A stretch of 64,000 nt of DNA from Telopea speciosissima (Eukaryota; Streptophyta; Magnoliopsida; Proteales; Proteaceae). The position numbers were made by a program, and so were the translations under genes. The notes under the pieces are model-generated. The model saw only the letters and a list, made by a program, of their open reading frames with translations, made no database searches and was not told the origin of the DNA. Position 1 is the stretch's first letter, and each line of letters opens with the position of its first letter. Where the stretch lies: the NCBI RefSeq assembly GCF_018873765.1, contig NC_057916.1, forward strand, positions 27,193,501 to 27,257,500, given 5' to 3'. Of the stretch, positions 1-64,000 are shown one piece after another.

Positions 1-195
1 TAAATGTTCTTCGGAATGGCCTTGACAACTTTTTTATTTCATCAAAAAAAAGAAATCTCAAAAACATGTTCAAATTCTTATATCTTTTTGTAATTACTGA
101 TATAGATAGGAATCAAGTAACTATAGCTCGTAATTATTATACTACAAGTAGGATTTCTAAGGTCTCTGCATTATTGGGATTAATGTAGGGTAGGA
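1..195. other. AT-rich intergenic sequence
   Basis: No gene or repeat boundary is visible here. The stretch is AT-rich and ends at the target duplication of the adjacent MULE. Confidence 0.5.
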
Positions 196-459
196 GATCC
201 CACCGGATCTGGCTCCTGTCCAACCGTGGCGGGAGTTGGACCGTCCAGCATCCACCTAAGATTCTTACACCTGGATAGGGTTACATCAAACGGTCCTATA
301 TTTGAAAGGAAAGTTTTAACCCATTTTCACCCATCTTCCTCTCTCACCATCTCCTTTGACGAAACCCGACCCGACTTCAGAACATTTTCCATCTTCCTCT
401 CATGAAAAACTGTTCGTTTCTCTTCATCTTCTCCCATATTCTACTCATCTTCTCTGGAA

Positions 460-689
460 TCATGGAAAAAACTGGTTTATACCCTTTTCCTAAAAGAATT
501 ATGTCTCATGAGGAAGAGAACAGAATAAGGTGGAAGTACATCTGGAGTTCTGTTACCAGTCTTGACTGTGATGATGGGTTGTATAATGCTGAACCAGGGA
601 AGAAGCGAATTAGAGCAAAAGTGGCAGATTTCATTAATTTTGTGGATAGGCATCTTCAGAGAAGAAAGAGACGAGATAGGCGCGGATAG
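460..689 (+). pseudogene. Second captured coding-like fragment in the Pack-MULE, unrecognised
   Basis: An open frame runs from an ATG at 402, inside the terminal repeat, to a stop at 687-689. The part beyond the terminal repeat reads like genuine protein: charged and tryptophan-containing (HEEENRIRWKYIWSSVTSLD), ending in a basic tail. I do not recognise the family. It is immediately upstream of the PDI exon in the same orientation, so the element may carry pieces of two genes, or the 5' region of one unusual locus. It is unlikely to be functional by itself. Confidence 0.45.
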
Positions 690-730
690 TCCATTTTCCG
701 CAGACAAGAGAGAGAGAGAGCGCTCTAGCC

Positions 731-918
731 ATGGCGTCTAGGGTTCCGATCTGCTTCTACATTTTTGTTTTCTGTCTTTTCACTTCGTTTCATAGATTAG
801 TCTCTGTTGCCGAAGAAGAAGGCAAGGTTGGGGAGTTTGTGGTCACCCTTGATAACTCCAACTTCACTGATACTGTTTACAAGCATAACTTCGTTTTCAT
901 TGAGTTCTATGCTCCATG
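731..918 (+). pseudogene. Captured exon 1 of a protein disulfide isomerase (PDIL1-like)
   Basis: The ATG at 731 opens a signal peptide of about 27 residues with a hydrophobic core, then an acidic stretch and the start of a thioredoxin fold: EFVVTLDNSNFTDTVYKHNF, then FIEFYAPW. This is the N-terminus of a class-1 plant PDI, an ER dithiol-disulfide oxidoreductase. The coding match stops inside the Trp codon just before the CGHC active site. GT follows at 919, which agrees with the PDI exon 1/intron 1 boundary as I remember it. The following sequence to about 1260 looks like captured intron. Exon 2 and the redox cysteines are absent, so the fragment cannot make an active enzyme. It lies wholly inside the Pack-MULE. 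Family identification is strong; which PDI locus donated it is unknown. Confidence 0.85.
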
Positions 919-1659
919 GTATTGGTTCTTGTTCTTTTCGTTATTTTGTTCTGTGATGCTGATCGAATTGATATATCTGATCGGTCTTTCCATCTCAAAT
1001 GTGGTAGCTCCTATGATTTAGATCACATTAATGCTTGGATATGTGCTGCTATTACTCGTTTGGTTCACCAGCTCTGTCTCTTGATTTCTGTGAAATAGTT
1101 CCCTACGTTGCCACATTGCCTCTTTACTTCTGAATATCTAGTTAAGTTAGAATCGGTTGGAAATAATTTTGTACTCAGTGTTCCTTCTTACATCTGTTTA
1201 TCAAGACTCATTATCCTCTATTTTGAAAGAGTTACTTTTGTTGATGTTATCTCAGTGGAACAACTCTTTTTAAGCTGTACAGCACTTGGAGAAGATGAGT
1301 GGAATATAGAAAAGGAGAGAGAGAGAATACCTGGTTAGCCTCGCCATCGCCGGAATCAACTTTGAAAAAGAAGAGTGGAATATAGGGGAAGATGGAGATT
1401 CTCGCAGAAAGGGGGGAAGATGAAGAGAAACGAATGGTTTTTCAGGAGAGGAAGATGGAATATGTTCAGTAGTCGGGTCGGGTTTCGTCAAAGGAGAGGG
1501 TGAGAGAGGAAGATGGGTGAATATGGGTTAAAACTTTCCTTTCAAATTTAGGACCGTTTGATGTAAACCTATCCAGGTGTAAGAATCTTAGGTGGGTGCT
1601 GGACGGTCCAGCTCCCGCCACGGCTGGACAGGAGCCAGATCCGATCCCACCCACCTGCC

Positions 1660-1875
1660 AATACATATGGATATTGCGAGAGATCAATATCGATATGTGT
1701 ATTGATATAGATTGGTCGTATACTGATAAAAAAATATTTTTGTTTTTTTAAAAAAAAAAAAAATCGAAAATTGGCTTTTTGATGGCCTGATACAATCACA
1801 GGTGGCCGATCTATGTTGATATCAATATTGGTATCGATAGTGACCGATATAGCAATCGATATTGTGTTTTATAAA
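1660..1875. repeat. Remnant of a GATAT/ATATC-rich element interrupted by the Pack-MULE
   Basis: Dense GATATC, CGATAT and GGTATCGAT words occur in both orientations, plus a GTGGCCGAT motif shared with the elements at 14141 and 20814. No ends or target duplication can be defined. The remainder, to about 2467, is AT-rich with nothing recognisable. Confidence 0.5.
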
Positions 1876-2476
1876 CTTATCGCTAATACTTTATGTGATT
1901 AGTCTTTGCACTGCTATGAGACAGATTTTCATAGATGACTTTGTGTTTGAAACACAATCAACACTTCAGCTGTTGGATAGAGTCACATGAGAATCGGTTA
2001 TTCTTTTCAATGACTGAAATGTTGACCGTGTCCACAGTTCACACTATGAAGCCTTTAACCTTTATTTATTTTGATGGAAAACCTTTATTTATTTATTTCT
2101 AATATGGTAATTTCAATTAAAGGGTAAATAACTTTATTTGATTAGTCTTCTATAATTATTTAATTTGGAACTGCTGATTTAAGAAGTATGATCATGGGCT
2201 ATTCTATTGTGTCAATTTCTTTCTTTCTTTATTTCTTATGCTTAACCACTTTTCTATCTCTACTATTAAATCTAAGTCTAATCATTAAAGTGAGACATAC
2301 TTGTTTGGGGGAACTGTGGCAAACTTGATTGCTTCCACATTTTGATGAAATACCTTATGATGTTGCCACTTCTTCTAACCTTTTCTCCCACTAATTTATT
2401 TTTTCTTTGTAGAATTTGTATCATTGATTATGCACTTGTATGATTAATCCATGCATTTGTAACAGATATCATATAT

Positions 2477-2612
2477 GGGAGAATGTTCTCTCTGCCGCAG
2501 CACAGCCTGCGTCTAGACACATGGGCAGCCTGTGTAGGGGGTAGGGTGATCATTGCATCCACCCTCATGTGCCTGGGCTCAGGCTACGCTGCGGTACAGA
2601 GAACAGCGCCCC
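2477..2612. mobile_element. Small foldback MITE, 9-bp TSD (8/9)
   Basis: A 136-bp element has imperfect inverted arms: GTTCTCTCTGCCGCAGC on the left, and CCGCAGCGTAGCC read on the complement of the right. It is flanked by ATCATATAT (2468-2476) and ATAATATAT (2613-2621). A 9-bp duplication suggests Mutator-type mobilisation. It has no coding capacity. Confidence 0.7.
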
Positions 2613-2752
2613 ATAATATATCATCTTCTTTCTAAAAGTTATTAATAGTACAAATGAGACACAAGTTTTCTTTACTATGATATTAAAATAGAGGAGTTGA
2701 TTTTCCTACATAGATGTTAACGGAAAGAATCTATTCAATGTGCATCTAGATC

Positions 2753-2990
2753 TACCACATGGCAAGTTAGAATGATGGAACTAAAATTTTATGGACACTT
2801 GACCCAAGGTCTCATGTTCATATGTTAAATTTCAGACTATCCCGAATTTGCCAAGTGGTAAAACAAGGAATTGAAAACCATGGGACTACCAAAAAAATGC
2901 ATAGGACTACGGTGGGATGCATAGACATATAAAAGAGGGTATAGCATTATATGGGAGGGTAAAATGAATTTAGTGCAGAAATCAGACACG
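2753..2990 (+). repeat. Dispersed repeat, copy 1 (relative near 36745)
   Basis: This stretch shares an ordered series of phrases with 36745-36985: CACATGGCAA, then AATTTTATGGACA, then GGACTACCA, then a purine-rich GGGAG(T/G) stretch. The copies are diverged and have no coding potential. A looser relative is seen in the MYB3R intron near 26870-27150. Class unknown. Confidence 0.5.
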
Positions 2991-4090
2991 TCTAATTACC
3001 TAGAATTTAGATTAATTTCTTCTTTCAATTATCTTAGCAAAACTAGTCTTCCGTTTGGAAATTCTTGCATAGTGGATTCTCTAAGGTGAAAAAACTTCCC
3101 ACAACGTTAATGTGTAATTGCCCTCTCACATGGGACTTTTATTGTTTTCACTCTCTAGTCTCTACCATGACCATATGTGGGTCCATTGATGATGATAGGA
3201 TTCTTTGTACGTGTTACCATTGGTGTGACGTAGGAGATTTCCCCCCCCCCCCCCCGCGTGCCTCCATCCACTGGTATCATGGGAAATCCTCTCCCTTATT
3301 TTAGTAGCTAGTTATCTATTTCTTATTTTCTTTTAAGGAAAAAATGTCTTTGAAGTTTGAACCACCAAGGTATCCTATGCACACTCACAAGGAGTTTTTT
3401 ATTATTATTTTTCTTTCTCCTCAAAAGAGGGGGTGTAGGTTATGTTAGTGGTTGAGAGAACCCATCCCCTTCTTTAAATAAAGAAAAAACATTTTACAAT
3501 TCCTTTTAAAATGAAAAGGAGAGAATGAAAACATGAGGAAAAAGAAGCTGGAAGGAAGAAGTTATGTCCCATTTAGGGAGCCTGAAGGGCTTCTTCAACA
3601 AGTCGGTAGTGATCTTACTTTCGAAAGAGAGTCTCGACGTGGCGGTGTACGCGTAGTTCCTTAGCTGAGCGGCTACTGGGCGATCGACCTATCGGACCTG
3701 GTAAAAAAGCAAGTGAAAGAAGGACCAACGGCGATCCTATCCTAAAGGAGAAGGAGGAGGAGGAGGTGGGCTAAAGGCGTTTGGTTCGAATGATTAAAGC
3801 AGTTTTCAGTACGGGAGTGTGGCCTATGGCAACACTCCCATGTGTCTATCTTTCTCTTCCTTAAAACAAGAGGGGTAGAGGTGTCTTTTCACATGGGGAG
3901 GAGAGAGATAGACTCATGAGAGTGTTGGCGTAGGCCACACTCCTTGATAGAGAACTTTTTCCCTTTTTTGAATTTCTTCTTGTTAAAATTGGACCAACAT
4001 CTTGAGAGGAGAGGAGTTGTTGCTTATTGACTAATAGGAAAGGGGGAAAAGATCCCCACAATGCTAAGGTTAGGATTGGTTCACATGCCC
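2991..4090. other. Intergenic: poly(C) tract, odd GC-rich patch, foldback
   Basis: There is no convincing gene. The stretch holds a C homopolymer of about 15 at 3241, an unusually GC-rich patch of about 200 bp at 3580-3790 rich in CG dinucleotides, and a foldback repeat at 3813-3943. The 79-codon open frame at 3065 runs into the poly(C) tract and has no protein-like features. Confidence 0.4.
3813..3943. repeat. Foldback repeat
   Basis: GGGAGTGTGGCCTATGGCAA at the left is matched, on the complement, by GGAGTGTGGCCTACGCCAA at the right. The arms are about 45 bp with a short loop. No clean target duplication was found, so whether it is an intact MITE is uncertain. Confidence 0.55.
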
Positions 4091-5595
4091 TCTCACATAA
4101 TGAGCCATGGGATCGACACTGATACACATCTCTCCTCAAACAAAATGTGGGCCTTCTATTAACCGAAACCATTTGCTATCCTCTTATTGGTGCAGATTCC
4201 ATTGTGGCATCATGGAAACCTCTGCCCTAAAAAAAAAAAAAGACTTTTGGGGCAAAGGTTTCTTTAGTAACTATTAGAAGTTATTGGTCATAGACAATGA
4301 AGCCAACAAAGATGGTTCCTCCAACCGTTATTTTTTGGCAAAAGTTTTAATATACCGTGTAGAGAATCTAGGGCCATAATTATCCCTCCTACTGGACGAA
4401 GTAGTCGTTGCCCCTGGGAGTTCCATCCAACAACAGTGAGGCGTGGGAATCTCTATACCTACGGTGTAGAGAAACACGATTCTTATTTATTTATTTTAAA
4501 TAAATTGATTTATTACTGAAAAAGTTACAATTGGAACTCTAAAATGTTTTCAAAATATTTATAAAATAAATAATAACACATATTAATATTTTTCAAAACC
4601 TTTTGTAAATAGTTTACAAAATGTACCACTGTATCAAGATTTCTTCCAATCATATACATATGTTTTTTCTCTCATATTTTCTATGTGGAAAATGAGTTTC
4701 TTGTTAAACATTTCTTTCGTTTACAATCAAACACCATGAATCCAACGCATTGATATATAAGTAGGGAGATATCAACCATTGATATATCAAAATCTATAAT
4801 ACCTAAGTGAAACGTAAACTATAAATGAGAATCTTATTCCTCAATCAACTGATCACAGTCCATTCAAGATTCCCATGTGATACGTTAACAATTGCATGTG
4901 TCTTTAAATCAACATTCATAAGAATACAACATGTGATGATCATGCAAAGAGAATGCCCAATTCAATATAAATATGGATTTGATGGACATACTTTCAACAA
5001 AGAGGACTCGACTTGAAGCTCTGCATATGGCCCCCCTTGCAATTATACACCATGCCCTACATGACTCAGGACTTGACATACCAGACAGTTGGGCCCAATA
5101 TGTTGTGGACTAGCCCATTCTCATCTGTCATGGCCATGGGTTTGGTGGAAGTTGTTTGTCAAAAGGAAAAGACAAAAGAAGTGACTTTACTGTGAGATTC
5201 CCACTATTTGAGGCTTATTGTTACCCCCCCCCCCCCCAATGGGCAAAAACCCACCAGCCTTCTCATCATAAAGATTTTCTCCCCCAAATTTTCTCATTTT
5301 CTAGTTATTATAGTTACCCTGTCATTCATCAAATAATTTTGTGGTTGAAACTTGTGTTGCTTTATTTTGACCTTACTATTACAGTATACCTAGATGTTAT
5401 GCTTATGATGTAGAAAGTCCAAGGCCCCAAAGCATCATCTATACCATAGTCACTAAATAATGGTAGAAGTGAGTAAGAGGAAGTTTCACTTAGTTGCTTG
5501 GGAAGAGGCTTGTTCTGGTCTATATGGACACAGAAAAACAGGAAAATTCTTGATGATAAAAAGAAAATCAGATGTGATTATGCTGAGATATAGTA
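4090..5595. repeat. Ancient tandem duplication, copy 1
   Basis: The order of phrases is repeated in 5825-7530: CCTCTCACATAATGAGC, CCTCCTACTGGA, GAATCTCTATA, TGAGAATCTT(A/G)TTCCT, CATACCAGACAGTTGGGCCC, CATGGCCAT, GAGATTCCCAC, CACTTAGTTGCTTGG and CAGATGTGATTATGC. Copy 1 has its own poly(C) tract at about 5223. It is non-coding, and divergence is substantial with many indels. Confidence 0.8.
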
Positions 5596-5824
5596 TGGTC
5601 AGATGATACCAAAAATAAGCAACCCCAGTGGAATCCCTTATACAAACTCAAATAAAATACAGGCATAAATCTTGATTGCATTTCAAGCAGCAACAAATGC
5701 CTTTGAAGAACTATTTAAGGGGAATAAACCCTAAACCTGTGGGATTCAGAAAATATAAGCTTTGTAACTTTATGCAGTACTGGCTCAAATCTCATCAACA
5801 GTGGCTGTCTAATGTGAAGAGAGA

Positions 5825-7530
5825 AAAGGCGGTCCTCTCACATAATGAGCTATAAGATTCACACTGACACTCTCTCTCTTCAAACAAAATGAGGGTCCTC
5901 TATTAACTGAAACTGCTTGCCGCCTTTTCATTGGTGCTATTTCCCACTGTGATGGTGTGGGAAACCTCTGGCCTAGAAAAAAAAAAAAAGACATTTGGGG
6001 GCAAAGGTTTTTCTAGTAACTAATAGAAATTATTGGTTATACACAATAAAACCAACTTGATGGTTCCTTCAAGCATTATTTTTTGACGAAAGTTTCTATA
6101 TACCAATAGTTTAGAGAATCAAGGGTCATAACTTTCCCTCCTACTGGATGAAGTCATCGTTGCCTCTAGGAGTTCCATCCAATGACAGTGAGGTGTGGGA
6201 ATCTCTATATCCACGGAGTAGAGAAACTCGGTTCTTATTTATTTATTTTTAAATAAATTGATATACTACTGAAAAGAGTTATAATTTCACCTTAGTCCGT
6301 TGTAATTCCATGTACAAAGAATTTGAACAACCACTTGGACCTCTAAAACATTTCCAAAATATTTATAAAATAATTGACCTCTAAAGCGTTTTTAAAATAT
6401 TTATAAAATAAATATTAACACATTTTTATTATTTTTTCAAAACCTATTGTAAACAGTTTACAAAACGTGCCATTGGATCGAGATTTCATCCAATCATATG
6501 CATATACTTTCTCTCTCATATTCTCCACGTAGAGAGTGGATTCCTTGTTAAGCATCTCTTTCGTTCGTAGTCAAACATCATGAATCCAACCCACCGACAT
6601 ATAAGCAAGGAAATACCAACCATTGATATACCAAAATTCATAATACCTAAGTGCAACGATAAGGACCTCTCAGGTTTAGAGACCAATCATAAACTATTGA
6701 TGAGAATCTTGTTCCTTAATCAACTGAATGTACTCCATTCAAGATTCCGATGGGATGTACTCACAATTGTGTCTTTAATCAATATTTTTAAGAATACACC
6801 TTGTGATGAAAATGCAAACAGAATACCTAATTTTATCCCTAATCATCTAATCATGAACAAATTTTAGATTAACCTAAATATGGATTTGATAGACATGCTT
6901 TCAACAAAGAGGACTCTACTTGGTGCCCTTATGCCCCCTTGCGATTATACACCATTCACTACATGACTCTGGCTTGACATACCAGACAGTTGGGCCCAAT
7001 TTGTTGTGAACTGGCCCTCCCTCAACTGTCATGGCCATTGTTTGGTGGAAATTGTTTGTCAAAACAAAAAGAAAAAGAAAAAGAAAAAAAAAAGTGACTT
7101 TACTCTGAGATTCCCACCATTTGAGGCCTATTATTAGTTGTTAGTCCATCTGACAATCCCACCAGCCTTCTCATCATAAAGTTTTTTTCCCCTAAGTTTT
7201 CTCATTTTCTAGTTATTATAGTTACCCTGTCATTCATCAAATAATTTTATGGTCAGTTAATCATCATTGAAATTTGTGTTGCTTTATTTTAATCTTAATA
7301 TTCCAATATAACCTAGATGTTATGCTTATGATGTATAAAGTCCTAAGGCCTCAAACATCTTTGTCACCAAATTATGAGAGAATTGAGTAGAGGAAGTTTC
7401 ACTTAGTTGCTTGGAGAAGAGGCTTGTCGACCAAAGAAGCCATATGCCTTCTTATGGTCTATATGAAAAAGAGAAAAAAACAGGAGAATCCTTTACCATA
7501 AAAGAAAACCAGATGTGATTATGCAGAGAA
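5825..7530. repeat. Ancient tandem duplication, copy 2
   Basis: This is the second, same-orientation copy of 4090-5595, separated by about 230 bp. Spacer sequence near 5680-5770 (ATGCCTTTGAAG, AAACCCTA, TTCAGAAAATATA) recurs again at about 10900-11000. The ancestral block was therefore probably larger or has moved more than once. No gene is evident in either copy. Confidence 0.8.
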
Positions 7531-7586
7531 ATTGGCTTTTTAATGAGAGATTGAGGGCTCCAGTTGCAGGAGTTGTGTGCTTAAAG

Positions 7587-8093
7587 TAGTGTCAATCAGT
7601 TCAGTTTTGGTTTGGTTTAAGATATAACATGTACAAAACAAAATTAAACTGAAATCGAATAATTTTCATAACCTCAAAACCAAACTAAATCAGTTCTGTT
7701 TATTTGGTTTGTACACGGGCTCAATCATTTGGTTCAAATTTGATTTAAGGGGATATAACCTATTGAAACAAATAAATTGGTAAAAAAAGTACATAATTCC
7801 CAAAAAAGAAAAAAAACTCATAATAGGTATTTCACACAACTCAACAGAGACACCTGATCGTAGGGTTTAATATGATATAAGTTAGGTTTGATTTGATTTA
7901 TATAGGTTACACTTTATTTGGTTCGATTTGATTCAAACATATGATTTTAAGTCTAAAACCAAAACCAACATGAACAAAATGAAATTTCACTTTTAAAAGT
8001 AAAAAAAACAAACTGAACTTTTTTAATTAAGTTCAATTCGATTTTTAACGATTGATTTCAATTTTTGATTCCAATTCTATATTGACAGCCTTA
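7587..8093. mobile_element. hAT-like non-autonomous element, AACCGAA/TTGGTTT-word family
   Basis: The ends are TAGTGTCAAT at 7587 and ATTGACAGCCTTA at 8093, imperfect inverted repeats of the TAGGGTGTCAAT type. Flanks are GCTTAAAG (7579-7586) and GCTTTAAG (8094-8101), an 8-bp duplication with one mismatch. The 507-bp interior is dominated by runs of GGTTTGGTTT, AACCAAA and AACTGAA in both orientations and has no coding capacity. It is consistent with a hAT MITE. Confidence 0.65.
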
Positions 8094-8101
8094 GCTTTAA
8101 G

Positions 8102-8587
8102 GCTTGGAGGGAAGGAGGGTGCTTCTACTCATTTAAGGTTTTGATAGGGTTATTGTTACTTAGCATTTGATTTAATGAATTTAATTTCATTTTGTTTTGG
8201 AAAAACAAAAAAAAAACTAGAAACAGAGGATCTGTATATTAATTAGTCATGACGAATTACACAAATTAATTCCTCGTAAGGCAAAAAAGATAATTTAACT
8301 TAATTAGCTCTTTAATCTGTGATAGTGATGGTAATAATGATAGTTGTTCTTGAAACTGAAGCAAAGAAGATTCACTGAAATGATACAACTCAGTTGTCTT
8401 GGGAGAGCACATTAGCACAAGGTACCAAAACAAGTACTAATGATGGTATTAGTACTTTAGAACTCCCTCTTAAAAGGAGCTTTGGGTATGTTTTATTTGG
8501 TAATCTATTATGATACATTATTGGTATCACGTTGATACTCCATATATAAGTATGTTATATGGTACTATATTAGTATTCCTTTGTTAT
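8102..8587. other. AT-rich intergenic sequence
   Basis: No gene, repeat end or conserved motif was recognised. TA-rich simple sequence leads into the target duplication of the next MULE. Confidence 0.4.
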
Positions 8588-8596
8588 ATAAATAAT

Positions 8597-9951
8597 GGGT
8601 TAAATACGCGTACCCCTTGTAATGCACCCAATATTCCTCGTACCCCCTAAGCTTTTGATAAGTCCACGTACCACCCCTGCTCTACCCCCCTAATGCCATT
8701 TAAGTCCACATCAGGTATTAAATGCTAAAAAATGACCAAACTACCCTTTCTTCTATCTTTTCAAAAATTTGAAAAGACCTAATTGCCCTGACCTATTTGC
8801 TAAAATTTGAAAAGACTAAAATGCCCTCATCTTCCCCAAATCATCATCTTTTTTTACATACCCAATACTACCACCACCACCGCCGCCGCCGCCACCCACC
8901 ATTAACACCATCACCATCGTGAAGCCCCACCTCTAGCACCACCTCCAACTCCTCCACCTTTATCGATTCCACCACCAAGTCCCCTTCCCTTGCCTATTCC
9001 TCCACCAACACCGCCGCCCTTACCAAAGCACCTCACCAATGCTTGAAATTGGTCTGACAAGAGAGACGAAAGATGCATAATAGATGGGATGATGGGATCG
9101 GTAATAGATGAGTTGAAGGAATTATGAATTATTGAAAGGTGCTCGAGATTGAAAATGGCATCCAATACTTCATCTGGAAAGGTCTGTGATCTTTCAGATT
9201 TTATTCTTATCTTTTCGGTCATGGATGATATATGTTAATCATTTTTTTTGTGATCTATAGATGCAATTCTCGAAGCTTATCTAGGGTTAAGATTATATAG
9301 TTTTGTGAACATTAGATGCAACAGTCGATTGAATGTGCAACTGATTTTGTTTAGGTTAGGGTTGTCTTACAGTTTGGCTGAATTTCTAGGGTTTCCGTTT
9401 ATTTTCAATTTCCCCCCCCTTTATAAAGCGTTTTATTTGGTGCTGCCAATCCTGATTCTGAAGTCTCCCATTAAGGTTTGTTATGGTGTCAACTTTGATC
9501 TTTGACATTTCAAGGTTGATGTAGAAGATAAAACAAAGGAAGTTGCAGTTTGACAGCATCTTTGGCTAATAAGTAGAAGATGAAGTAAGATGAATAATAG
9601 ATGGGATGATGGATCGGTTATGTTGTGATGGTGTTAATGGTGGGTGGCGGTGGTGGTGGTGGGTATGTAAAAGAAGATGATGATTTGGGGAAGATGAGGG
9701 CATTTTGGTCTTTTCAAAATTTAGCAAATAGGTCAGGGCAATTAGGTCTTTTCAAAATTTAGAAAAGTTCGAAGAAAGGATAGTTTGGTAATTTTTTAGC
9801 ATTTAATACCTGGTGTGGACTTAAATGGCATTAGGTGGGGTAAAGCAGGGGTGGTACATGGAAAATTGAGGGGTGGTACGTGGACTTATTAGAAGCTTAG
9901 GGGGGTACGAGGAATATTGGGTGCATTACAGGGGGTACGCGTATTTAACCC
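8597..9951. mobile_element. MULE with ~330-bp TIRs and perfect 9-bp TSD
   Basis: The element begins GGGTTAAATACGCGTACCCC at 8597 and ends with its complement at 9951. It is flanked by perfect ATAAATAAT at 8588-8596 and 9952-9960. The inverted repeats run about 325 bp (8597-8920 and 9628-9951), differing mainly by a ~22-bp segment present only in the right arm and by small indels. The inner TIR edge is a CCACCACC/GGTGGTGG tract. No transposase is present. A 104-codon minus-strand frame spans the internal region and the left TIR. Confidence 0.9.
8911..9222 (-). pseudogene. Open frame inside MULE, possibly a captured gene start
   Basis: This 103-residue minus-strand frame begins MTEKIRIKSE, then TFPDEVLDAIF, loosely reminiscent of the first helix of an F-box domain (FPDEVL). 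It then loses any such match and runs into a glycine-rich tail (GGGVGGG repeats) produced by the GGTGGT repeat of the TIR. It may be captured exon sequence fused to TIR, or chance. The F-box idea rests on six residues and is weak. Confidence 0.3.
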
Positions 9952-9960
9952 ATAAATAAT

Positions 9961-12048
9961 AGGGTACACCAAAAAAAAAGAATAACTAGAAAAATTAAAC
10001 TTTTAAAGGGAAAAAGATCTCCACTTGGTGGTGTTTCCTACGCCCTCTCACAAGGCACCGTGAGATGACACCTCTGCCCCCCTAGGTAGATACCTAGGCA
10101 TGCTCATCCATTGGTCCAAATGCTTGTGTAGAGACAATGCGACCAAGTAGAATTCTCTTGCCCACTTTGAAATTAATTAGGAATGTTATTAATGTTGTAA
10201 AGAGTTGCACTATACATTACAAGCAACCCACTCAAAGAGAAAAAGAACTACATGATATTGATTCGACCTAATTGTATAGAATTAAAACACTAAATCCCCC
10301 ATTATATGATTGTTGATTCAATCCTTAAGATACTTGCTTTAGGAAATTTTCGAAAGATTCCAAAATGGATTTAGAACAGAAAGATCGATAAGGATTTGGT
10401 TGGAACCGAAACAGCCAGGACCCATTTAAGATGCATATTACTTATTTAGGATTAGTTAATACTTAATAGTTATACCTTAGATATGATTACGTCGTAATTA
10501 CAAAGAAAAATTGAGGGTTATGTGTCAAAGAAACATTTATATTTGAGTGTGTGAGATTTTGAGGTCTAAAATCATTAGGGAATTGGAATCAGGTTATAAG
10601 ATTGACCCCCTTGGACCAGAACTAATAAGGAACCGTCCCGTTTTACACCCTTACAAGGAATGATACCTGTGCCTTCTATAAATACGATTGGTAGTGGTAA
10701 GATAGCTCAAAGAGGTATCAATATAAGTAATGGCAATAATATAATGTGGAACCTACTTGCTTGTGTTCATGTGTGCATGGCCACAGTTCACATTCATAAG
10801 GTTTGGGATACACTATTTGGTTTGTTTTACCTAGGTGTTTCATGGACAAAGTGATTGATACTTTGATTTAACCCAGGCTCAAAATAAAAAAAAAAAAAGC
10901 ATAAACCAGGAAAGCATTTCATCTAGCATCAACAATGCCTTTGAAGCAACATCTAAGCCTCGATAAACCCTACAGTTGTGGGCTTCAGAAAATATAGGGG
11001 CCAACCTGGCCCAACCAGAGTCCATTAGGGCCAGGCTGGGCTGAAACCAACAGGGTTGGACTTGGGCCAAGATGTCCCAGCTGTCTGATCGTGGGCTGGG
11101 CGGGGCTACACTTAAGTTAAGGGAACTAACCCGACCTTAGGGTTGGACTAGGTTTTGAAAAACCCGGCCCAGCCCAGCCTTGTTTCACCCGTCACCCCTA
11201 GAAGAGCCTATGAGATGGAAAGCATCAACTCTTCTTAGGCGTCTTACGGTTTTGCTTAGTGCTTGAGGAGCTTCTTCTTTGCCTCTTTGGGGTTATGAGT
11301 ATTCATGACATTAGAGCGAAAAAACCCTTATTTTAGGGCCCAGCCTACTCAGTTTCGGGATCCGGATCAGGATCAAGTTGATTTTAATTCAGTTGGAATT
11401 GGCTTGAACCCTAAAAACCCACTATAGATGGGTTGATTCGGATTGGTTGGAATCAGGATCTGACTTGCTGTTTCCAATCTGAACATGTCGATTTAATTAA
11501 TCCAACTCTAATTCTTAAAACCATGCCCCAATGGCCTCAGGCCTGACTAAGGGTGTCAATTTAGAATTGGAACCGAAATCGTAACCACCTATTTAGGATT
11601 GAACAAAGCTGAACAAAAAATTCAGTTCAATTTCATTCAGTTCAGTTTTGGTTTTAAACTAAAAACCATAGATTTTGAATTGTACTGAATACAGTGTAAC
11701 TTGTTATAAACCGAGCTGAATCAAACAGAATTGAAAAACTATTCGAATTGACATCCAATCCAATTCTCTTCAACCACCCATCCAACGAGAGAGAGAACAC
11801 ATATCCCAACACCTGGGGATGCTTGTCTAAGTCCTATTCACTATTGAATGGGTAGTTAGAGAGGGGTTGAACGCCAAGTTGGTGGAGACGATCTGGATAA
11901 TTTCCTCCCCGTTTTCATTTGTTTGAGAATGATGTGTCATCTTCTAGTTGTTCTTCTATACAAAGAATTTATTTTGGGGGAGAGAATGGATAAACAAAAA
12001 AGGTAAACCATAAAATATAATCCCGCTTACAAGAAGTAGCCCACTTTC
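9961..12048. other. Intergenic: clustered degenerate repeats
   Basis: No gene is recognised. About 10900-10995 is a relic related to 5680-5770. About 11000-11205 is packed with GGCCCAG/CTGGGCC words and ends CACCCCTAG. About 11340-11545 is rich in GGATCA/GATTC words and ends AAAACCATG. About 11555-11770 is an AACTGAA/TTCAGTT-rich element beginning AGGGTGTCAATT and ending AATTGACATCC. All resemble the short word-rich elements delimited elsewhere, but no target duplications could be confirmed. The 64-codon frame at 10660 has no protein-like features. Confidence 0.45.
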
Positions 12049-12248
12049 CTCCATTTGTTTCGCTCCACCATTGGTCCCCTAACAGTAACAGAGAATCCCA
12101 TATCTCTCTTCCCTCTTCTGAGCCATTCTTTTATCCTCTCCATTCATTCGTTTTCTATTATTTCCACATTACCCATTACAAATACACCTCAATGCTCCCC
12201 CTGTTTCAAAGTCACCGATATCCCCCCTCCCCCCATCGATCCTAAAAC

Positions 12249-13936
12249 ATGGCAAGGACCGGTGGGCCTCTCCCCCTCATCTTCCTCTTCGTCTCAGCCC
12301 TTCTCGTCCATGACTCTGCCGCCGGAATCGGTGTAAACTACGGTACCCTGGGAAACAACCTTCCACCTCCCGCCCAAGTCGCCGCTTTCCTCAAACAACG
12401 CACCATTATCGACAGGGTCAAGCTCTTTGACGCTAATCCCGATTACCTCAGAGCCTTCGCTAACACTGGCATTGCCGTCACCGTCACCATCCCCAATGGC
12501 GATATCCCTTCCCTCACTGACCTCCCCACAGCTCGCGCCTGGGTCACTAACCACATTTCCCCTTTCCACCCCCAAACCCTCATCAATCGTATCGCCGTTG
12601 GCAACGAGATCTTGCATTCCCTCGATAATAACCTCATTAGCAAGCTCGTGCCGGCCCTGAAAACCCTCCATTCAGCCCTTACACTCGCGGGGATCAACAA
12701 CATTCAGGTCTCCACGCCTCATTCTCTAGGTATCCTTAACCCCTTCGACGCACCGAGCACCGGCAGCTTCCGAACTGGGTGGGACAGGGGCGTCTTGGCT
12801 CCGATGCTTCAATTCCTTAGAGAGACCAAATCTCCCTTTATGGTCAACCCATACCCATATTTTGGCTACAACGCACAGAACTTAAACTTCGCGCTCTTCA
12901 AGCGGAACAATGGGCTCTACGACAAGTTCACACGGATCACCTACAGAAACATGTTCGATGCGCAGCTCGACGCCGTCTTCTCGGCGATGAAGAAGTTGGG
13001 TTACGGTGATGTCAACATTGTTGCGGCGGAGACTGGGTGGCCATCAGCGGCAGAACCCGGCCAGTTGGGCGTCAGCGTTCAAAGCGCCATGTCTTACAAT
13101 GGCGGTGTCGTTAGACACGTCACTTCCGGTCGAGGCACCCCATTGATGCCTGGAAGGAAGATCGAGGCTTACATCTTCGCGTTGTTCAATGAGAATCTCA
13201 AACCGGGTCCAATCGCCGAGCGAAACTTCGGTCTCTTCCAACCGGATTTCACTCCAGTTTACGACGCAGGGGTTATGATTGGTTCGCAGGTAATCCAATA
13301 AATAATAAGAAATCAGTGATCCCGTTAATGATCTATCTGTGGGGTCGGATTCATGATACTTCATTTTTTCTAATCCTGCGAGATTCATAGTGATCTCCCT
13401 TTTTTTTGTTTTTGGAAATTTGGTAAAGCAGAAACGTCGAGGTGGTCATCACCTTCCTCGCGTTGGTACTGGTCCCATTCCTCTTCCGCGTGGCCGTGGA
13501 CGTGGACGTGGACGTGGACGTGGAGCTAGGAACCCAAGAGTACCAGTGGCGCCAGTGGGAGGAAAGAAATGGTGCGTGCCGAAGGCTGACGCAAGCGATG
13601 CAGCGCTGCAGGCGAACTTAAACTGGGTGTGCAGCTTGGGATTGGATTGCAAGCCCATCCAAAGTGGAGGGAGCTGTTTCAATCCCAACACAGTTAGGGC
13701 CCATGCTGCTTATGCCATGAACGCTTACTACCAGGCCAACGGTCGTCACGACTTCAACTGCGACTTCTCCCACAGCGCTGTCATCTCTACCTCCGATCCC
13801 AGTAAGTTTCTCTTTCTCTCTTACCCCTCAGCTCCCTACCCTTTTCCCATTTCTTTCCATCGTTCTGAAATTTTCTGTTTTGTTTTTTTTTCTTGCTTTT
13901 TTTGCAGGTTTTGGTAGTTGTCGATATGTCGCTTGA
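12249..13936 (+). CDS. Secreted beta-1,3-glucanase, GH17 + X8 (CBM43)
   Basis: Three exons: 12249-13289, 13432-13801 and 13908-13936, giving 479 residues, with GT/AG at both introns. Residues 1-25 are a signal peptide; the GH17 barrel starts GIGVNYG. The general acid is Glu120 in VGNE and the nucleophile is Glu261 in VAAETGWPS. After residue 347 a basic linker contains an [12 protein letters not shown] tract (about 367-378) encoded by CGTGGA hexamers. The X8 module follows from WCVPKA (394) with all six cysteines, closing GSCRYVA. These enzymes hydrolyse 1,3-beta-glucan such as callose in the wall or plasmodesmata, and X8 binds the glucan. There is no C-terminal hydrophobic tail, so a GPI anchor is unlikely. 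The single-exon reading that runs on to 13301 is only intron read-through. The Gly-Arg linker is unusual; most family linkers are Ser/Thr/Pro-rich. Confidence 0.92.
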
Positions 13937-14140
13937 GTACAAGTTACACCAGATATTGTTGAAGATATTTTTTTATTCTTTTGGTTGGGTAGCTAACTAT
14001 TTGTTTCCTCTTTTTCCCACCATTTGCGAAGTTGGGGGCACTGAGGCCACACTTAATTGTGTTATGTTGTATAATTTATACAATCTTTAATGAAATACAA
14101 AGTGAAAGAGGCGCTTGGTTTACTCTGATACAAGTGTAAT

Positions 14141-14371
14141 CATGGTTTGAGGTATCGGTATTGTATCGCCTGTATCAGGTGATACATAACAATTTTGCTA
14201 ATTGCCAATCTTATACTGTGTCAAACTGTCGATATCATATCGGTAATACATTACGGACAGAGGGTAAAAGAGTAAAAAATCGTGTTTTTAAAGGAAATCA
14301 TGAACAAATTTGTCTAATATCGATTTTATAGGTGGCCGATATCTGGTCCGATACCATGCACTAAAACCATG
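14141..14371. mobile_element. GATAC/GTATC-word hAT-like MITE, copy A
   Basis: A 231-bp element starts CATGGTTTGAGGTATCGG and ends GCACTAAAACCATG. It is flanked by AGTGTAAT (14133-14140) and AGTATAAT (14372-14379), 7/8 identical. The interior is rich in GATAC, GTATC and CGATAT in both orientations. It is the same family as 20814-21085, with long stretches alignable end to end. Confidence 0.8.
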
Positions 14372-14379
14372 AGTATAAT

Positions 14380-15480
14380 GAATGATATTGACGTATAAAC
14401 GCCAATTCATGGCTTGCCTTGGTGGTTGTCAGGACTTAGGATAGTGATCCAGAGCATGATTATTAATCTTGAAAATCGGATCTGGATCGGTCTTGGCCTA
14501 CATCGATTCAGATAGTCTTGAATTAGTTTGGATGGATTTACCATTACTTTTTAATAAAAATCAATTTATATTAATTTTTACCCTTTGATTGCACTAATGG
14601 ATCGATATCGAACCAGTCAAGATTTGGGATCCATCTCAACCAATTCCAATCCGATCTAGCCGATATCGACCGATCTGATCCAAGATTATGAACTGCATGC
14701 TTGAGGGACAATACTTTCCAAGAAGATTGTGGCCCTCTTGGGAAAAAAATAAATGAACATATAAGATTAAACCAAAACTCATCTTTAACGTGGTCAAATA
14801 ATAAAATCCAATGCATTTATAGGAGACTCTTAACAACGAAATTGGCGGTGTTGCTAAAACTCTTTTTTCTTTGAGAGACACATTTTTTGATCCCTTTGGA
14901 CAGGTCACATGTGTTTCAAAGGGTTATCTCTTCCATAAATAGACGATGTTGGCCAAAACTAGTGAAGACCAATTCATATTTATCTCAGTTTCATCATATT
15001 GGTGCACGACAGAGGATTTTAATTCACTAGTAAATGTGTTTGTTAATGTTAGTCCTAAAAACCCATATATACACATCCCCAAAGATGAAACGAGATAAAT
15101 ATGAATTGCTCTTCACTAGTGGAAGATGCGACACCCAATGATACCAAACTTGAAAAAAAGAAAATATAAAAAAAACCAAGGTCATCACTATTGGCAAACA
15201 GAGTTAGGTGTAAATGTAAGTCCCCAGGAAGGTAGATGTAAATTTCCCTTTCATTTATGGTGTTAATATTTAAAAATAAAAATACATGGTTCGTTATGAC
15301 CAGGTTTGACTTGTTCGACCAGATTTTGAAGAAGACAACTCAAATCGAAAAACCTGGTTTTCCAAATTCATAAAATTCGAAATAAAAAACAAGAGGCAAG
15401 CAGCGTTCTGGGACTGGGACTATGTGAGGGCCTAGCCGATCTCTCTTTCAACCTCTCCCAACTCCAAATTCCTAGAGATC
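14380..15480. other. Intergenic upstream of the PPR gene
   Basis: About 14455-14700 is another word-rich stretch (GGATC, CGATATCG, GATTC), with TTAATCTTGAAAATC at its left and GATCCAAGATTATG at its right, probably a further MITE without confirmed TSD. About 14940-15120 has an imperfect inverted repeat around CTAGTGAAGA. No gene was found. The TATA element of the PPR gene could not be assigned. Confidence 0.4.
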
Positions 15481-15487
15481 AGCAGGA

Positions 15488-17197
15488 ATGTCTCAGTCGC
15501 CGCAGGCTCTCAAACTCGTACTAAGAATGGTGAAAAGCCCACCACTGAAAGCCTTCTCACTCTTCAACGCCTCAATCCGTCAAGGCTTTGAACACACTTA
15601 CGAGACCACATCCGTCGTCTTGCACCTCCTCCTTTCCTCTGATATGCTTCCCCAAGCCCAATCCCTCCTCCTACAGTTACTCTCTGGTAATCTCCCCCTC
15701 TTCCCTCCCTCGTCTCTGCCATCTCTTCTCCACCATTATTTAACACAAGCCAATTCCAATTCCAATCCGAATTCAGCTCATCTTCTTCTTCTCCTGTATG
15801 AAGCACTCATCACTGCCCTCGTGCAATCTAGAATGCCCGAAGAAGCCCTCTATCATTTTGATCAAATGATCAAGCATGGCCTTGTGCCCAGGCCAACTAC
15901 TTTCAATAACCTTATCACCCATCTCCTAAAACTTAATTACTTCGAAAGAGCCTGGCGCATCTTTAACGAATTGAAGGGTAGGATCTCTTTAGACGTTTAT
16001 AGTTTTGGAATAATGATTAAAGGTTGCAGTGAGGTTGGCGATTTGGCCAAGGGGTTCGAGCTTCTATCTCGATTGGAAGAGATGGGTTGGTCCCCGAATG
16101 TTGTTATATACACTACTTTAATCGATGGGTGTTGCAAGAAGGGGGATGTCGAAGAGGCGAAGAAGTTGTTCATTAAGATGGAGAAGATGGGTTTGGTTGC
16201 TAATGAGTTCACTTACACGGCCATGATTAACGGTTACTTCAAGAAAGGCCTTAAGAAAGAGGGCTTCGAGCTCTACGAGGAGATGAAGCTTAAGGGCGCT
16301 TTCCCTACTCTTTATACGTACAATTCGTTGATCAATGAGTACGGCAAAGATGGTAATTTGACCAGAGCTTTCGAGATGTTTGGTGAAATGCGTGAGAGAG
16401 GTGTTGCTTACAATGTTGTGACTTATAACACGCTAATTAGCGGGTTGTGTCAAGAGAAGAAGCCGTTGGAGGCTGAGAAATTGCTCCACCGAATGAAGGC
16501 TGCAAAATTGAATCCCAATTCCATCACATATAACACACTGATTGATGGGTTCTGTAAAGCAGGGAAATTGGACAAGGCCTTGAGTCTAGTTGATCGAATG
16601 AAATCAAGTGGTCAATCTCCATCGTTGGTTACTTATAATGTTCTAATTGCAGGTTTCTGTAGATCTGGTAATTTAGAAGGGGTTGCTCGTCTTGTTAGGG
16701 AAATGGAGGAGAGGGGCATATCTCCATCTAGAGTAACATATACAATCCTCATCGATGCTTTTGTTAAATGGGACAATGTGGGGAAAGCTTTTGAAATGTA
16801 CTCCTCCATGGAAAAGGCTGGTCTGGTGCCGGATGTTTATACTTATGGTGTCTTGATTCATGGATTCTGCTCTATAGGAAATATGAAAGATGCATCAAAG
16901 CTGTTCAAATCAATGAGTGAGTTGCAGTTGAAGCCTAATGATGTGATTTACAATATGATGATTTATGGGTACTGCAAACAAGCCAGTGCTTATAGGGCCC
17001 TGATATTACTCAAGGAGATGCTTGAGGTAGGAATTATTCCAAACATGGCTAGCTACAAATTGACCATAGATGTTCTTTGCAGAGATGGGAAGTGGCAAGA
17101 CGCTGAGTTTCTACTTGATAAGATGGTGAAGTCAGGATTGCACCCATGTGATTCAATTTATAGTTCTATATCTAAAGCCAAACTCAATGATGCATAG
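15488..17197 (+). CDS. ABO8: P-class pentatricopeptide repeat protein, ABO8-like (At4g11690)
   Basis: Intronless frame of 569 residues, close to the remembered Arabidopsis protein (about 566). A Leu/Ser-rich N-terminus with few acidic residues is compatible with organelle import. From about residue 110 to the end there are 12-13 tandem 35-residue P-type PPR motifs, with typical starts VVTYNTLISG, SITYNTLIDG, LVTYNVLIAG and RVTYTILIDA. There is no E, DYW or SMR domain, so this is not an editing-type PPR. Such proteins bind organellar RNA one base per repeat. The Arabidopsis homologue ABO8 is reported to promote splicing of mitochondrial nad4 intron 3, affecting complex I and ABA/ROS responses. 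The assignment is by remembered similarity across the repeats and has not been checked by search. The first in-frame ATG is used; the frame is open without lesions. Confidence 0.88.
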   Translation: MSQSPQALKLVLRMVKSPPLKAFSLFNASIRQGFEHTYETTSVVLHLLLSSDMLPQAQSLLLQLLSGNLPLFPPSSLPSLLHHYLTQANSNSNPNSAHLLLLLYEALITALVQSRMPEEALYHFDQMIKHGLVPRPTTFNNLITHLLKLNYFERAWRIFNELKGRISLDVYSFGIMIKGCSEVGDLAKGFELLSRLEEMGWSPNVVIYTTLIDGCCKKGDVEEAKKLFIKMEKMGLVANEFTYTAMINGYFKKGLKKEGFELYEEMKLKGAFPTLYTYNSLINEYGKDGNLTRAFEMFGEMRERGVAYNVVTYNTLISGLCQEKKPLEAEKLLHRMKAAKLNPNSITYNTLIDGFCKAGKLDKALSLVDRMKSSGQSPSLVTYNVLIAGFCRSGNLEGVARLVREMEERGISPSRVTYTILIDAFVKWDNVGKAFEMYSSMEKAGLVPDVYTYGVLIHGFCSIGNMKDASKLFKSMSELQLKPNDVIYNMMIYGYCKQASAYRALILLKEMLEVGIIPNMASYKLTIDVLCRDGKWQDAEFLLDKMVKSGLHPCDSIYSSISKAKLNDA

Positions 17198-17240
17198 AGT
17201 TCAGTTAAAACACCAAGAACTTCCAAGTCCCTCACCACTG

Positions 17241-17324
17241 TAACTTTCAGAATGGCTACATCATTTATGTTTGATTAAGAAGTAACTTTCAGAATGGCTA
17301 CATCATTTATGTTTGATTAAGAAG
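17241..17324 (+). repeat. Perfect 42-bp tandem duplication in the PPR 3' region
   Basis: Two adjacent, apparently identical 42-bp units begin TAACTTTCAGAATGGCTACA at 17241 and 17283. They lie 44 bp after the PPR stop codon, within the likely 3' UTR. Identity suggests a recent slippage event. Confidence 0.9.
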
Positions 17325-17699
17325 TTTCGAAGTCTTAATCAAACATCACATTAGGTAATGAAATGAAATCTTATGCATCTCTGCTTGAACTGGGAGGAGT
17401 TGCTGAGAATGATGAACCCATAAACGATTTGCCAAATCTTGTATATATGCTCTCAAGTAAGACCCTTGAGTTTCTGCTGTGTTGTTCACGATATCCCTCT
17501 CCCCATTCACTTATTGATGTTAGATAACTGCGATGTCAGGTACAGGCTGAGTGCCTCTGTAACATTACAATCTTTTGTATTAGTGTCTTATTTAACTGGT
17601 CAACATTCTCTCTCTCCTCCCCCATGGACGTCCATTATTTGCATGTATTGATTGGATGAAATTATAACAAAGACAATTTATTTTGAGGTTAACATTATT

Positions 17700-17980
17700 A
17701 GATCTAGAAAAATTATTCTTGCATTTCTTCTCGTTCTTTTTCCTCAAGTTCCCGCAAGACATAGCTTGTTAAGTACCTGTATATGGAATGGATTTGGTTT
17801 TGTCTGGCGCTAAGAAACATCTCTATTCTTTACATGCCATCACATAATTCCTAAGCTGGTCATCTAAATCTTCTTCCCACTTCTTGTAGGCCTTTGTGCC
17901 TCTGTTGTTGTAATTGGCTTGTTTGCCCCTTCTTCTGCTATTCCTCCAATAAAACTATCATTTAAAAAAAAAAAAAAGGA
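17700..17980 (+). mobile_element. Probable 5'-truncated L1-type LINE 3' end
   Basis: The segment ends with TTGGCTTGTTTGCCCC, then CTATTCCTCCAATAAAAC and a run of about 13 A. This phrase and the poly(A) resemble 3' ends of plant L1 LINEs. No reverse-transcriptase coding is present and the 5' edge and target duplication are not clear. It could instead be the PPR transcript's own 3' end. Confidence 0.45.
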
Positions 17981-19524
17981 GACTTCTTTTCTCTTATCAT
18001 CACACAACCACATCTGGATACTATTATAATCCCTAGGTCTTTCACAATATAGTCAGAAGGCACAGTTCATTTTTAAGCTTCTGCATGAACTCAACTTTAT
18101 AGTTGCTCTCCTCAAAATATTTGCAGCTTAACTAAGGGTGAAAGGATCCCTAAATCTCCCAATTATATTTCCATTTCCCTGTCTCCAGGTTTGAGCCCCC
18201 AAGTTGTTTTGCTCAACAGCTCTGCAAGCTTACCTCCAAATTCATAGCCTGCCCCAAGAGGAAATTCAGGAGTAGCCATGCAATTCTATGCATCACCCCA
18301 TTGGTAAGCCCCCATCATTGCAAGAGTTTATGACACTATGACCCTGATTGGTTAGAAGTGAAGTAAAATAAGAATTTTCATGGTAAAATAAAAGAAATGA
18401 AATGAGAAAGAAATTATAAAAGAAACTTTCAATTAGAGTGTTTGGTTGGAAGTTGAGTTTATGCAAAGTGGTATGAAAATGAGGGGCTCACAAAATATGG
18501 AGGGTTGAAACTTGAAAGTGAAAAAAATTTTCATTACTATTTTGTTTGAAAAGTGAAGTAAAATTTAATTACCATTTCTTGTATGTGTTTGAGTTTGGAA
18601 AATAATTGTTTTTGACAGTCATTACCAAATGTCTATTTGTTTTTGCTTTAATTACTTCGCTTTACTTCAGTCCATATCTAACCAAACATGCTTCAATAGA
18701 GATAATTCTCTCAATTTGATGAAGGTATTGACATTTAGTTTGAATGAGGTAAATCTTTACCTTACTAGTGAAAAAGGAGAAAAACTCTTAATGAGGTGCC
18801 CTAAATATTTGTCACATGGTAGTTCTATTAGTATTCAAGGTTTTTTTTGTGTGTGGTAAAACTATCAGTATTCAAGTTTTGTGGATATATTATGTTGTCT
18901 ACATCATTATCTATTATTATCTATTAATTTGAAAACTTTTAATGCAATACATTTTGGATTGAGTTTTCCTCTACCCACGGTAAATGAGATTCCATTCATC
19001 GCGGGACTGGAGAAAGCGGAAGAAGGCATCACGAGGGTTTCTTGGGAAAATAATAAAGCCCTGTTGGGGTTTGTGAACTCTAGGATGGTGGGTTAACTGT
19101 CCTCTATGGGTGGAGGAAAACTTTGTCCATATATTTTTATCACAGAGATATATGGAGGTACTTTCAACTTTGATACTTTTGGAGTAATTTCAACTTGAGA
19201 TTACAAGTTCTACTCCTACCATGGCCACCACATAAGGAGATGGAACTTATAACTTGATACATGGCTAAAATTTTTTGAAACGTGGAGAAGGGAGGGAGGC
19301 TTTCCTGTCCAATGGATAATCTCACTAAGATGCCCTCTACTGGCTCAAATAGATGGGACTGTATTGAGAGGCCTCTCCACATAGATCGTGTATGGTAGTA
19401 TTTACCCAAACAAGAATTATTCTAAGGGAGAGTGTCTCCCATGCCACATCAATCACGATATGAAAAATGGTTTTCTCAACAAAGGGGCTCACAAACCTCA
19501 GGGCTCAACCCTGAGCAAGTAGTG
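17981..19524. other. Intergenic, AT-rich, with a GAAGTAAAAT-type repeat
   Basis: About 18336-18690 contains GTGAAGTAAAAT and its complement in several copies, framed by GATTGGTTAGAAG on the left and ATCTAACCAAACATG on the right. This is likely a MITE related to 27670-27842. The rest has no recognisable gene. Confidence 0.4.
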
Positions 19525-19852
19525 CAGACTACCAAGCTAGAGTTTGGTAGGCATAGAGCGAATTTCTCGTGGAGCGGTGAAATACAAAGAGATTGAAAAG
19601 AACACCAACGGCGAAAGCACTCTATTGGGCTGAAACTGACACTGAAAAACTAAAGCTAAGGGAGTGAATGGGATTAGATACCCTAATTGTCCTAGCCATA
19701 AACGATAGATACTAGGTGCTATATGTAGCGACCCGTGCAATGTTGTAGCTAACACGTTAAGTATATTGCTTGGGGAGTATGCTTGCAAAAATGAAACTCA
19801 AAAGAAATGACGGGGTCACATAAGTGGTGAAGCATGTGATTTAATTCAATAA
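19525..19852 (+). pseudogene. NUPT: decayed plastid 16S rRNA fragment
   Basis: About 325 bp follow the central part of plastid 16S rRNA in order: ACCAAGCT, GGAGCGGTGAAAT, AGAACACCAACGGCGAAAGC, GAATGGGATTAGATACCC, GTCCTAGCC(A)TAAACGAT, CGACCCGTGCA, TAGCTAAC.CGTTAAGTAT, AATGAAACTCAAA and GGTTTAATTC-like. The similarity ends abruptly at both sides. Most differences from the plastid sequence are G-to-A and C-to-T, as expected for methylated, unconstrained nuclear DNA. A short deletion lies at the GACGGGG...CAC position. This is nuclear-integrated plastid DNA, not a functional rRNA gene. Confidence 0.9.
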
Positions 19853-20109
19853 AGAAGAGAGAGGATCCCACATTTTCAGAATGTGAGAGGCCATAGGAAA
19901 GGATCCCCACACTATCAGCTTGAGCATCTTTATCCCCTCACCTCTTTTTTTTTCCCACTTTACTTCACTTCACATCTGAAAGACTTTTACGTTTGAATCC
20001 TCTTCCTTCGTGGGGCTAGTATTCCAAGAACATTGGTGAGTATACAAAACCAAGTAAAAAAAAAAGGTTGGGGGGGGGGGGGGGTGTGGAAGTCAGTGGG
20101 GCTAGATCA

Positions 20110-20302
20110 AGGATTTGGATCCTTGGGATTGAGTGGGCATCATGTTGCGCTTAACCCACAGGCCGCCTCGTGGATTTCATTTCAATCCAATGGTTGGTAG
20201 ATGAGCTAAATTCAAAATTCAAAATACCAGGAAGTTGTCTACCAACCATTGGATTGGAATGAAATTCACGTAGCGGCCTGTGGCCGTAGAGGATCCAAAT
20301 CC
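20110..20302. mobile_element. Foldback MITE, 8-bp TSD CTAGATCA
   Basis: A 193-bp element has long imperfect arms: GGATTTGGATCC at both ends and ATCCAATGGTTGGTAG matched near the centre. It is flanked by perfect CTAGATCA at 20102-20109 and 20303-20310. Non-coding. Confidence 0.85.
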
Positions 20303-20454
20303 CTAGATCAGATGCAAAGCTGAAAAAGTATTAGATTGCAGTAAATCTGGAAGGCTGGCCATAGTGGCATTTCTTTAACAATCGGATTGGATTTAAAAAT
20401 CAATATTGGATCGGCCAATGGGTTATGGCCAATACTATACCTAGTCGATATTAG

Positions 20455-20638
20455 AGGAAAATTATCCTCTCCAATTCCCTATGGCTTGACAGTGCTAGTG
20501 TGGATGTCCGACACGTGGTAGCTCAGACATCCAACGGTTTGAGCTCAGATCGTTGGATGTCTGAGTTGCCACATGTCAGACATCCATACTAGCACTGTCG
20601 CACTGCCGAGCTATAGGGAATTGGAGAGGATAATAATC
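20455..20638. mobile_element. Near-perfect hairpin MITE, 9-bp TSD (8/9)
   Basis: Arms of about 90 bp fold on each other: ATTATCCTCTCCAATTCCCT on the left, its complement on the right, meeting at a GAGCTC/ACATCCAACG centre. It is flanked by CGATATTAG (20446-20454) and CGACATTAG (20639-20647). It is inserted in an older GATATC-rich element that spans roughly 20370-20790. Confidence 0.85.
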
Positions 20639-20813
20639 CGACATTAGGTCGATTTACAAAAAAATTGAGGATAACATAGTAAAAAAATGTATCAGAATTT
20701 TAGGGATAAAATCATTCAATCTAGCATGATTTGGCCGATCCGTATCATATCGATATCAATTGGTGACCTATACTAGTACCCATACCGTGATCTGCCCCAG
20801 GAAGGGATACCCC

Positions 20814-21085
20814 CATGGTTTGAGGTATTGGTATCATATTGTGTGTATTGGGCGATACATAAAGGTTTTGCTAGTTGGCAATCTTGATACTGTGTTAATA
20901 CTGTATTGGTGACACGATATGGACAAAGGGTAAAATAGTAAAAAATTATGTCTTTTTTAAAAAAGAGAAATCAGGGGTAAATGTATCCGATACAACTGAT
21001 CCATACCGATACCATATCAATTTCGTATTGAGTTTTTGCAGGTGATCAATACCTAATCCAATACCATGCACTAGATAAAACCATG
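20814..21085. mobile_element. GATAC/GTATC-word hAT-like MITE, copy B
   Basis: A 272-bp element starts CATGGTTTGAGGTATTGG and ends GATAAAACCATG. Flanks are GATACCCC (20806-20813) and GATTCCCC (21086-21093), 7/8. It is the same family as 14141-14371; both contain GGGTAAAATAGTAAAAAAT-like internal sequence and CCATGCACTA before the right end. Confidence 0.82.
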
Positions 21086-21093
21086 GATTCCCC

Positions 21094-21551
21094 TTGCCTT
21101 CCAAGTTCCAAGGCTAAGCTTGAGCCTTGAGGGCGAACTCTAAAAAGCTAACCTGAGGGGAGATTCTATAACGGAACCGAATCACATCACTCCATAGCCT
21201 AGTCTTTACTCTAGATTGTCCTCTTGCCTAAAACGATATCTCAGCCGTCAATGATTAGTTGATACTTTGTACGAGAAAAGATTCTTTCAATTAAAAAAGA
21301 AAAAATAAAACCCTCAATCTGGACGTACCAGATTGAAAGTCGATCAGTCTCAATGTTTCTTTCATAAGATCCACTTAAAGGTCGATCATTCAGTTTGTAT
21401 CGCACGATCAAATGGATTACCAGGAAGCATCGATCGCTCTAAACATGTTCGACACTTAAAAGGGTTCTCGCTGGCTGGAAGGAGTGTGCCGTTTGAGGTT
21501 CAAACTTTTGTCAGCAACGTTAACAAGCACCGTCAGGAGCCGTTAATAGAA
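21094..21551. other. Intergenic distal upstream of MYB3R
   Basis: No gene was found. An 80-codon frame at 21333 lacks protein-like features and overlaps the presumed promoter. Confidence 0.35.
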
Positions 21552-21781
21552 AACGGAATATTAGGGGCTCATTAAAGAGGTTTCGTTAACGGAGGCAGAC
21601 TGAGACGTTGGATGGTCTGCTAATATTTATTATTTTTTTAATTTTGTTTATTGCTCTTCGACCTGTCTTGCTTTCAACGGGCGAGGTTTTTTGAAACAAA
21701 GAAAAGCTTTTCAGAGTTTTTCTTAGCCCCAAGGGTTCGCACCCCGTCCTCTTCAGACGACCTTCCGACTTGATTCCCGCC
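21552..21781 (+). promoter_or_regulatory. Putative MYB3R promoter: three AACGG boxes and an E2F-like site
   Basis: AACGG, the core of the mitosis-specific activator element bound by MYB3R proteins, occurs at 21552-21556, 21588-21592 and 21676-21680. An E2F-like TTCCCGCC lies at 21774-21781, just before the likely first, non-coding exon (donor GT at 21800, acceptor AG ending 22176). Five-base cores occur by chance, so the cluster is suggestive only. The position upstream of a MYB3R gene makes autoregulation a reasonable hypothesis. Confidence 0.4.
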
Positions 21782-22209
21782 ATTTCTCTGCAGCAAGAGG
21801 TAGTTTACTTTCCTATTTCTTGATTACATTTTATTCGTTTTGGATAATTTCACCTCAATTTTCCTGAATTCTTGTGCCACTGATTCGTCCATCACTGCTA
21901 GTTCTTCTGGTTTCTCTTGATCTGAAGCCCTAGAATTCTGTATCTTTAGTCTCTGGTTGTATCTGTTAGTTTGTTTAATACTCCTTTTGGTCACGAGATC
22001 TATGTTCTATATCTTATTTGACGGTTGAAATTTGGGAAGTATGGGATTTCTTTGTGATTGGATTATTAGTGTTAGAAGTTCTGGTTTTAGGGTTCTGTGT
22101 TCATGGTTATTCCATTAGTTTTTAATCTTGATTGGTATTTTTTAAATGGGTTCCTTTTGGTTCTCTTCATTCTTAGGATGCTGCGTTTTGGAGACAACAG
22201 TAGAAGGAT

Positions 22210-25200
22210 ATGGCTGAGATGAAAATCGAGCAGTATTGTCTTGAGAACAAACAGTCTGCTGCTGCTTCCAGCTCATCTGTTTCCGATAGCAGTTATAGCA
22301 CTTTGAAGTCCCCAGGGATTTGCAGCCCTGATACAGCATCACCATCTCATCGGTACTTTTCTTTTTTCTGTTCATACTTCTCATCCTTCTACTGCACGAC
22401 AGGCAGATCAGTGTTGACTGTTTAATTACCTAGATTACTTTTAGTTTCTGAATTTGACTCTATCAGGGAATTGGATATGTTTGACTGCAATTGAACCATC
22501 CCAAAAATCGGTATCTAATCAGGAATTCAGACAAGCATAAGCTAAGTCTTACTTTTATTGGTTCAATCAAGCCTCTATTTCATGCTCAAATAAATATTTT
22601 TCCTGTCCGTTTATAAGAATCATTGGGCCGAGAATGATGATCCTTATAATTGGGTGATGAGTAGGAAAGAATACGTAAATCCATCTAAAGTGTATTGAAT
22701 TATTTTTGGCAGTTGTGATCATGAGTTTCTTCTGTTCTTAGCATTATGATAATGCCATTTTCACTGTTTAAAATTGCTCAAAGCTGTATACTGTGTGTTG
22801 CCCTTCATTGTGGTATTATTTTGTATACAGGAGGACTACTGGTCCCATAAGGAGAGCAAAAGGCGGTTGGACTCCACAGGAGGTGAGTAACTTTAATGAT
22901 AGCCTTTGTATATTGCCATTTGTATGTCACTGTCCAGCTAGACTGTTATGCAAGTATTGTTGCTACTCATCTGGCCTGTCAGATGTAACCATGGGTAGGG
23001 CAAGTCCAAATTGGTTGTTGACAGTTTGGATCAGGCAATATTTAAGAGGGATTCAGTAATAAAACCTTTTAGGTTTTCTAGTACCATATTGTTTTGGTTC
23101 ACACTAACTTTCTCCATATAGTCTTGCAAAACGTGCTTGTACTTGTCCATCTCTGTTTTTCTCATTAATTTCTTGGGTATCTAAAACACTTGGTTCGCTT
23201 ATCTTTGCAACTTGCTACAGGATGAAACATTGAGAAAGGCTGTTCAAGCGTTCAGGGGAAAGTGCTGGAAGAAAATAGGTTTTGCTCATTTTCTTCTTTA
23301 GTATTTCTGCTACCCATATGGTTGTTAATACTTTGAAGAGATAAGTTTCTTCCATAGTGGCCCTAGTTTTGTTTGACTTTGTTCTTCAGGTTTGGATTTG
23401 ATTAACTTGGCCTAGCATGATTCCACTATGTACGATGTGATGTTAGAGAGGCCATTATGGTTCTCCTCTGCTCAAAGTTTAGCTGTTTATATTAATCTTT
23501 CTGTTAAGCCATTTGAATTATTTTTCCCCCTAACAACTTCCATCTTTTAGTGGGATCAACCTATTACCTGTGATGAGTCTCAGAACCAATGAAGGATTTC
23601 ACAAGATAAAAAAAAATTCATTTTAGTAATGCTGAAATTTTCAATCAAAACGATAGACAACTCGCTATTTGCAAAGAATGCTGCTATTCTATTTCTATTG
23701 TGTAACTAGTTTAGAGTTTTTCTTAGTAATGGAACATCAATGGATTGACTCATCTCGGTCATACTACTACTACTGCAACTACTAATAATAATAATACTGT
23801 TGTTGTTGTCATTATTATTATTAGCGAAAAGAAGATTGTCAAAACACACATGATACTTTTTAATCAAACAGAGAGCTGACGATAAAAACTTGACAGATGA
23901 GTGACTGCAATATACAAGTTGTTATCGTCACTGCCAAGGTTCAAGATTTTGGTCTCGAATGGGGTTTTTCCTTGATCGAAACTGAATATACTACCGAAAT
24001 GGCACTAAAATATGGCATCAACATGGCCGAAATGACCAAAATGGCACCAAAATATGGCCCATTTCGGTGAAAAATTGAAACATTGAAGACCTCTCAATTT
24101 GCATGCCATTACGTTTCGACAAGTGTTGAAACCGAAATATTTCATCGAAATTTCGACCCATGCTCAGTGCACTGCCACACTTCTATGGTAATTGAGACCC
24201 CTTTTGTTCATTTGTCTGCGCTGAAACTACTAAACAAGAAATTTGGCCTCTCAAAGTGATGACAGCTTGATCATGAGTTATTAATGCCTCAAATCCCCAA
24301 TAAGCCTCCCAAACCAAAAATAAAAAGAAAAACTATAATGATGTAGATTATTAATAGAAACAGTTTAAGAACTGTAGAAAAAGTTGCACATATCTAGAGA
24401 AGCGAGCTCAAAATCTCATGTTCGGTGAGATTAAATTTATACACATTATTCATCCAAAAAAAAAAATTATACACCTTAACTTTTTTCATATATAGTCACA
24501 CTGGTAGATACTTTCTCTATGACAGCTGTCCAGGAAAATACCATTTTCCTTTGGCAAACTTGAAAATTTCATACGAATTGAAAAATATACTTTCTTAGCT
24601 TAATTTGCTCCAGCTATACAGCCTATACTTGCAAAACAGCCATAGTGTTGACTGGAAAAACATCTGTGGTTAATTAGTAACTAGTCTAAAACTATATTCT
24701 TTCTGTAAAGACAGTAAATAATTTTGTGCTGAAGTGAAACAGTATAGTGGTTTGTGGATGAATAGGCTCAGTTTTGGGATGCACAAATTATGTAAGGGAT
24801 TCCTCTAGTAGCTCATGTTTAACTTGGGCAAACTGCAAAGAGAAGAAATGAAAATGGACCTAGGAAATGTGAAAAGAAATCATAAAGAAGAAGAAAAAGC
24901 TCACTGATGTACAGTTTAAAACAAAGAGACACAAAATTAAAGACCAAGAAATGTTACACTAATCAATTTACTTTGTAGCCAAAGTATCTCTGGTAATAAC
25001 TATATCAACATACCAGCATAATCGAGGTAGTGGCATTTCAGCCTTGCGGCAAGTCATTGACTAGGTCATAAATAAGAATTTCTTAGGAAACCAAATTTCA
25101 CTATATTTATGTATTAAAAACTCAATATTTTACATGTAACATCCAGGGATTAAAATATAAAATAAACTAATAAAGCTTGCATTTTGAAAGATTGAAAAGT

Positions 25201-28200
25201 TTACGAAGAAGTAAATGTAAAATTTGCTTTCACACTTCTCAATTGCCTTTATTAAAATAATTATGTTGACTTTTCAAGGCTGAGGGAATATAAAATCATC
25301 CCCATTTAGAAGTTTGAAAAATTTTCCTCTTAAGATGTCGCTTTTATGTTTTCGATGCTTGTACTTGCTTTTACTCATCTGTACATGTGAGTATTCTAGA
25401 GGGTTCCCCCAGATTTGGATGTTCGCGATCTGTTACATCAATCCCATGTGGCATAAATCATCTCAGTGTTGGTTTTAAAGCCACCATTATTTTCGGGACA
25501 GAAAACATTTATGGTGATGACATATGGGTAATCATAGGTTGATACAGAAATACCATAGCAGTAATCCTCTGGTACTCCTCATAATGCAGCATGCTCAATG
25601 AGCCAAGAGGAAAAAGTATCCTTCCTGATTAAATCTCTCCTCTTTCTCTCTCTCTCTCTCCAGAGAGTAAAAGATGCTATGAAAGGTGATAGAGCATATT
25701 GGCAAGGTATTTATGTAAAACCATGGATAAGGAGGGACCGAACTCAGAAGTTTGGATATTTCGGTCATTTCATTTGGTTTTATCGGTATTGCTTTTCAGT
25801 ATGTTTTATATATGTATATATGTATGTATGTATCATATATACATTAGTCTTTACCCCCCCCCCCCCCCCCACCCCCCACAAAAAAAAGAAAAAGAAGCAT
25901 ATATACATAAGTCATGCAAATTAATTGTTGTCAGACATTATCAACTACTTTGGCCTAGTGGTTGAGAAGTTATATTGAGGTGTTGAGTTCAAGTCTTCCC
26001 TCTTAGATGTTATTTGATATGCTATTCCAATGGGCTGTGTGTGGATTCAGTTCTTGGGCCTGACGGAATCAGGAAATTGATCCAAATTTGTGGATATTTC
26101 TGAAAATTTAGGAAATTGACCGAAATCAGGAAAATCTGAAATGAAAATTTGTGGACAGGTGTCTCATCTCGGTTGGCGGTCGAAACCAAAATCTCAGAGA
26201 AATTTCTGAAATCAAGATGAATTTTACAACTTTGCTTTAAGTTTGTATTTCAATTTGTAAAGGCCCATACCTTTTTAAAAAAAATTCTGAAATGAAGTGA
26301 AAAGAGGAACAAGACAAACCTAGAAATTTCCTAATATCCTCTGAAAACTCATTTATCCAACCAAGGAAGGGCATACTTTCATGGATCCTAAGCATTATTT
26401 TTAGTATGTAATTTCTGTTTGAGTTAATGTTCAGTATGTAATATGATTTTTTGATTGATCATGTGTATGCAGCTGAATTTTTCCCTGATAGGTCGGAAGT
26501 GCAGTGTCTGCATCGATGGCAAAAGGTCCTTAATCCAGAGCTTGTTAAAGGTCCATGGACTCAGGAGGTCTGATGCCAATTCTTTCTTTTTCTGTTGGCT
26601 GTTTTACTGAATTGTGATTCAAATGTTAACTTTCTGCTTATGATTCTTCTTTTGCCCTTTTCCTTTTTGTTTGCAGGAAGATGATAGTATCATTGAACTT
26701 GTATCAAAGTATGGGCCAACAAAATGGTCTGTTATAGCAAAATCTTTGCCAGGTCGGATAGGGAAACAATGCCGGGAGAGGTAACTTTTATGAGCTGATA
26801 AGGCTACTCTGAAAGTCGTGTCTAGTGATTTCTATGCTCTCTTTTTTTTTCCCCATGGCCCACATGGGAAGGGCTTTCTCTGAGGCCCAATATCTGCCAC
26901 ATAGCAGCTCAGATTGGACCCAAATTTTGTGAATAAGTAAACCCCAAGGCCCCCTGCTTACATTTCAAATTTCAGCCCAAAACAAGTTTTTCAAAGTGAC
27001 AAGATAGATCTTTGAAATGTCCTGGACTGTGGGAGAGTGCACAATAGTGGTCAGACTACCAGTACACGTGCATGGACATACATGGAGATGCATGCTGATA
27101 CGTGGGGAGGGGGCATTTGATTGAATTAGGCTCTGAAATTTGAGACCATGTGACTAATCCAGACCATGTTCTTTCTGTCCAATGGTTGGAATAGTCACAT
27201 AATCATCTGTCCATGTGGCACAATGAGTGTGGGCTGCACGGAAAACCCTTCCTTCACGGGCCATGTAAAAGCCATATATGGTGCTGAAACTTTTGAATAT
27301 TCTATGTCTATAGGAAATTTCCTCAAAAGTTAATTTGAGTATTTTCTGTTTTGTTTTAATGTTTATGTGCTTCTAAATATGTTGGGGGAACGGATAACCA
27401 TGTTGGAAATTTATTTTTTTTATTGTGACTTCGATTTGCATTTAAAAAAAAAAGGGAAAATTGATGCTTAAAGTTATTTTACAGGTGGCACAATCATTTA
27501 AATCCGATGATAAGAAAAGATGCTTGGACCTTAGAGGAGGAACTCGCACTTATGAATGCTCACCGGATACATGGGAATAAATGGGCTGAAATCGCTAAAG
27601 TTTTACCTGGAAGGTATCAGTTTCTAGTTTGATATAATGTTTCAAACAATGAAAATATATAGTACCTATTAAGGCTCTGTTTGTTAGAAATGATATGAAT
27701 GGAAAATTTCAAGTGAAGTAAAATAGGCAAATCTTCTTTTCATTTTACTTCCAACAAAACACCCCATTTAAAACTTTCATTTCACTTCATTTAACCTACG
27801 AACATATTATTTGACTTCATTTCTTCTGACCAAATGAGGTCCCCAAGTGGGCCATAAAGATGGTCAACTGGCAGAACAGTCACATGTTGGGCAAATAATC
27901 AGTGTTGTTAGCAAATGTTCAGTGTCGATGATGCATAATCTGTTGGCCTCCCGTGGAGATCTACCCTATAACTGAGTTCAATTTGATCATCAGAATCATT
28001 AATCTACCTTTTCTTTAATCATCAAGAAAGTGTGGCCAAGTTGTGGAAAATTTGCATGAATTAAATTGGTTACTACCTCATGATTGTCTTGGCTTTTCTG
28101 TGTTAGTGCTGGTACTTGAATTTGTCCACCCATAAATACTGAGGATGACTATGGGTAAATAAAAAAAATCAGTAAACTACATTAATGTCTTCCGATCAAA

Positions 28201-29677
28201 TGACTATTCAACACCATTGATTGGTGGTGGGTCTTGTCCCCTACCATTTGCACAGTTGGACACTAAGTCCATTGTTACCAAAATATGTAGTCTTATGCTA
28301 AACTCTGAAATTTCTTGTCATTGCTACAATTGTTGTTTCCTAGGATACTTCTGTACGTACTATCTCACCTCAATTTCCATAGGATTACTACTTCACCATA
28401 CTGATTTATTTCTCAGTAAATTTTTTCAATGGCATATGTTTATTTGTTCGATAAATGTATTTAGTGGGTTGGGCTCTGTTTAGACGGCTGCCATGCCTTG
28501 AATGCTTTTAGATTTTGTTCAACATACAAAGCTTCACCTTGTATCTTGAATTAACAACCAGGTTTTGTCATCCAGGACTGATAACTCCATAAAGAATCAC
28601 TGGAACAGTTCCTTAAAGAAGAAACTAGATTTTTATTTGGCCACTGGAGAACTCCCACCAGTTCCGAAAACTGGACTGCAAAATGGTACCAAAGATTTAT
28701 CAAGACCAGCAGTTAAAGGGAAGTCCTTTGTTTCTTCCAGTAAAGGACTGGACTTGGCTGCTCAAGTTTCCTCAGAAGTTGCAGAGTTGTGTAAATTGGA
28801 TGAAGGCTACAAGGATCAGTTGGAGTCCTCAAGCCCACCAGTCATAGACACAGATGCTTCAGCATGTTTATCTTCGTATAGGAATACTAATTCTGATGAT
28901 GCTGAATGTGACCCACTGGCATCGAAATTGGATAATAGCTGTAGTCACTCTGATTCAACACCCAAGGATGACAGCAATGGTGAAATCGACCGAGACAATG
29001 AGGTTGGTGGAACACTGTCACAGTGTGGTGTTCCAACTTTTGGTTCTTTGTACTATAAGCCACCATATCTAGAAGAGTTTGGTAATTCTTTGGATTCTGC
29101 TTTCTCTAACACGTATTACTCCATGTACCAGTCACAAAACTCTAGCCCCACTATGTCACCTATCAGTTTCTTCACTCCACCTTGTGTGAAGGGTTCTTTT
29201 TCAGGTGGGCAAAGCCCAGAATCTATACTAAAGAATGCTGCTAAAAGCTTCCCAGATACTCCCTCTATCTTAAGGAGAAGAAAGAGAGAAGCCCATGTTG
29301 CACCATCCCCTGAGAAAATTGTGGAAACAGATGAAATTAAAGCCAAAGATAGATTAAGTGCACCGGAAGAACAAGAAAGCACCAGAAACAGTCTGGAATG
29401 GACAAGATCTATAAGTGGAAGTTTGTGTGAGAGCCCTTCTTGTCACGGTGATGGTAGTGTGGGACAGTACTGTGAGAAGAAGGCTTTTAATGCTTCTCCT
29501 CCTTATCGGTTAAGATCGAAGCGTACTGCAGTATTCAAGTCTGTTGAAAAACAACTTGAGTTTACGTTAAATGAAGAGAAGTTTGATGGTGATACTAAAT
29601 CTGTGAATCTGGAAATTAAGGGGACTCCTTATGCTACTGAGGATTGTTCACATGCAACAAAGATGGGGGTCACCTAG
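22210..29677 (+). CDS. MYB3R: Three-repeat MYB transcription factor (MYB3R3/5-like)
   Basis: Coding exons 22210-22352, 22831-22882, 23221-23278, 26473-26567, 26677-26780, 27485-27613 and 28576-29677 join in frame to 560 residues, with GT/AG at every junction. R1 spans about 59-106 (W61, W81, W100), R2 about 110-158 (W113, W133, W152) and R3 about 162-208 (W165, W184, W203); all nine tryptophans are present. The basic linker after R3 (NSSLKKKLDFYLATGELPP) and a late motif FKSVEKQLEFT (about 514-524) are MYB3R hallmarks. These nuclear factors bind AACGG elements of G2/M genes. The length and early end match the shorter MYB3R3/5 group, associated with repression outside mitosis, rather than the long MYB3R1/4 activators; that subgroup call is moderate. 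A leader intron precedes the ATG. Intron 3 is 3.2 kb and swollen by repeats. Confidence 0.93.
23279..26472 (+). other. MYB3R intron 3, expanded by repeats
   Basis: This 3.2-kb intron holds an 8-bp-TSD element at 23937-24169, a poly(C) tract near 25853-25870, and a GAAATTT/AAATTTC-rich patch at 26050-26250 resembling the same word family. The open frames over 25598-25965 are AT-rich simple sequence, not exons. Confidence 0.75.
23937..24169. mobile_element. CGAAAT/ATTTCG-word element, perfect 8-bp TSD CACTGCCA
   Basis: A 233-bp insertion in MYB3R intron 3 begins AGGTTCAAGATTTTGG. It is rich in CCGAAATG, GAAACCG and CGAAATTTCG, and is flanked by perfect CACTGCCA at 23929-23936 and 24170-24177. 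The terminal inverted repeat is weak. It is non-coding and shares its word with the element at 60758-61684. Confidence 0.7.
26835..27265. repeat. Probable element with CCCATGG-type ends in MYB3R intron 5
   Basis: CATGGCCCACATGGGAAGGG on the left is roughly matched, on the complement, by CATGGCCCGTGAAGGAAGGG at about 27245-27265. The interior shares phrases with the dispersed repeat near 2753 and 36745. The target duplication is not resolved. Confidence 0.45.
27670..27842. repeat. Probable MITE in MYB3R intron 6
   Basis: GCTCTGTTTGTTAGAA on the left and CTGACCAAATGAGG on the right form imperfect inverted ends. The interior has TGAAGTAAAAT and its complement, as at 18336-18690. No clear target duplication. 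Confidence 0.45.
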
Positions 29678-31435
29678 TAGGGTAATTTTCAAGGTTATTC
29701 TGGAACTACGTAATTCTTTTTAGTGCATTGATGAACTCTTGGTGCACAATCCTTCCATGTAATGTTTGTTAATGCTATCTCTTTTGCATTTTCGTTCTCC
29801 TTGTGTAATCAAGTCAGAAGTAGATTCAAGATCTTGGTGACTTGGACCACAACCTAATTGTAACATGCCATAAAAGTAAATTGACTGCAGCCATGCTTAT
29901 GCTGTTCACAATTTGCTCATTGTTTTATATATAAATTTTTTGAGTCTGTTTACTCTCATGCTTTCTGTATGTGATATGGATACGTTATAGTATTCATGTT
30001 TTTATTAGATATATAAATAAAAATACTTGCATCAGGATAGCTATGCATTTTTACCTGCCTCCTTATCAGTACAAATGGTACATGCATGTATGGAGTAGCG
30101 CAGCATATGTACTGGTTTGTCATTGATTGATGATTATTCTATATACTAACTTCTAGGGCAGATGATAGTAATTTAAGAAATTTGGATCACTTGCAACATG
30201 GTGCATACTTTTGGTTTCATGTCTTTGATTGGAAACTTTTTGGTCTTTAGAGAGATATCAAAAGAAGGTTTTTAAGTGTCAGTTGAGGCTTCATCAACAC
30301 ATCTCAATGCTGAGTCTAATTAACCTTGAGCCTCGTTTTTGCACTAGTTTATGTTGCCACACACATGCATCAGTCAACTTGATGTTCCCTTTTTCTACTG
30401 TTAGATATTATGCTAGTTAGTTCTCTTGGTAAGTAAGCAAGTTTATGATGCCTATTTAAAGTGCTTCTAATCTGTCTCTTTTTACTAGTGGTGACTTGGT
30501 GGTTAAGTTTGAGTTAATCCTGAAGTTGAAGGCTGAAGATGTTTTGGCCGTAGAAGGCAGTCTTATGTCATGTGCTTGTAGAATAAGGATGTTGGGTCTA
30601 ACCATCTGAAAAATTCACATTGATACAGCTGGTTAATGTACAGAAAGCTCTTTCAACAGGAGAAAGGGGAAAAAGTCTTTGGGGTATGTTTGGTTTGCAA
30701 GAAAAGAAAAGATCATTGCTTATGTTTTTCTTTTCTTTTCTATTCATTTCTTGCCACCCAAATATACTGTGAGAATTTATGTTGAAAAGAAAGCTCCTTT
30801 TAGAACAGGTTTCTTTTCCTTTGGCCATTATTTAGATACTTGGGCATCACCCAATAAAAACTTGCCTGCTACTGACTATATATTTATCATTTTCATGACG
30901 CAAAAAGATGATTTCTCAAATCTATGAACCGCTTCGAGAAGCATTAATGGGTCTAATAAATAGTTTTATTCTTCAACTTACTGTAACTTTACTTGAAAGG
31001 GCTTTCTTCCGAGAAGTAAATGCTTTTAGAGCCAATGATGTGATCATTTTGACAGAAACCTTAATAAAGCTGGGGTTAGATTAAGTTTTAGCACGTATTG
31101 ACGATTAATAGTTTTGGAATCTTTATTATTCAGACTTGGGTTTCAACAGTTCTGGATGAAGTGCATGTTTGTACAGGTTTGGATACCTGGCCAACTTATT
31201 GCACTCCACCTCTTCTACCCACCTTTCTCCCCTCTCCAAATCTAGCACTAATAGAGTCTAACTTATAACGAACGTTTGACTGTAACAGAAAACAAGACAT
31301 CCAATCTGTAGGAATAGAACTAAGAACAATCTTCTTAAGAAGAACTTAACGACTAGACTGAGATAAAAGAGGAATTTTTTCCAACTTCAGCGTTTCCTTT
31401 CAACCCTTTGGATCAACAATGATCAATCCTGAGTT
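29678..31435. other. Intergenic 3' of MYB3R
   Basis: The MYB3R 3' UTR occupies an unknown first part. About 30674-30783 is a small foldback: GGTATGTTTGGTTTGCAAGA on the left, and a matching complement ending CCAAATATACTG. No gene is recognised; frames at 30229, 30598 and 30679 are chance. Confidence 0.4.
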
Positions 31436-31439
31436 TTAT

Positions 31440-32125
31440 TTCGAGAAAAAAATATTGTAGTTCTAAGGTAAGAGATATTGTCTAAAATAGTATGAATTCC
31501 CAAACTGCAAGCCACTAAATTTTTAATATCTTCACCAACATGCTTACTAAATAACACTCGACGACTTCTTCAAATTAATTTTCAAACCAGAGATATCCTG
31601 GAATAAGTTCAACAAAGCATGAAGAGTTGAAATGTCATCCTTGTTAGCCTAACAAATAATAAAGGTATCTTCTGCAAACAACAGATGGGTGACCGCAAAA
31701 TGATGTCTACCATTCTTTGTACCTTAAACATATTTAAATTTCGATAAACATCTAACAGATGGGACAATCCTTCCGTAGCAACTAAGAACAACAAGGGACT
31801 TAATGAATACCCTTGCCCTATCCCTCGAGAGGGTTCAAAAAAACAGATACTATTTTTCATTCTAATTGAGTAAGATATTGGAGATAATACATAGCTAAGT
31901 TAAATCCTAAGAATTAAAAAATGACCCATAAATAACCCCACTCAACCCTATCATATGCTTTAGACATATCTAACTTAAAAGCTGTCACTCCTACGCCTTT
32001 TATGAGTTTTAAGGAAATAAAAAATTTCCTGAGCCACAATAATGTTATTAGATATTTGCCTATCCTTAACAAATGTAGCTTGATCAATCCCGATTTTGAT
32101 CGTTTCGACACAGTCAATTCACACA
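31440..32125 (-). pseudogene. L1-type LINE reverse transcriptase fragment
   Basis: Read on the minus strand in several frames: KLDMSKAYDRVEWGYLW, then GIGQGYSLSPLLF and EGLSHLL, then QDISGLKINLKKSS. These are RT motifs of plant L1 LINEs in the right order. Frame is broken by indels and stops. Both ends are ragged and no target duplication is seen. Confidence 0.85.
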
Positions 32126-32322
32126 CAAAACCCTAAAATTTTTCCTGTTTATGAATCTGTGGACCAATTCTAGGGTTCTTGAAGGCCGATTCCATCCAAT
32201 ACAATTCGGGATCAGATCGGAATCGTCACTGTCCGATTCCACATTTTAAAACCTAGGGGTGAATGCTAACGAGCCTGGTCCCCAAGACCCCAAGTAACCA
32301 TCTACCTTCTCCTGTTACAGCT

Positions 32323-32508
32323 ACGGTATTAAGATTCGAGAATCAGATTGGTGAATCAACTGATTTGGATCAGAATCAGCCGTAACCGATCCAATCAATT
32401 CCCACTGATTCTACTTTGTTTCCGGCCTACTCCAGTCAATTCTGGCTGATTCGAATCCGAATCAACACTGACCAATTCGATTCCCATTGCCCTTTTTCTA
32501 AACCTTGA
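32323..32508. mobile_element. GATTC/GAATC-word element, perfect 8-bp TSD TTACAGCT
   Basis: A 186-bp element starts ACGGTATTAAGATTCG and ends TTCTAAACCTTGA. It is flanked by perfect TTACAGCT at 32315-32322 and 32509-32516. It is filled with GATTC, GAATC and CCGAT words. Related word-rich patches at 32165-32265, 33035-33235 and 36035-36200 lack confirmed duplications. Confidence 0.75.
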
Positions 32509-32516
32509 TTACAGCT

Positions 32517-35052
32517 CCAGGAACTAATTTCGCGCCTGTGGTGCAGTCCACTTAGAACTTAGAACTGTGCTGAAAAAGATAAACAAGACTCAGAATTTTG
32601 TTTGCTACCAAGGAAGGTCGGCTGATCAAAAAGCTTAATTCAAAGTCAAGATACAGTTTCTCTCTTTTTGCAGCCCTCACAAGTCCATCGAACTCCTGTA
32701 ACTTCACTGAGGTTTCATAGGAGGTATGTTATTTTTCCTTCACCCATGGTGGAAGAAAACTTTAGTTGAGTCGACATAAGCAAAACCCAAGTAAGAGATT
32801 CCAATTGTAACCACAGACGAGCAGCAATTCTTCAACGTTGTTCAACAAGATCAAGTGATCATTAACAGATGTAGTTAGTCGAATCTCGAATGGTTATTGT
32901 ACAAGGTACAGACTTGGGTGCCACATGGAAGGGTTTAAAGGCTGTACAATTGTAATCTTTCTTTCCTATTCCTCTAAAAAATAGGTGGGTTGGGTTATTT
33001 TGTGTGGGGCTTTCAAAAATCAGATCAAGCAAATCAGTTGATTCGAATCAATTGAATCGGCCAATTGAAATAGGATTTGATTGTGATTGATCCCAATTCT
33101 ACACATTCTTGGAGCAGCTGGTTGTAGGGTTTTTGGGACCGGATTGCTAGATTTTCAGCTTTGAAGGGCCTATTCTAGGGATTTTGGGACCAATTCCGAT
33201 ATCATTAGCAGCGACCAATTCAACCAATTCCGAGTTTAAAATCCTTAGTGTGACTCATGCTTTAGAACTGTGATAATTTTATATTGTAAATCAAGATCAT
33301 TACCATGCAAAATGGCACCTGTAGAGAAGGAAGATGTGTGATGATGTGACTTTAATTCGTGTCATCATTGACTCTTACCCCCTATCATTCAGATCCAAAC
33401 TACCCCTTCTTATGCAAATCGATACTGATGGCCTAGTTGAGGGGATTCCTCCTTCACCACTCGATGTTAAAACACCTTCAATAAATACCATATAAATACC
33501 TCCAATAAGAAGACCAATGGATGTTTGGAACAGGTTTTCAGCAGGTATCGGAAGTTCTACAAATGAACTAGTGTGCAAATCGAAATACCAACCCGTCTAC
33601 TAGTGGTTTTTTTCCCGGGCACAAGTTCAAGGGCCAAAAAGCCATACAAGACAACCCACTATAGGGGCCAAGAAAACCCTACATTATATCACCAGATCTC
33701 GATTTTTCATATATAAATGTAACTAATGTATCTCCTTTGTAAAAGATTTCTCCATAATGGCCATGAACGTTTGCTCATGGAGTGGTCAAATAGGACTTGG
33801 CTGATCTTATTACTAACGAATCAACATGAACAATTAAAACATGGCCAGATTTTAGATGCGGTCCTTTTTTGGATTATACATTCATTTTCACAAAAAACTG
33901 TCCTAGAGTAATTATTACATATATTTTTTTTGATAATTAGTTTATGTCTCACCAGAGATGTCTATGCAGGTCGTTTGAAAAGTTCTTCAGCCAACGGACT
34001 TCCAAATCCAATGGTACAGTAGCAAGAAATCCAAACTGTTGTGGTACCGTTAGAGAATTCAGATGTGAAATGAAATCTGGCAAATTGTCCAAGGAGCCCA
34101 GAGTTGGCTTGTACTCTGTAAAAAGCCAACAAAGCAACAAAATCCCTGGAAGCATTTACGGAGTCTTCATGTCTATTTCAGCCAACATACATTCAAGTCC
34201 AAAAATACATTGTAGCAAGAAACAGTGAAACACACACAGTTTCACTGTTTTTCCAGAACTTAAATAGATGGGGTTTCAGAAATCTTTCAATAGATTAGCA
34301 TGTACTTTTAATGAAAAAAAAGGATTAAGCTTGTACTCGGTTGAAAGCCCACAAAGCAACATAGTCTCCATGTCTATGTTGAAACAGTCTCCATGTCTAT
34401 CCATCAAAAAAATTTGGGGATGATGCTATCAGCTGCGTCCCCTCCCCCCCTCCTCTCCTCCCTATTGAGTTCAGACCCTGTAGGTAGGATAGCCCCAACC
34501 CAACCCATTTTCATGGTTTAGATCACATTATTGCTGATGTCATTGGGTTTGGCCAATCAAATAGAAAGAAAATGAAGCCCATACTGGATGCCTGGGAACA
34601 ATCAGCTCATTCCCCAACACCAGTAGATTGCATGGCATACATAGCTTACTCTTGCAACTACAAATCAATGACAAGAAGCTCACTAAATCATTGGCAGCTT
34701 TAAAATGCCAAAAACAATGGAACTATATAGATAATTACATATCCTGGAACACGATTCAGGATAGACTGACAACTATAAGCTACACTGCAGCAATAGTTCT
34801 TTCTGTATCTACCACAAATGTGAAACTGTACAATTGGAACATCTGAATGAGATCACAGTTAGCTAGCAAAACGGTCCCTCCATTTTAAGTCTCAATTCCA
34901 ACTTCATCACAGGCAATAATAGCTGGAAGTCAATAGAAATTGTTAGGATAACATGCAATTCAAGCCATACACGTGAAACGCATTCACTAAGAAGCAAAGA
35001 TTACTTGATCATTAGACCCAACAGCAGTTTCCATTGCAATCTCTTTTCATGG
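32517..35052. other. Intergenic, degenerate repeats only
   Basis: There is a word-rich GATTC/AATCGG patch at 33035-33235. Short partial duplications between about 34085-34180 and 34330-34390 share phrases on GCTTGTACTC, CAACAAAGCAAC or CACAAAGCAAC, and CATGTCTAT. No credible gene was found; the frames at 33375, 33726, 33944 and 34628 show no domain. Confidence 0.4.
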
Positions 35053-35067
35053 TCACTTTATCACATT

Positions 35068-35095
35068 TAGTTGGGATAAGTCGAGTTGTTGTTCC
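35068..35095 (+). mobile_element. Ultra-short (28-bp) RTE LINE 3'-end insertion, 15-bp TSD
   Basis: TAGTTGGGATAAG, then a TTG-repeat tail, matches the 3' terminus of the RTE LINE at 40285-40318. It is flanked by perfect TCACTTTATCACATT at 35053-35067 and 35096-35110. This is a dead-on-arrival target-primed reverse-transcription product truncated almost at once. Confidence 0.8.
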
Positions 35096-35110
35096 TCACT
35101 TTATCACATT

Positions 35111-37010
35111 CATAAAAATAATGAATGGCCCAAAAAACATGAAGCAAACCATATGCAATTGAATGCAGCTCACAGAAGTGATATAGAAACCAAACTAGCC
35201 AAGTATTACGCTACTTGGCCAGATTCAAACTGAAGGGTGAAATCAAAACCTTAGTTTCTTCGGAGCAGAAGGATTATACTCAGATGAGTGGGAATAAGGC
35301 ATTAAAACAAGACACAGGTCCAAAAGGCAAGGAAAAAATTACTAGTGCCGATGTTTCTCCTGGCTCTGTAACCAGATTTGACAACAAATTCATCAATATC
35401 ATGGACCGAGTACTCATCAGAAATATAGCTTAACAAGGTCAAACATGTGAATTAAAACCAACCACCTGGAGCTGCTACCAGCTACAAGATAAGGTACATG
35501 AAACCAAGCAATTTTTGTTATGGATGTGGAATAGGGGTGTAAATCAACAGCTGTGATAATGGTAGCAACAAATAGGTTGGCGAAAAACTTGGCAACTGTT
35601 TCTTCATGGCTAGGAAGGGTTGGCAATTTCTGATTGGACTATCATTGTTGCTGGTTCAAAACCAGATAACGAGAGAAGGATGGATGTGTCATGTTGGTAG
35701 TTGGCATTTTGGAAACTTCAAGCCAGACCTTCAGTACAGATCCTGGATGCCCAAAAGAGATTCTTGTAACCAACCAAAACTAGTTGGGACAATACTTGTG
35801 ATGAGTCAAATTTCTGGCTGGGCTGAATATCATCCACAGTACAGGTAAGGCAAGAAACGTCTTTGGTTCTTTATGGGTGAGGAATGAGATAAGCTTGCAT
35901 TCAGGTTGTATGGACAAAGTTTTTCTTATCCAGCAGGTCCAAAGAGTTTCTTTATACTATCACAAATATTTACCACACAGCGGATTGGATAGAGATGAAA
36001 TTTTGTCGACAGTTGACATGTCATGGTCAGGGTTTGTAAACACAGAATAGGGATCAGAATCATTTCCAGCCGATTCCGAACCGGGGTGAATCGGTTGGCG
36101 GCCATAATCTGCCTTAACCCTAGAATTTGTATATGGATCCAGCCATTTTGAATCGGCCTTGGCCAATTCTGATCTGATTGTGATTTTTGAATCTCTGGTT
36201 AAGGTTTAACCAAACAGAATTGGCCAAGTGGCCAAATAAGGTTTTGAAAATCCAGTGAAAAATGAAACTTTCCTAAAAAGAAATGGATGGATGAATATCC
36301 GAAGGAATATGTCAATCCATGTGACAGTAAATATTTGAATTAAGTATGTGTGAAATTTGAAATGAAGCTAATCTAGACCATTTTCTACCTATCCCTAAAC
36401 TAAGATCGTCATATCACCTTTCCACATAGCAAAACATGGTGTCAATCTAGAGATACACTCTACTCTTTCCGGACTAGAAAAACTTTTACCTTTATTTATT
36501 TATGGGGGAGGGTTTCCCATGCTGCCAGTATAGGACGAATCTCCCATGCCACATCAGTGGTAGTGAGCAGGATAATATCTTCAGTAGGGGGCTCACAATG
36601 GTAAGAGGAGAAAATGAGTTAAAAAATCCAAGTGAGAGGGTCGTACCTTAAGTGAACAACATGGAGATCTTTTTCCATATATAATTTACTTACTAAAGCA
36701 ATTTTGTTGGATGGCAACCCACGAGAAAAAACAGCTGGGGACACTTAGATATGCCACATGGCAAATTAGGTGGAGTTGAAATTTTATGGACAAGTAGACA
36801 CCAAGGCTCCTTGCTCATACAAAAAGTCTCAGCTCAATCGGAGTAGGCCACTCAACAGAAAAAAAAAATGGAAAAAATTCAGGACTACCAAGAGGTGCAC
36901 GGGAGTACAAGGGAGTGCATGAACATACACAGGAGGATTGACCATTAGATGGAGGGACGAGGCTGAAATTCGACAAATGGCCAATTTAGACCTTATATTA
37001 TAAATGTTAT
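35111..37010. other. Intergenic
   Basis: There is a GATTC/AATCGG word-rich patch at 36035-36200 and a dispersed repeat at 36745-36985 (relative of 2753-2990). No gene was recognised in the frames at 35215, 35606 or 35960. Confidence 0.4.
36745..36985 (+). repeat. Dispersed repeat, copy 2
   Basis: This shares CACATGGCAA, AATTTTATGGACA, GGACTACCA and following phrases with 2753-2990 in the same order. Non-coding; class unknown. Confidence 0.5.
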
Positions 37011-37014
37011 GCTA

Positions 37015-40000
37015 GGGCATTCCCCGACAAAATAAGCGACGCACTACACTATGACCCGAGTGTAGTGAAAAATGAGCAAGGGTTAGCTAAGATGTCCCCT
37101 CTAAGCGACATGTCACGTCGGTGCCCGGATGCATGACAAGTAGGCAAGCGTTCTCGCACCGTATACAAGTGCGGGTAAAGAAGCTAGTCCAAAAGCGTAG
37201 GATTAGATTAGCATCTTGAAACATTGGATCTTGAACAGGTAAGAGTCTAGAATTGATAGATGTTATGAAAAGAAGAATTAACATAGCTTGTATTTAATAG
37301 ACTAGAGATGGAAGGGTAAAAAATCTAAGGAGTTGGATGACTTTAAACTTTGGTATACGGGGGATAAAAGTAATACAATTTGAGTGGGCATAGTAGTGGA
37401 TAAAGATTTAAAGAATGATGTGGTGGATGTTAAAAGATTCGGAGATAGAATTATATCCATCAAACTTATGTTGGAGAAAGAGGTTGTCAATATCATTAGC
37501 GCTTACACACCTCAAGGAGGATTGGATGATAGCAAGTACAATTTTGGGAACACATGGATGGATTAGTGCAAGGCTTAATTCAAGGAGAAAATATTATTAT
37601 AGGGGGTGATCTGAATGGACATGTTGGGAAAAATCGTAGAGGCTATAAAGGTGTACATGGAGGATATGGTTTTGGAGAGAGGAATGAGGAGAAGATTTCA
37701 GTTTTAGATTTTCCTGTGGCTCATAATTTATCCATTGTAAACACTTACTTTGCAAAGAAAGAGGAGCATTTAGTTTTCTTCAAAAGTGGGCATCATAGTA
37801 GCCAAATAGATTTCTTCCTAACTAGACTGTAAGGTTATACCGGAGGAGAGCCTAACCACACAACATAGATTAGTGGTCAGGGATATGTGGGTCATTAAAC
37901 AGAATCGTAAGAAAGGTGAGCTTATTTGCTCTAGGATAAGGTGGTGGATCCTAAAAGGAGATACTTTGAAATCTTTTACGGATGAAGTGGTCAAACAAGG
38001 AGAGTGGGACTTTGAGGGAGACACTAATACGATGTGGAATGAGACGACTACTTGTATTAAGAAGGTTGCTAAAGATGTCCAGACGTATCAAAAGGAAAAC
38101 GCCATTCCTCTAAAGAGACTTGGTGATGGGATGATGAAAGAAAGCTAGTTTTAAGACATGAAAAATGATTTAGGATGTAGAGGATCTACAAAGGTGTAGA
38201 TTTGCCAAAAATGAACCTAAGAAAATTGTGGGAAAAACAAGGGCAAAGAAATATGAAGATCTTTATAACAATCTAAGCCAAAAGGAGGGGGAAAAGGCTA
38301 TCTATAAAATAGATAAAATGAGGGAAAGGAAGAGTAGAGATCTCGACTATGTTAGATGCATTAAAAGTGAAGATGGTAAAGTACTAATAAGGGATGAGGA
38401 CATTAAGAAGAGATTGGGAGGTTATTTTGCGGCCTACTAAATGAAGATACTTCACGTAATAGTATTCCGGAAGAGTATATTACCCATCAAGATACTAGAT
38501 GTCATAGATATATACGAAAGATTAGGGTGTCTGAAGTAAAAAAAGCTTTAAGGAGGATGAAAGTAGGTAAGGCATAAGGCACAGATAAAGTCCCAATAGA
38601 AGTGTGAAAGAGCTTAGGAATATATGGTTTATCTTGGCTAACCAAGGTGTTCAATAAGATTATGAGCACAAGGAAAATGCTAGATGAAAGGAGGAGAAGC
38701 ATTGTGGTTCCGATTTACAAAAATAAAGGTGATATTCAATACTGCAATAACTAGAGAGGCATAAAACTAATGAGTCAAAATATGAAATTATGAGAGAGGG
38801 TTATTACTTGAGACAAAAAACTACTATTACGGAGAACCAATTTGGATTTATGCCAGGAAGATCCACGACAAAAGCTATTACTTACTTACGATACTCATGG
38901 AAAGATTAAAGATTGCAAAAAAGATCTCCATATGGTCTTTATTGACCTAAAAATCTTATGACATAGTCCCTAAGAGTTAATCTAGCAAGTATTAGAGAAG
39001 AAAAGTGTTGTAAGTAAATATGTGGACATAATTAAAGATTTGTATGATGGTGCGGTGACAAGTGTAAGAACAGTTTGGGGGGGGGGGGGGCAAGGTAGTG
39101 AATTCTCAATTACAATTGGGTTACATTAAGGATCGACTTTAAGCTCTTGTTTGTTTGTGCTTATCATGGATGATTTAACTAGAGACATTCAAGATGAGGT
39201 TCCTTGGTGTATGTTTTTGTTGATGATATTGTTTTGGTGTATGTTTTTGTTGATGATATTGTTTTGGTGGCCTCAATCATAAATAAAGAGAGTGATATAG
39301 AGGATAATGTTTCACAGAGAATTAAAATATGATGGATGAAGTGGAGAGGTACGTCTGGAGTGTTGTGTGATCAATGTATTCTTTAAAGGAAAATTTAAAG
39401 ACAGTCATACGACTGGCTATGATGTTGATGTAGAGGAAGTATCGGCCCAATTCTTGGATTCTCTGGACCGACAGAAAGTGATCCAATCTGGCAGAAAATA
39501 CTAAAACTCCCAGGGCCAACTTCCGGACAGCGTAACTTTATCATTTCTCGTCTGATTCGTTATTAAAATATCTTTTTAGAAATAGCGTGCAAAGATCTAC
39601 ATGTGCATGGGGCTGCGCCGGGTTCAACTAAGGCATCCGCCCAAAAAACCTTTGTTTTCAAGGCCGTCCAGGGCTTCAAAGTTTTGACGTAAATTTTGAA
39701 TTTTGGGTCACTTTTATTAGTTTGAAATGTATCTTGACCTATTATATAAGGTCTCTTTGGGCTTTGTGATGGATTATCTTGAAATCTATTGAAATTTTCA
39801 ATTTTCGTCCCTATCTTCTACCTTGTGGATTCGAGATCCGTTTGTGCTAGAACGATATCTAGCTCATCCATCCTTCTACTGCATTAGATGTATGGTGCAG
39901 AATGTTGGGTAGTTAAGAAACATCATATAGATAAACTCAGTGTAGCGGAGATGAGGATGTTGAGATGGATGAGTGGAAAACTAGGAAAAATAAAGTAAGG

Positions 40001-40318
40001 AATGATCATATTAGAGCTGATTTGGGAGTAGCTCCGATACATGATAAGCTACGAGAAAGTTGTTTGAGGTGGCATGGCCATGTTCAACGGAAGCCTTTGG
40101 ATTCTCTAATACAGAGGAGTGATTTTTGATATTGATTGAAGGAACTAAAAGAGCTAGGGGCAGACCTAAAATGACCTTAGGAGATGGGGTGAGGAAATAC
40201 ATGCATAGCTTAGGCCTTGTATCAAGTATGGCCTCGAATAGAGCTGATTGGAGGGCAAGGATTCACGTAGCCGACCCCATTTAGTTGGGATAAGGCTGAG
40301 TCGTTGTTGTTGTTGAAT
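37015..40318 (+). mobile_element. RTE-clade LINE, near full-length but dead
   Basis: On the plus strand the endonuclease domain is readable: SAYTPQGG, GDLNGHVGKNRRGYKGVHGG, GYGFGERNEE and HHSSQIDFFLTRL. It is followed by RT remnants (NQFGFMPGRST; FVDDIVL) and the terminal SVAEMRMLRWMSGK and RIHVADP motifs. The 3' end is GTTGGGATAAGGCTGAG plus a TTG microsatellite tail, diagnostic of plant RTE LINEs. Stops and frameshifts are frequent, a 31-bp tandem duplication hits the FVDD region, and a ~450-bp foreign block interrupts the C-terminal part (about 39430-39885). The 5' limit is approximate and the TSD was not resolved. Confidence 0.88.
39430..39885. mobile_element. ~455-bp insertion inside the RTE LINE (solo-LTR-like)
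   Basis: The RTE reading breaks after the SGVLCD region and resumes at MYGAECW. Between them lies unrelated sequence with a TATATAAGG box near 39740. GATGTA occurs at both edges. A 5-bp duplication would fit an LTR retrotransposon remnant, but the TG...CA ends are not clear. Confidence 0.45.
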
Positions 40319-40462
40319 AAAAGTTTGATTTAAATCTAGAGAAACAGGGAACTATGTAAAAGTGAGGTGGTGGAAGGAAATTATGGAGAAAACAGAACAG
40401 GGGCCAGCTGATTTCCCTTCATCAATAGAGCAACTAATCTAGGAGGAATATGCAGGCTCTTC
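40319..40462. other. Short spacer between RTE and L1 insertions
   Basis: Unrecognised sequence. It contains the left copy of the GTCGTGTTTT target duplication at its right edge. Confidence 0.4.
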
Positions 40463-40472
40463 GTCGTGTTTT

Positions 40473-41389
40473 TTTTTTTGGGTGAACACAAATATAAATT
40501 ACCAAAAGAGAGAAGACAAGAAAAACCCCAGAAGGGGTAGGGGAAAACAATGAGAGAATATAAAGGGGGAAACCTTTTAGGAGGACGGGGGGGAAGGGGA
40601 GGGGGGGGGGGGGAGGCCCCAGGAGACAACAATATGTTTGTTCCTAGGGGAGGGGGTACAAGAAGAGGGAACTCAGAAACTTTGGTCAAAACTTCAAAGG
40701 AGATGGAATCTCAAATCTGTCGGAAAGATCTAAGGTTGGATGTCCATCTCCGAAGGTTGCGCTCCATCCAAATGTGAGAGATTGCTGCTCCAAAGGCAAG
40801 TTTCCCAATTATATCACAAACATTGTTCCCTGCAACGGTAAAGGTTGCTCCATTATGAGCAAGTGGTCATGGGCTCGAGTCTGGAAACAGCCTCTTTGTG
40901 AAAGCAGGGGTAAGGCTACGTACATTATGACCCTCCCCGGACCCCACAGTGGCGACTGGCGAGAGCCTCATGCACTGGGTACCCCCTTTTTTTTTTACAG
41001 TGGTCCCTGCAAACGTCGAATCAACCCATAGCCACTCTCGATGGAAGGGAAGAATCCTTCTACTTCTTGGCCAACATTTGTCAAGAATACCAGACCAAAT
41101 AAAGGAGGAGAAGGGGCATGCAAAGATGAGGTGATCATCATCTTCTATTGCATTCTAGCAAAGGTAGCAGGTAGGGGAGATTGAGATCTGATGGCGAAGG
41201 AGAAACGACTGCGTTGGAAGGCATTTTAGAGAAGGCTCTCTAGGTGCAAAAGCTATGATGAGGGATGTGGCCCTTGAACCAAACAAGTCTATGCCAAGGG
41301 ACAACTAGACCCCTAGATCTCATAAGGTCCCAGGCAGATTTGGAGTTGAAGAGACCTGAAGAGATGGGGGTCCAAGAAACAGAATCTCA
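40473..41389 (-). mobile_element. 5'-truncated L1 LINE 3' end, interrupted by a SINE
   Basis: It runs on the minus strand, with its poly(T) (3' poly(A)) at 40469-40480 and flanking GTCGTGTTTT at 40463-40472 and 41390-41399. It matches the LINE at 60605-62614 in order, encoding a decayed reverse-transcriptase zinc-binding (zf-RVT) region. A SINE lies inside at about 40837-41000. Confidence 0.75.
40837..41000 (+). mobile_element. Au-like SINE
   Basis: Phrases GTAAAGGTTGCTCC, GGTCATGGGCTCGAGTCTGG (B-box-like), GGAAACAGCCTCTTTG, GGTAAGGCTACGTACA, GACCCTCCCCGGACCCCACA and CTGGGTACCCC then T10 match the Au SINE family of angiosperms in order. Near-duplicate flanks TTCCCTGCAACG (about 40826) and TGGTCCCTGCAAACG (about 41001) indicate the target site. 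It is inserted within the L1 LINE. It is tRNA-derived and mobilised by LINE machinery. Confidence 0.88.
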
Positions 41390-41459
41390 GTCGTGTTTTA
41401 TATAGCTTAGGTATGGAAGTCTTGAAATCTTGGTTGGTGTCAACTTTGATCAAGATCCT

Positions 41460-44400
41460 TGTTGGAATATGTAATCCAGAATATCGTGGGGGTATTCTGG
41501 TCCTTTTGGGCTTACTTAGTTGTTAAGTTATTAGGATTAGATTGCTGCTCTTATTGAGTCAGCTAGTTAAGGATAATTACGTCTATTTCAGTCCCTTTGT
41601 AACTTTCCCCTCTATTGGGGCTTACCTATCAATGATAATAACACATTCTATTCTCTAATTCTCTCTTTCTAACCCACTGTTCTACTAACATGGTATCAGA
41701 ACCAAGTCTGATCTAGGTTAGAAAGAAAGAAAAAACCCTCCTTTTCTTCTTCAATTGACTTCTCCCTCCTTTCTCTCTTTCTCGGTTTCACCTTCTTCTG
41801 GTTTTCTTCTTCTCATCCTTGTAAGGGGGCAACACTAATGAGGTAAAACCTAAACCAATGATTTAGTTGCTGCCCTCCCCCTCCATCCTACCTAATTTCA
41901 TTACCTTTTTTGCAGATCGATGGTTGCTGGAACCATCTCTACGATATTGGAGTTTTCCAGATTTTTTTGAAGATCAGATCTCTACCACTATTGAAGGCTA
42001 ATTGTTCATTGTTGGAGCTTCATCTGCAACCTTAACCAGCATCCATCAACCCCACTTTTACTCCTTTCCAATGGCTAGATCTGGCCAAACCATTAACCTT
42101 CTATTTATGGATCTCCCACCTTCTATTGTTGGATCAACCCCTGGTTCTCACAATCACACCATCAGATCAGGTTGGGATTTCTTGCAAGGGTTACTCCCTA
42201 TAGAAGCCCTACTCGACCTGAGTTTAGACCCTTTCTGTTGGCTGGATTAGTTTCTACAGCAAGGCTTCCTTAACCTTCTAATTTGGTTGCCTGCTAAAAC
42301 CCTGACAAAACCCTAACTCCAATCGATTTTTAGGGGTCCAGTTCGCTGTTCCTGCTGATTTTTGAAGGGTGATTCTCCACTCTTATAAGCTCCACTCGAC
42401 CTCAATATTAGCCTCTATTCCAAGTTTTTTGAAGACCCCTACCCCAATCCAATCGATCTCTACTTTTCAGGGTTTTCCAAAACCCTGATACATATCAATT
42501 TTTGGGATGTTTGCTGCTGCCGTGGTTTTTTGGAGGAGTTTCTACCATCAAGAGGGATAATTTACTTCATCAATACATGGCTTGAAGAAGTTCTATTTCA
42601 TGTGGTAGCTGCTGCCCTATTTTCTTTTTGCAACTTTTGGTGTTTCTCCCTCTTAAAGATCAAGTCTCAAACACAAAAAGAGATTGGTTATTCGTATTGG
42701 AGATCCATTCAAGCAGCTGAGGACAACATCTATTCCAAGACATCATCAATCTTTGACAAGTCATCATCAATTTTTTGAAGCCCCCTTCACTACAATCGAT
42801 CTCAACTTTCAAGGTTTTGTAAGGTTTTTTACAAAACCCGGACTCTAATCGATCTTAGGGGAAGGGATGCCCTATCTTGCTGATTTTTTGAGGGGACTTT
42901 TATCAACATCAGAGGAGTACCTGACCCAAATATCAGCATCATTCTTGGAATACTTTTGACAAAATTCAGGTTTCTTCCTTATAGTTCTGTTGATTGGCTT
43001 CTGTAAGCATGACTGGTTAACATGTTAATGCTGCCTTCATAAGGACTACTGCTGCCCTGTTCTTGAGACTGTGTCTGCCTAATATTGGAGATCGAAGTTC
43101 TTTCACCTTATTGAAGAATTGAATCTACTACCTTGGAGATCAGTTTCTATTTGGGATTACAATAGTTGTTCCATGGTTATTGGTTGGGACTAAACATATT
43201 CAGTTGTGTGAAGCTTTTCTACATGTTTATATTCAGCTAACTATGGGAGATTGCTTCAAGCATTAGTGTTCTCTAATTCAGATTTGATCCAAGTTTTTGA
43301 GCAGTTTGTTACATCAATTCTGCCCAGATATCTTCATCAGTTCTATTCAGCATATGGGCGTTTATAAATTGGAGTTTTGCACACTAGTTCTTCCTTGTTT
43401 GAAGATTGATCAAGCATTGAAGATTGGAGCCTTTCCTTGCTTCAAATCAGATCTGTCTTCTTCTTTAGATCAGATCTGAATATTGGAGTTTGGTGTTTCT
43501 CCCCTACAGGTGTATTGAAAATTTATGTTGCATTACTCCATTATTCTTTATCCCACTACTTCTTCAATTACCCATATCCCATACCATACCTTTGGCATTT
43601 ACCCATAACAACTTTGGAAGTTTATGATAAATTCTAATTTTTGCCATTCCTTCTTTTTCCATTACCCATAACACCTTTGGAAAATTCTGGAACATTATAC
43701 TTTTGCCATTATCTCTTACATCATTTCTGTTATGTCTACGTGTGCTACTACACGTGAGGGGGAGATTATGTACAGTACACTTGCAGACATTGCAGAAAGC
43801 AGAACTTGCACGAACGTATGTGCAAAACATAGAAGATCAGTTTTTTCCACGTTTGCCATTGGGTATCTTTCGTTATTAGGTTGAGTTTGCCGTAAGGGGG
43901 AGATTGAAAGATTGAAGAGTATTGAAGATATTTGGTTGTTGCCTGTCTAATTGAGGACTTACAGTTAGGTTGATTTAGTTTTTTCCGCTGCCTGATTCAG
44001 TTGTTTCCGCTGCTTACCTGCCCTAATTGTTTATCTTCAAGTTTTTATGTCACTATGACAATCTGAGATTCATCACTAGATAGCTATTGAAGGTCTGAAA
44101 GCTGCCTTTTTGGAAGATATTCCAGTCCAGGTGTGCTGATCATGTCAGTCCTGGTTTTGAAGATCGATTATTTCAAGTTCTTGAAGGTTTATTTGGGAGC
44201 TGCATTCATCTGTCAAGCTGGACTCTGCTGCAACTCTATTTCTTCCTATTTTGTTCAAGTTGGGCATTAGTGCCTTATATGTGCCAACTTGAGGGGGAGT
44301 GTTAGAATGTTGAAGTTTTTTCTTATTAGTTCAAGCTGGAGCTTCTTTTTTACTTATATGTATAATCCAGCTTGAGGGGGAGTATTGGAATATGTAATCC

Positions 44401-44622
44401 AGAGTACCGTGGGGGTATTCTGGTACTTTTGGGCTTACTTAGTTGTTAAGTTATTAGGATTAGATTGCTGTTCTTATTGAGTCAGCTAGTTAGGAGTAAT
44501 TATGTCTATTTCAGTCCCTTTGTAACTTTCCCCTTTATTATAAATACAGGGGCTTACCTATCAATGATAATAACACATTCTATTCTCTAATTCTCTCTTT
44601 CTAACCCACGGTTCTGCTAACA
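41460..44622 (+). mobile_element. Non-coding LTR retrotransposon, TSD ATCCT
   Basis: The 5' LTR is 41460-41690 (TGTTGGAATATG...ACTAACA) and the 3' LTR 44383-44622. Perfect ATCCT occurs at 41455-41459 and 44623-44627. The primer-binding site TGGTATCAGAACC directly follows the 5' LTR, as for initiator-Met tRNA. A polypurine tract GAGGGGGAGT precedes the 3' LTR, and similar tracts occur at about 43754, 43895 and 44291. The 2.7-kb interior has no gag or pol. The 5' LTR has lost about ten bases covering the TATAAATA box that the 3' LTR retains. The element is a non-autonomous copia-like derivative. Confidence 0.93.
41691..41706 (+). promoter_or_regulatory. Primer-binding site (initiator-Met tRNA type)
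   Basis: TGGTATCAGAACCAAG immediately follows the 5' LTR. The first ten bases match the usual plant copia PBS. Confidence 0.85.
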
Positions 44623-44627
44623 ATCCT

Positions 44628-44869
44628 CTTCGTCTATATATTTAGAAAGTAAAAGCCAAGAATTTGAAGCTAGTAATTTTCAATGGGACTACCAATTTTG
44701 GCACTTCAGCGTATCTATATGATGTTGTCTAAAGATAGTTTCTGTACTTTGACCAAAATAAGGAACAGAAGTGTCATCCTTTTGTTTTGAACAAGTCAAA
44801 TTTTTACAACAATCTCCCTTTGGGTAATAGACTTCTGATTGGCATTTGCAAAGATTTGTTTCTTTATTG
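44628..44869. other. Spacer between LTR elements
   Basis: Unrecognised AT-rich sequence without features. Confidence 0.35.
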
Positions 44870-44874
44870 ATATC

Positions 44875-45046
44875 TGTTGAGTTATGTAACCCGAGAGGGT
44901 ATTTTGGGCGTTTTCCCCCATAGCCAGTGGAGTCGGCTATGTGGGGGGTTTATTTGTAATTCTGTTCTCTACTTGAAAGTTATAAATATGTTGCTTGGTG
45001 ATCACATTGATCATTCAAACCATTCACTATTTCTGTTTTGTTAACA
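44875..45046 (+). mobile_element. Solo LTR, TSD ATATC, same lineage as the copia next door
   Basis: TGTTGAGTTATGTAACCC ... TTTTGTTAACA, 172 bp, is flanked by perfect ATATC at 44870-44874 and 45047-45051. Its sequence is a diverged relative of the complement of the copia LTRs at 45058 and 49575, sharing the 3' GTTTTGTTAACA, the GATCATTCAA region and the GTCGGCTAT block. It is a product of LTR-LTR recombination. Confidence 0.9.
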
Positions 45047-45264
45047 ATATCTCTCTTTGTTAACAAAATAAAATATGAGAGAATGCTTGAATGATCGAAT
45101 TGATCAAACAAGCCACATATTTAAAATATGAAAGATTACATCATAGAGACAAAAATACCCCTAGCAATAGCCGACTTAACTAGGCAGTACATAAACTCAA
45201 ATATAAAGCAGTAAAAGGACCAGAATACCCCCACGGTATTTTGGTGTACATTATTCAACACTCC

Positions 45265-47960
45265 CCCTCAAGTTGGAGCAAATATGTCAATCATGCCCAA
45301 CTTGACTAAATTCGGATGAAATAGCTTTCTAGATAATCCCTTGGTGAAAATATTACCAAGCTGATCAGCAAACTTCACAAAGGGAACACAAATCAGCCCT
45401 TCTTCCAATTTCTCCTTGATGAAATGCATATCCACTTCAACATGCTTTGTGAGATCATGCTGTACCCAGTTATGTGCAATGCTGATTGCAGCCTTGTTAT
45501 CATAGTACATCATAGGAAGACGAATAGGGACACCAAGATCTTGTAGCAAGCCTTTGAGCCAGAGTAACTCACAAATGCCTTGTGCCATAGTACGAAATTC
45601 TGCTTCGGCACTAGAACGATCAACCATATTCTGCTTCTTGCTACGCCAAGTGACAAGATTGCCACCTTCAAAAGAGCAATACCCAGAGATAGACTTGCGA
45701 TCTGTAGAACCAACCCAATCAGCAGCCATGTATGCTTCTATCCGTAGCTGACCATGAGGAGGCAGGAGAATTCCTTTTCCAGGAGCTGACTTCAGGTAGT
45801 GAAGGATGCGAAGAACAACCTCTCTATGAGAAGAGTAGGGATCATGTATAAACTGACTCACAGTACTCACAACAACAGCAATATCAGGACGTGTGTGTGA
45901 GAGATAAATCAAATTCCCTATTAGTCTTTGGTACCGGCCTTTATCAACAGGTTCACCCTCTTTTTCCTTGAGACAAATAGTAGCATCCATTGGAGTATCT
46001 GAAGGGTGACATCCTAATAAACCAGTTTCAGCCAATAATCTAGGAAATACTTCCTTTGGGAGAGAAAGATGCCTTTAGAAGATCTGGCAACCTCAACCCC
46101 AAGAAAGTACCGTAGCTTTCCTAGATCTTTAATCTCAAACTCCTGCCCAAGAAAGGTCTTCAACCGGCTGATTTGATCACCATCATTGCCAATACCTACT
46201 ATGTTATCAATGTAGACTATAAGAACAGTGAGTTTTTCACCAACCCTCTTTATAAAGAGAGTGTGATCAGCATTACTCTGCTTATAGCCCACAGAAATCA
46301 TGGCCTTGTGAAACCAGCCAAACCATGCTCGAGCTGACTGCTTCAGCCCATAAAGTGCACGCTTCAATTTATACACCTTACCTTGGTTTTTGTCACAAGA
46401 GAACATGGTGGAATGTCCATGTACACCTCCTCATCCAGTTCTCCATTTAGGAAAGCATTCTTCACATCCAACTATTGCAATTTCCACCCAAGATTGACTG
46501 CATAGGATAGCAAAACTCAAACAGTATTCAGCTTTGCAATAGGGGCAAAGGTCTCCTGGTAATCAATGTCGTATGTCTGGGTGAACCCCTTTGCCACGAG
46601 TCGTGCCTAATACCTATCCACGGTGCCATCCACCTTCTGTTTCACTACAAACACCCACTTGCATCCAACAGTTCTCTTCCCAGGTGGAAGAACCACAAGC
46701 TCCCATGTGTTATTTTTTTTTAGGGCTTCCATTTCTTCCATCATTGTTGCCTTCCCCTTTCCATCTGATAGAGCTTCCTGCCAATTGTTAGGAATACGAA
46801 CAGAAGAAAGAGAAGAAACAAAAGCACGAAAAGATGGAGAAAGGGAGTTGTAAGAAACAACATGGGATATAGGATGCTTAGTGCAAGCCCTGACACCTTT
46901 GTGAACAGCAATAGGTAAATCAGGAGAAGAAGTATTACCAGGTGGAGGGACAGCTTCTGGAACCAAGTTCGGCAATTGGATGGGTACTGGTGCTATGGTT
47001 GGTTGAAGCTGCTTATGTTTCCTTGTATAAGTCTGCACATTAGATTCTTTAATCTCCCTCTGAACTTCACTAATGGTTTTCTGGACTGGAGTTTGCTCCC
47101 CTTGAATAGGAACGTCGACAACATCAACTGAGATGGTTTCCTCCTGTATAGGAACCTCTCCCCCTGAGGTAGAGGGAGGACTACGAGTAGAAGGAACAGG
47201 AACAAACTCATTGTAAACAGACTGTAGGAAAAGTTCTATGGTCAGCACATCTTCACTAACACTCTCCCCCTGAAGAGATGGGGACAAATAATAAGAAACA
47301 ATCTCATGAAAAACAACATGCATACTAACCAATGTATGTCTGGCAGGAGGATAATAGCACTTGTATCCCTTCTGGGTGGCAGAGTACCCTAAGAAAATGC
47401 TGCTGAGACTACGGGGTTCAAGTTTACCAGAGGAGCTAGTGTCCCTGGCATAACAAACGTAGCCAAACACCCTAGGGGGAACAATAAAAGAAGAAGAGCC
47501 AAGTAATAGCTCGACAGGGGACTTGGAGTCAAGAACCCGGCTGGGCAGCCTATTAATCAAATAGGCTGCAGTGAGGACAGCATCTCCCCAATGAAAAGAA
47601 GGAACATGTCAAGCAAACATAAGTGCTCTAGCCACCTCCAAGAAATGGCAGTTTTTCCTCTCAGCCAGACCATTCTGGGCTAGAGTACCATCAGCTATTT
47701 TAACTTTATCCTTGCCAGCAGTAGGGGAATAGGTATGAAAGAGGCTAGAAGAACCTGTCATGTGATCAGTGGCACCGGAGTCTATGATCTATGGAGTGGA
47801 GACAACCGATGCACAATGACCAACAAAGGAAATACCTGAACGGGCAAAATGAGAACCTGATGGTGTGGAATAACTGGCAGTAGATGTAGTAGAGGCAGTG
47901 GAAGACTGTAACATATGCCTGAGAGCCTGAAATTCTTCTTGGGAGAAAACTTGTTCAGTG
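45265..47960 (-). pseudogene. copia pol (broken; integrase core missing, catalytic residues lost)
   Basis: Protease DSGATDHM is preceded by an in-frame stop at 47789-47791 where family members usually carry Trp. The reading then jumps from KVKIADGT directly to QNGLAERKN, so the pre-integrase zinc motif and the first two catalytic acidic residues of the integrase are deleted (roughly 1 kb by family expectation). RT is readable as WELVVLPPGKRTVGCKWVF, then GLKQSARAWF. The active-site box is YIDN instead of YVDD or YIDD (Asn codon at 46205-46207). RNase H has YMAADW where YTDADW is usual, losing an active-site Asp. The last frame ends just before the polypurine tract. Confidence 0.92.
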
Positions 47961-48880
47961 GTGGGGGTTGTAGTTACACTTTCAGTGTGATTAGCCTTGC
48001 TTTTAGGTTTACCATGACCTCGTTTGGCCTCAAAATTAGAGGGCTTCCCATGTAATTTCCAGCATTGAGCCTTAGTGTGATAGGGTTTGTTGCAATGTTC
48101 ACACTTTATAGGCTCCTTTGCGTAGCAATAGCAGCAGAAGCACTACTTTCAAAATTAGTAGAAGATTTGGAACCAGCAGCTTGTAGGGCTGATCTCTCAA
48201 CTGTAGGAGTCAACATCACAACAGCCCGACGTGTCTCTTCAATAAGAACATAAGAAAAGGCCTGCTCCAATGTTGGAAAAGGGACCCTACCAAGAACTTG
48301 CACTCGAATTGGATCATATTCAGCATTAAGACTAGCCAAAAATCATAAACTCGAAACTGATCCACATACTTGGAATAGGCAATAATGTCGGCAGTTGTAG
48401 AGGGCTGAAATCGAGCATAGTGATCCAATTGTTGCCATAAGCTCTTGAGGACAACATAGTATTTGGTAACTGACAACTCCTTCTGAGTAATGGTATGGAG
48501 TGTCTTCCGGATGTCATAAACTTGTGCATCATTCCCCAATTGTCCATAAGCTTCCTTGGCAGCAGCCCATATCTGTGCGGCTGTTTCAAGGAGAAGGTAC
48601 TGACTTGAGAGTTCTTGTGGCATGGAGTTCAGAACAAAGGACATAACTATAGCATCATTAGCATTCCATCGAGCTTGAGAGGGGTCCTCTTCAGTAGGCT
48701 GTTTAGAGGTACCATTAAGATGGCCACTGAGTCCTCTTCCAGCTACAGTCAAAGAGAGAGATGGCCCACATTAGATAATTGGTGCCATCAAGTTTAATGG
48801 CAGCAGTATAAGGGAGGAATTCAGTCTTGGACTGACCATCTCCTCCAGAAGTAGCCGTTGTAACATTAGAGTCTGGCATG
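47960..48880 (-). pseudogene. copia gag (broken)
   Basis: The start codon lies at 48878-48880. The reading KLDGTNYLMW near the start is the usual copia gag opening. A frameshift near 48740 moves the frame. The reading then continues through the capsid-like region (NSMPQELSSQYLLLETAAQ, IRKTLHTITQ, LWQQLDHYARF) and after another shift reaches a zinc knuckle CEHCNKPYHTKAQC (CX2CX4HX4C) at about 48060-48105. Gag packages element RNA; here it could not be made intact. Confidence 0.9.
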
Positions 48881-49782
48881 ATGAAGGTAAATCCTTGGCA
48901 GAAAAATCAGAAGTAAAAGCTGAATATCAGGTCTAGCAACCCTCTTGGCAGCAGCAACTTGCTTGAAGAAATAGCAGCAGTAAACGGCCCTGATCCCAAA
49001 AATCGATAAGGCTCAGGGTTTTGTAAAAACCCTGAAAGAGGAGATCAATTGAGGTTAGGGGTCTTAAAAAAAATCTGAAAGTGGCTGATATTGATGTCGA
49101 GTGCTCTTTGAAGTTGAAGAAACACACCCTCCAAAAATCAGCAAGTTTTGAAACCTATAACCCTAAAATCGATTGGAGTCAGGGTTTTGAAAAACCCTGA
49201 AAGAGAGATCGATTTAGGGAATTGTCTTCAATTGTTGGTGTAGACCTTTGATAGTTGCTGTCCAAGGTTGCTAATATGGATCTCCAAGAGGGGGAAAACA
49301 ATCCTCAAGGTAATAGAGGCTCGATCTCCAAGAAGGGGAGAAATCCAAAAAATCACAAAAGTGGAAATCAGCAGCTATAGATCTCAAGTATTGTTTAGAA
49401 CATTGATGAATGAGGTTTGGTGAAGGGCAGCATCTAGATCAGAAGATCACCTCATTAGAGCAGCCCTAAAAGGGATGGAGAGAAGCATGGAGAAAAAATA
49501 GAAGGAAAGAGAAGAGAAGAACAATGAAGGGGAAGTTTTGAAATCCTAGATTAGAGAATTTGGCTCTGATACCATGTTAACAAAACAAAATATGAGAGAA
49601 TGCTTGAATGATCGAATTGATCAAACAAGCCACGTATTTAAAATATGAAAGATTACATCATAGAGACAAAAATACCCCTAGCAATAGCCGACTTAACTAG
49701 GCAGTACATAAACTCAAATATAAAGCAGTAAAAGGATCAAAATACCCCCACGGTATTCTGGTGTACATTATTCAACACTCTT

Positions 49783-50155
49783 CTATGAGGAAAAAAAAGT
49801 ACCCCCAATCTTCTCAGGAGGAATTGGCAAAGAGTAAATACACAGCATCTGAGCAACAATAATAAACCAACAAAAAGCCAGATGTGAGGAAAACACAAAT
49901 TACTAGGCTAGCATACTAACCTGAATAAAATGCACAATAAGCACCACAAAACTTCAATATGTTCCCACCTCAATAAAGGAAACACTTTTCAAATACATAA
50001 GGACAAGTAGATGGTTTTGCACCAATAGATTATTTTTCATTCTTCTGACATCAATTTGAAACAGGAGGTTCCATTATCTGAAACATTCAGATTAACTCAT
50101 CAACTGTGGTTTTATTTTTATTTTTTTGGGGGAGGGGGGAGGGGGGAGGTGGGAC
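49783..50155. other. Spacer between copia and PRT6
   Basis: AT-rich, then a G-rich run near 50128-50150. No gene. Confidence 0.4.
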
Positions 50156-50229
50156 CATAGTTGTCAAGGCGTTGCCTTGCGTCCAGGCCCCCTCAAATGC
50201 CTTGGGTCGCCTAGACACTAAAAACTATG
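50156..50229. mobile_element. 74-bp AAGGCG/CGCC-word mini-element
   Basis: It starts CATAGTTGTCAAGGCG and ends CTAAAAACTATG. Flanks are GGTGGGAC (50148-50155) and AGTGGGAC (50230-50237), 7/8. It shares its left end with the elements at 62678 and 63502. One of the shortest elements in the window. Confidence 0.75.
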
Positions 50230-50583
50230 AGTGGGACAGGGAGCAAGTTAACATATGGAAGCTCCTTGATATTTAGTGTTTGGTGGGTCCACGGGGTAGA
50301 GGACCTTTCACCCTTCTGAGTCACATAAATTTCAGCCCAAAATGAGTAAAGGATATAAAAATATTAAGAGACATCTTAGTAATTTCAGGCACTTTCTCTG
50401 CTCATTTTGGTCTGAAATTTTACCAAAGATTTGGGACCCGACACTTCCTCTATCACATTGGCCAAATACAAATCCCACAATGTTGGCAGATTGTAAAACG
50501 TCAAACAGCAGTAGGCACATTGAGAGAGAGAGAGAGAAAGAAGCAGAAGACTTGCCTTCACAACCGTAAATATAAGCTATAAT

Positions 50584-53366
50584 CTAAATCAGGAAGGAGT
50601 CGATAGTTGTTTGACGAAGAACTTCAGAACTTCGATCAAGGCCATGAGATGCCACCTGTCATATAAGTTAAAAGATCATGGATATATAATTGAAGAAAAT
50701 CGATCAATAGAAACTATATAAGCAAAAGAGATTTCTAGTAAGCCAAGATTAAATGATGTTCTCAACTTGCACTCATTAAATTAAACACACAAATGTATAA
50801 GGTGAAAGGGCCAATTACTCACCATATGAGTAAGAGCAGCATAGCGTTCCTCATTCAAATACAACGGCTTCCCTCTTTGCATTTCAGTATCCTGTAATTT
50901 TAGAATTTAAAACATGTTACAGCCAAGAAGTCAGGAAACGGAGCTAACAAAACAACTCATATTTTGGTACATTTTTAAGTAGGAAAAAGCTTTTGACTGC
51001 AAACATGTGACAGAACATATTGATATCAATACTATGTCTGGAGGTGTCATTTTGTCATGAATTTTTTATGCGGAATCCGGGCCAAAAACCCTATTGGGTT
51101 TGCTATGGGCCCACCGGATATTAAACAACTCAATTAACAACGTGTATGGCAATTTCGTAATTTAATGCAACTAAAATTAACAAGAGAAAAGGAACCATAT
51201 GGGGGTGGAGGGGACTTGCATGAGGATGGATGATTCTGGAATTAAGACAGATAGATTAAAATAGAAGGAAACTTAAAAGGCAAGGGTTTTATTGTAATTT
51301 GTAAGACCATCCGCAAAAGCAAATTAGAAGACTTGATGTCTTCTTCAATCTCACGATTCCAAAAAGGGAATAAAGCCAGCAGTAGAACCAGAAATACAAT
51401 ACCCAATCGGACTCTCTCTTGAGTCCAAATCCCATGAAACTGTAGGGTATGATTCGCAATCTCCTGCCCTATTGAACCCAACTAACGGTCACTCGAAATA
51501 ACAAGAGATAAAATACCACTAAAGGACTGAAACTGCGTCTGGCTGAAAACATCACAGGAATCAAGAGAGCTTGATTCTACCATTTTGATAATAGCTGAAT
51601 ACGATTGGTAGCGAGCATTTCTACCATTTTGATAATAGGAGATAATACTAAACTAATGTTTGAGCAATGCCAAAAAAATAAATATCTATATATACCTCTT
51701 CACCGAAGGCATCCAAGTAGGGAGAAGGCCAAGGTGACTGACGCGCTGATCTTTGTAACAAGATTGTGATTCTCTGTCACAATGAGAAAATCATCATTTT
51801 TCAAGGCAAGGGGGAGGGAGAAAGAAAGAGACTTTCAGGGCAGTTCAAAATTTTGACTAGTGGGTAGTAAAAACTTCCAGACTCCAGAACGGCCCCCTTC
51901 AAGGGAAAAAGAAATGAAGAAACGGAAAAAAAAAATTGTGCCAAAAAACCAAAATAATATTGAGGAGCATCAACCATACCCTGATCAATAGGAACACTCC
52001 AATACCAGCACCACAGGCCATTGCATGAGTTTGGCAGCTGCCTGCCCTTTAAAAGTGTTAGTAAAAAACATGTTAGCAACAAATGTCAAAGCTGCATGTT
52101 TGGCTCAAGAGTGGCAAACATAAACCAGCCATAGAAAACCAACAACTAAAATACAGCATTGGGAAATAGAAAAGGAATAGTCAACAAGAACAATGAGGTG
52201 TATGTGGAACCTGCAGCATGATTTCCAAGTTGGAGAGCATAATCTACCACAAAGCAAGCATAACGCTGGCACATCCTGAACAGCTTTGCAGTCAGGGCAC
52301 TGCTGTTTTATATACCTGATGAAGCAAATAATTTATTGGAAGACTTTAAACTTCAAAGAAAACAGTGGAGAGGGTTTCTATGCTCATTCCCCCAACCCAA
52401 AAATAAATGGAGAAGGGAGTCCTCCAAAATCCAAATTTGTGGAGGGAAAGTAGAAAACATACCTCTGCAAAAGATCCTGGTAAAGATGGGGCAGACGCAT
52501 CAATTTGAATGGAACTGCAGGAGTGGAGTGCAAAGCACGTCCATAACTCCGAACCTCAAACACCTTGAAGAAATGATTGAACCATCTTAATACTAAAGTA
52601 TGCAACAACCCATCCTTGAGAACAACATCCAGAGAGGGGATCTTGAACATGTTCTCTAGTTGTTCAATTTCTATAAGCTCTATTGATAAATCACAGGTGT
52701 TTTCCCATATATCATTTTCTGTATGAGGAGATGATCTATCCCAAACACGAGATTTACCAAATGGCGTTGACATTGAAGAACTCAGCAATTTCCACAATAA
52801 CGCACACCTTCGTAAATAAGGAAAAGTAAATCTACGAATCATATCTTTTGGATGGCATGAAGAATCAACATAGTTGGTAACAAAATACTCCTGAGTAACT
52901 ACAGATTCTCCAATAATCTTGCATATGTCAATAATTGGGCAGTCACCAAACTGTAATTTGGTGAGATCCAGTTCATGTCTCCCACAGGATGTAATTACTG
53001 CCTGCAATGCGATCCACCAATAGAAGGAGAATCGGGCAAGAGAAGAAAATTTAAGCAAAACTCGATTTTTTTTCCCCAATAAATTCCTTCAAAGAATGAA
53101 TTCTGAATTCTAGTAAGTACCTGAATGACACACACGCTATAGAAGAGCTGCACAAGAGGTAAAAAAGACTCCACGGATGATAGAAATGGACGTGGAAGAC
53201 AAAACAGCACCCACATCAATGAAGAAAAAGGATCATGAGCAATGATTGGATCAGCAGCTCGTTTCCAGAACTGGATGTCAGGATATACTACTCTCTTTTC
53301 AACATGTTTCAGGATAGAAAACATGTCACCTGTCAAGCATGGCACCAATGAGATGTAAATAAGGTG
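50584..53366 (-). CDS. PRT6: E3 ubiquitin ligase PRT6, C-terminal exons only
   Basis: Minus-strand exons 53121-53366, 52463-53001, 52211-52315, 51980-52046, 51696-51773, 50823-50891 and 50584-50655 (stop 50584-50586) join in frame to 391 residues, with GT/AG at the internal junctions. Readable landmarks match the C-terminus of plant PRT6: FTFPYLRRCALLWKLL, PAVPFKLMRLPHLYQDLLQR, then a Cys-rich segment (CPDCKAV, CLLCGRLC, CQTHAMACGAGIGVFLLIR), SARQSPWPSPYLDAFGEE, RGKPLYLNEERYAALTHM and a conserved tail ASHGLDRSS, LRQTTIDSF. PRT6 is a UBR1-type N-recognin that ubiquitinates proteins with basic N-termini, such as group VII ERFs in oxygen sensing. The UBR box and RING, near the N-terminus and middle of a ~2000-residue protein, are absent. 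No upstream exon is found through 64000, so this is either an immense intron or a truncated copy. The first exon's acceptor is poor. Confidence 0.88.
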
Positions 53367-53399
53367 CTTTTTTTGGTGGAGGGGGCGCAGTGGGGGTTA

Positions 53400-53842
53400 T
53401 TGACTGCCTTTGATAGTTAACATGAACAATCTAACTTTATTCAGTGATGGAATTGCAATGTAGAAGCACAATCTAAGTATATGAAGCACATGTCCTCAAC
53501 GGCTCGACCTACTGCAATTATATCAATAATGTTGTTTCGATATTTTATGCTTACGGGTTTTTGTTTCCATTTTTTTTTTGGGGGGTTGTATTGGACTCGA
53601 TTATGAAATCTAAAAATTTTGTGATGCAGATAAATCAGAACAATGGAGTTATCTTAGGGGAAATAAGCCTTGAGTTGGGTTACATGTGTGTCGGGGCTTT
53701 CGTCCAAGGGGTTTTCATTGTAATAAGCCACTTTAACGGGCCTAAAATATTGGTAAAAGGTAGGAATACTGGATTTATTAATTTGTTAAGGGATCTTCTA
53801 TTAGTTATTTTCTTTTTGTTTTTATATTGTAAAACTTCTTAA
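53400..53842. other. Sequence upstream of the PRT6 exons, unassigned
   Basis: No PRT6 exon is recognisable. Sequence from about 53570 looks continuous with that after 54907 once the MULE is removed. Together they may be one LTR-like or promoter-like unit, with a CTATAAATAC box at about 55071, but its ends are unclear. Confidence 0.3.
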
Positions 53843-53851
53843 TTAAGAATA

Positions 53852-54898
53852 GGGGAAAGGTTTCGTACACGGTCGTGTAAACCGTGTACAAAACCTTTCC
53901 CCATTATATCCCCAAATAATATTGTACAGATTGAGTAAAAACGACTCTTCTCCTCTGTTTACTGTTCGTCCTCTATGATTACGGTGCCCGCAGCCAGCCT
54001 CTGTCGCCGACTCCGACGCCGCAAATTCTCCTGTCCCACTTATTATATACCTACAAATATACGGATAACGCATCCCGACATTAGAAGAAGATCATTTTCA
54101 CCTTTACTGACCTGAAATTCCTTCATTCTTACACAATACACAGACAGAGAAAGTCAGAAAAAAAAAATCAAGCTCTGTTTCTATATTTGTGGGGTCTCTC
54201 ACAAATAAATGGCGACGACCCAGCAAAATCACACCTACGCACACACAACATCAGATAGTCAAGACTCTCTCTACACAAATGAAATGGAGGCAATACAAGA
54301 GAAGCCACATGCTGGCGCTCACATTGAACTGTATGAACACATGAAGTTCCAACTCAACCCAGACGGCATATAGCAGTGAATGCATTAGAAAAAAAGGATT
54401 CTAATTACACATGATGTGATTTGTCTAGAATTTGATCAAATTTCTTGGTAAATCAATTTCTATTAACAAGATTTTCTGCAACTCCCATCTTCATTTTTTT
54501 TATTTTTTTTGGTTTTTCATTCTTGGTTCTTGGTTTTTGGTATTAGGATTCTATTTTCTTAAGGTTGCAGAATGAATAGATAGATGGATAGGAAAGGAAG
54601 AGTGAAGCCGTGAGAGGAGAGAGATTCAGGAGAATCAAAAAAGAAAAAGGGGGGTGTGGAGAGATATATTTTGGAGAAGAAGAGGGTTTCAGGGGTTTGG
54701 TTTTGTTCTCAGAAAAAAAGGGGTTGGAGTCGTTGGTGAGTCAACTGTTAAACAGGAAGAAGAGGTTTAGTGGGGGTAAAATTGTCATAAAATGGGGGTA
54801 AATAGGAAAAAATACCTTCTTTAAGAATATTACGGGTATTAAATTAAGGGGAAAGGTTTCGTCCACGGTTTACACGACCGTGTACGAAACCTTTCCCC
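53852..54898. mobile_element. MULE whose TIRs are themselves hairpins, perfect 9-bp TSD
   Basis: The ends are 51-bp blocks at 53852-53902 and 54848-54898, each starting GGGGAAAGGTTTCG and finishing with an AACCTTTCCCC complement. Each end is therefore nearly palindromic and alignable to the other in both orientations. Perfect TTAAGAATA flanks at 53843-53851 and 54899-54907. The interior of about 945 bp has no transposase; it has a GC-rich patch at 53940-54020 and a small coding-like frame at 54209. Confidence 0.9.
54209..54373 (+). CDS. 54-codon frame inside the MULE, unrecognised
   Basis: ATG at 54209 in a good context (AAATAAATGGCG) reads MATTQQNHTYAHTTSDSQDS, continues with a Glu-rich, His-containing stretch (GAHIELYEHMKF), and stops at 54371-54373. 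It may be an exon captured by the MULE or chance. I recognise no family. Confidence 0.25.
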   Translation: MATTQQNHTYAHTTSDSQDSLYTNEMEAIQEKPHAGAHIELYEHMKFQLNPDGI

Positions 54899-54907
54899 TT
54901 AAGAATA

Positions 54908-56020
54908 TTTTATTCCAGTCTGAGTTGACTATCTTTTTCTTATTGGTTGTTAAGCCTTTAGGTCGGTTTAGAGATATTCTATTGGTTAAATGATGTAATG
55001 GGTTAAATATGAGCTTTCTATTAGTTGGATGATGTAAGCTCTCCTAAGACATTCACAGGCTTTTAAAGTAGCTATAAATACATGTACTGGCCAACAGGCC
55101 CTCACATAGATTGAAGAAATAAAGATGTTCCGTTTTTCAAAATTTTGGTTCCGTGGATTCGGTGGCATTTACTCTCTCATGGATTCTAGGTGTACTAAGG
55201 TGGATTTCTTAGTGGAAGGGCGGATTCCCTTTGCAGGTTTTGGTGGATTCCTAACCCATTTTATCATTCAATTTGTTTTATCTTTTATCTATCAAGAACT
55301 CAGGTCATGTCTGTCACCCTTTTCTGTTGTTTGTGGAATCTATGATTAAGCTGATTCTATTTCTGATATTTCTATATTTGCTGTTCTGTTTCACTTCCAA
55401 ATTTGATACATTAGTTTTCTGATTGTTGGTTTCTGAATTCCTGAATTCATATATGAATATTTCATACCCTGCGGCTATACTGGTTTCTGATATATGCTGC
55501 TGGTTATGACTCCACCTTCATTATCTCCGTTTGATTCCTTTCTGAGATCTGTTTTGAACTCCTGAAAACTCTAAATGATTCTTCTGTTCTGTTCTTGTTT
55601 TTAAATTTCCTACTTGCAGTAGGATTGTTCCAGATCTCATAATCCGACCATCAGAGTATGATCGAACTTTGCAGGCACATTCTGCTTACTAAATTTACCC
55701 ATCGACCACAATGTCAGACCTATCTGATTTGCCTTAAGTTTTTGCTTCTCTGTTTTCCTAACCCACCTTGAGATCTTGTTTGAGTTAAATTCCAACTGGA
55801 TTTCCCCAGTTTGAGTATAGTCTTCATAATTAAGTCCAAGAGCGGGAGTGTACAAAAATTTATTTGGATTTAAATCATTTCATACTGGTATTAGGAGTTG
55901 AAAGTCAATTAGATTGTTTGGTCCTAGTTTTATTTACTCCCACCATCCGCAAGATAATCCTCCTTCCTTTTTTGGATGTCCCAAAAGGTTTTCCCACCTC
56001 ACAAATTGGGTAATTATTTT
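54908..56020. other. Intergenic; possible LTR-like or promoter-like unit
   Basis: There is a TATA-like CTATAAATAC near 55071, followed by a region with several in-frame ATGs but no recognisable protein. The 3' part (about 55930-56020) holds ACTCCCACCATCCGC and CCTTTTTTGGATGTCCCAAA, which resembles a degraded Stowaway end. Confidence 0.3.
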
Positions 56021-56155
56021 TAGAGCAAATTACATGTACCACCCCTGTGGTTTGGTCCAATTACAAGTAACCCCCCGTTGTTTGAACAATTACATCCATA
56101 CCCATTAAGGTTGGCGGTGTTAGTGAGGTGTTAGTTTTGAGATGTAAAAGACAGT

Positions 56156-56530
56156 TTTGCCACTTCTTTCTTCTTTCTTCTTCTCTCTTCTTCTTCTTCC
56201 TCCTCCTACAACCCCTTTCCTGCAACTCCACCCCCCTAACCCTGCTGCGGCTCCCACCTCCCATCCCTGCCCCCACCTCCTGTTGCTGGTTCCACCATTA
56301 TTAAACTCCCAACTGCAACCCTTTCTTCTTCTTCCTCCTCCTGCTAGGTTTGCCACTTCTTTCTTCTTCTTCTTCCTCCTCCTACAACCCCTTTCCTGCA
56401 ACTCCACCCCCCCAACCCCTGCTGCGGCGCCCACCTCCCATCCCTGCCCCCACCTCCTGTTGCTGGTTCCACCATTATTAAACTCCAACTGAAACCCCTT
56501 TCTTCTTCTTCCTCCTCCTGCTAGGCTGCA
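56156..56530 (+). repeat. Two tandem ~190-bp CT-rich units
   Basis: Two same-orientation copies share TTTGCCACTTCTTTCTTCTT, CCTACAACCCCTTTCCTGCA, CCATCCCTGCCCCCACCTCC and GGTTCCACCATTATTAAACT. The strongly biased composition yields long spurious open frames on both strands. Confidence 0.85.
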
Positions 56531-56812
56531 ACCCCTTCCCTGCAAAATTTTATTTGATGAAAACACATGGGCTGTTGCAGTTCAACTGCTGTTCTCTGCA
56601 GACCAGCGTTCCCTAGAGAGCAATGCTGCAAGAGTTACCCCAAAAACCCCCATCCTCCCATCTTTCGAAACCCATATCCAAAATACCGAAAGAAAGTTGG
56701 GAGTTTTACTTCAGATATCAAAACGTAAACTCCCAAATTCTCTGCTCCAGAGGAACCCAGAACAGAAATGCTAAACAGGGGAGGGCACTAAAAAGGTGCA
56801 GAGATAGAGGTT

Positions 56813-56814
56813 GT

Positions 56815-56868
<54 letters not shown>
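56813..56868 (+). repeat. Compound (GT)n(GA)n microsatellite
   Basis: About 13 GT units are followed by about 14 GA units, then ATAGAGAC. Confidence 0.95.
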
Positions 56869-56872
<4 letters not shown>

Positions 56873-57371
56873 CATTGCATTGCTTGCATAAATTTTCGGT
56901 GAAGTATAGGGCCCATCACCTCAATGGCGCAACCTAACAAATGTTAGAGAGTTTATAACAAGAAACGGGCACCTCACTGGAAGACAAAAGCGAACCTAAA
57001 CCATTAAGAGAGAGAGAGGGAATTGGAAAAGTGTAAGTTTCTTTTACCCTTTCCTGTTTGTCTTATTGTGGAAGGAGGAACAAAAGCTGCAAATTGATTG
57101 GAAAATAGTTGTTGTTGGACTTGGGAGTTGGAGGGAGAGAGTGAGACAACAGTGAAGGACAAATCTACAACGACGACTCATATAGAAATTGAAATTGCGA
57201 GAGAAATTTCAATTGGTGCTGGATCTTTGAACAGTGGGTGAACAGTGCTATTGGAGAGTGCAGCTCCTCGCAAAAGGCCGAAGATGACAGGAACAAGTTG
57301 AAGGAGAAGAAAGAGTTGAGATGGAGGAAGATGAGGTTGCAACGATGGAAGCAAGGGAAGAAGGGTTTGGG

Positions 57372-57641
57372 TAGGAATGTAAACGGATCAGATTCGGCTC
57401 GGATAGTGCTATATCCACATCCGCATCCGATTAGCTTTCGGACGGATTCAGATAGTGCTAAACGGATACGGACACGGATACGGATCTGATATTTTATCTG
57501 TTTACATGTAAATATAACTTTTCGGATAGCTATAGCCTATCCGTATCCGCATCCGTTTAGCTATCGGACGGAACCGGATAGTGCTAAACGGATACGGACA
57601 TGGATACGAAAACGGATTTCGACTATTCATTTACATCCCTA
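57372..57641. mobile_element. CGGATAC/GTATCCG-word hAT-like MITE, perfect TSD GGTTTGGG
   Basis: A 270-bp element begins TAGGAATGTAAACGGAT and ends ATTTACATCCCTA. Flanks are perfect GGTTTGGG at 57364-57371 and 57642-57649. The interior is a dense array of CGGATAC, GTATCCG and CATCCG in both orientations. It is nested in the MULE-like element 56021-57807. Confidence 0.88.
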
Positions 57642-57807
57642 GGTTTGGGTTACATAATGAAGGGTGATATGGCCATTTTTTTATTTTTTGCTTCAACTAA
57701 CAGTTTCAACTTAACGGACTGGGTTTATTTTGTAAGCCCCACCATAGTCCAGGGGAGGTACATGTAATTGGACCAAACCATAGGGGTGGTACATGTAATT
57801 TGCTCTA

Positions 57808-58002
57808 ATTTTTATATCAATTTTGCCATTCTACCCTTGCATTGATTACAACAGTTCACTTGTAAAACAAATCTAAAAGATGGAGAGGAAAAAATTTGGA
57901 TGGTGAAAATAAAAAGACATGCAAAATAGATGCTTTGACTGTCCCACCTTAAACTCTGTTCTATTCCAAAGGGGACAGTCATTATGGGACAGAGGGAGTA
58001 GG
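57808..58002. repeat. Right end of a Stowaway-like MITE
   Basis: CATTATGGGACAGAGGGAGTA at about 57981-58000 is the complement of the common Tc1/mariner-type MITE end (CTCCCTCTGTCCC). The left end may lie before the MULE at about 55937-55975. The right end was hit by the element at 58003. Confidence 0.5.
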
Positions 58003-58683
58003 CATAATACTAAAACTCGGGTCTCAGTACCAACTCGGCCCTTGGAAAAACCGAGTCGAGTCGAGTCGAGATGTTGCCGAGTTGGTGCATTTTTTTTTCG
58101 ATTCGAAGCCTTAACTCGGTGGGTTTTAGACCTAGTTTGGGTCTGAAACTTGGTATTCAGCCTATTTTAGGCTATTTAAACACAATGACACTATCAGATT
58201 TTGCAAAAACAAAGTTCAAATATGAGTTTCAATTCGGACCATAGATTGGTAGGCGATGACGTAATAAAATACCCTACTCCACACATAATTTAGTAATAGA
58301 AAGCAAGCAAAACATTCTATTAATAGCTAAACAACTTAAATAAGAATTAGAAATGTTAAAGTGATACATCAAACTGTTTAACAGTGTTACAACTATCATC
58401 ACATAAAATGACTTTGAATCAAGTATTCAGTCCCCGCTAGTGTCACATAGTCTTCCCATGACATAGTGTTGCTGTAATGTTGCATATAGTGCTCCACATC
58501 AAGCATATAAGAGTTCTGTCGAGTTAGGTAAGTAAATACATAGTAGATGGGTCATTTCCATGGGTCAACCCGAGATCCGAGATCTCGGCGAGATATTGCA
58601 CTTTTAGGTACCGTATGCCATTTCGTCTTGGTTTCTCAGAAAACTGAGAAACTTGCCGAGATCTCGCGAGTTCTTGAACTATG
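58003..58683. mobile_element. CGAGATCTCG/CTCGG-word element, perfect TSD GGAGTAGG
   Basis: A 681-bp element starts CATAATACTAAAACTCGG and ends CGAGTTCTTGAACTATG. Flanks are perfect GGAGTAGG at 57995-58002 and 58684-58691. Word arrays (CGAGTCGAG, CCGAGTT, GAGATCTCG) sit only near the two ends. The ~400-bp middle is ordinary AT-rich sequence without coding. Confidence 0.88.
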
Positions 58684-58691
58684 GGAGTAGG

Positions 58692-59914
58692 ACTATAGAG
58701 TTGCAGTTTTCCTACTCAGTTTTTGAGTCCATTTATGCTCTTTCAGTCTATTAATAGTCAAGTAATTGTGCTTTGAGTTGTTCTAGGATTTAGCGAGTTC
58801 TAGTCATAGACTCATAGCAGGAGTCAGATTCTTAAGAGTCCTATATAAGCATATATACCCTGGAAGTAACCCTGCCCTCAAGCCATATAAGTGGATTGGA
58901 ATAAAAGTAGAATTTCTAATGGTTTGATCGTTTATGAATTGTTAACTGTGGCCAAAGGTATTTTCTTTGATTTCTTATTTCTGTTTTCTCTTGAGTTGGT
59001 TCTTAGTTGTGGACCCAGTCTAGTCTTAAGTTGTAATTGCTTTTATATTTAATATATATAGATCCCCCGCCCACGGTTTGAACATTCTGCTCACAAATCA
59101 AAACATGGGCCATGTTCTCGTCTTCTATCATCTTCTCTTCTTCTCCTCAACTTCTCTTTTCTCTTCTCTTCTCTCTTTCTTATGTCCGGGTATTGATTCA
59201 GGTTCTGTTATTGTCACAATAAGCAAGTTAAACAGATTTTCTCGGCATATGTATTATTCTCCTTACTCTTCTTGAATGTTTTTACATTGATGCGCTTTAA
59301 CATCAATTTTGTATCACTGAATAATCTCACTAGACTTCTCTATCATACAACCTGAGTTCACAATGTGGGAAACTTGCGGGAAACCTTCAATGTAATCACA
59401 TCATAGTATCATACCAAAAAATGTTCCAACAAACTGGCCTAATCCAACATCAAGGATAAATTAAAAACCTCTTATTCACCAAAATGTCAGCATCATTGAC
59501 TTATGCAACTATATGAAAGTAGACGCTTCTCTATATTACAAGCCAACAAACACTCTGCATCTCACTTATGTGGAATTGTGAATGACCAAATCATCTCTCA
59601 CAAGATCAACTTGAAATTTTACAAATAAAAAAAAAAACTCATTTAGAGATGTACGAAACTTAACTTCTTCCACAATCCAGATTTATTTATTGACTTCTCA
59701 AACTGAAACAGCAAAGATGACACAACTAAACATCTGACCCAGGTCACTGTAACAAAATCAGCAAATGAGTAAATGACATCCATACTAAAAACCGAATTGC
59801 TATCCAGGAAAATAGAAATACATTTTTACAAGTGCCCTCTTCAAACCCTAGGTTACATGGATGTGCGTGCCAGAATCAGAATCCAACAAGAGTTAAGAGT
59901 TGTTACAGTAAATC
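58692..59914. other. Intergenic; no gene recognised
   Basis: There is a TATA-like CCTATATAAGC near 58840 and a C/T-rich patch at 59120-59180. Frames here show no domain. Confidence 0.35.
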
Positions 59915-60148
59915 TGTTAGGGAAGGGCCAGAACTGGTAAGATGGAGAATTAGTTCCAGTTGGAGGAAGAGAGAAAAAGGAGATACAGAGGGAAAGACAG
60001 TTTATTAGTGACCCACACAGTATCACTATTTATATATGTGAGTAAGAAATTACAAGTATGGCACTTACAATGCTGGATATTACAACTAAAGAAATAAACA
60101 CGAAGTTCCATGTATACTCTAATACCCTTACATACTACTATTCTAACA
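59915..60148 (-). mobile_element. Solo-LTR-like sequence without matching TSD
   Basis: Read on the minus strand it starts TGTTAGAATAGTAG, has ACATATATAAATAG (TATA box) near 60033, and ends CCCTTCCCTAACA: 234 bp with TG...CA ends. The flanking five bases (AAATC, AGAAG) do not match, so a rearrangement or a misread end is possible. Confidence 0.5.
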
Positions 60149-60590
60149 AGAAGGATGTGGGATGTCAGACTAAATAACAGCATAACAGGTACACTTCAAG
60201 ACCTCCTCTTCCTCAATGCTCCGTTGGAGATGGAGAAAATGGATAGATAATGTTCCCACACCTCTCCTGATCCTGCCGTTCTTTTTCTTCTTCATCTTTA
60301 TATTCTTTTCTTTGTTAAAGGGACAAATGCCCCACCCCAAAGTCAATGGAACCCCCCCACCCTTTTTTTTAGGGGGGGGGGGGGAGGGGGGGGAGTGTTA
60401 TGGATAGTAATTAACACACAAATCACCAGACATGGTTTAACTGTATATCTAGCTAAAAACATAAATCACTATGCATCGTTGAACTGCATATCTAAAATAG
60501 CTCAGGATGGGTGCTCTAATCAGAACAAGGCAATAGTCAGGTACTGGTATGTTGTACATCAAAGCACTTCCAGATTACCAGTCACTTCTG
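60149..60590. other. Spacer with poly(G) tract
   Basis: There is a long G-rich tract near 60372-60393 and no gene. The right edge is the left target duplication of the next LINE. Confidence 0.4.
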
Positions 60591-60604
60591 GCAGCTATAT
60601 AATT

Positions 60605-62614
60605 TTTTTTGGGTGAATAAAAAATTCATTACCAAAGAGAAAGAGAAATACAGCAGCCCTCAAATTAGGAGGGAGGGGAGAAGAAAAAGAGGAAAATACA
60701 AAAAGGCAAAGACTCAGAGAGAGGAGTCAGAAACCCGACGAGAGATAGAGGTAAGCCCATGGTACAAAATTCCGCGATATATCGCCAATATAGCGTGAAA
60801 TTTCGGTAATTTCGGTAGGGCCGAGACGAGATGTGAAGGCGAAACCAAAAAAGACAAAATTTCGACGATATTTCGTAACATTTCGACGATATACCGAAAT
60901 ATCGCCGAAATGTTACAAAAGACCTCACGTGACTCATTAAACCATGGTTATAAATACCATATTTCGCCAGCTAACAGTCGAAATATCGACCGAGAGCTGG
61001 GCAGAAGCTATTTTTGGCCAGCTACACTCGTTTCTTCTTTGAAACTATACCGTGGTCCACATATGTCCTTCAAACAGAGAGCAATGGACGTCGACTCCAG
61101 CGGGCCATGAGTGGGGTTGAGCCAGGAAGGCACAACAACTATTATTAGCACTTGTGAGTTGTGACTTGTGAGTCTTGTGAGTCTTGTCTCTTGTAAGTTG
61201 TAAGTTGTGATTTCACCGATTTGTGAAATTGTGAGTTGTGACTTTGTGTATTGCCTATTAAAGTATTGCCTATTGACCATTAAGTCATTGACTATTATGG
61301 AGATTATGAGAATATGATTTATGAATTATGTCTTATGAGTTTTAATTACTTTGTTTAATTTTCTTTTATGTCTTTAACTGCCTAATCAATGTGTATTTAA
61401 CTATTTATATACATTAAGGTCGGTAACCGTATACTATCAATCAAGGGTGAAAGCCCAAAACACCACTTTGAGTTCATTTTTTTGCAATATGAAGGTTTAA
61501 ATGTGTTTATTTAGCTTAAATAAGGGTGTCCATGAAGTATCACGCCTAGATATGGCCAAAAACCCACCGAGATGGACTCCCAAAATATTACAGAAAAAAA
61601 TGCAATATTTCGGCGAAATTTCGCCATATTTCGGATATCTCGGTAGGCCCGAGATACCGATATATCGCGAAATTTAATACCTTGGGTAAGCCCCCAGAAT
61701 ACAACAATGAGTCTGTTCCTTGGGGTATCAATACAAGTGGAGGGGGACGAGCTAAGTTTAGTTTTAATCTCAAAGAAAATGGAATCCCAAATCTGCTAAA
61801 GTGAGCGGGATTTGGTCGTCCATTTCCTGAGGTTGCATTCCATCCAAATATGATTGATGACAACACAAAAAGCCAGCTTTCCGACCATGTCACAAAGGGA
61901 GTGGCCACCATAAGTCATATCAGCCCAAACCCATTCTCTGTCAAAAAGAAGAATCCTACGGTTTCTTGGCCAGCATTTAGCGAGGATGCTTTTCCATATA
62001 GAGGAAGAGAAAGGACAAGCAAAGAAGAGATGATTTGAGTCCTCGACCGCATTCCAACAAAGATCACAGCTTGGGGAGACCGCAATATGCCGGTGCCGAA
62101 GAAAGGCCTGCGTTGGAAGACAATCTGAAAAAACTCTCCATGTTGTAAAGCAATGGCGGGGGATGTGGTACTTGAACCAGACCAGATTCCTCCAAGGGGC
62201 AGAGGGTTGCGAGAGCGGATATGATCCCAAGCGGCTTTGGAACTGAAGGAGCCCGAAGAGTTCGGCGGCCAAGTAACACAATCACCTCTATTATGGGGTC
62301 TCCTAGAGATAGGAGGCAATATATTCCAAATGTTATTGAGCGCAGGGCTGGAGGAGGACGGGGGAGACCAGCCACTCGGATCAAGAATATCAGCCACCAA
62401 AGATGTACGAGAGAGACCAGAGCCATAGATAATTCTAAAGCTGACTTGATGAAGAAGAATTCCCAAAGGGTGCCAGTGATCAAGCCAAAGCAAGGTGGGT
62501 GCTCCATCGCCAATGCAAGATTGGATAGCTCCTTGAACAGAAGAGCGATTAGATAGGATCTTGCGCCAAACCCAAGAAGCATCTGAAGAGGCTGAGACTG
62601 TCCAAACCCAAGAA
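60605..62614 (-). mobile_element. 5'-truncated L1 LINE, 14-bp TSD, with nested element
   Basis: It lies on the minus strand with 3' poly(A), seen as T8 at 60603-60610. Perfect GCAGCTATATAATT occurs at 60591-60604 and 62615-62628. Coding remnants over 61690-62600 show a zf-RVT domain: HIPRHCFTTWRVFSDCLPTQ, CDLCWNAVEDSNHLFFACPF and SSSIWKSIL. Frame is broken by indels across three frames. An independent 927-bp element interrupts it at 60758-61684. It is related to the LINE at 40473-41389. Confidence 0.93.
60758..61684. mobile_element. CGAAATTTCG-word element nested in LINE, TSD GGTAAGCC
   Basis: The left end is CATGGTACAAAATTCCGCG and the right end CGCGAAATTTAATACCTTG, with inverted ends of about 25 bp continuing into CGATATATCG. 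Flanks are perfect GGTAAGCC at 60750-60757 and 61685-61692. Word arrays (CGAAATATCG, ATTTCGACG) occupy about 200 bp at the left and 80 bp at the right. The middle holds a GTGAGTTGTGACTTG-type imperfect repeat (about 61150-61260) and AT-rich sequence. Confidence 0.9.
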
Positions 62615-62677
62615 GCAGCTATATAATTGCTTCTATTTATAATAGAATATAAACAAAACGCCTACTTCTAATTTCAC

Positions 62678-64000
62678 CATAGTTATCAAGGTGGCAAGGC
62701 GACCACGGCGTTTGAGGGCCTTTCTAAGCGCCTTGGCGATAGGGCCGCCACAAGGCGTCGCCTTGGCGAACAAGGCGTTCTAGTATTCTTTTTCTTATAT
62801 AACCATTTTATTTGGTACAAATAGCATATTAAAACAATAGGACAATGGGACATGGAGGGAGATTCTAGAGTCCTCGACTAAGGAATCGCCGATGGGGGTG
62901 GAGGCTGGAGGAGCAGCAGCAGCAGCATAAGAAAAAAAAAACGAAAAATCAAGGGGACAATGGGACATGGAGGCGCAGCAGAAGAATAAGAAAAGTAGAA
63001 GAGAAGAATAAGAAGAGTAGAAGGTTACTTACCTTGCTGGAAATGTGGTAGTCGGAGGAAGCTCCGTCGGAATCAAAGCAGCTGGCAAGAGAAGACCAAT
63101 ACCGGAATTGATGGAGACTTGGAGTTGTTCCTTCACCGCAGGTTTTTTCTCCCAAACCCAAATAACGAAGATGAAAAGTCGAGGGTTTCAGTTTTGGACT
63201 TTAGTTGAAAAAGAAGAAGAAAAAATCTTTTATACCCTTGATAACATGTATCTCAGTTTAGATAATACATACACCAGGCAATGAAAAGTTAGTAAATAGA
63301 ATAAAACAATAAAAATAAATAAATGGGGTTTTTATAGTATTGATCCAATGTATCTCAGTGTAGATACTCCATATACACTTTCAAATAATAAGTTAGGAAA
63401 TAGAATAAAAAAGTAAATACATAAAATAAATTTAACAACAAAAAGCGACCGCCTTGGTCACAAGGCGTCCTAAGACCAAGGCGGTCGCCTTTCTTACATA
63501 CCATAGTTGTCACGGCGTCACGGCGATCCAAGTCGGTGGAGGGGTGTCACGTCGATATATCGACATGTCGCCCACCATGGCGTTGCCATGGCGAGCATAT
63601 CGACCATGTTTTATTTTTTATTTTCTCTATTTTTAATGTTTTAATAGATGTATACTCGAGCCATGTTTTATTTTTTCTCTATTGTTTCTCAAGTTTTAAG
63701 AAGAAAATTCAGAAATCGAAGAAGAAATCGAAGAGGGAAAGAAGAAATCGAAAGAAATCGAAGAGGGAAAGAAGACAGGAAGAAGAAATCGAAGAAGAAA
63801 TCGAAGAGGGAAAGAAGAAATCGAAAGAAATCAAAGAGGAAAAGAAGAAATCGAAGAGGGAAGAAGAAATCGAAGAGGGAAAAAGAGACAGGAAAAAGAA
63901 ATCAAAGAGGGACGCCATGGCGTAGGTCGCCATGCAACCTTCTCCAGCGCCAGGACGCCATGGCGACGCCATGACAACTATGTTACATATCATAAGGCGC
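62678..64000. mobile_element. AAGGCG/CGCCTT-word element, right end outside the window
   Basis: It begins CATAGTTATCAAGG at 62678 and is rich in AAGGCG, CGCCTTGG and GGCGACC to about 62785. The same words recur at 63445-63490 and again after the nested insertion (ATAAGGCGC at the window end). The middle holds ordinary sequence. Because the window ends at 64000, its right terminus and TSD cannot be seen. Confidence 0.7.
63502..63982. mobile_element. GGCG/CGCC-word element nested in the previous one, TSD TTACATAY
   Basis: A 481-bp element starts CATAGTTGTCACGGCG and ends CGCCATGACAACTATG. Flanks are TTACATAC (63494-63501) and TTACATAT (63983-63990), 7/8. The interior has a GAAGAAATCGAAGAGGGAAA minisatellite (about 63715-63910). 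Its conceptual translation, a Lys/Arg/Glu-rich frame, is a by-product of that repeat. Confidence 0.88.

Follow-up and report, generated by a model that had tools for sequence, protein, structure and literature searches.

The window analysed here, a 64-kb stretch of Telopea speciosissima DNA, contains a group of short insertions, named below by their start positions, ten of which had been delimited from the letters alone by an 8-bp target site duplication. All ten do carry such a duplication (7/8 or 8/8), perfect in five and with one mismatch in the other five, 8 bp being the length expected of hAT elements and found in maize Ac/Ds. The ten closed elements are 74-927 bp long and are thus short, as for MITEs. 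An eleventh, 62678, hosts the nested element 63502 and extends past the window edge, with its duplication beyond reach. The sequence-only reading also gave the insertions common CA(T/A)(A/G)GTT-like starts. This describes nine elements with CAWRGTW tips (the CA group), but 7587 and 57372 form a TAG..TGT group, and there are therefore two end types. The features are as follows, with no strand assigned to any of them:

7587..8093: 507-bp hAT-like element of the TAG group without a significant word; duplication GCTTAAAG/GCTTTAAG, 7/8; related copy at 11548
11548..11767: probable decayed relative of 7587; blastn matches of 31, 91 and 22 bp, right border set by eye
14141..14371: CA-group element, word CGATA(C)/(G)TATCG; duplication 7/8; homologous to 20814
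20814..21085: CA-group element of the 14141 family, words largely CpG-decayed to CAATAC; duplication 7/8
23937..24169 (alternatively 23935-24162): element with word CGAAAT/ATTTCG; duplication CACTGCCA, 8/8
32323..32508: CA-group-like element, word GATTC/GAATC (CGAATC); duplication TTACAGCT, 8/8
50156..50229: 74-bp CA-group element, CAAGGC/GCCTTG palindrome adjoining the tip (arm 6, from bp 10); duplication 7/8
57372..57641: TAG-group element, word CGGAT(A); duplication GGTTTGGG, 8/8
58003..58683: CA-group element, word CGAGAT/CGAGT; duplication GGAGTAGG, 8/8
60758..61684: CA-group element with CGAAAT words, CGATAT words and four CGAGAT; duplication GGTAAGCC, 8/8
62678..64000: CA-group element leaving the window, word AAGGCG; host of 63502
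63502..63982: CA-group element lying within 62678, with word CATGGCG and a tandem array in its interior; duplication TTACATAC/TTACATAT, 7/8

Two sets of borders call for care. The ends of 23937 are uncertain, since one choice gives the 8/8 duplication with poor terminal repeats and the other, made by eye, gives hAT-like ends with a 6/8 duplication, and the borders of 32323 are apparently off by about one base. For the relative of 7587 at 11548, no duplication of at least 7/8 was found within 4 kb.

Terminal inverted repeats of hAT elements are short and begin with YA. Over 17 ends of the nine CA-group elements, a count that omits the four ends of 7587 and 57372 and uses shifted ends for 23937 and 32323, position 1 is C at 16 and T at the other, position 2 is A at all 17, and positions 5 and 6 are G and T at 16 each. 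The ends of 7587 and 57372 start with TA, and 23937 and 32323 lack the YA start with their ends as first delimited. A blind scan for duplications of at least 7/8 combined with a terminal inverted repeat returned 107 pairs, compared with 118, 95, 83, 109, 91 and 91 in six shuffles, which is chance level, so a duplication plus a terminal repeat proves nothing alone. When the end rule CA[AT][AG]GT was added (like the other end rules, composed after the elements had been seen), the scan returned 6 pairs against a mean of 0.20 and a maximum of 1 in 20 shuffles. Five of these six are elements already delimited, and the sixth, 34360-37752, is taken for chance. A looser CA rule gave 11 pairs (shuffle mean 4.70, maximum 8) and the TAG..TGT rule gave one (mean 0.05, maximum 1), while the 12 pairs under a TA[GA]G rule compare with a shuffle mean of 13.6.

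The insertions had further been described as bearing words, one dominating each family, and this observation of word-bearing short insertions with 8-bp duplications is partly confirmed. When the commonest 5-mer and 6-mer of each element are compared with 300 shuffles, no more than 5 shuffles equal the observed count for one or the other length in 10 of the 11 elements; 7587 is the exception (17/300 and 45/300). The clearest cases are CGGAT in 57372 (15 copies, equalled in none of 300 shuffles and none of 300 background windows), GATTC/GAATC in 32323 (9 copies, 0/300 shuffles) and CGAAAT/ATTTCG in 23937 (6 copies, 0/300 shuffles). Enrichment is weaker in 14141, whose top 6-mer is reached in 17/300 shuffles and 40/300 background windows, and in 58003 and 50156, where background windows reach the 5-mer in 68/300 and 57/300 cases and the 6-mer in 9/300 and 12/300, respectively. 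The top word of 63502 is its internal tandem array, and its subterminal word is CATGGCG. Most words are indeed family-specific, but CGATAT is found in 14141 (4 copies), 60758 (8) and 63502 (3), and CGAAAT in 23937 (6) and 60758 (14); in addition, 60758 mixes three words, 7587 has no significant one, and the CAATAC of 20814 is decayed CGATAC. The lineages are not strictly exclusive. The top 6-mer contains CG in 6 of the 11 elements, compared with 1.4-5.6% of background windows, and a CpG core is seen in the words of most families (CGAAAT, CGATAC, CGAGAT, CGAATC, CGGATA, AAGGCG and CATGGCG).

That the words occur in two orientations was borne out, since mixed orientations are found inside single arms, and a simple foldback origin was rejected on this ground. 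Subterminal repeats of both orientations, as expected of hAT elements, are present, though not in 7587. Confinement of words to the ends, assessed in six elements, holds for four of them: within 200 bp of the ends lie 16/16 CGAG words of 58003, 19/22 CGAAAT/CGATAT words of 60758 and, in the stretch 62678-63501, 9/9 AAGGCG words of 62678, and within 120 bp lie 21/22 word matches of 63502. It is not shown for 57372, which is too short (P 0.17), or for 7587, where 2/5 words are terminal (P 0.78). The first word copy begins 8-25 bp from the tip at 18 of 21 ends, and quasi-palindromes occupy bp 7-30 at 7/21 ends versus 160/3000 background 24-mers, palindromes being also frequent within the elements (376/3000). 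A helical spacing of the words was not upheld, as the 10.5-bp period is reached by 73/1000 jitters. For periods of 11, 12 and 13 the corresponding counts in 300 jitters are 1, 0 and 0. Since these are three of seven periods tried, and overlapping pairs create many adjacent distances of 5-8 bp, no spacing period is claimed.

One pair of arms is homologous over about 215 bp:

58003..58217, plus strand: left arm of 58003
61470..61684, minus strand: right arm of 60758

These arms are identical at 138 of 201 ungapped columns, and their distal part (101-215) scores 47, compared with 28 for the best of 2000 shuffles. They share seven CpG sites (of 10 and 11), and at four of the seven, CGAG in one arm is CGAA in the other, so that a change of word on one backbone has been seen once. 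Conservation between the arms is 14/21 for CpG, 12/17 for CA, 10/15 for CC and 176/384 for all dinucleotides. The proposal that one superfamily diversified its binding word thus finds an example in this arm pair, but not in 20814, whose word reflects decay, nor in the words that elements share.

A hAT transposase comprises a BED finger, an RNase H-like core and a dimerisation domain. Pfam detected no hAT transposase domain in the 40 frames scanned out of the window's 174, a hAT signature pattern had no match in the six-frame translation, and the frames overlapping 57372, 60758 and 63502 yielded no Pfam family at cut-off. Three pattern scans of IMG/VR and one query of plasmid records gave no match, and six sequence strings had a single, unrelated match in paper texts. 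The elements appear to be of a known kind, non-autonomous and hAT-like. Probably they are MITEs that hAT transposases, supplied from elsewhere, would cut at the tip and would recognise by zinc-finger BED domains that bind the array of words, and the words would have drifted between lineages around the CpG, as CGAG versus CGAA in one homologous arm suggests. The interpretation given with the sequence-only reading is partly supported.

One may argue that the word differences between families mostly reflect methylated-cytosine decay from one or two ancestral words rather than functional diversification. Indeed, 20814 differs from 14141 by 33 transitions and 7 transversions, and ten CpGs of one copy or the other (lost 8:2, none shared) are TG, CA or TA in its counterpart. 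The CGAG/CGAA change is likewise a transition seen in one arm pair, possibly decay outside CpG, and CpG is conserved in these arms no better than CA or CC are, a weak point of the case against decay. However, 58003 and 60758 keep their seven shared CpGs while the fourth base changes at four, and CGGAT and AAGGCG are not derivable from CGATAC by decay. Decay as the main source of the differences is conceivable but doubtful.

It is less probable still, indeed unlikely, that the words are no binding sites and arose merely in the course of foldback or tandem growth, retained as such elements amplify. The arms of 57372, 60758 and 32323 are alike in inverted orientation (z 15.4, 6.3 and 4.8), and the top word of 63502 is a tandem array, but a foldback hairpin is insufficient since both orientations lie within single arms. 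In addition, four elements are poor in words towards their centre, and the first word starts 8-25 bp from most tips. Least probable is that some of the insertions were delimited by chance or come from a different superfamily whose duplications measure 8-9 bp, Mutator for example: the chance-level blind scan and the poor terminal repeats of 7587 and 23937 as delimited would fit this, whereas the shared CAWRGTW tips and the 6 pairs versus 0.20 argue against it.

Beyond the hAT-like MITE reading, a more speculative and on balance improbable extension is that the fixed CpG is kept for methylation control while the flanking bases act as a lineage key, the array changing in concert to give partly orthogonal transposase-element sets. 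CpG conservation in 58003/60758, which does not exceed that of CA or CC, counts against it. If true, methylation control coupled to replication, as reported for Ac, would continue to act on every lineage, and the partly orthogonal sets would have tips in common. Control of the Ac type would call for a methylatable CpG in the binding word and for binding that varies with methylation.

Among known systems, maize Ac/Ds resembles these elements in its 8-bp duplications. Further likenesses are its short terminal repeats and many short words near the ends, and it is described as having a transposase that binds AAACGG repeats, three copies of which are required (PMC3260210). It differs in word and tips, and the present window brings together several words, with no transposase known. 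According to the same paper, Ds1 has only the tips and a few words in common with Ac, certain Ds1 elements are mobile despite lacking AAACGG, and none of seven Ds-l elements tested moved although their class carries AAACGG (PMC3260210). In Hermes, the right end is reported to be bound by no BED domain, and the left end to hold a quasi-palindromic site pair in bp 11-27 (LE11-27), which resembles the quasi-palindromes in bp 7-30 of the present ends (PMC10368747). The behaviour of Ds1 and Ds-l and the unbound Hermes right end suggest that words can be dispensable in some cases and are not enough in others. The Tag1 transposase binds AAACCC and TGACCC, and that of Herves binds CGATTCAT (PMC3143072), which contains GATTC like 32323, a likeness that may be coincidence. 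Herves and Hermes are animal hAT elements with other words, their transposases likewise binding short subterminal ones. BniHAT-1 and BniHAT-2 of Brassica nigra (673 and 666 bp) have 8-bp duplications and terminal inverted repeats of 25 and 12 bp, with no word array to compare and no 'subterminal' in the main text (PMC7385995). This term is also absent from a 207-genome MITE survey (PMC12550479) and a plant MITE review (PMC12595863). Among the titles and abstract starts of the matches listed, none showed that the diversity of such words had been surveyed across plant hAT MITEs, which is not to claim its absence from print. The papers cited here describe subterminal words for individual hAT elements, one by one. 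In this window, 64 kb of DNA contain elements with common tips but several types of word, together with homologous arms bearing different words. It offers natural material for asking how transposase and array shift their specificity jointly, and whether all these elements are held under methylation control by a CpG that they share.

An 8-bp target duplication is present, as the sequence-only reading had claimed, at all ten delimited elements (7587-8093, 14141-14371, 20814-21085, 23937-24169, 32323-32508, 50156-50229, 57372-57641, 58003-58683, 60758-61684 and 63502-63982, named here by start coordinate), five copies being perfect and five carrying a single mismatch when the elements are read with their flanks. 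Duplications alone are no proof, since a blind scan for a duplication plus terminal repeat found 107 pairs versus 83-118 over six shuffles, which is chance level. When CA[AT][AG]GT was demanded at both tips, a rule drawn up after the elements had been inspected, 6 pairs were found versus a shuffle mean of 0.20 and maximum of 1 (20 shuffles), five of them being 14141, 20814, 50156, 60758 and 63502. A looser CA rule gave 11 pairs versus 4.70 in shuffles and a TAG..TGT rule 1 versus 0.05; a TA[GA]G rule gave no excess (12 versus 13.6).

The window reads as plant DNA by its content: a GH17 glucanase with a nearby X8 domain, a PPR protein, PRT6 C-terminal pieces, and copia and LINE pieces (Pfam coverage 40 of 174 open frames of at least 70 residues; E-value limits 0.1, 0.001, 0.01 and 0.01 over the runs). 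All statistics come from this single window, which also holds:
1690-1880, 14450-14690 and 33010-33250: more CGATA, GATCGG and GATTC word clusters with no clean duplication (partly by eye), perhaps older relatives of the elements.
8597-9951: 1.36-kb element with ~370-bp arms 80% identical (borders by eye); its inverted repeat extends outward as far as GGGTTAAATACGCGTA, and ATAAATAAT at both flanks forms a 9-bp duplication, which suggests a Mutator-like element.
19465-19767: sequence matching bacterial small-subunit rRNA; its source is probably an insertion of organelle DNA.
45271-48770, minus strand: broken copia retrotransposon remains (RVT_2, SH3-like, gag).
52108-53396, minus strand: PRT6 C-terminal domain in three pieces, the third marginally below its cut-off, probably exons of one gene.
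56180-56525: 177-bp unit twice in tandem, copies 95% alike.
61799-62281: LINE-type zf-RVT piece, between 60758 and 62678.

There are two end types among the elements, since nine carry CAWRGTW whereas 7587 and 57372 have TA starts with GTCAA or GTAAA. Over 17 CAWRGTW ends, position 1 is C in 16, position 2 A in all, and positions 5 and 6 G and T in 16 each, a count that takes 23937 and 32323 with shifted ends, omits the four ends of 7587 and 57372, and includes non-independent ends (both from one element, or elements within one family).

In 10 of 11 elements, including 62678, which runs off the window, no more than 5 in 300 shuffles equal the top word for one word length, 5 or 6; the top word of 7587 fails at both lengths, and that of 63502 is supplied by an inner tandem array. 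Against background windows, 14141 (6-mer reached in 40/300), 58003 (5-mer 68/300, 6-mer 9/300) and 50156 (57/300 and 12/300) are weaker. The table of words by elements is close to diagonal, but CGATAT is common to 14141, 60758 and 63502, and CGAAAT to 23937 and 60758. With words picked by the analyst and overlapping matches counted, they lie at the ends in four of six elements tested (16/16, 19/22, 9/9 and 21/22; binomial P 0.0015 to 5e-6); 7587 shows no end clustering (P 0.78), and the shortness of 57372 prevents a verdict (P 0.17). In 18 of the 21 ends, 8-25 bp separate the tip from the start of the first word, and a short palindrome lies within bp 7-30 at 7 of 21 ends versus 160 of 3000 background 24-mers; inside elements, one occurs at 376 of 3000 positions.

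CpG observed/expected is 0.46 for the whole window. It reaches 1.48 and 1.38 in the first and last 120 bp of 58003 (middle 0.40) and 2.45 and 2.10 in those of 60758 (middle 0.81), whereas 63502 goes the other way (ends 1.50 and 0.98, middle 1.84); 7587 has 0.47 and 1.50 at its ends and 0.54 in the middle. The top 6-mer contains CG in 6 of 11 elements versus 1.4-5.6% of background windows. The CpG enrichment of 57372, 60758 and 63502 is equalled by 0 of 1000 background windows, that of 14141, 23937, 58003 and 62678 by 14-34, and that of 32323, 7587, 20814 and 50156 by 58-294.

Two comparisons of word differences point different ways, one to decay and the other to change. Elements 14141 and 20814 belong to one family (33 transitions, 7 transversions), and because at ten sites a CpG in one element is matched by TG, CA or TA in the other, with no CpG in common, CAATAC of 20814, by this comparison, is a decayed CGATAC rather than a distinct family word. 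The left arm of 58003 (58003-58217) and the right arm of 60758 (61470-61684) share 95 bp by blastn (69% identity, E 7e-5), equally far from a tip (113-207 and 114-206), and their tip-anchored alignment has 138 of 201 ungapped columns identical. Their distal, word-poor part scores 47, whereas 2000 shuffles never exceed 28, and among all arm pairs with the first 14 bp removed they are the sole different-word pair above z 5 (z 13.9), the others listed each lying inside one family, word type or element. Seven CpGs are shared, out of 10 and 11: three are CGAG (or CTCG) in both, and four, counting both strands, are CGAG in 58003 and CGAA in 60758. CpG usually decays fastest and is retained here, so decay is a poor explanation of this change, although decay in other contexts could have contributed. 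CpG conservation (14/21) exceeds that of all dinucleotides (176/384) but is no higher than that of CA (12/17) or CC (10/15), and so does not establish protection of CpG. The CGAG/CGAA contrast is seen on a single homologous pair of arms.

By their likeness to subterminal words bound by known hAT transposases, the words are most likely transposase sites. Excerpts of PMC3260210 report that Ac transposase binds subterminal AAACGG, with three copies demonstrated as required, that certain Ds1 elements without it remain mobile, and that none of seven Ds-l elements tested moved. The bound word is CGATTCAT in Herves, and AAACCC and TGACCC in Tag1 (excerpts of PMC3143072). The left end of Hermes has, at bp 11-27, a quasi-palindromic site pair to which BED domains bind; its right end binds none of them (excerpt of PMC10368747). 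As a conjecture, CpGs in the words may turn the putative sites into methylation sensors; at Ac sites, according to excerpts of PMC3878927 and PMC5371812, binding is inhibited by methylation, and once replication has passed it is the hemimethylated sites that are selected.
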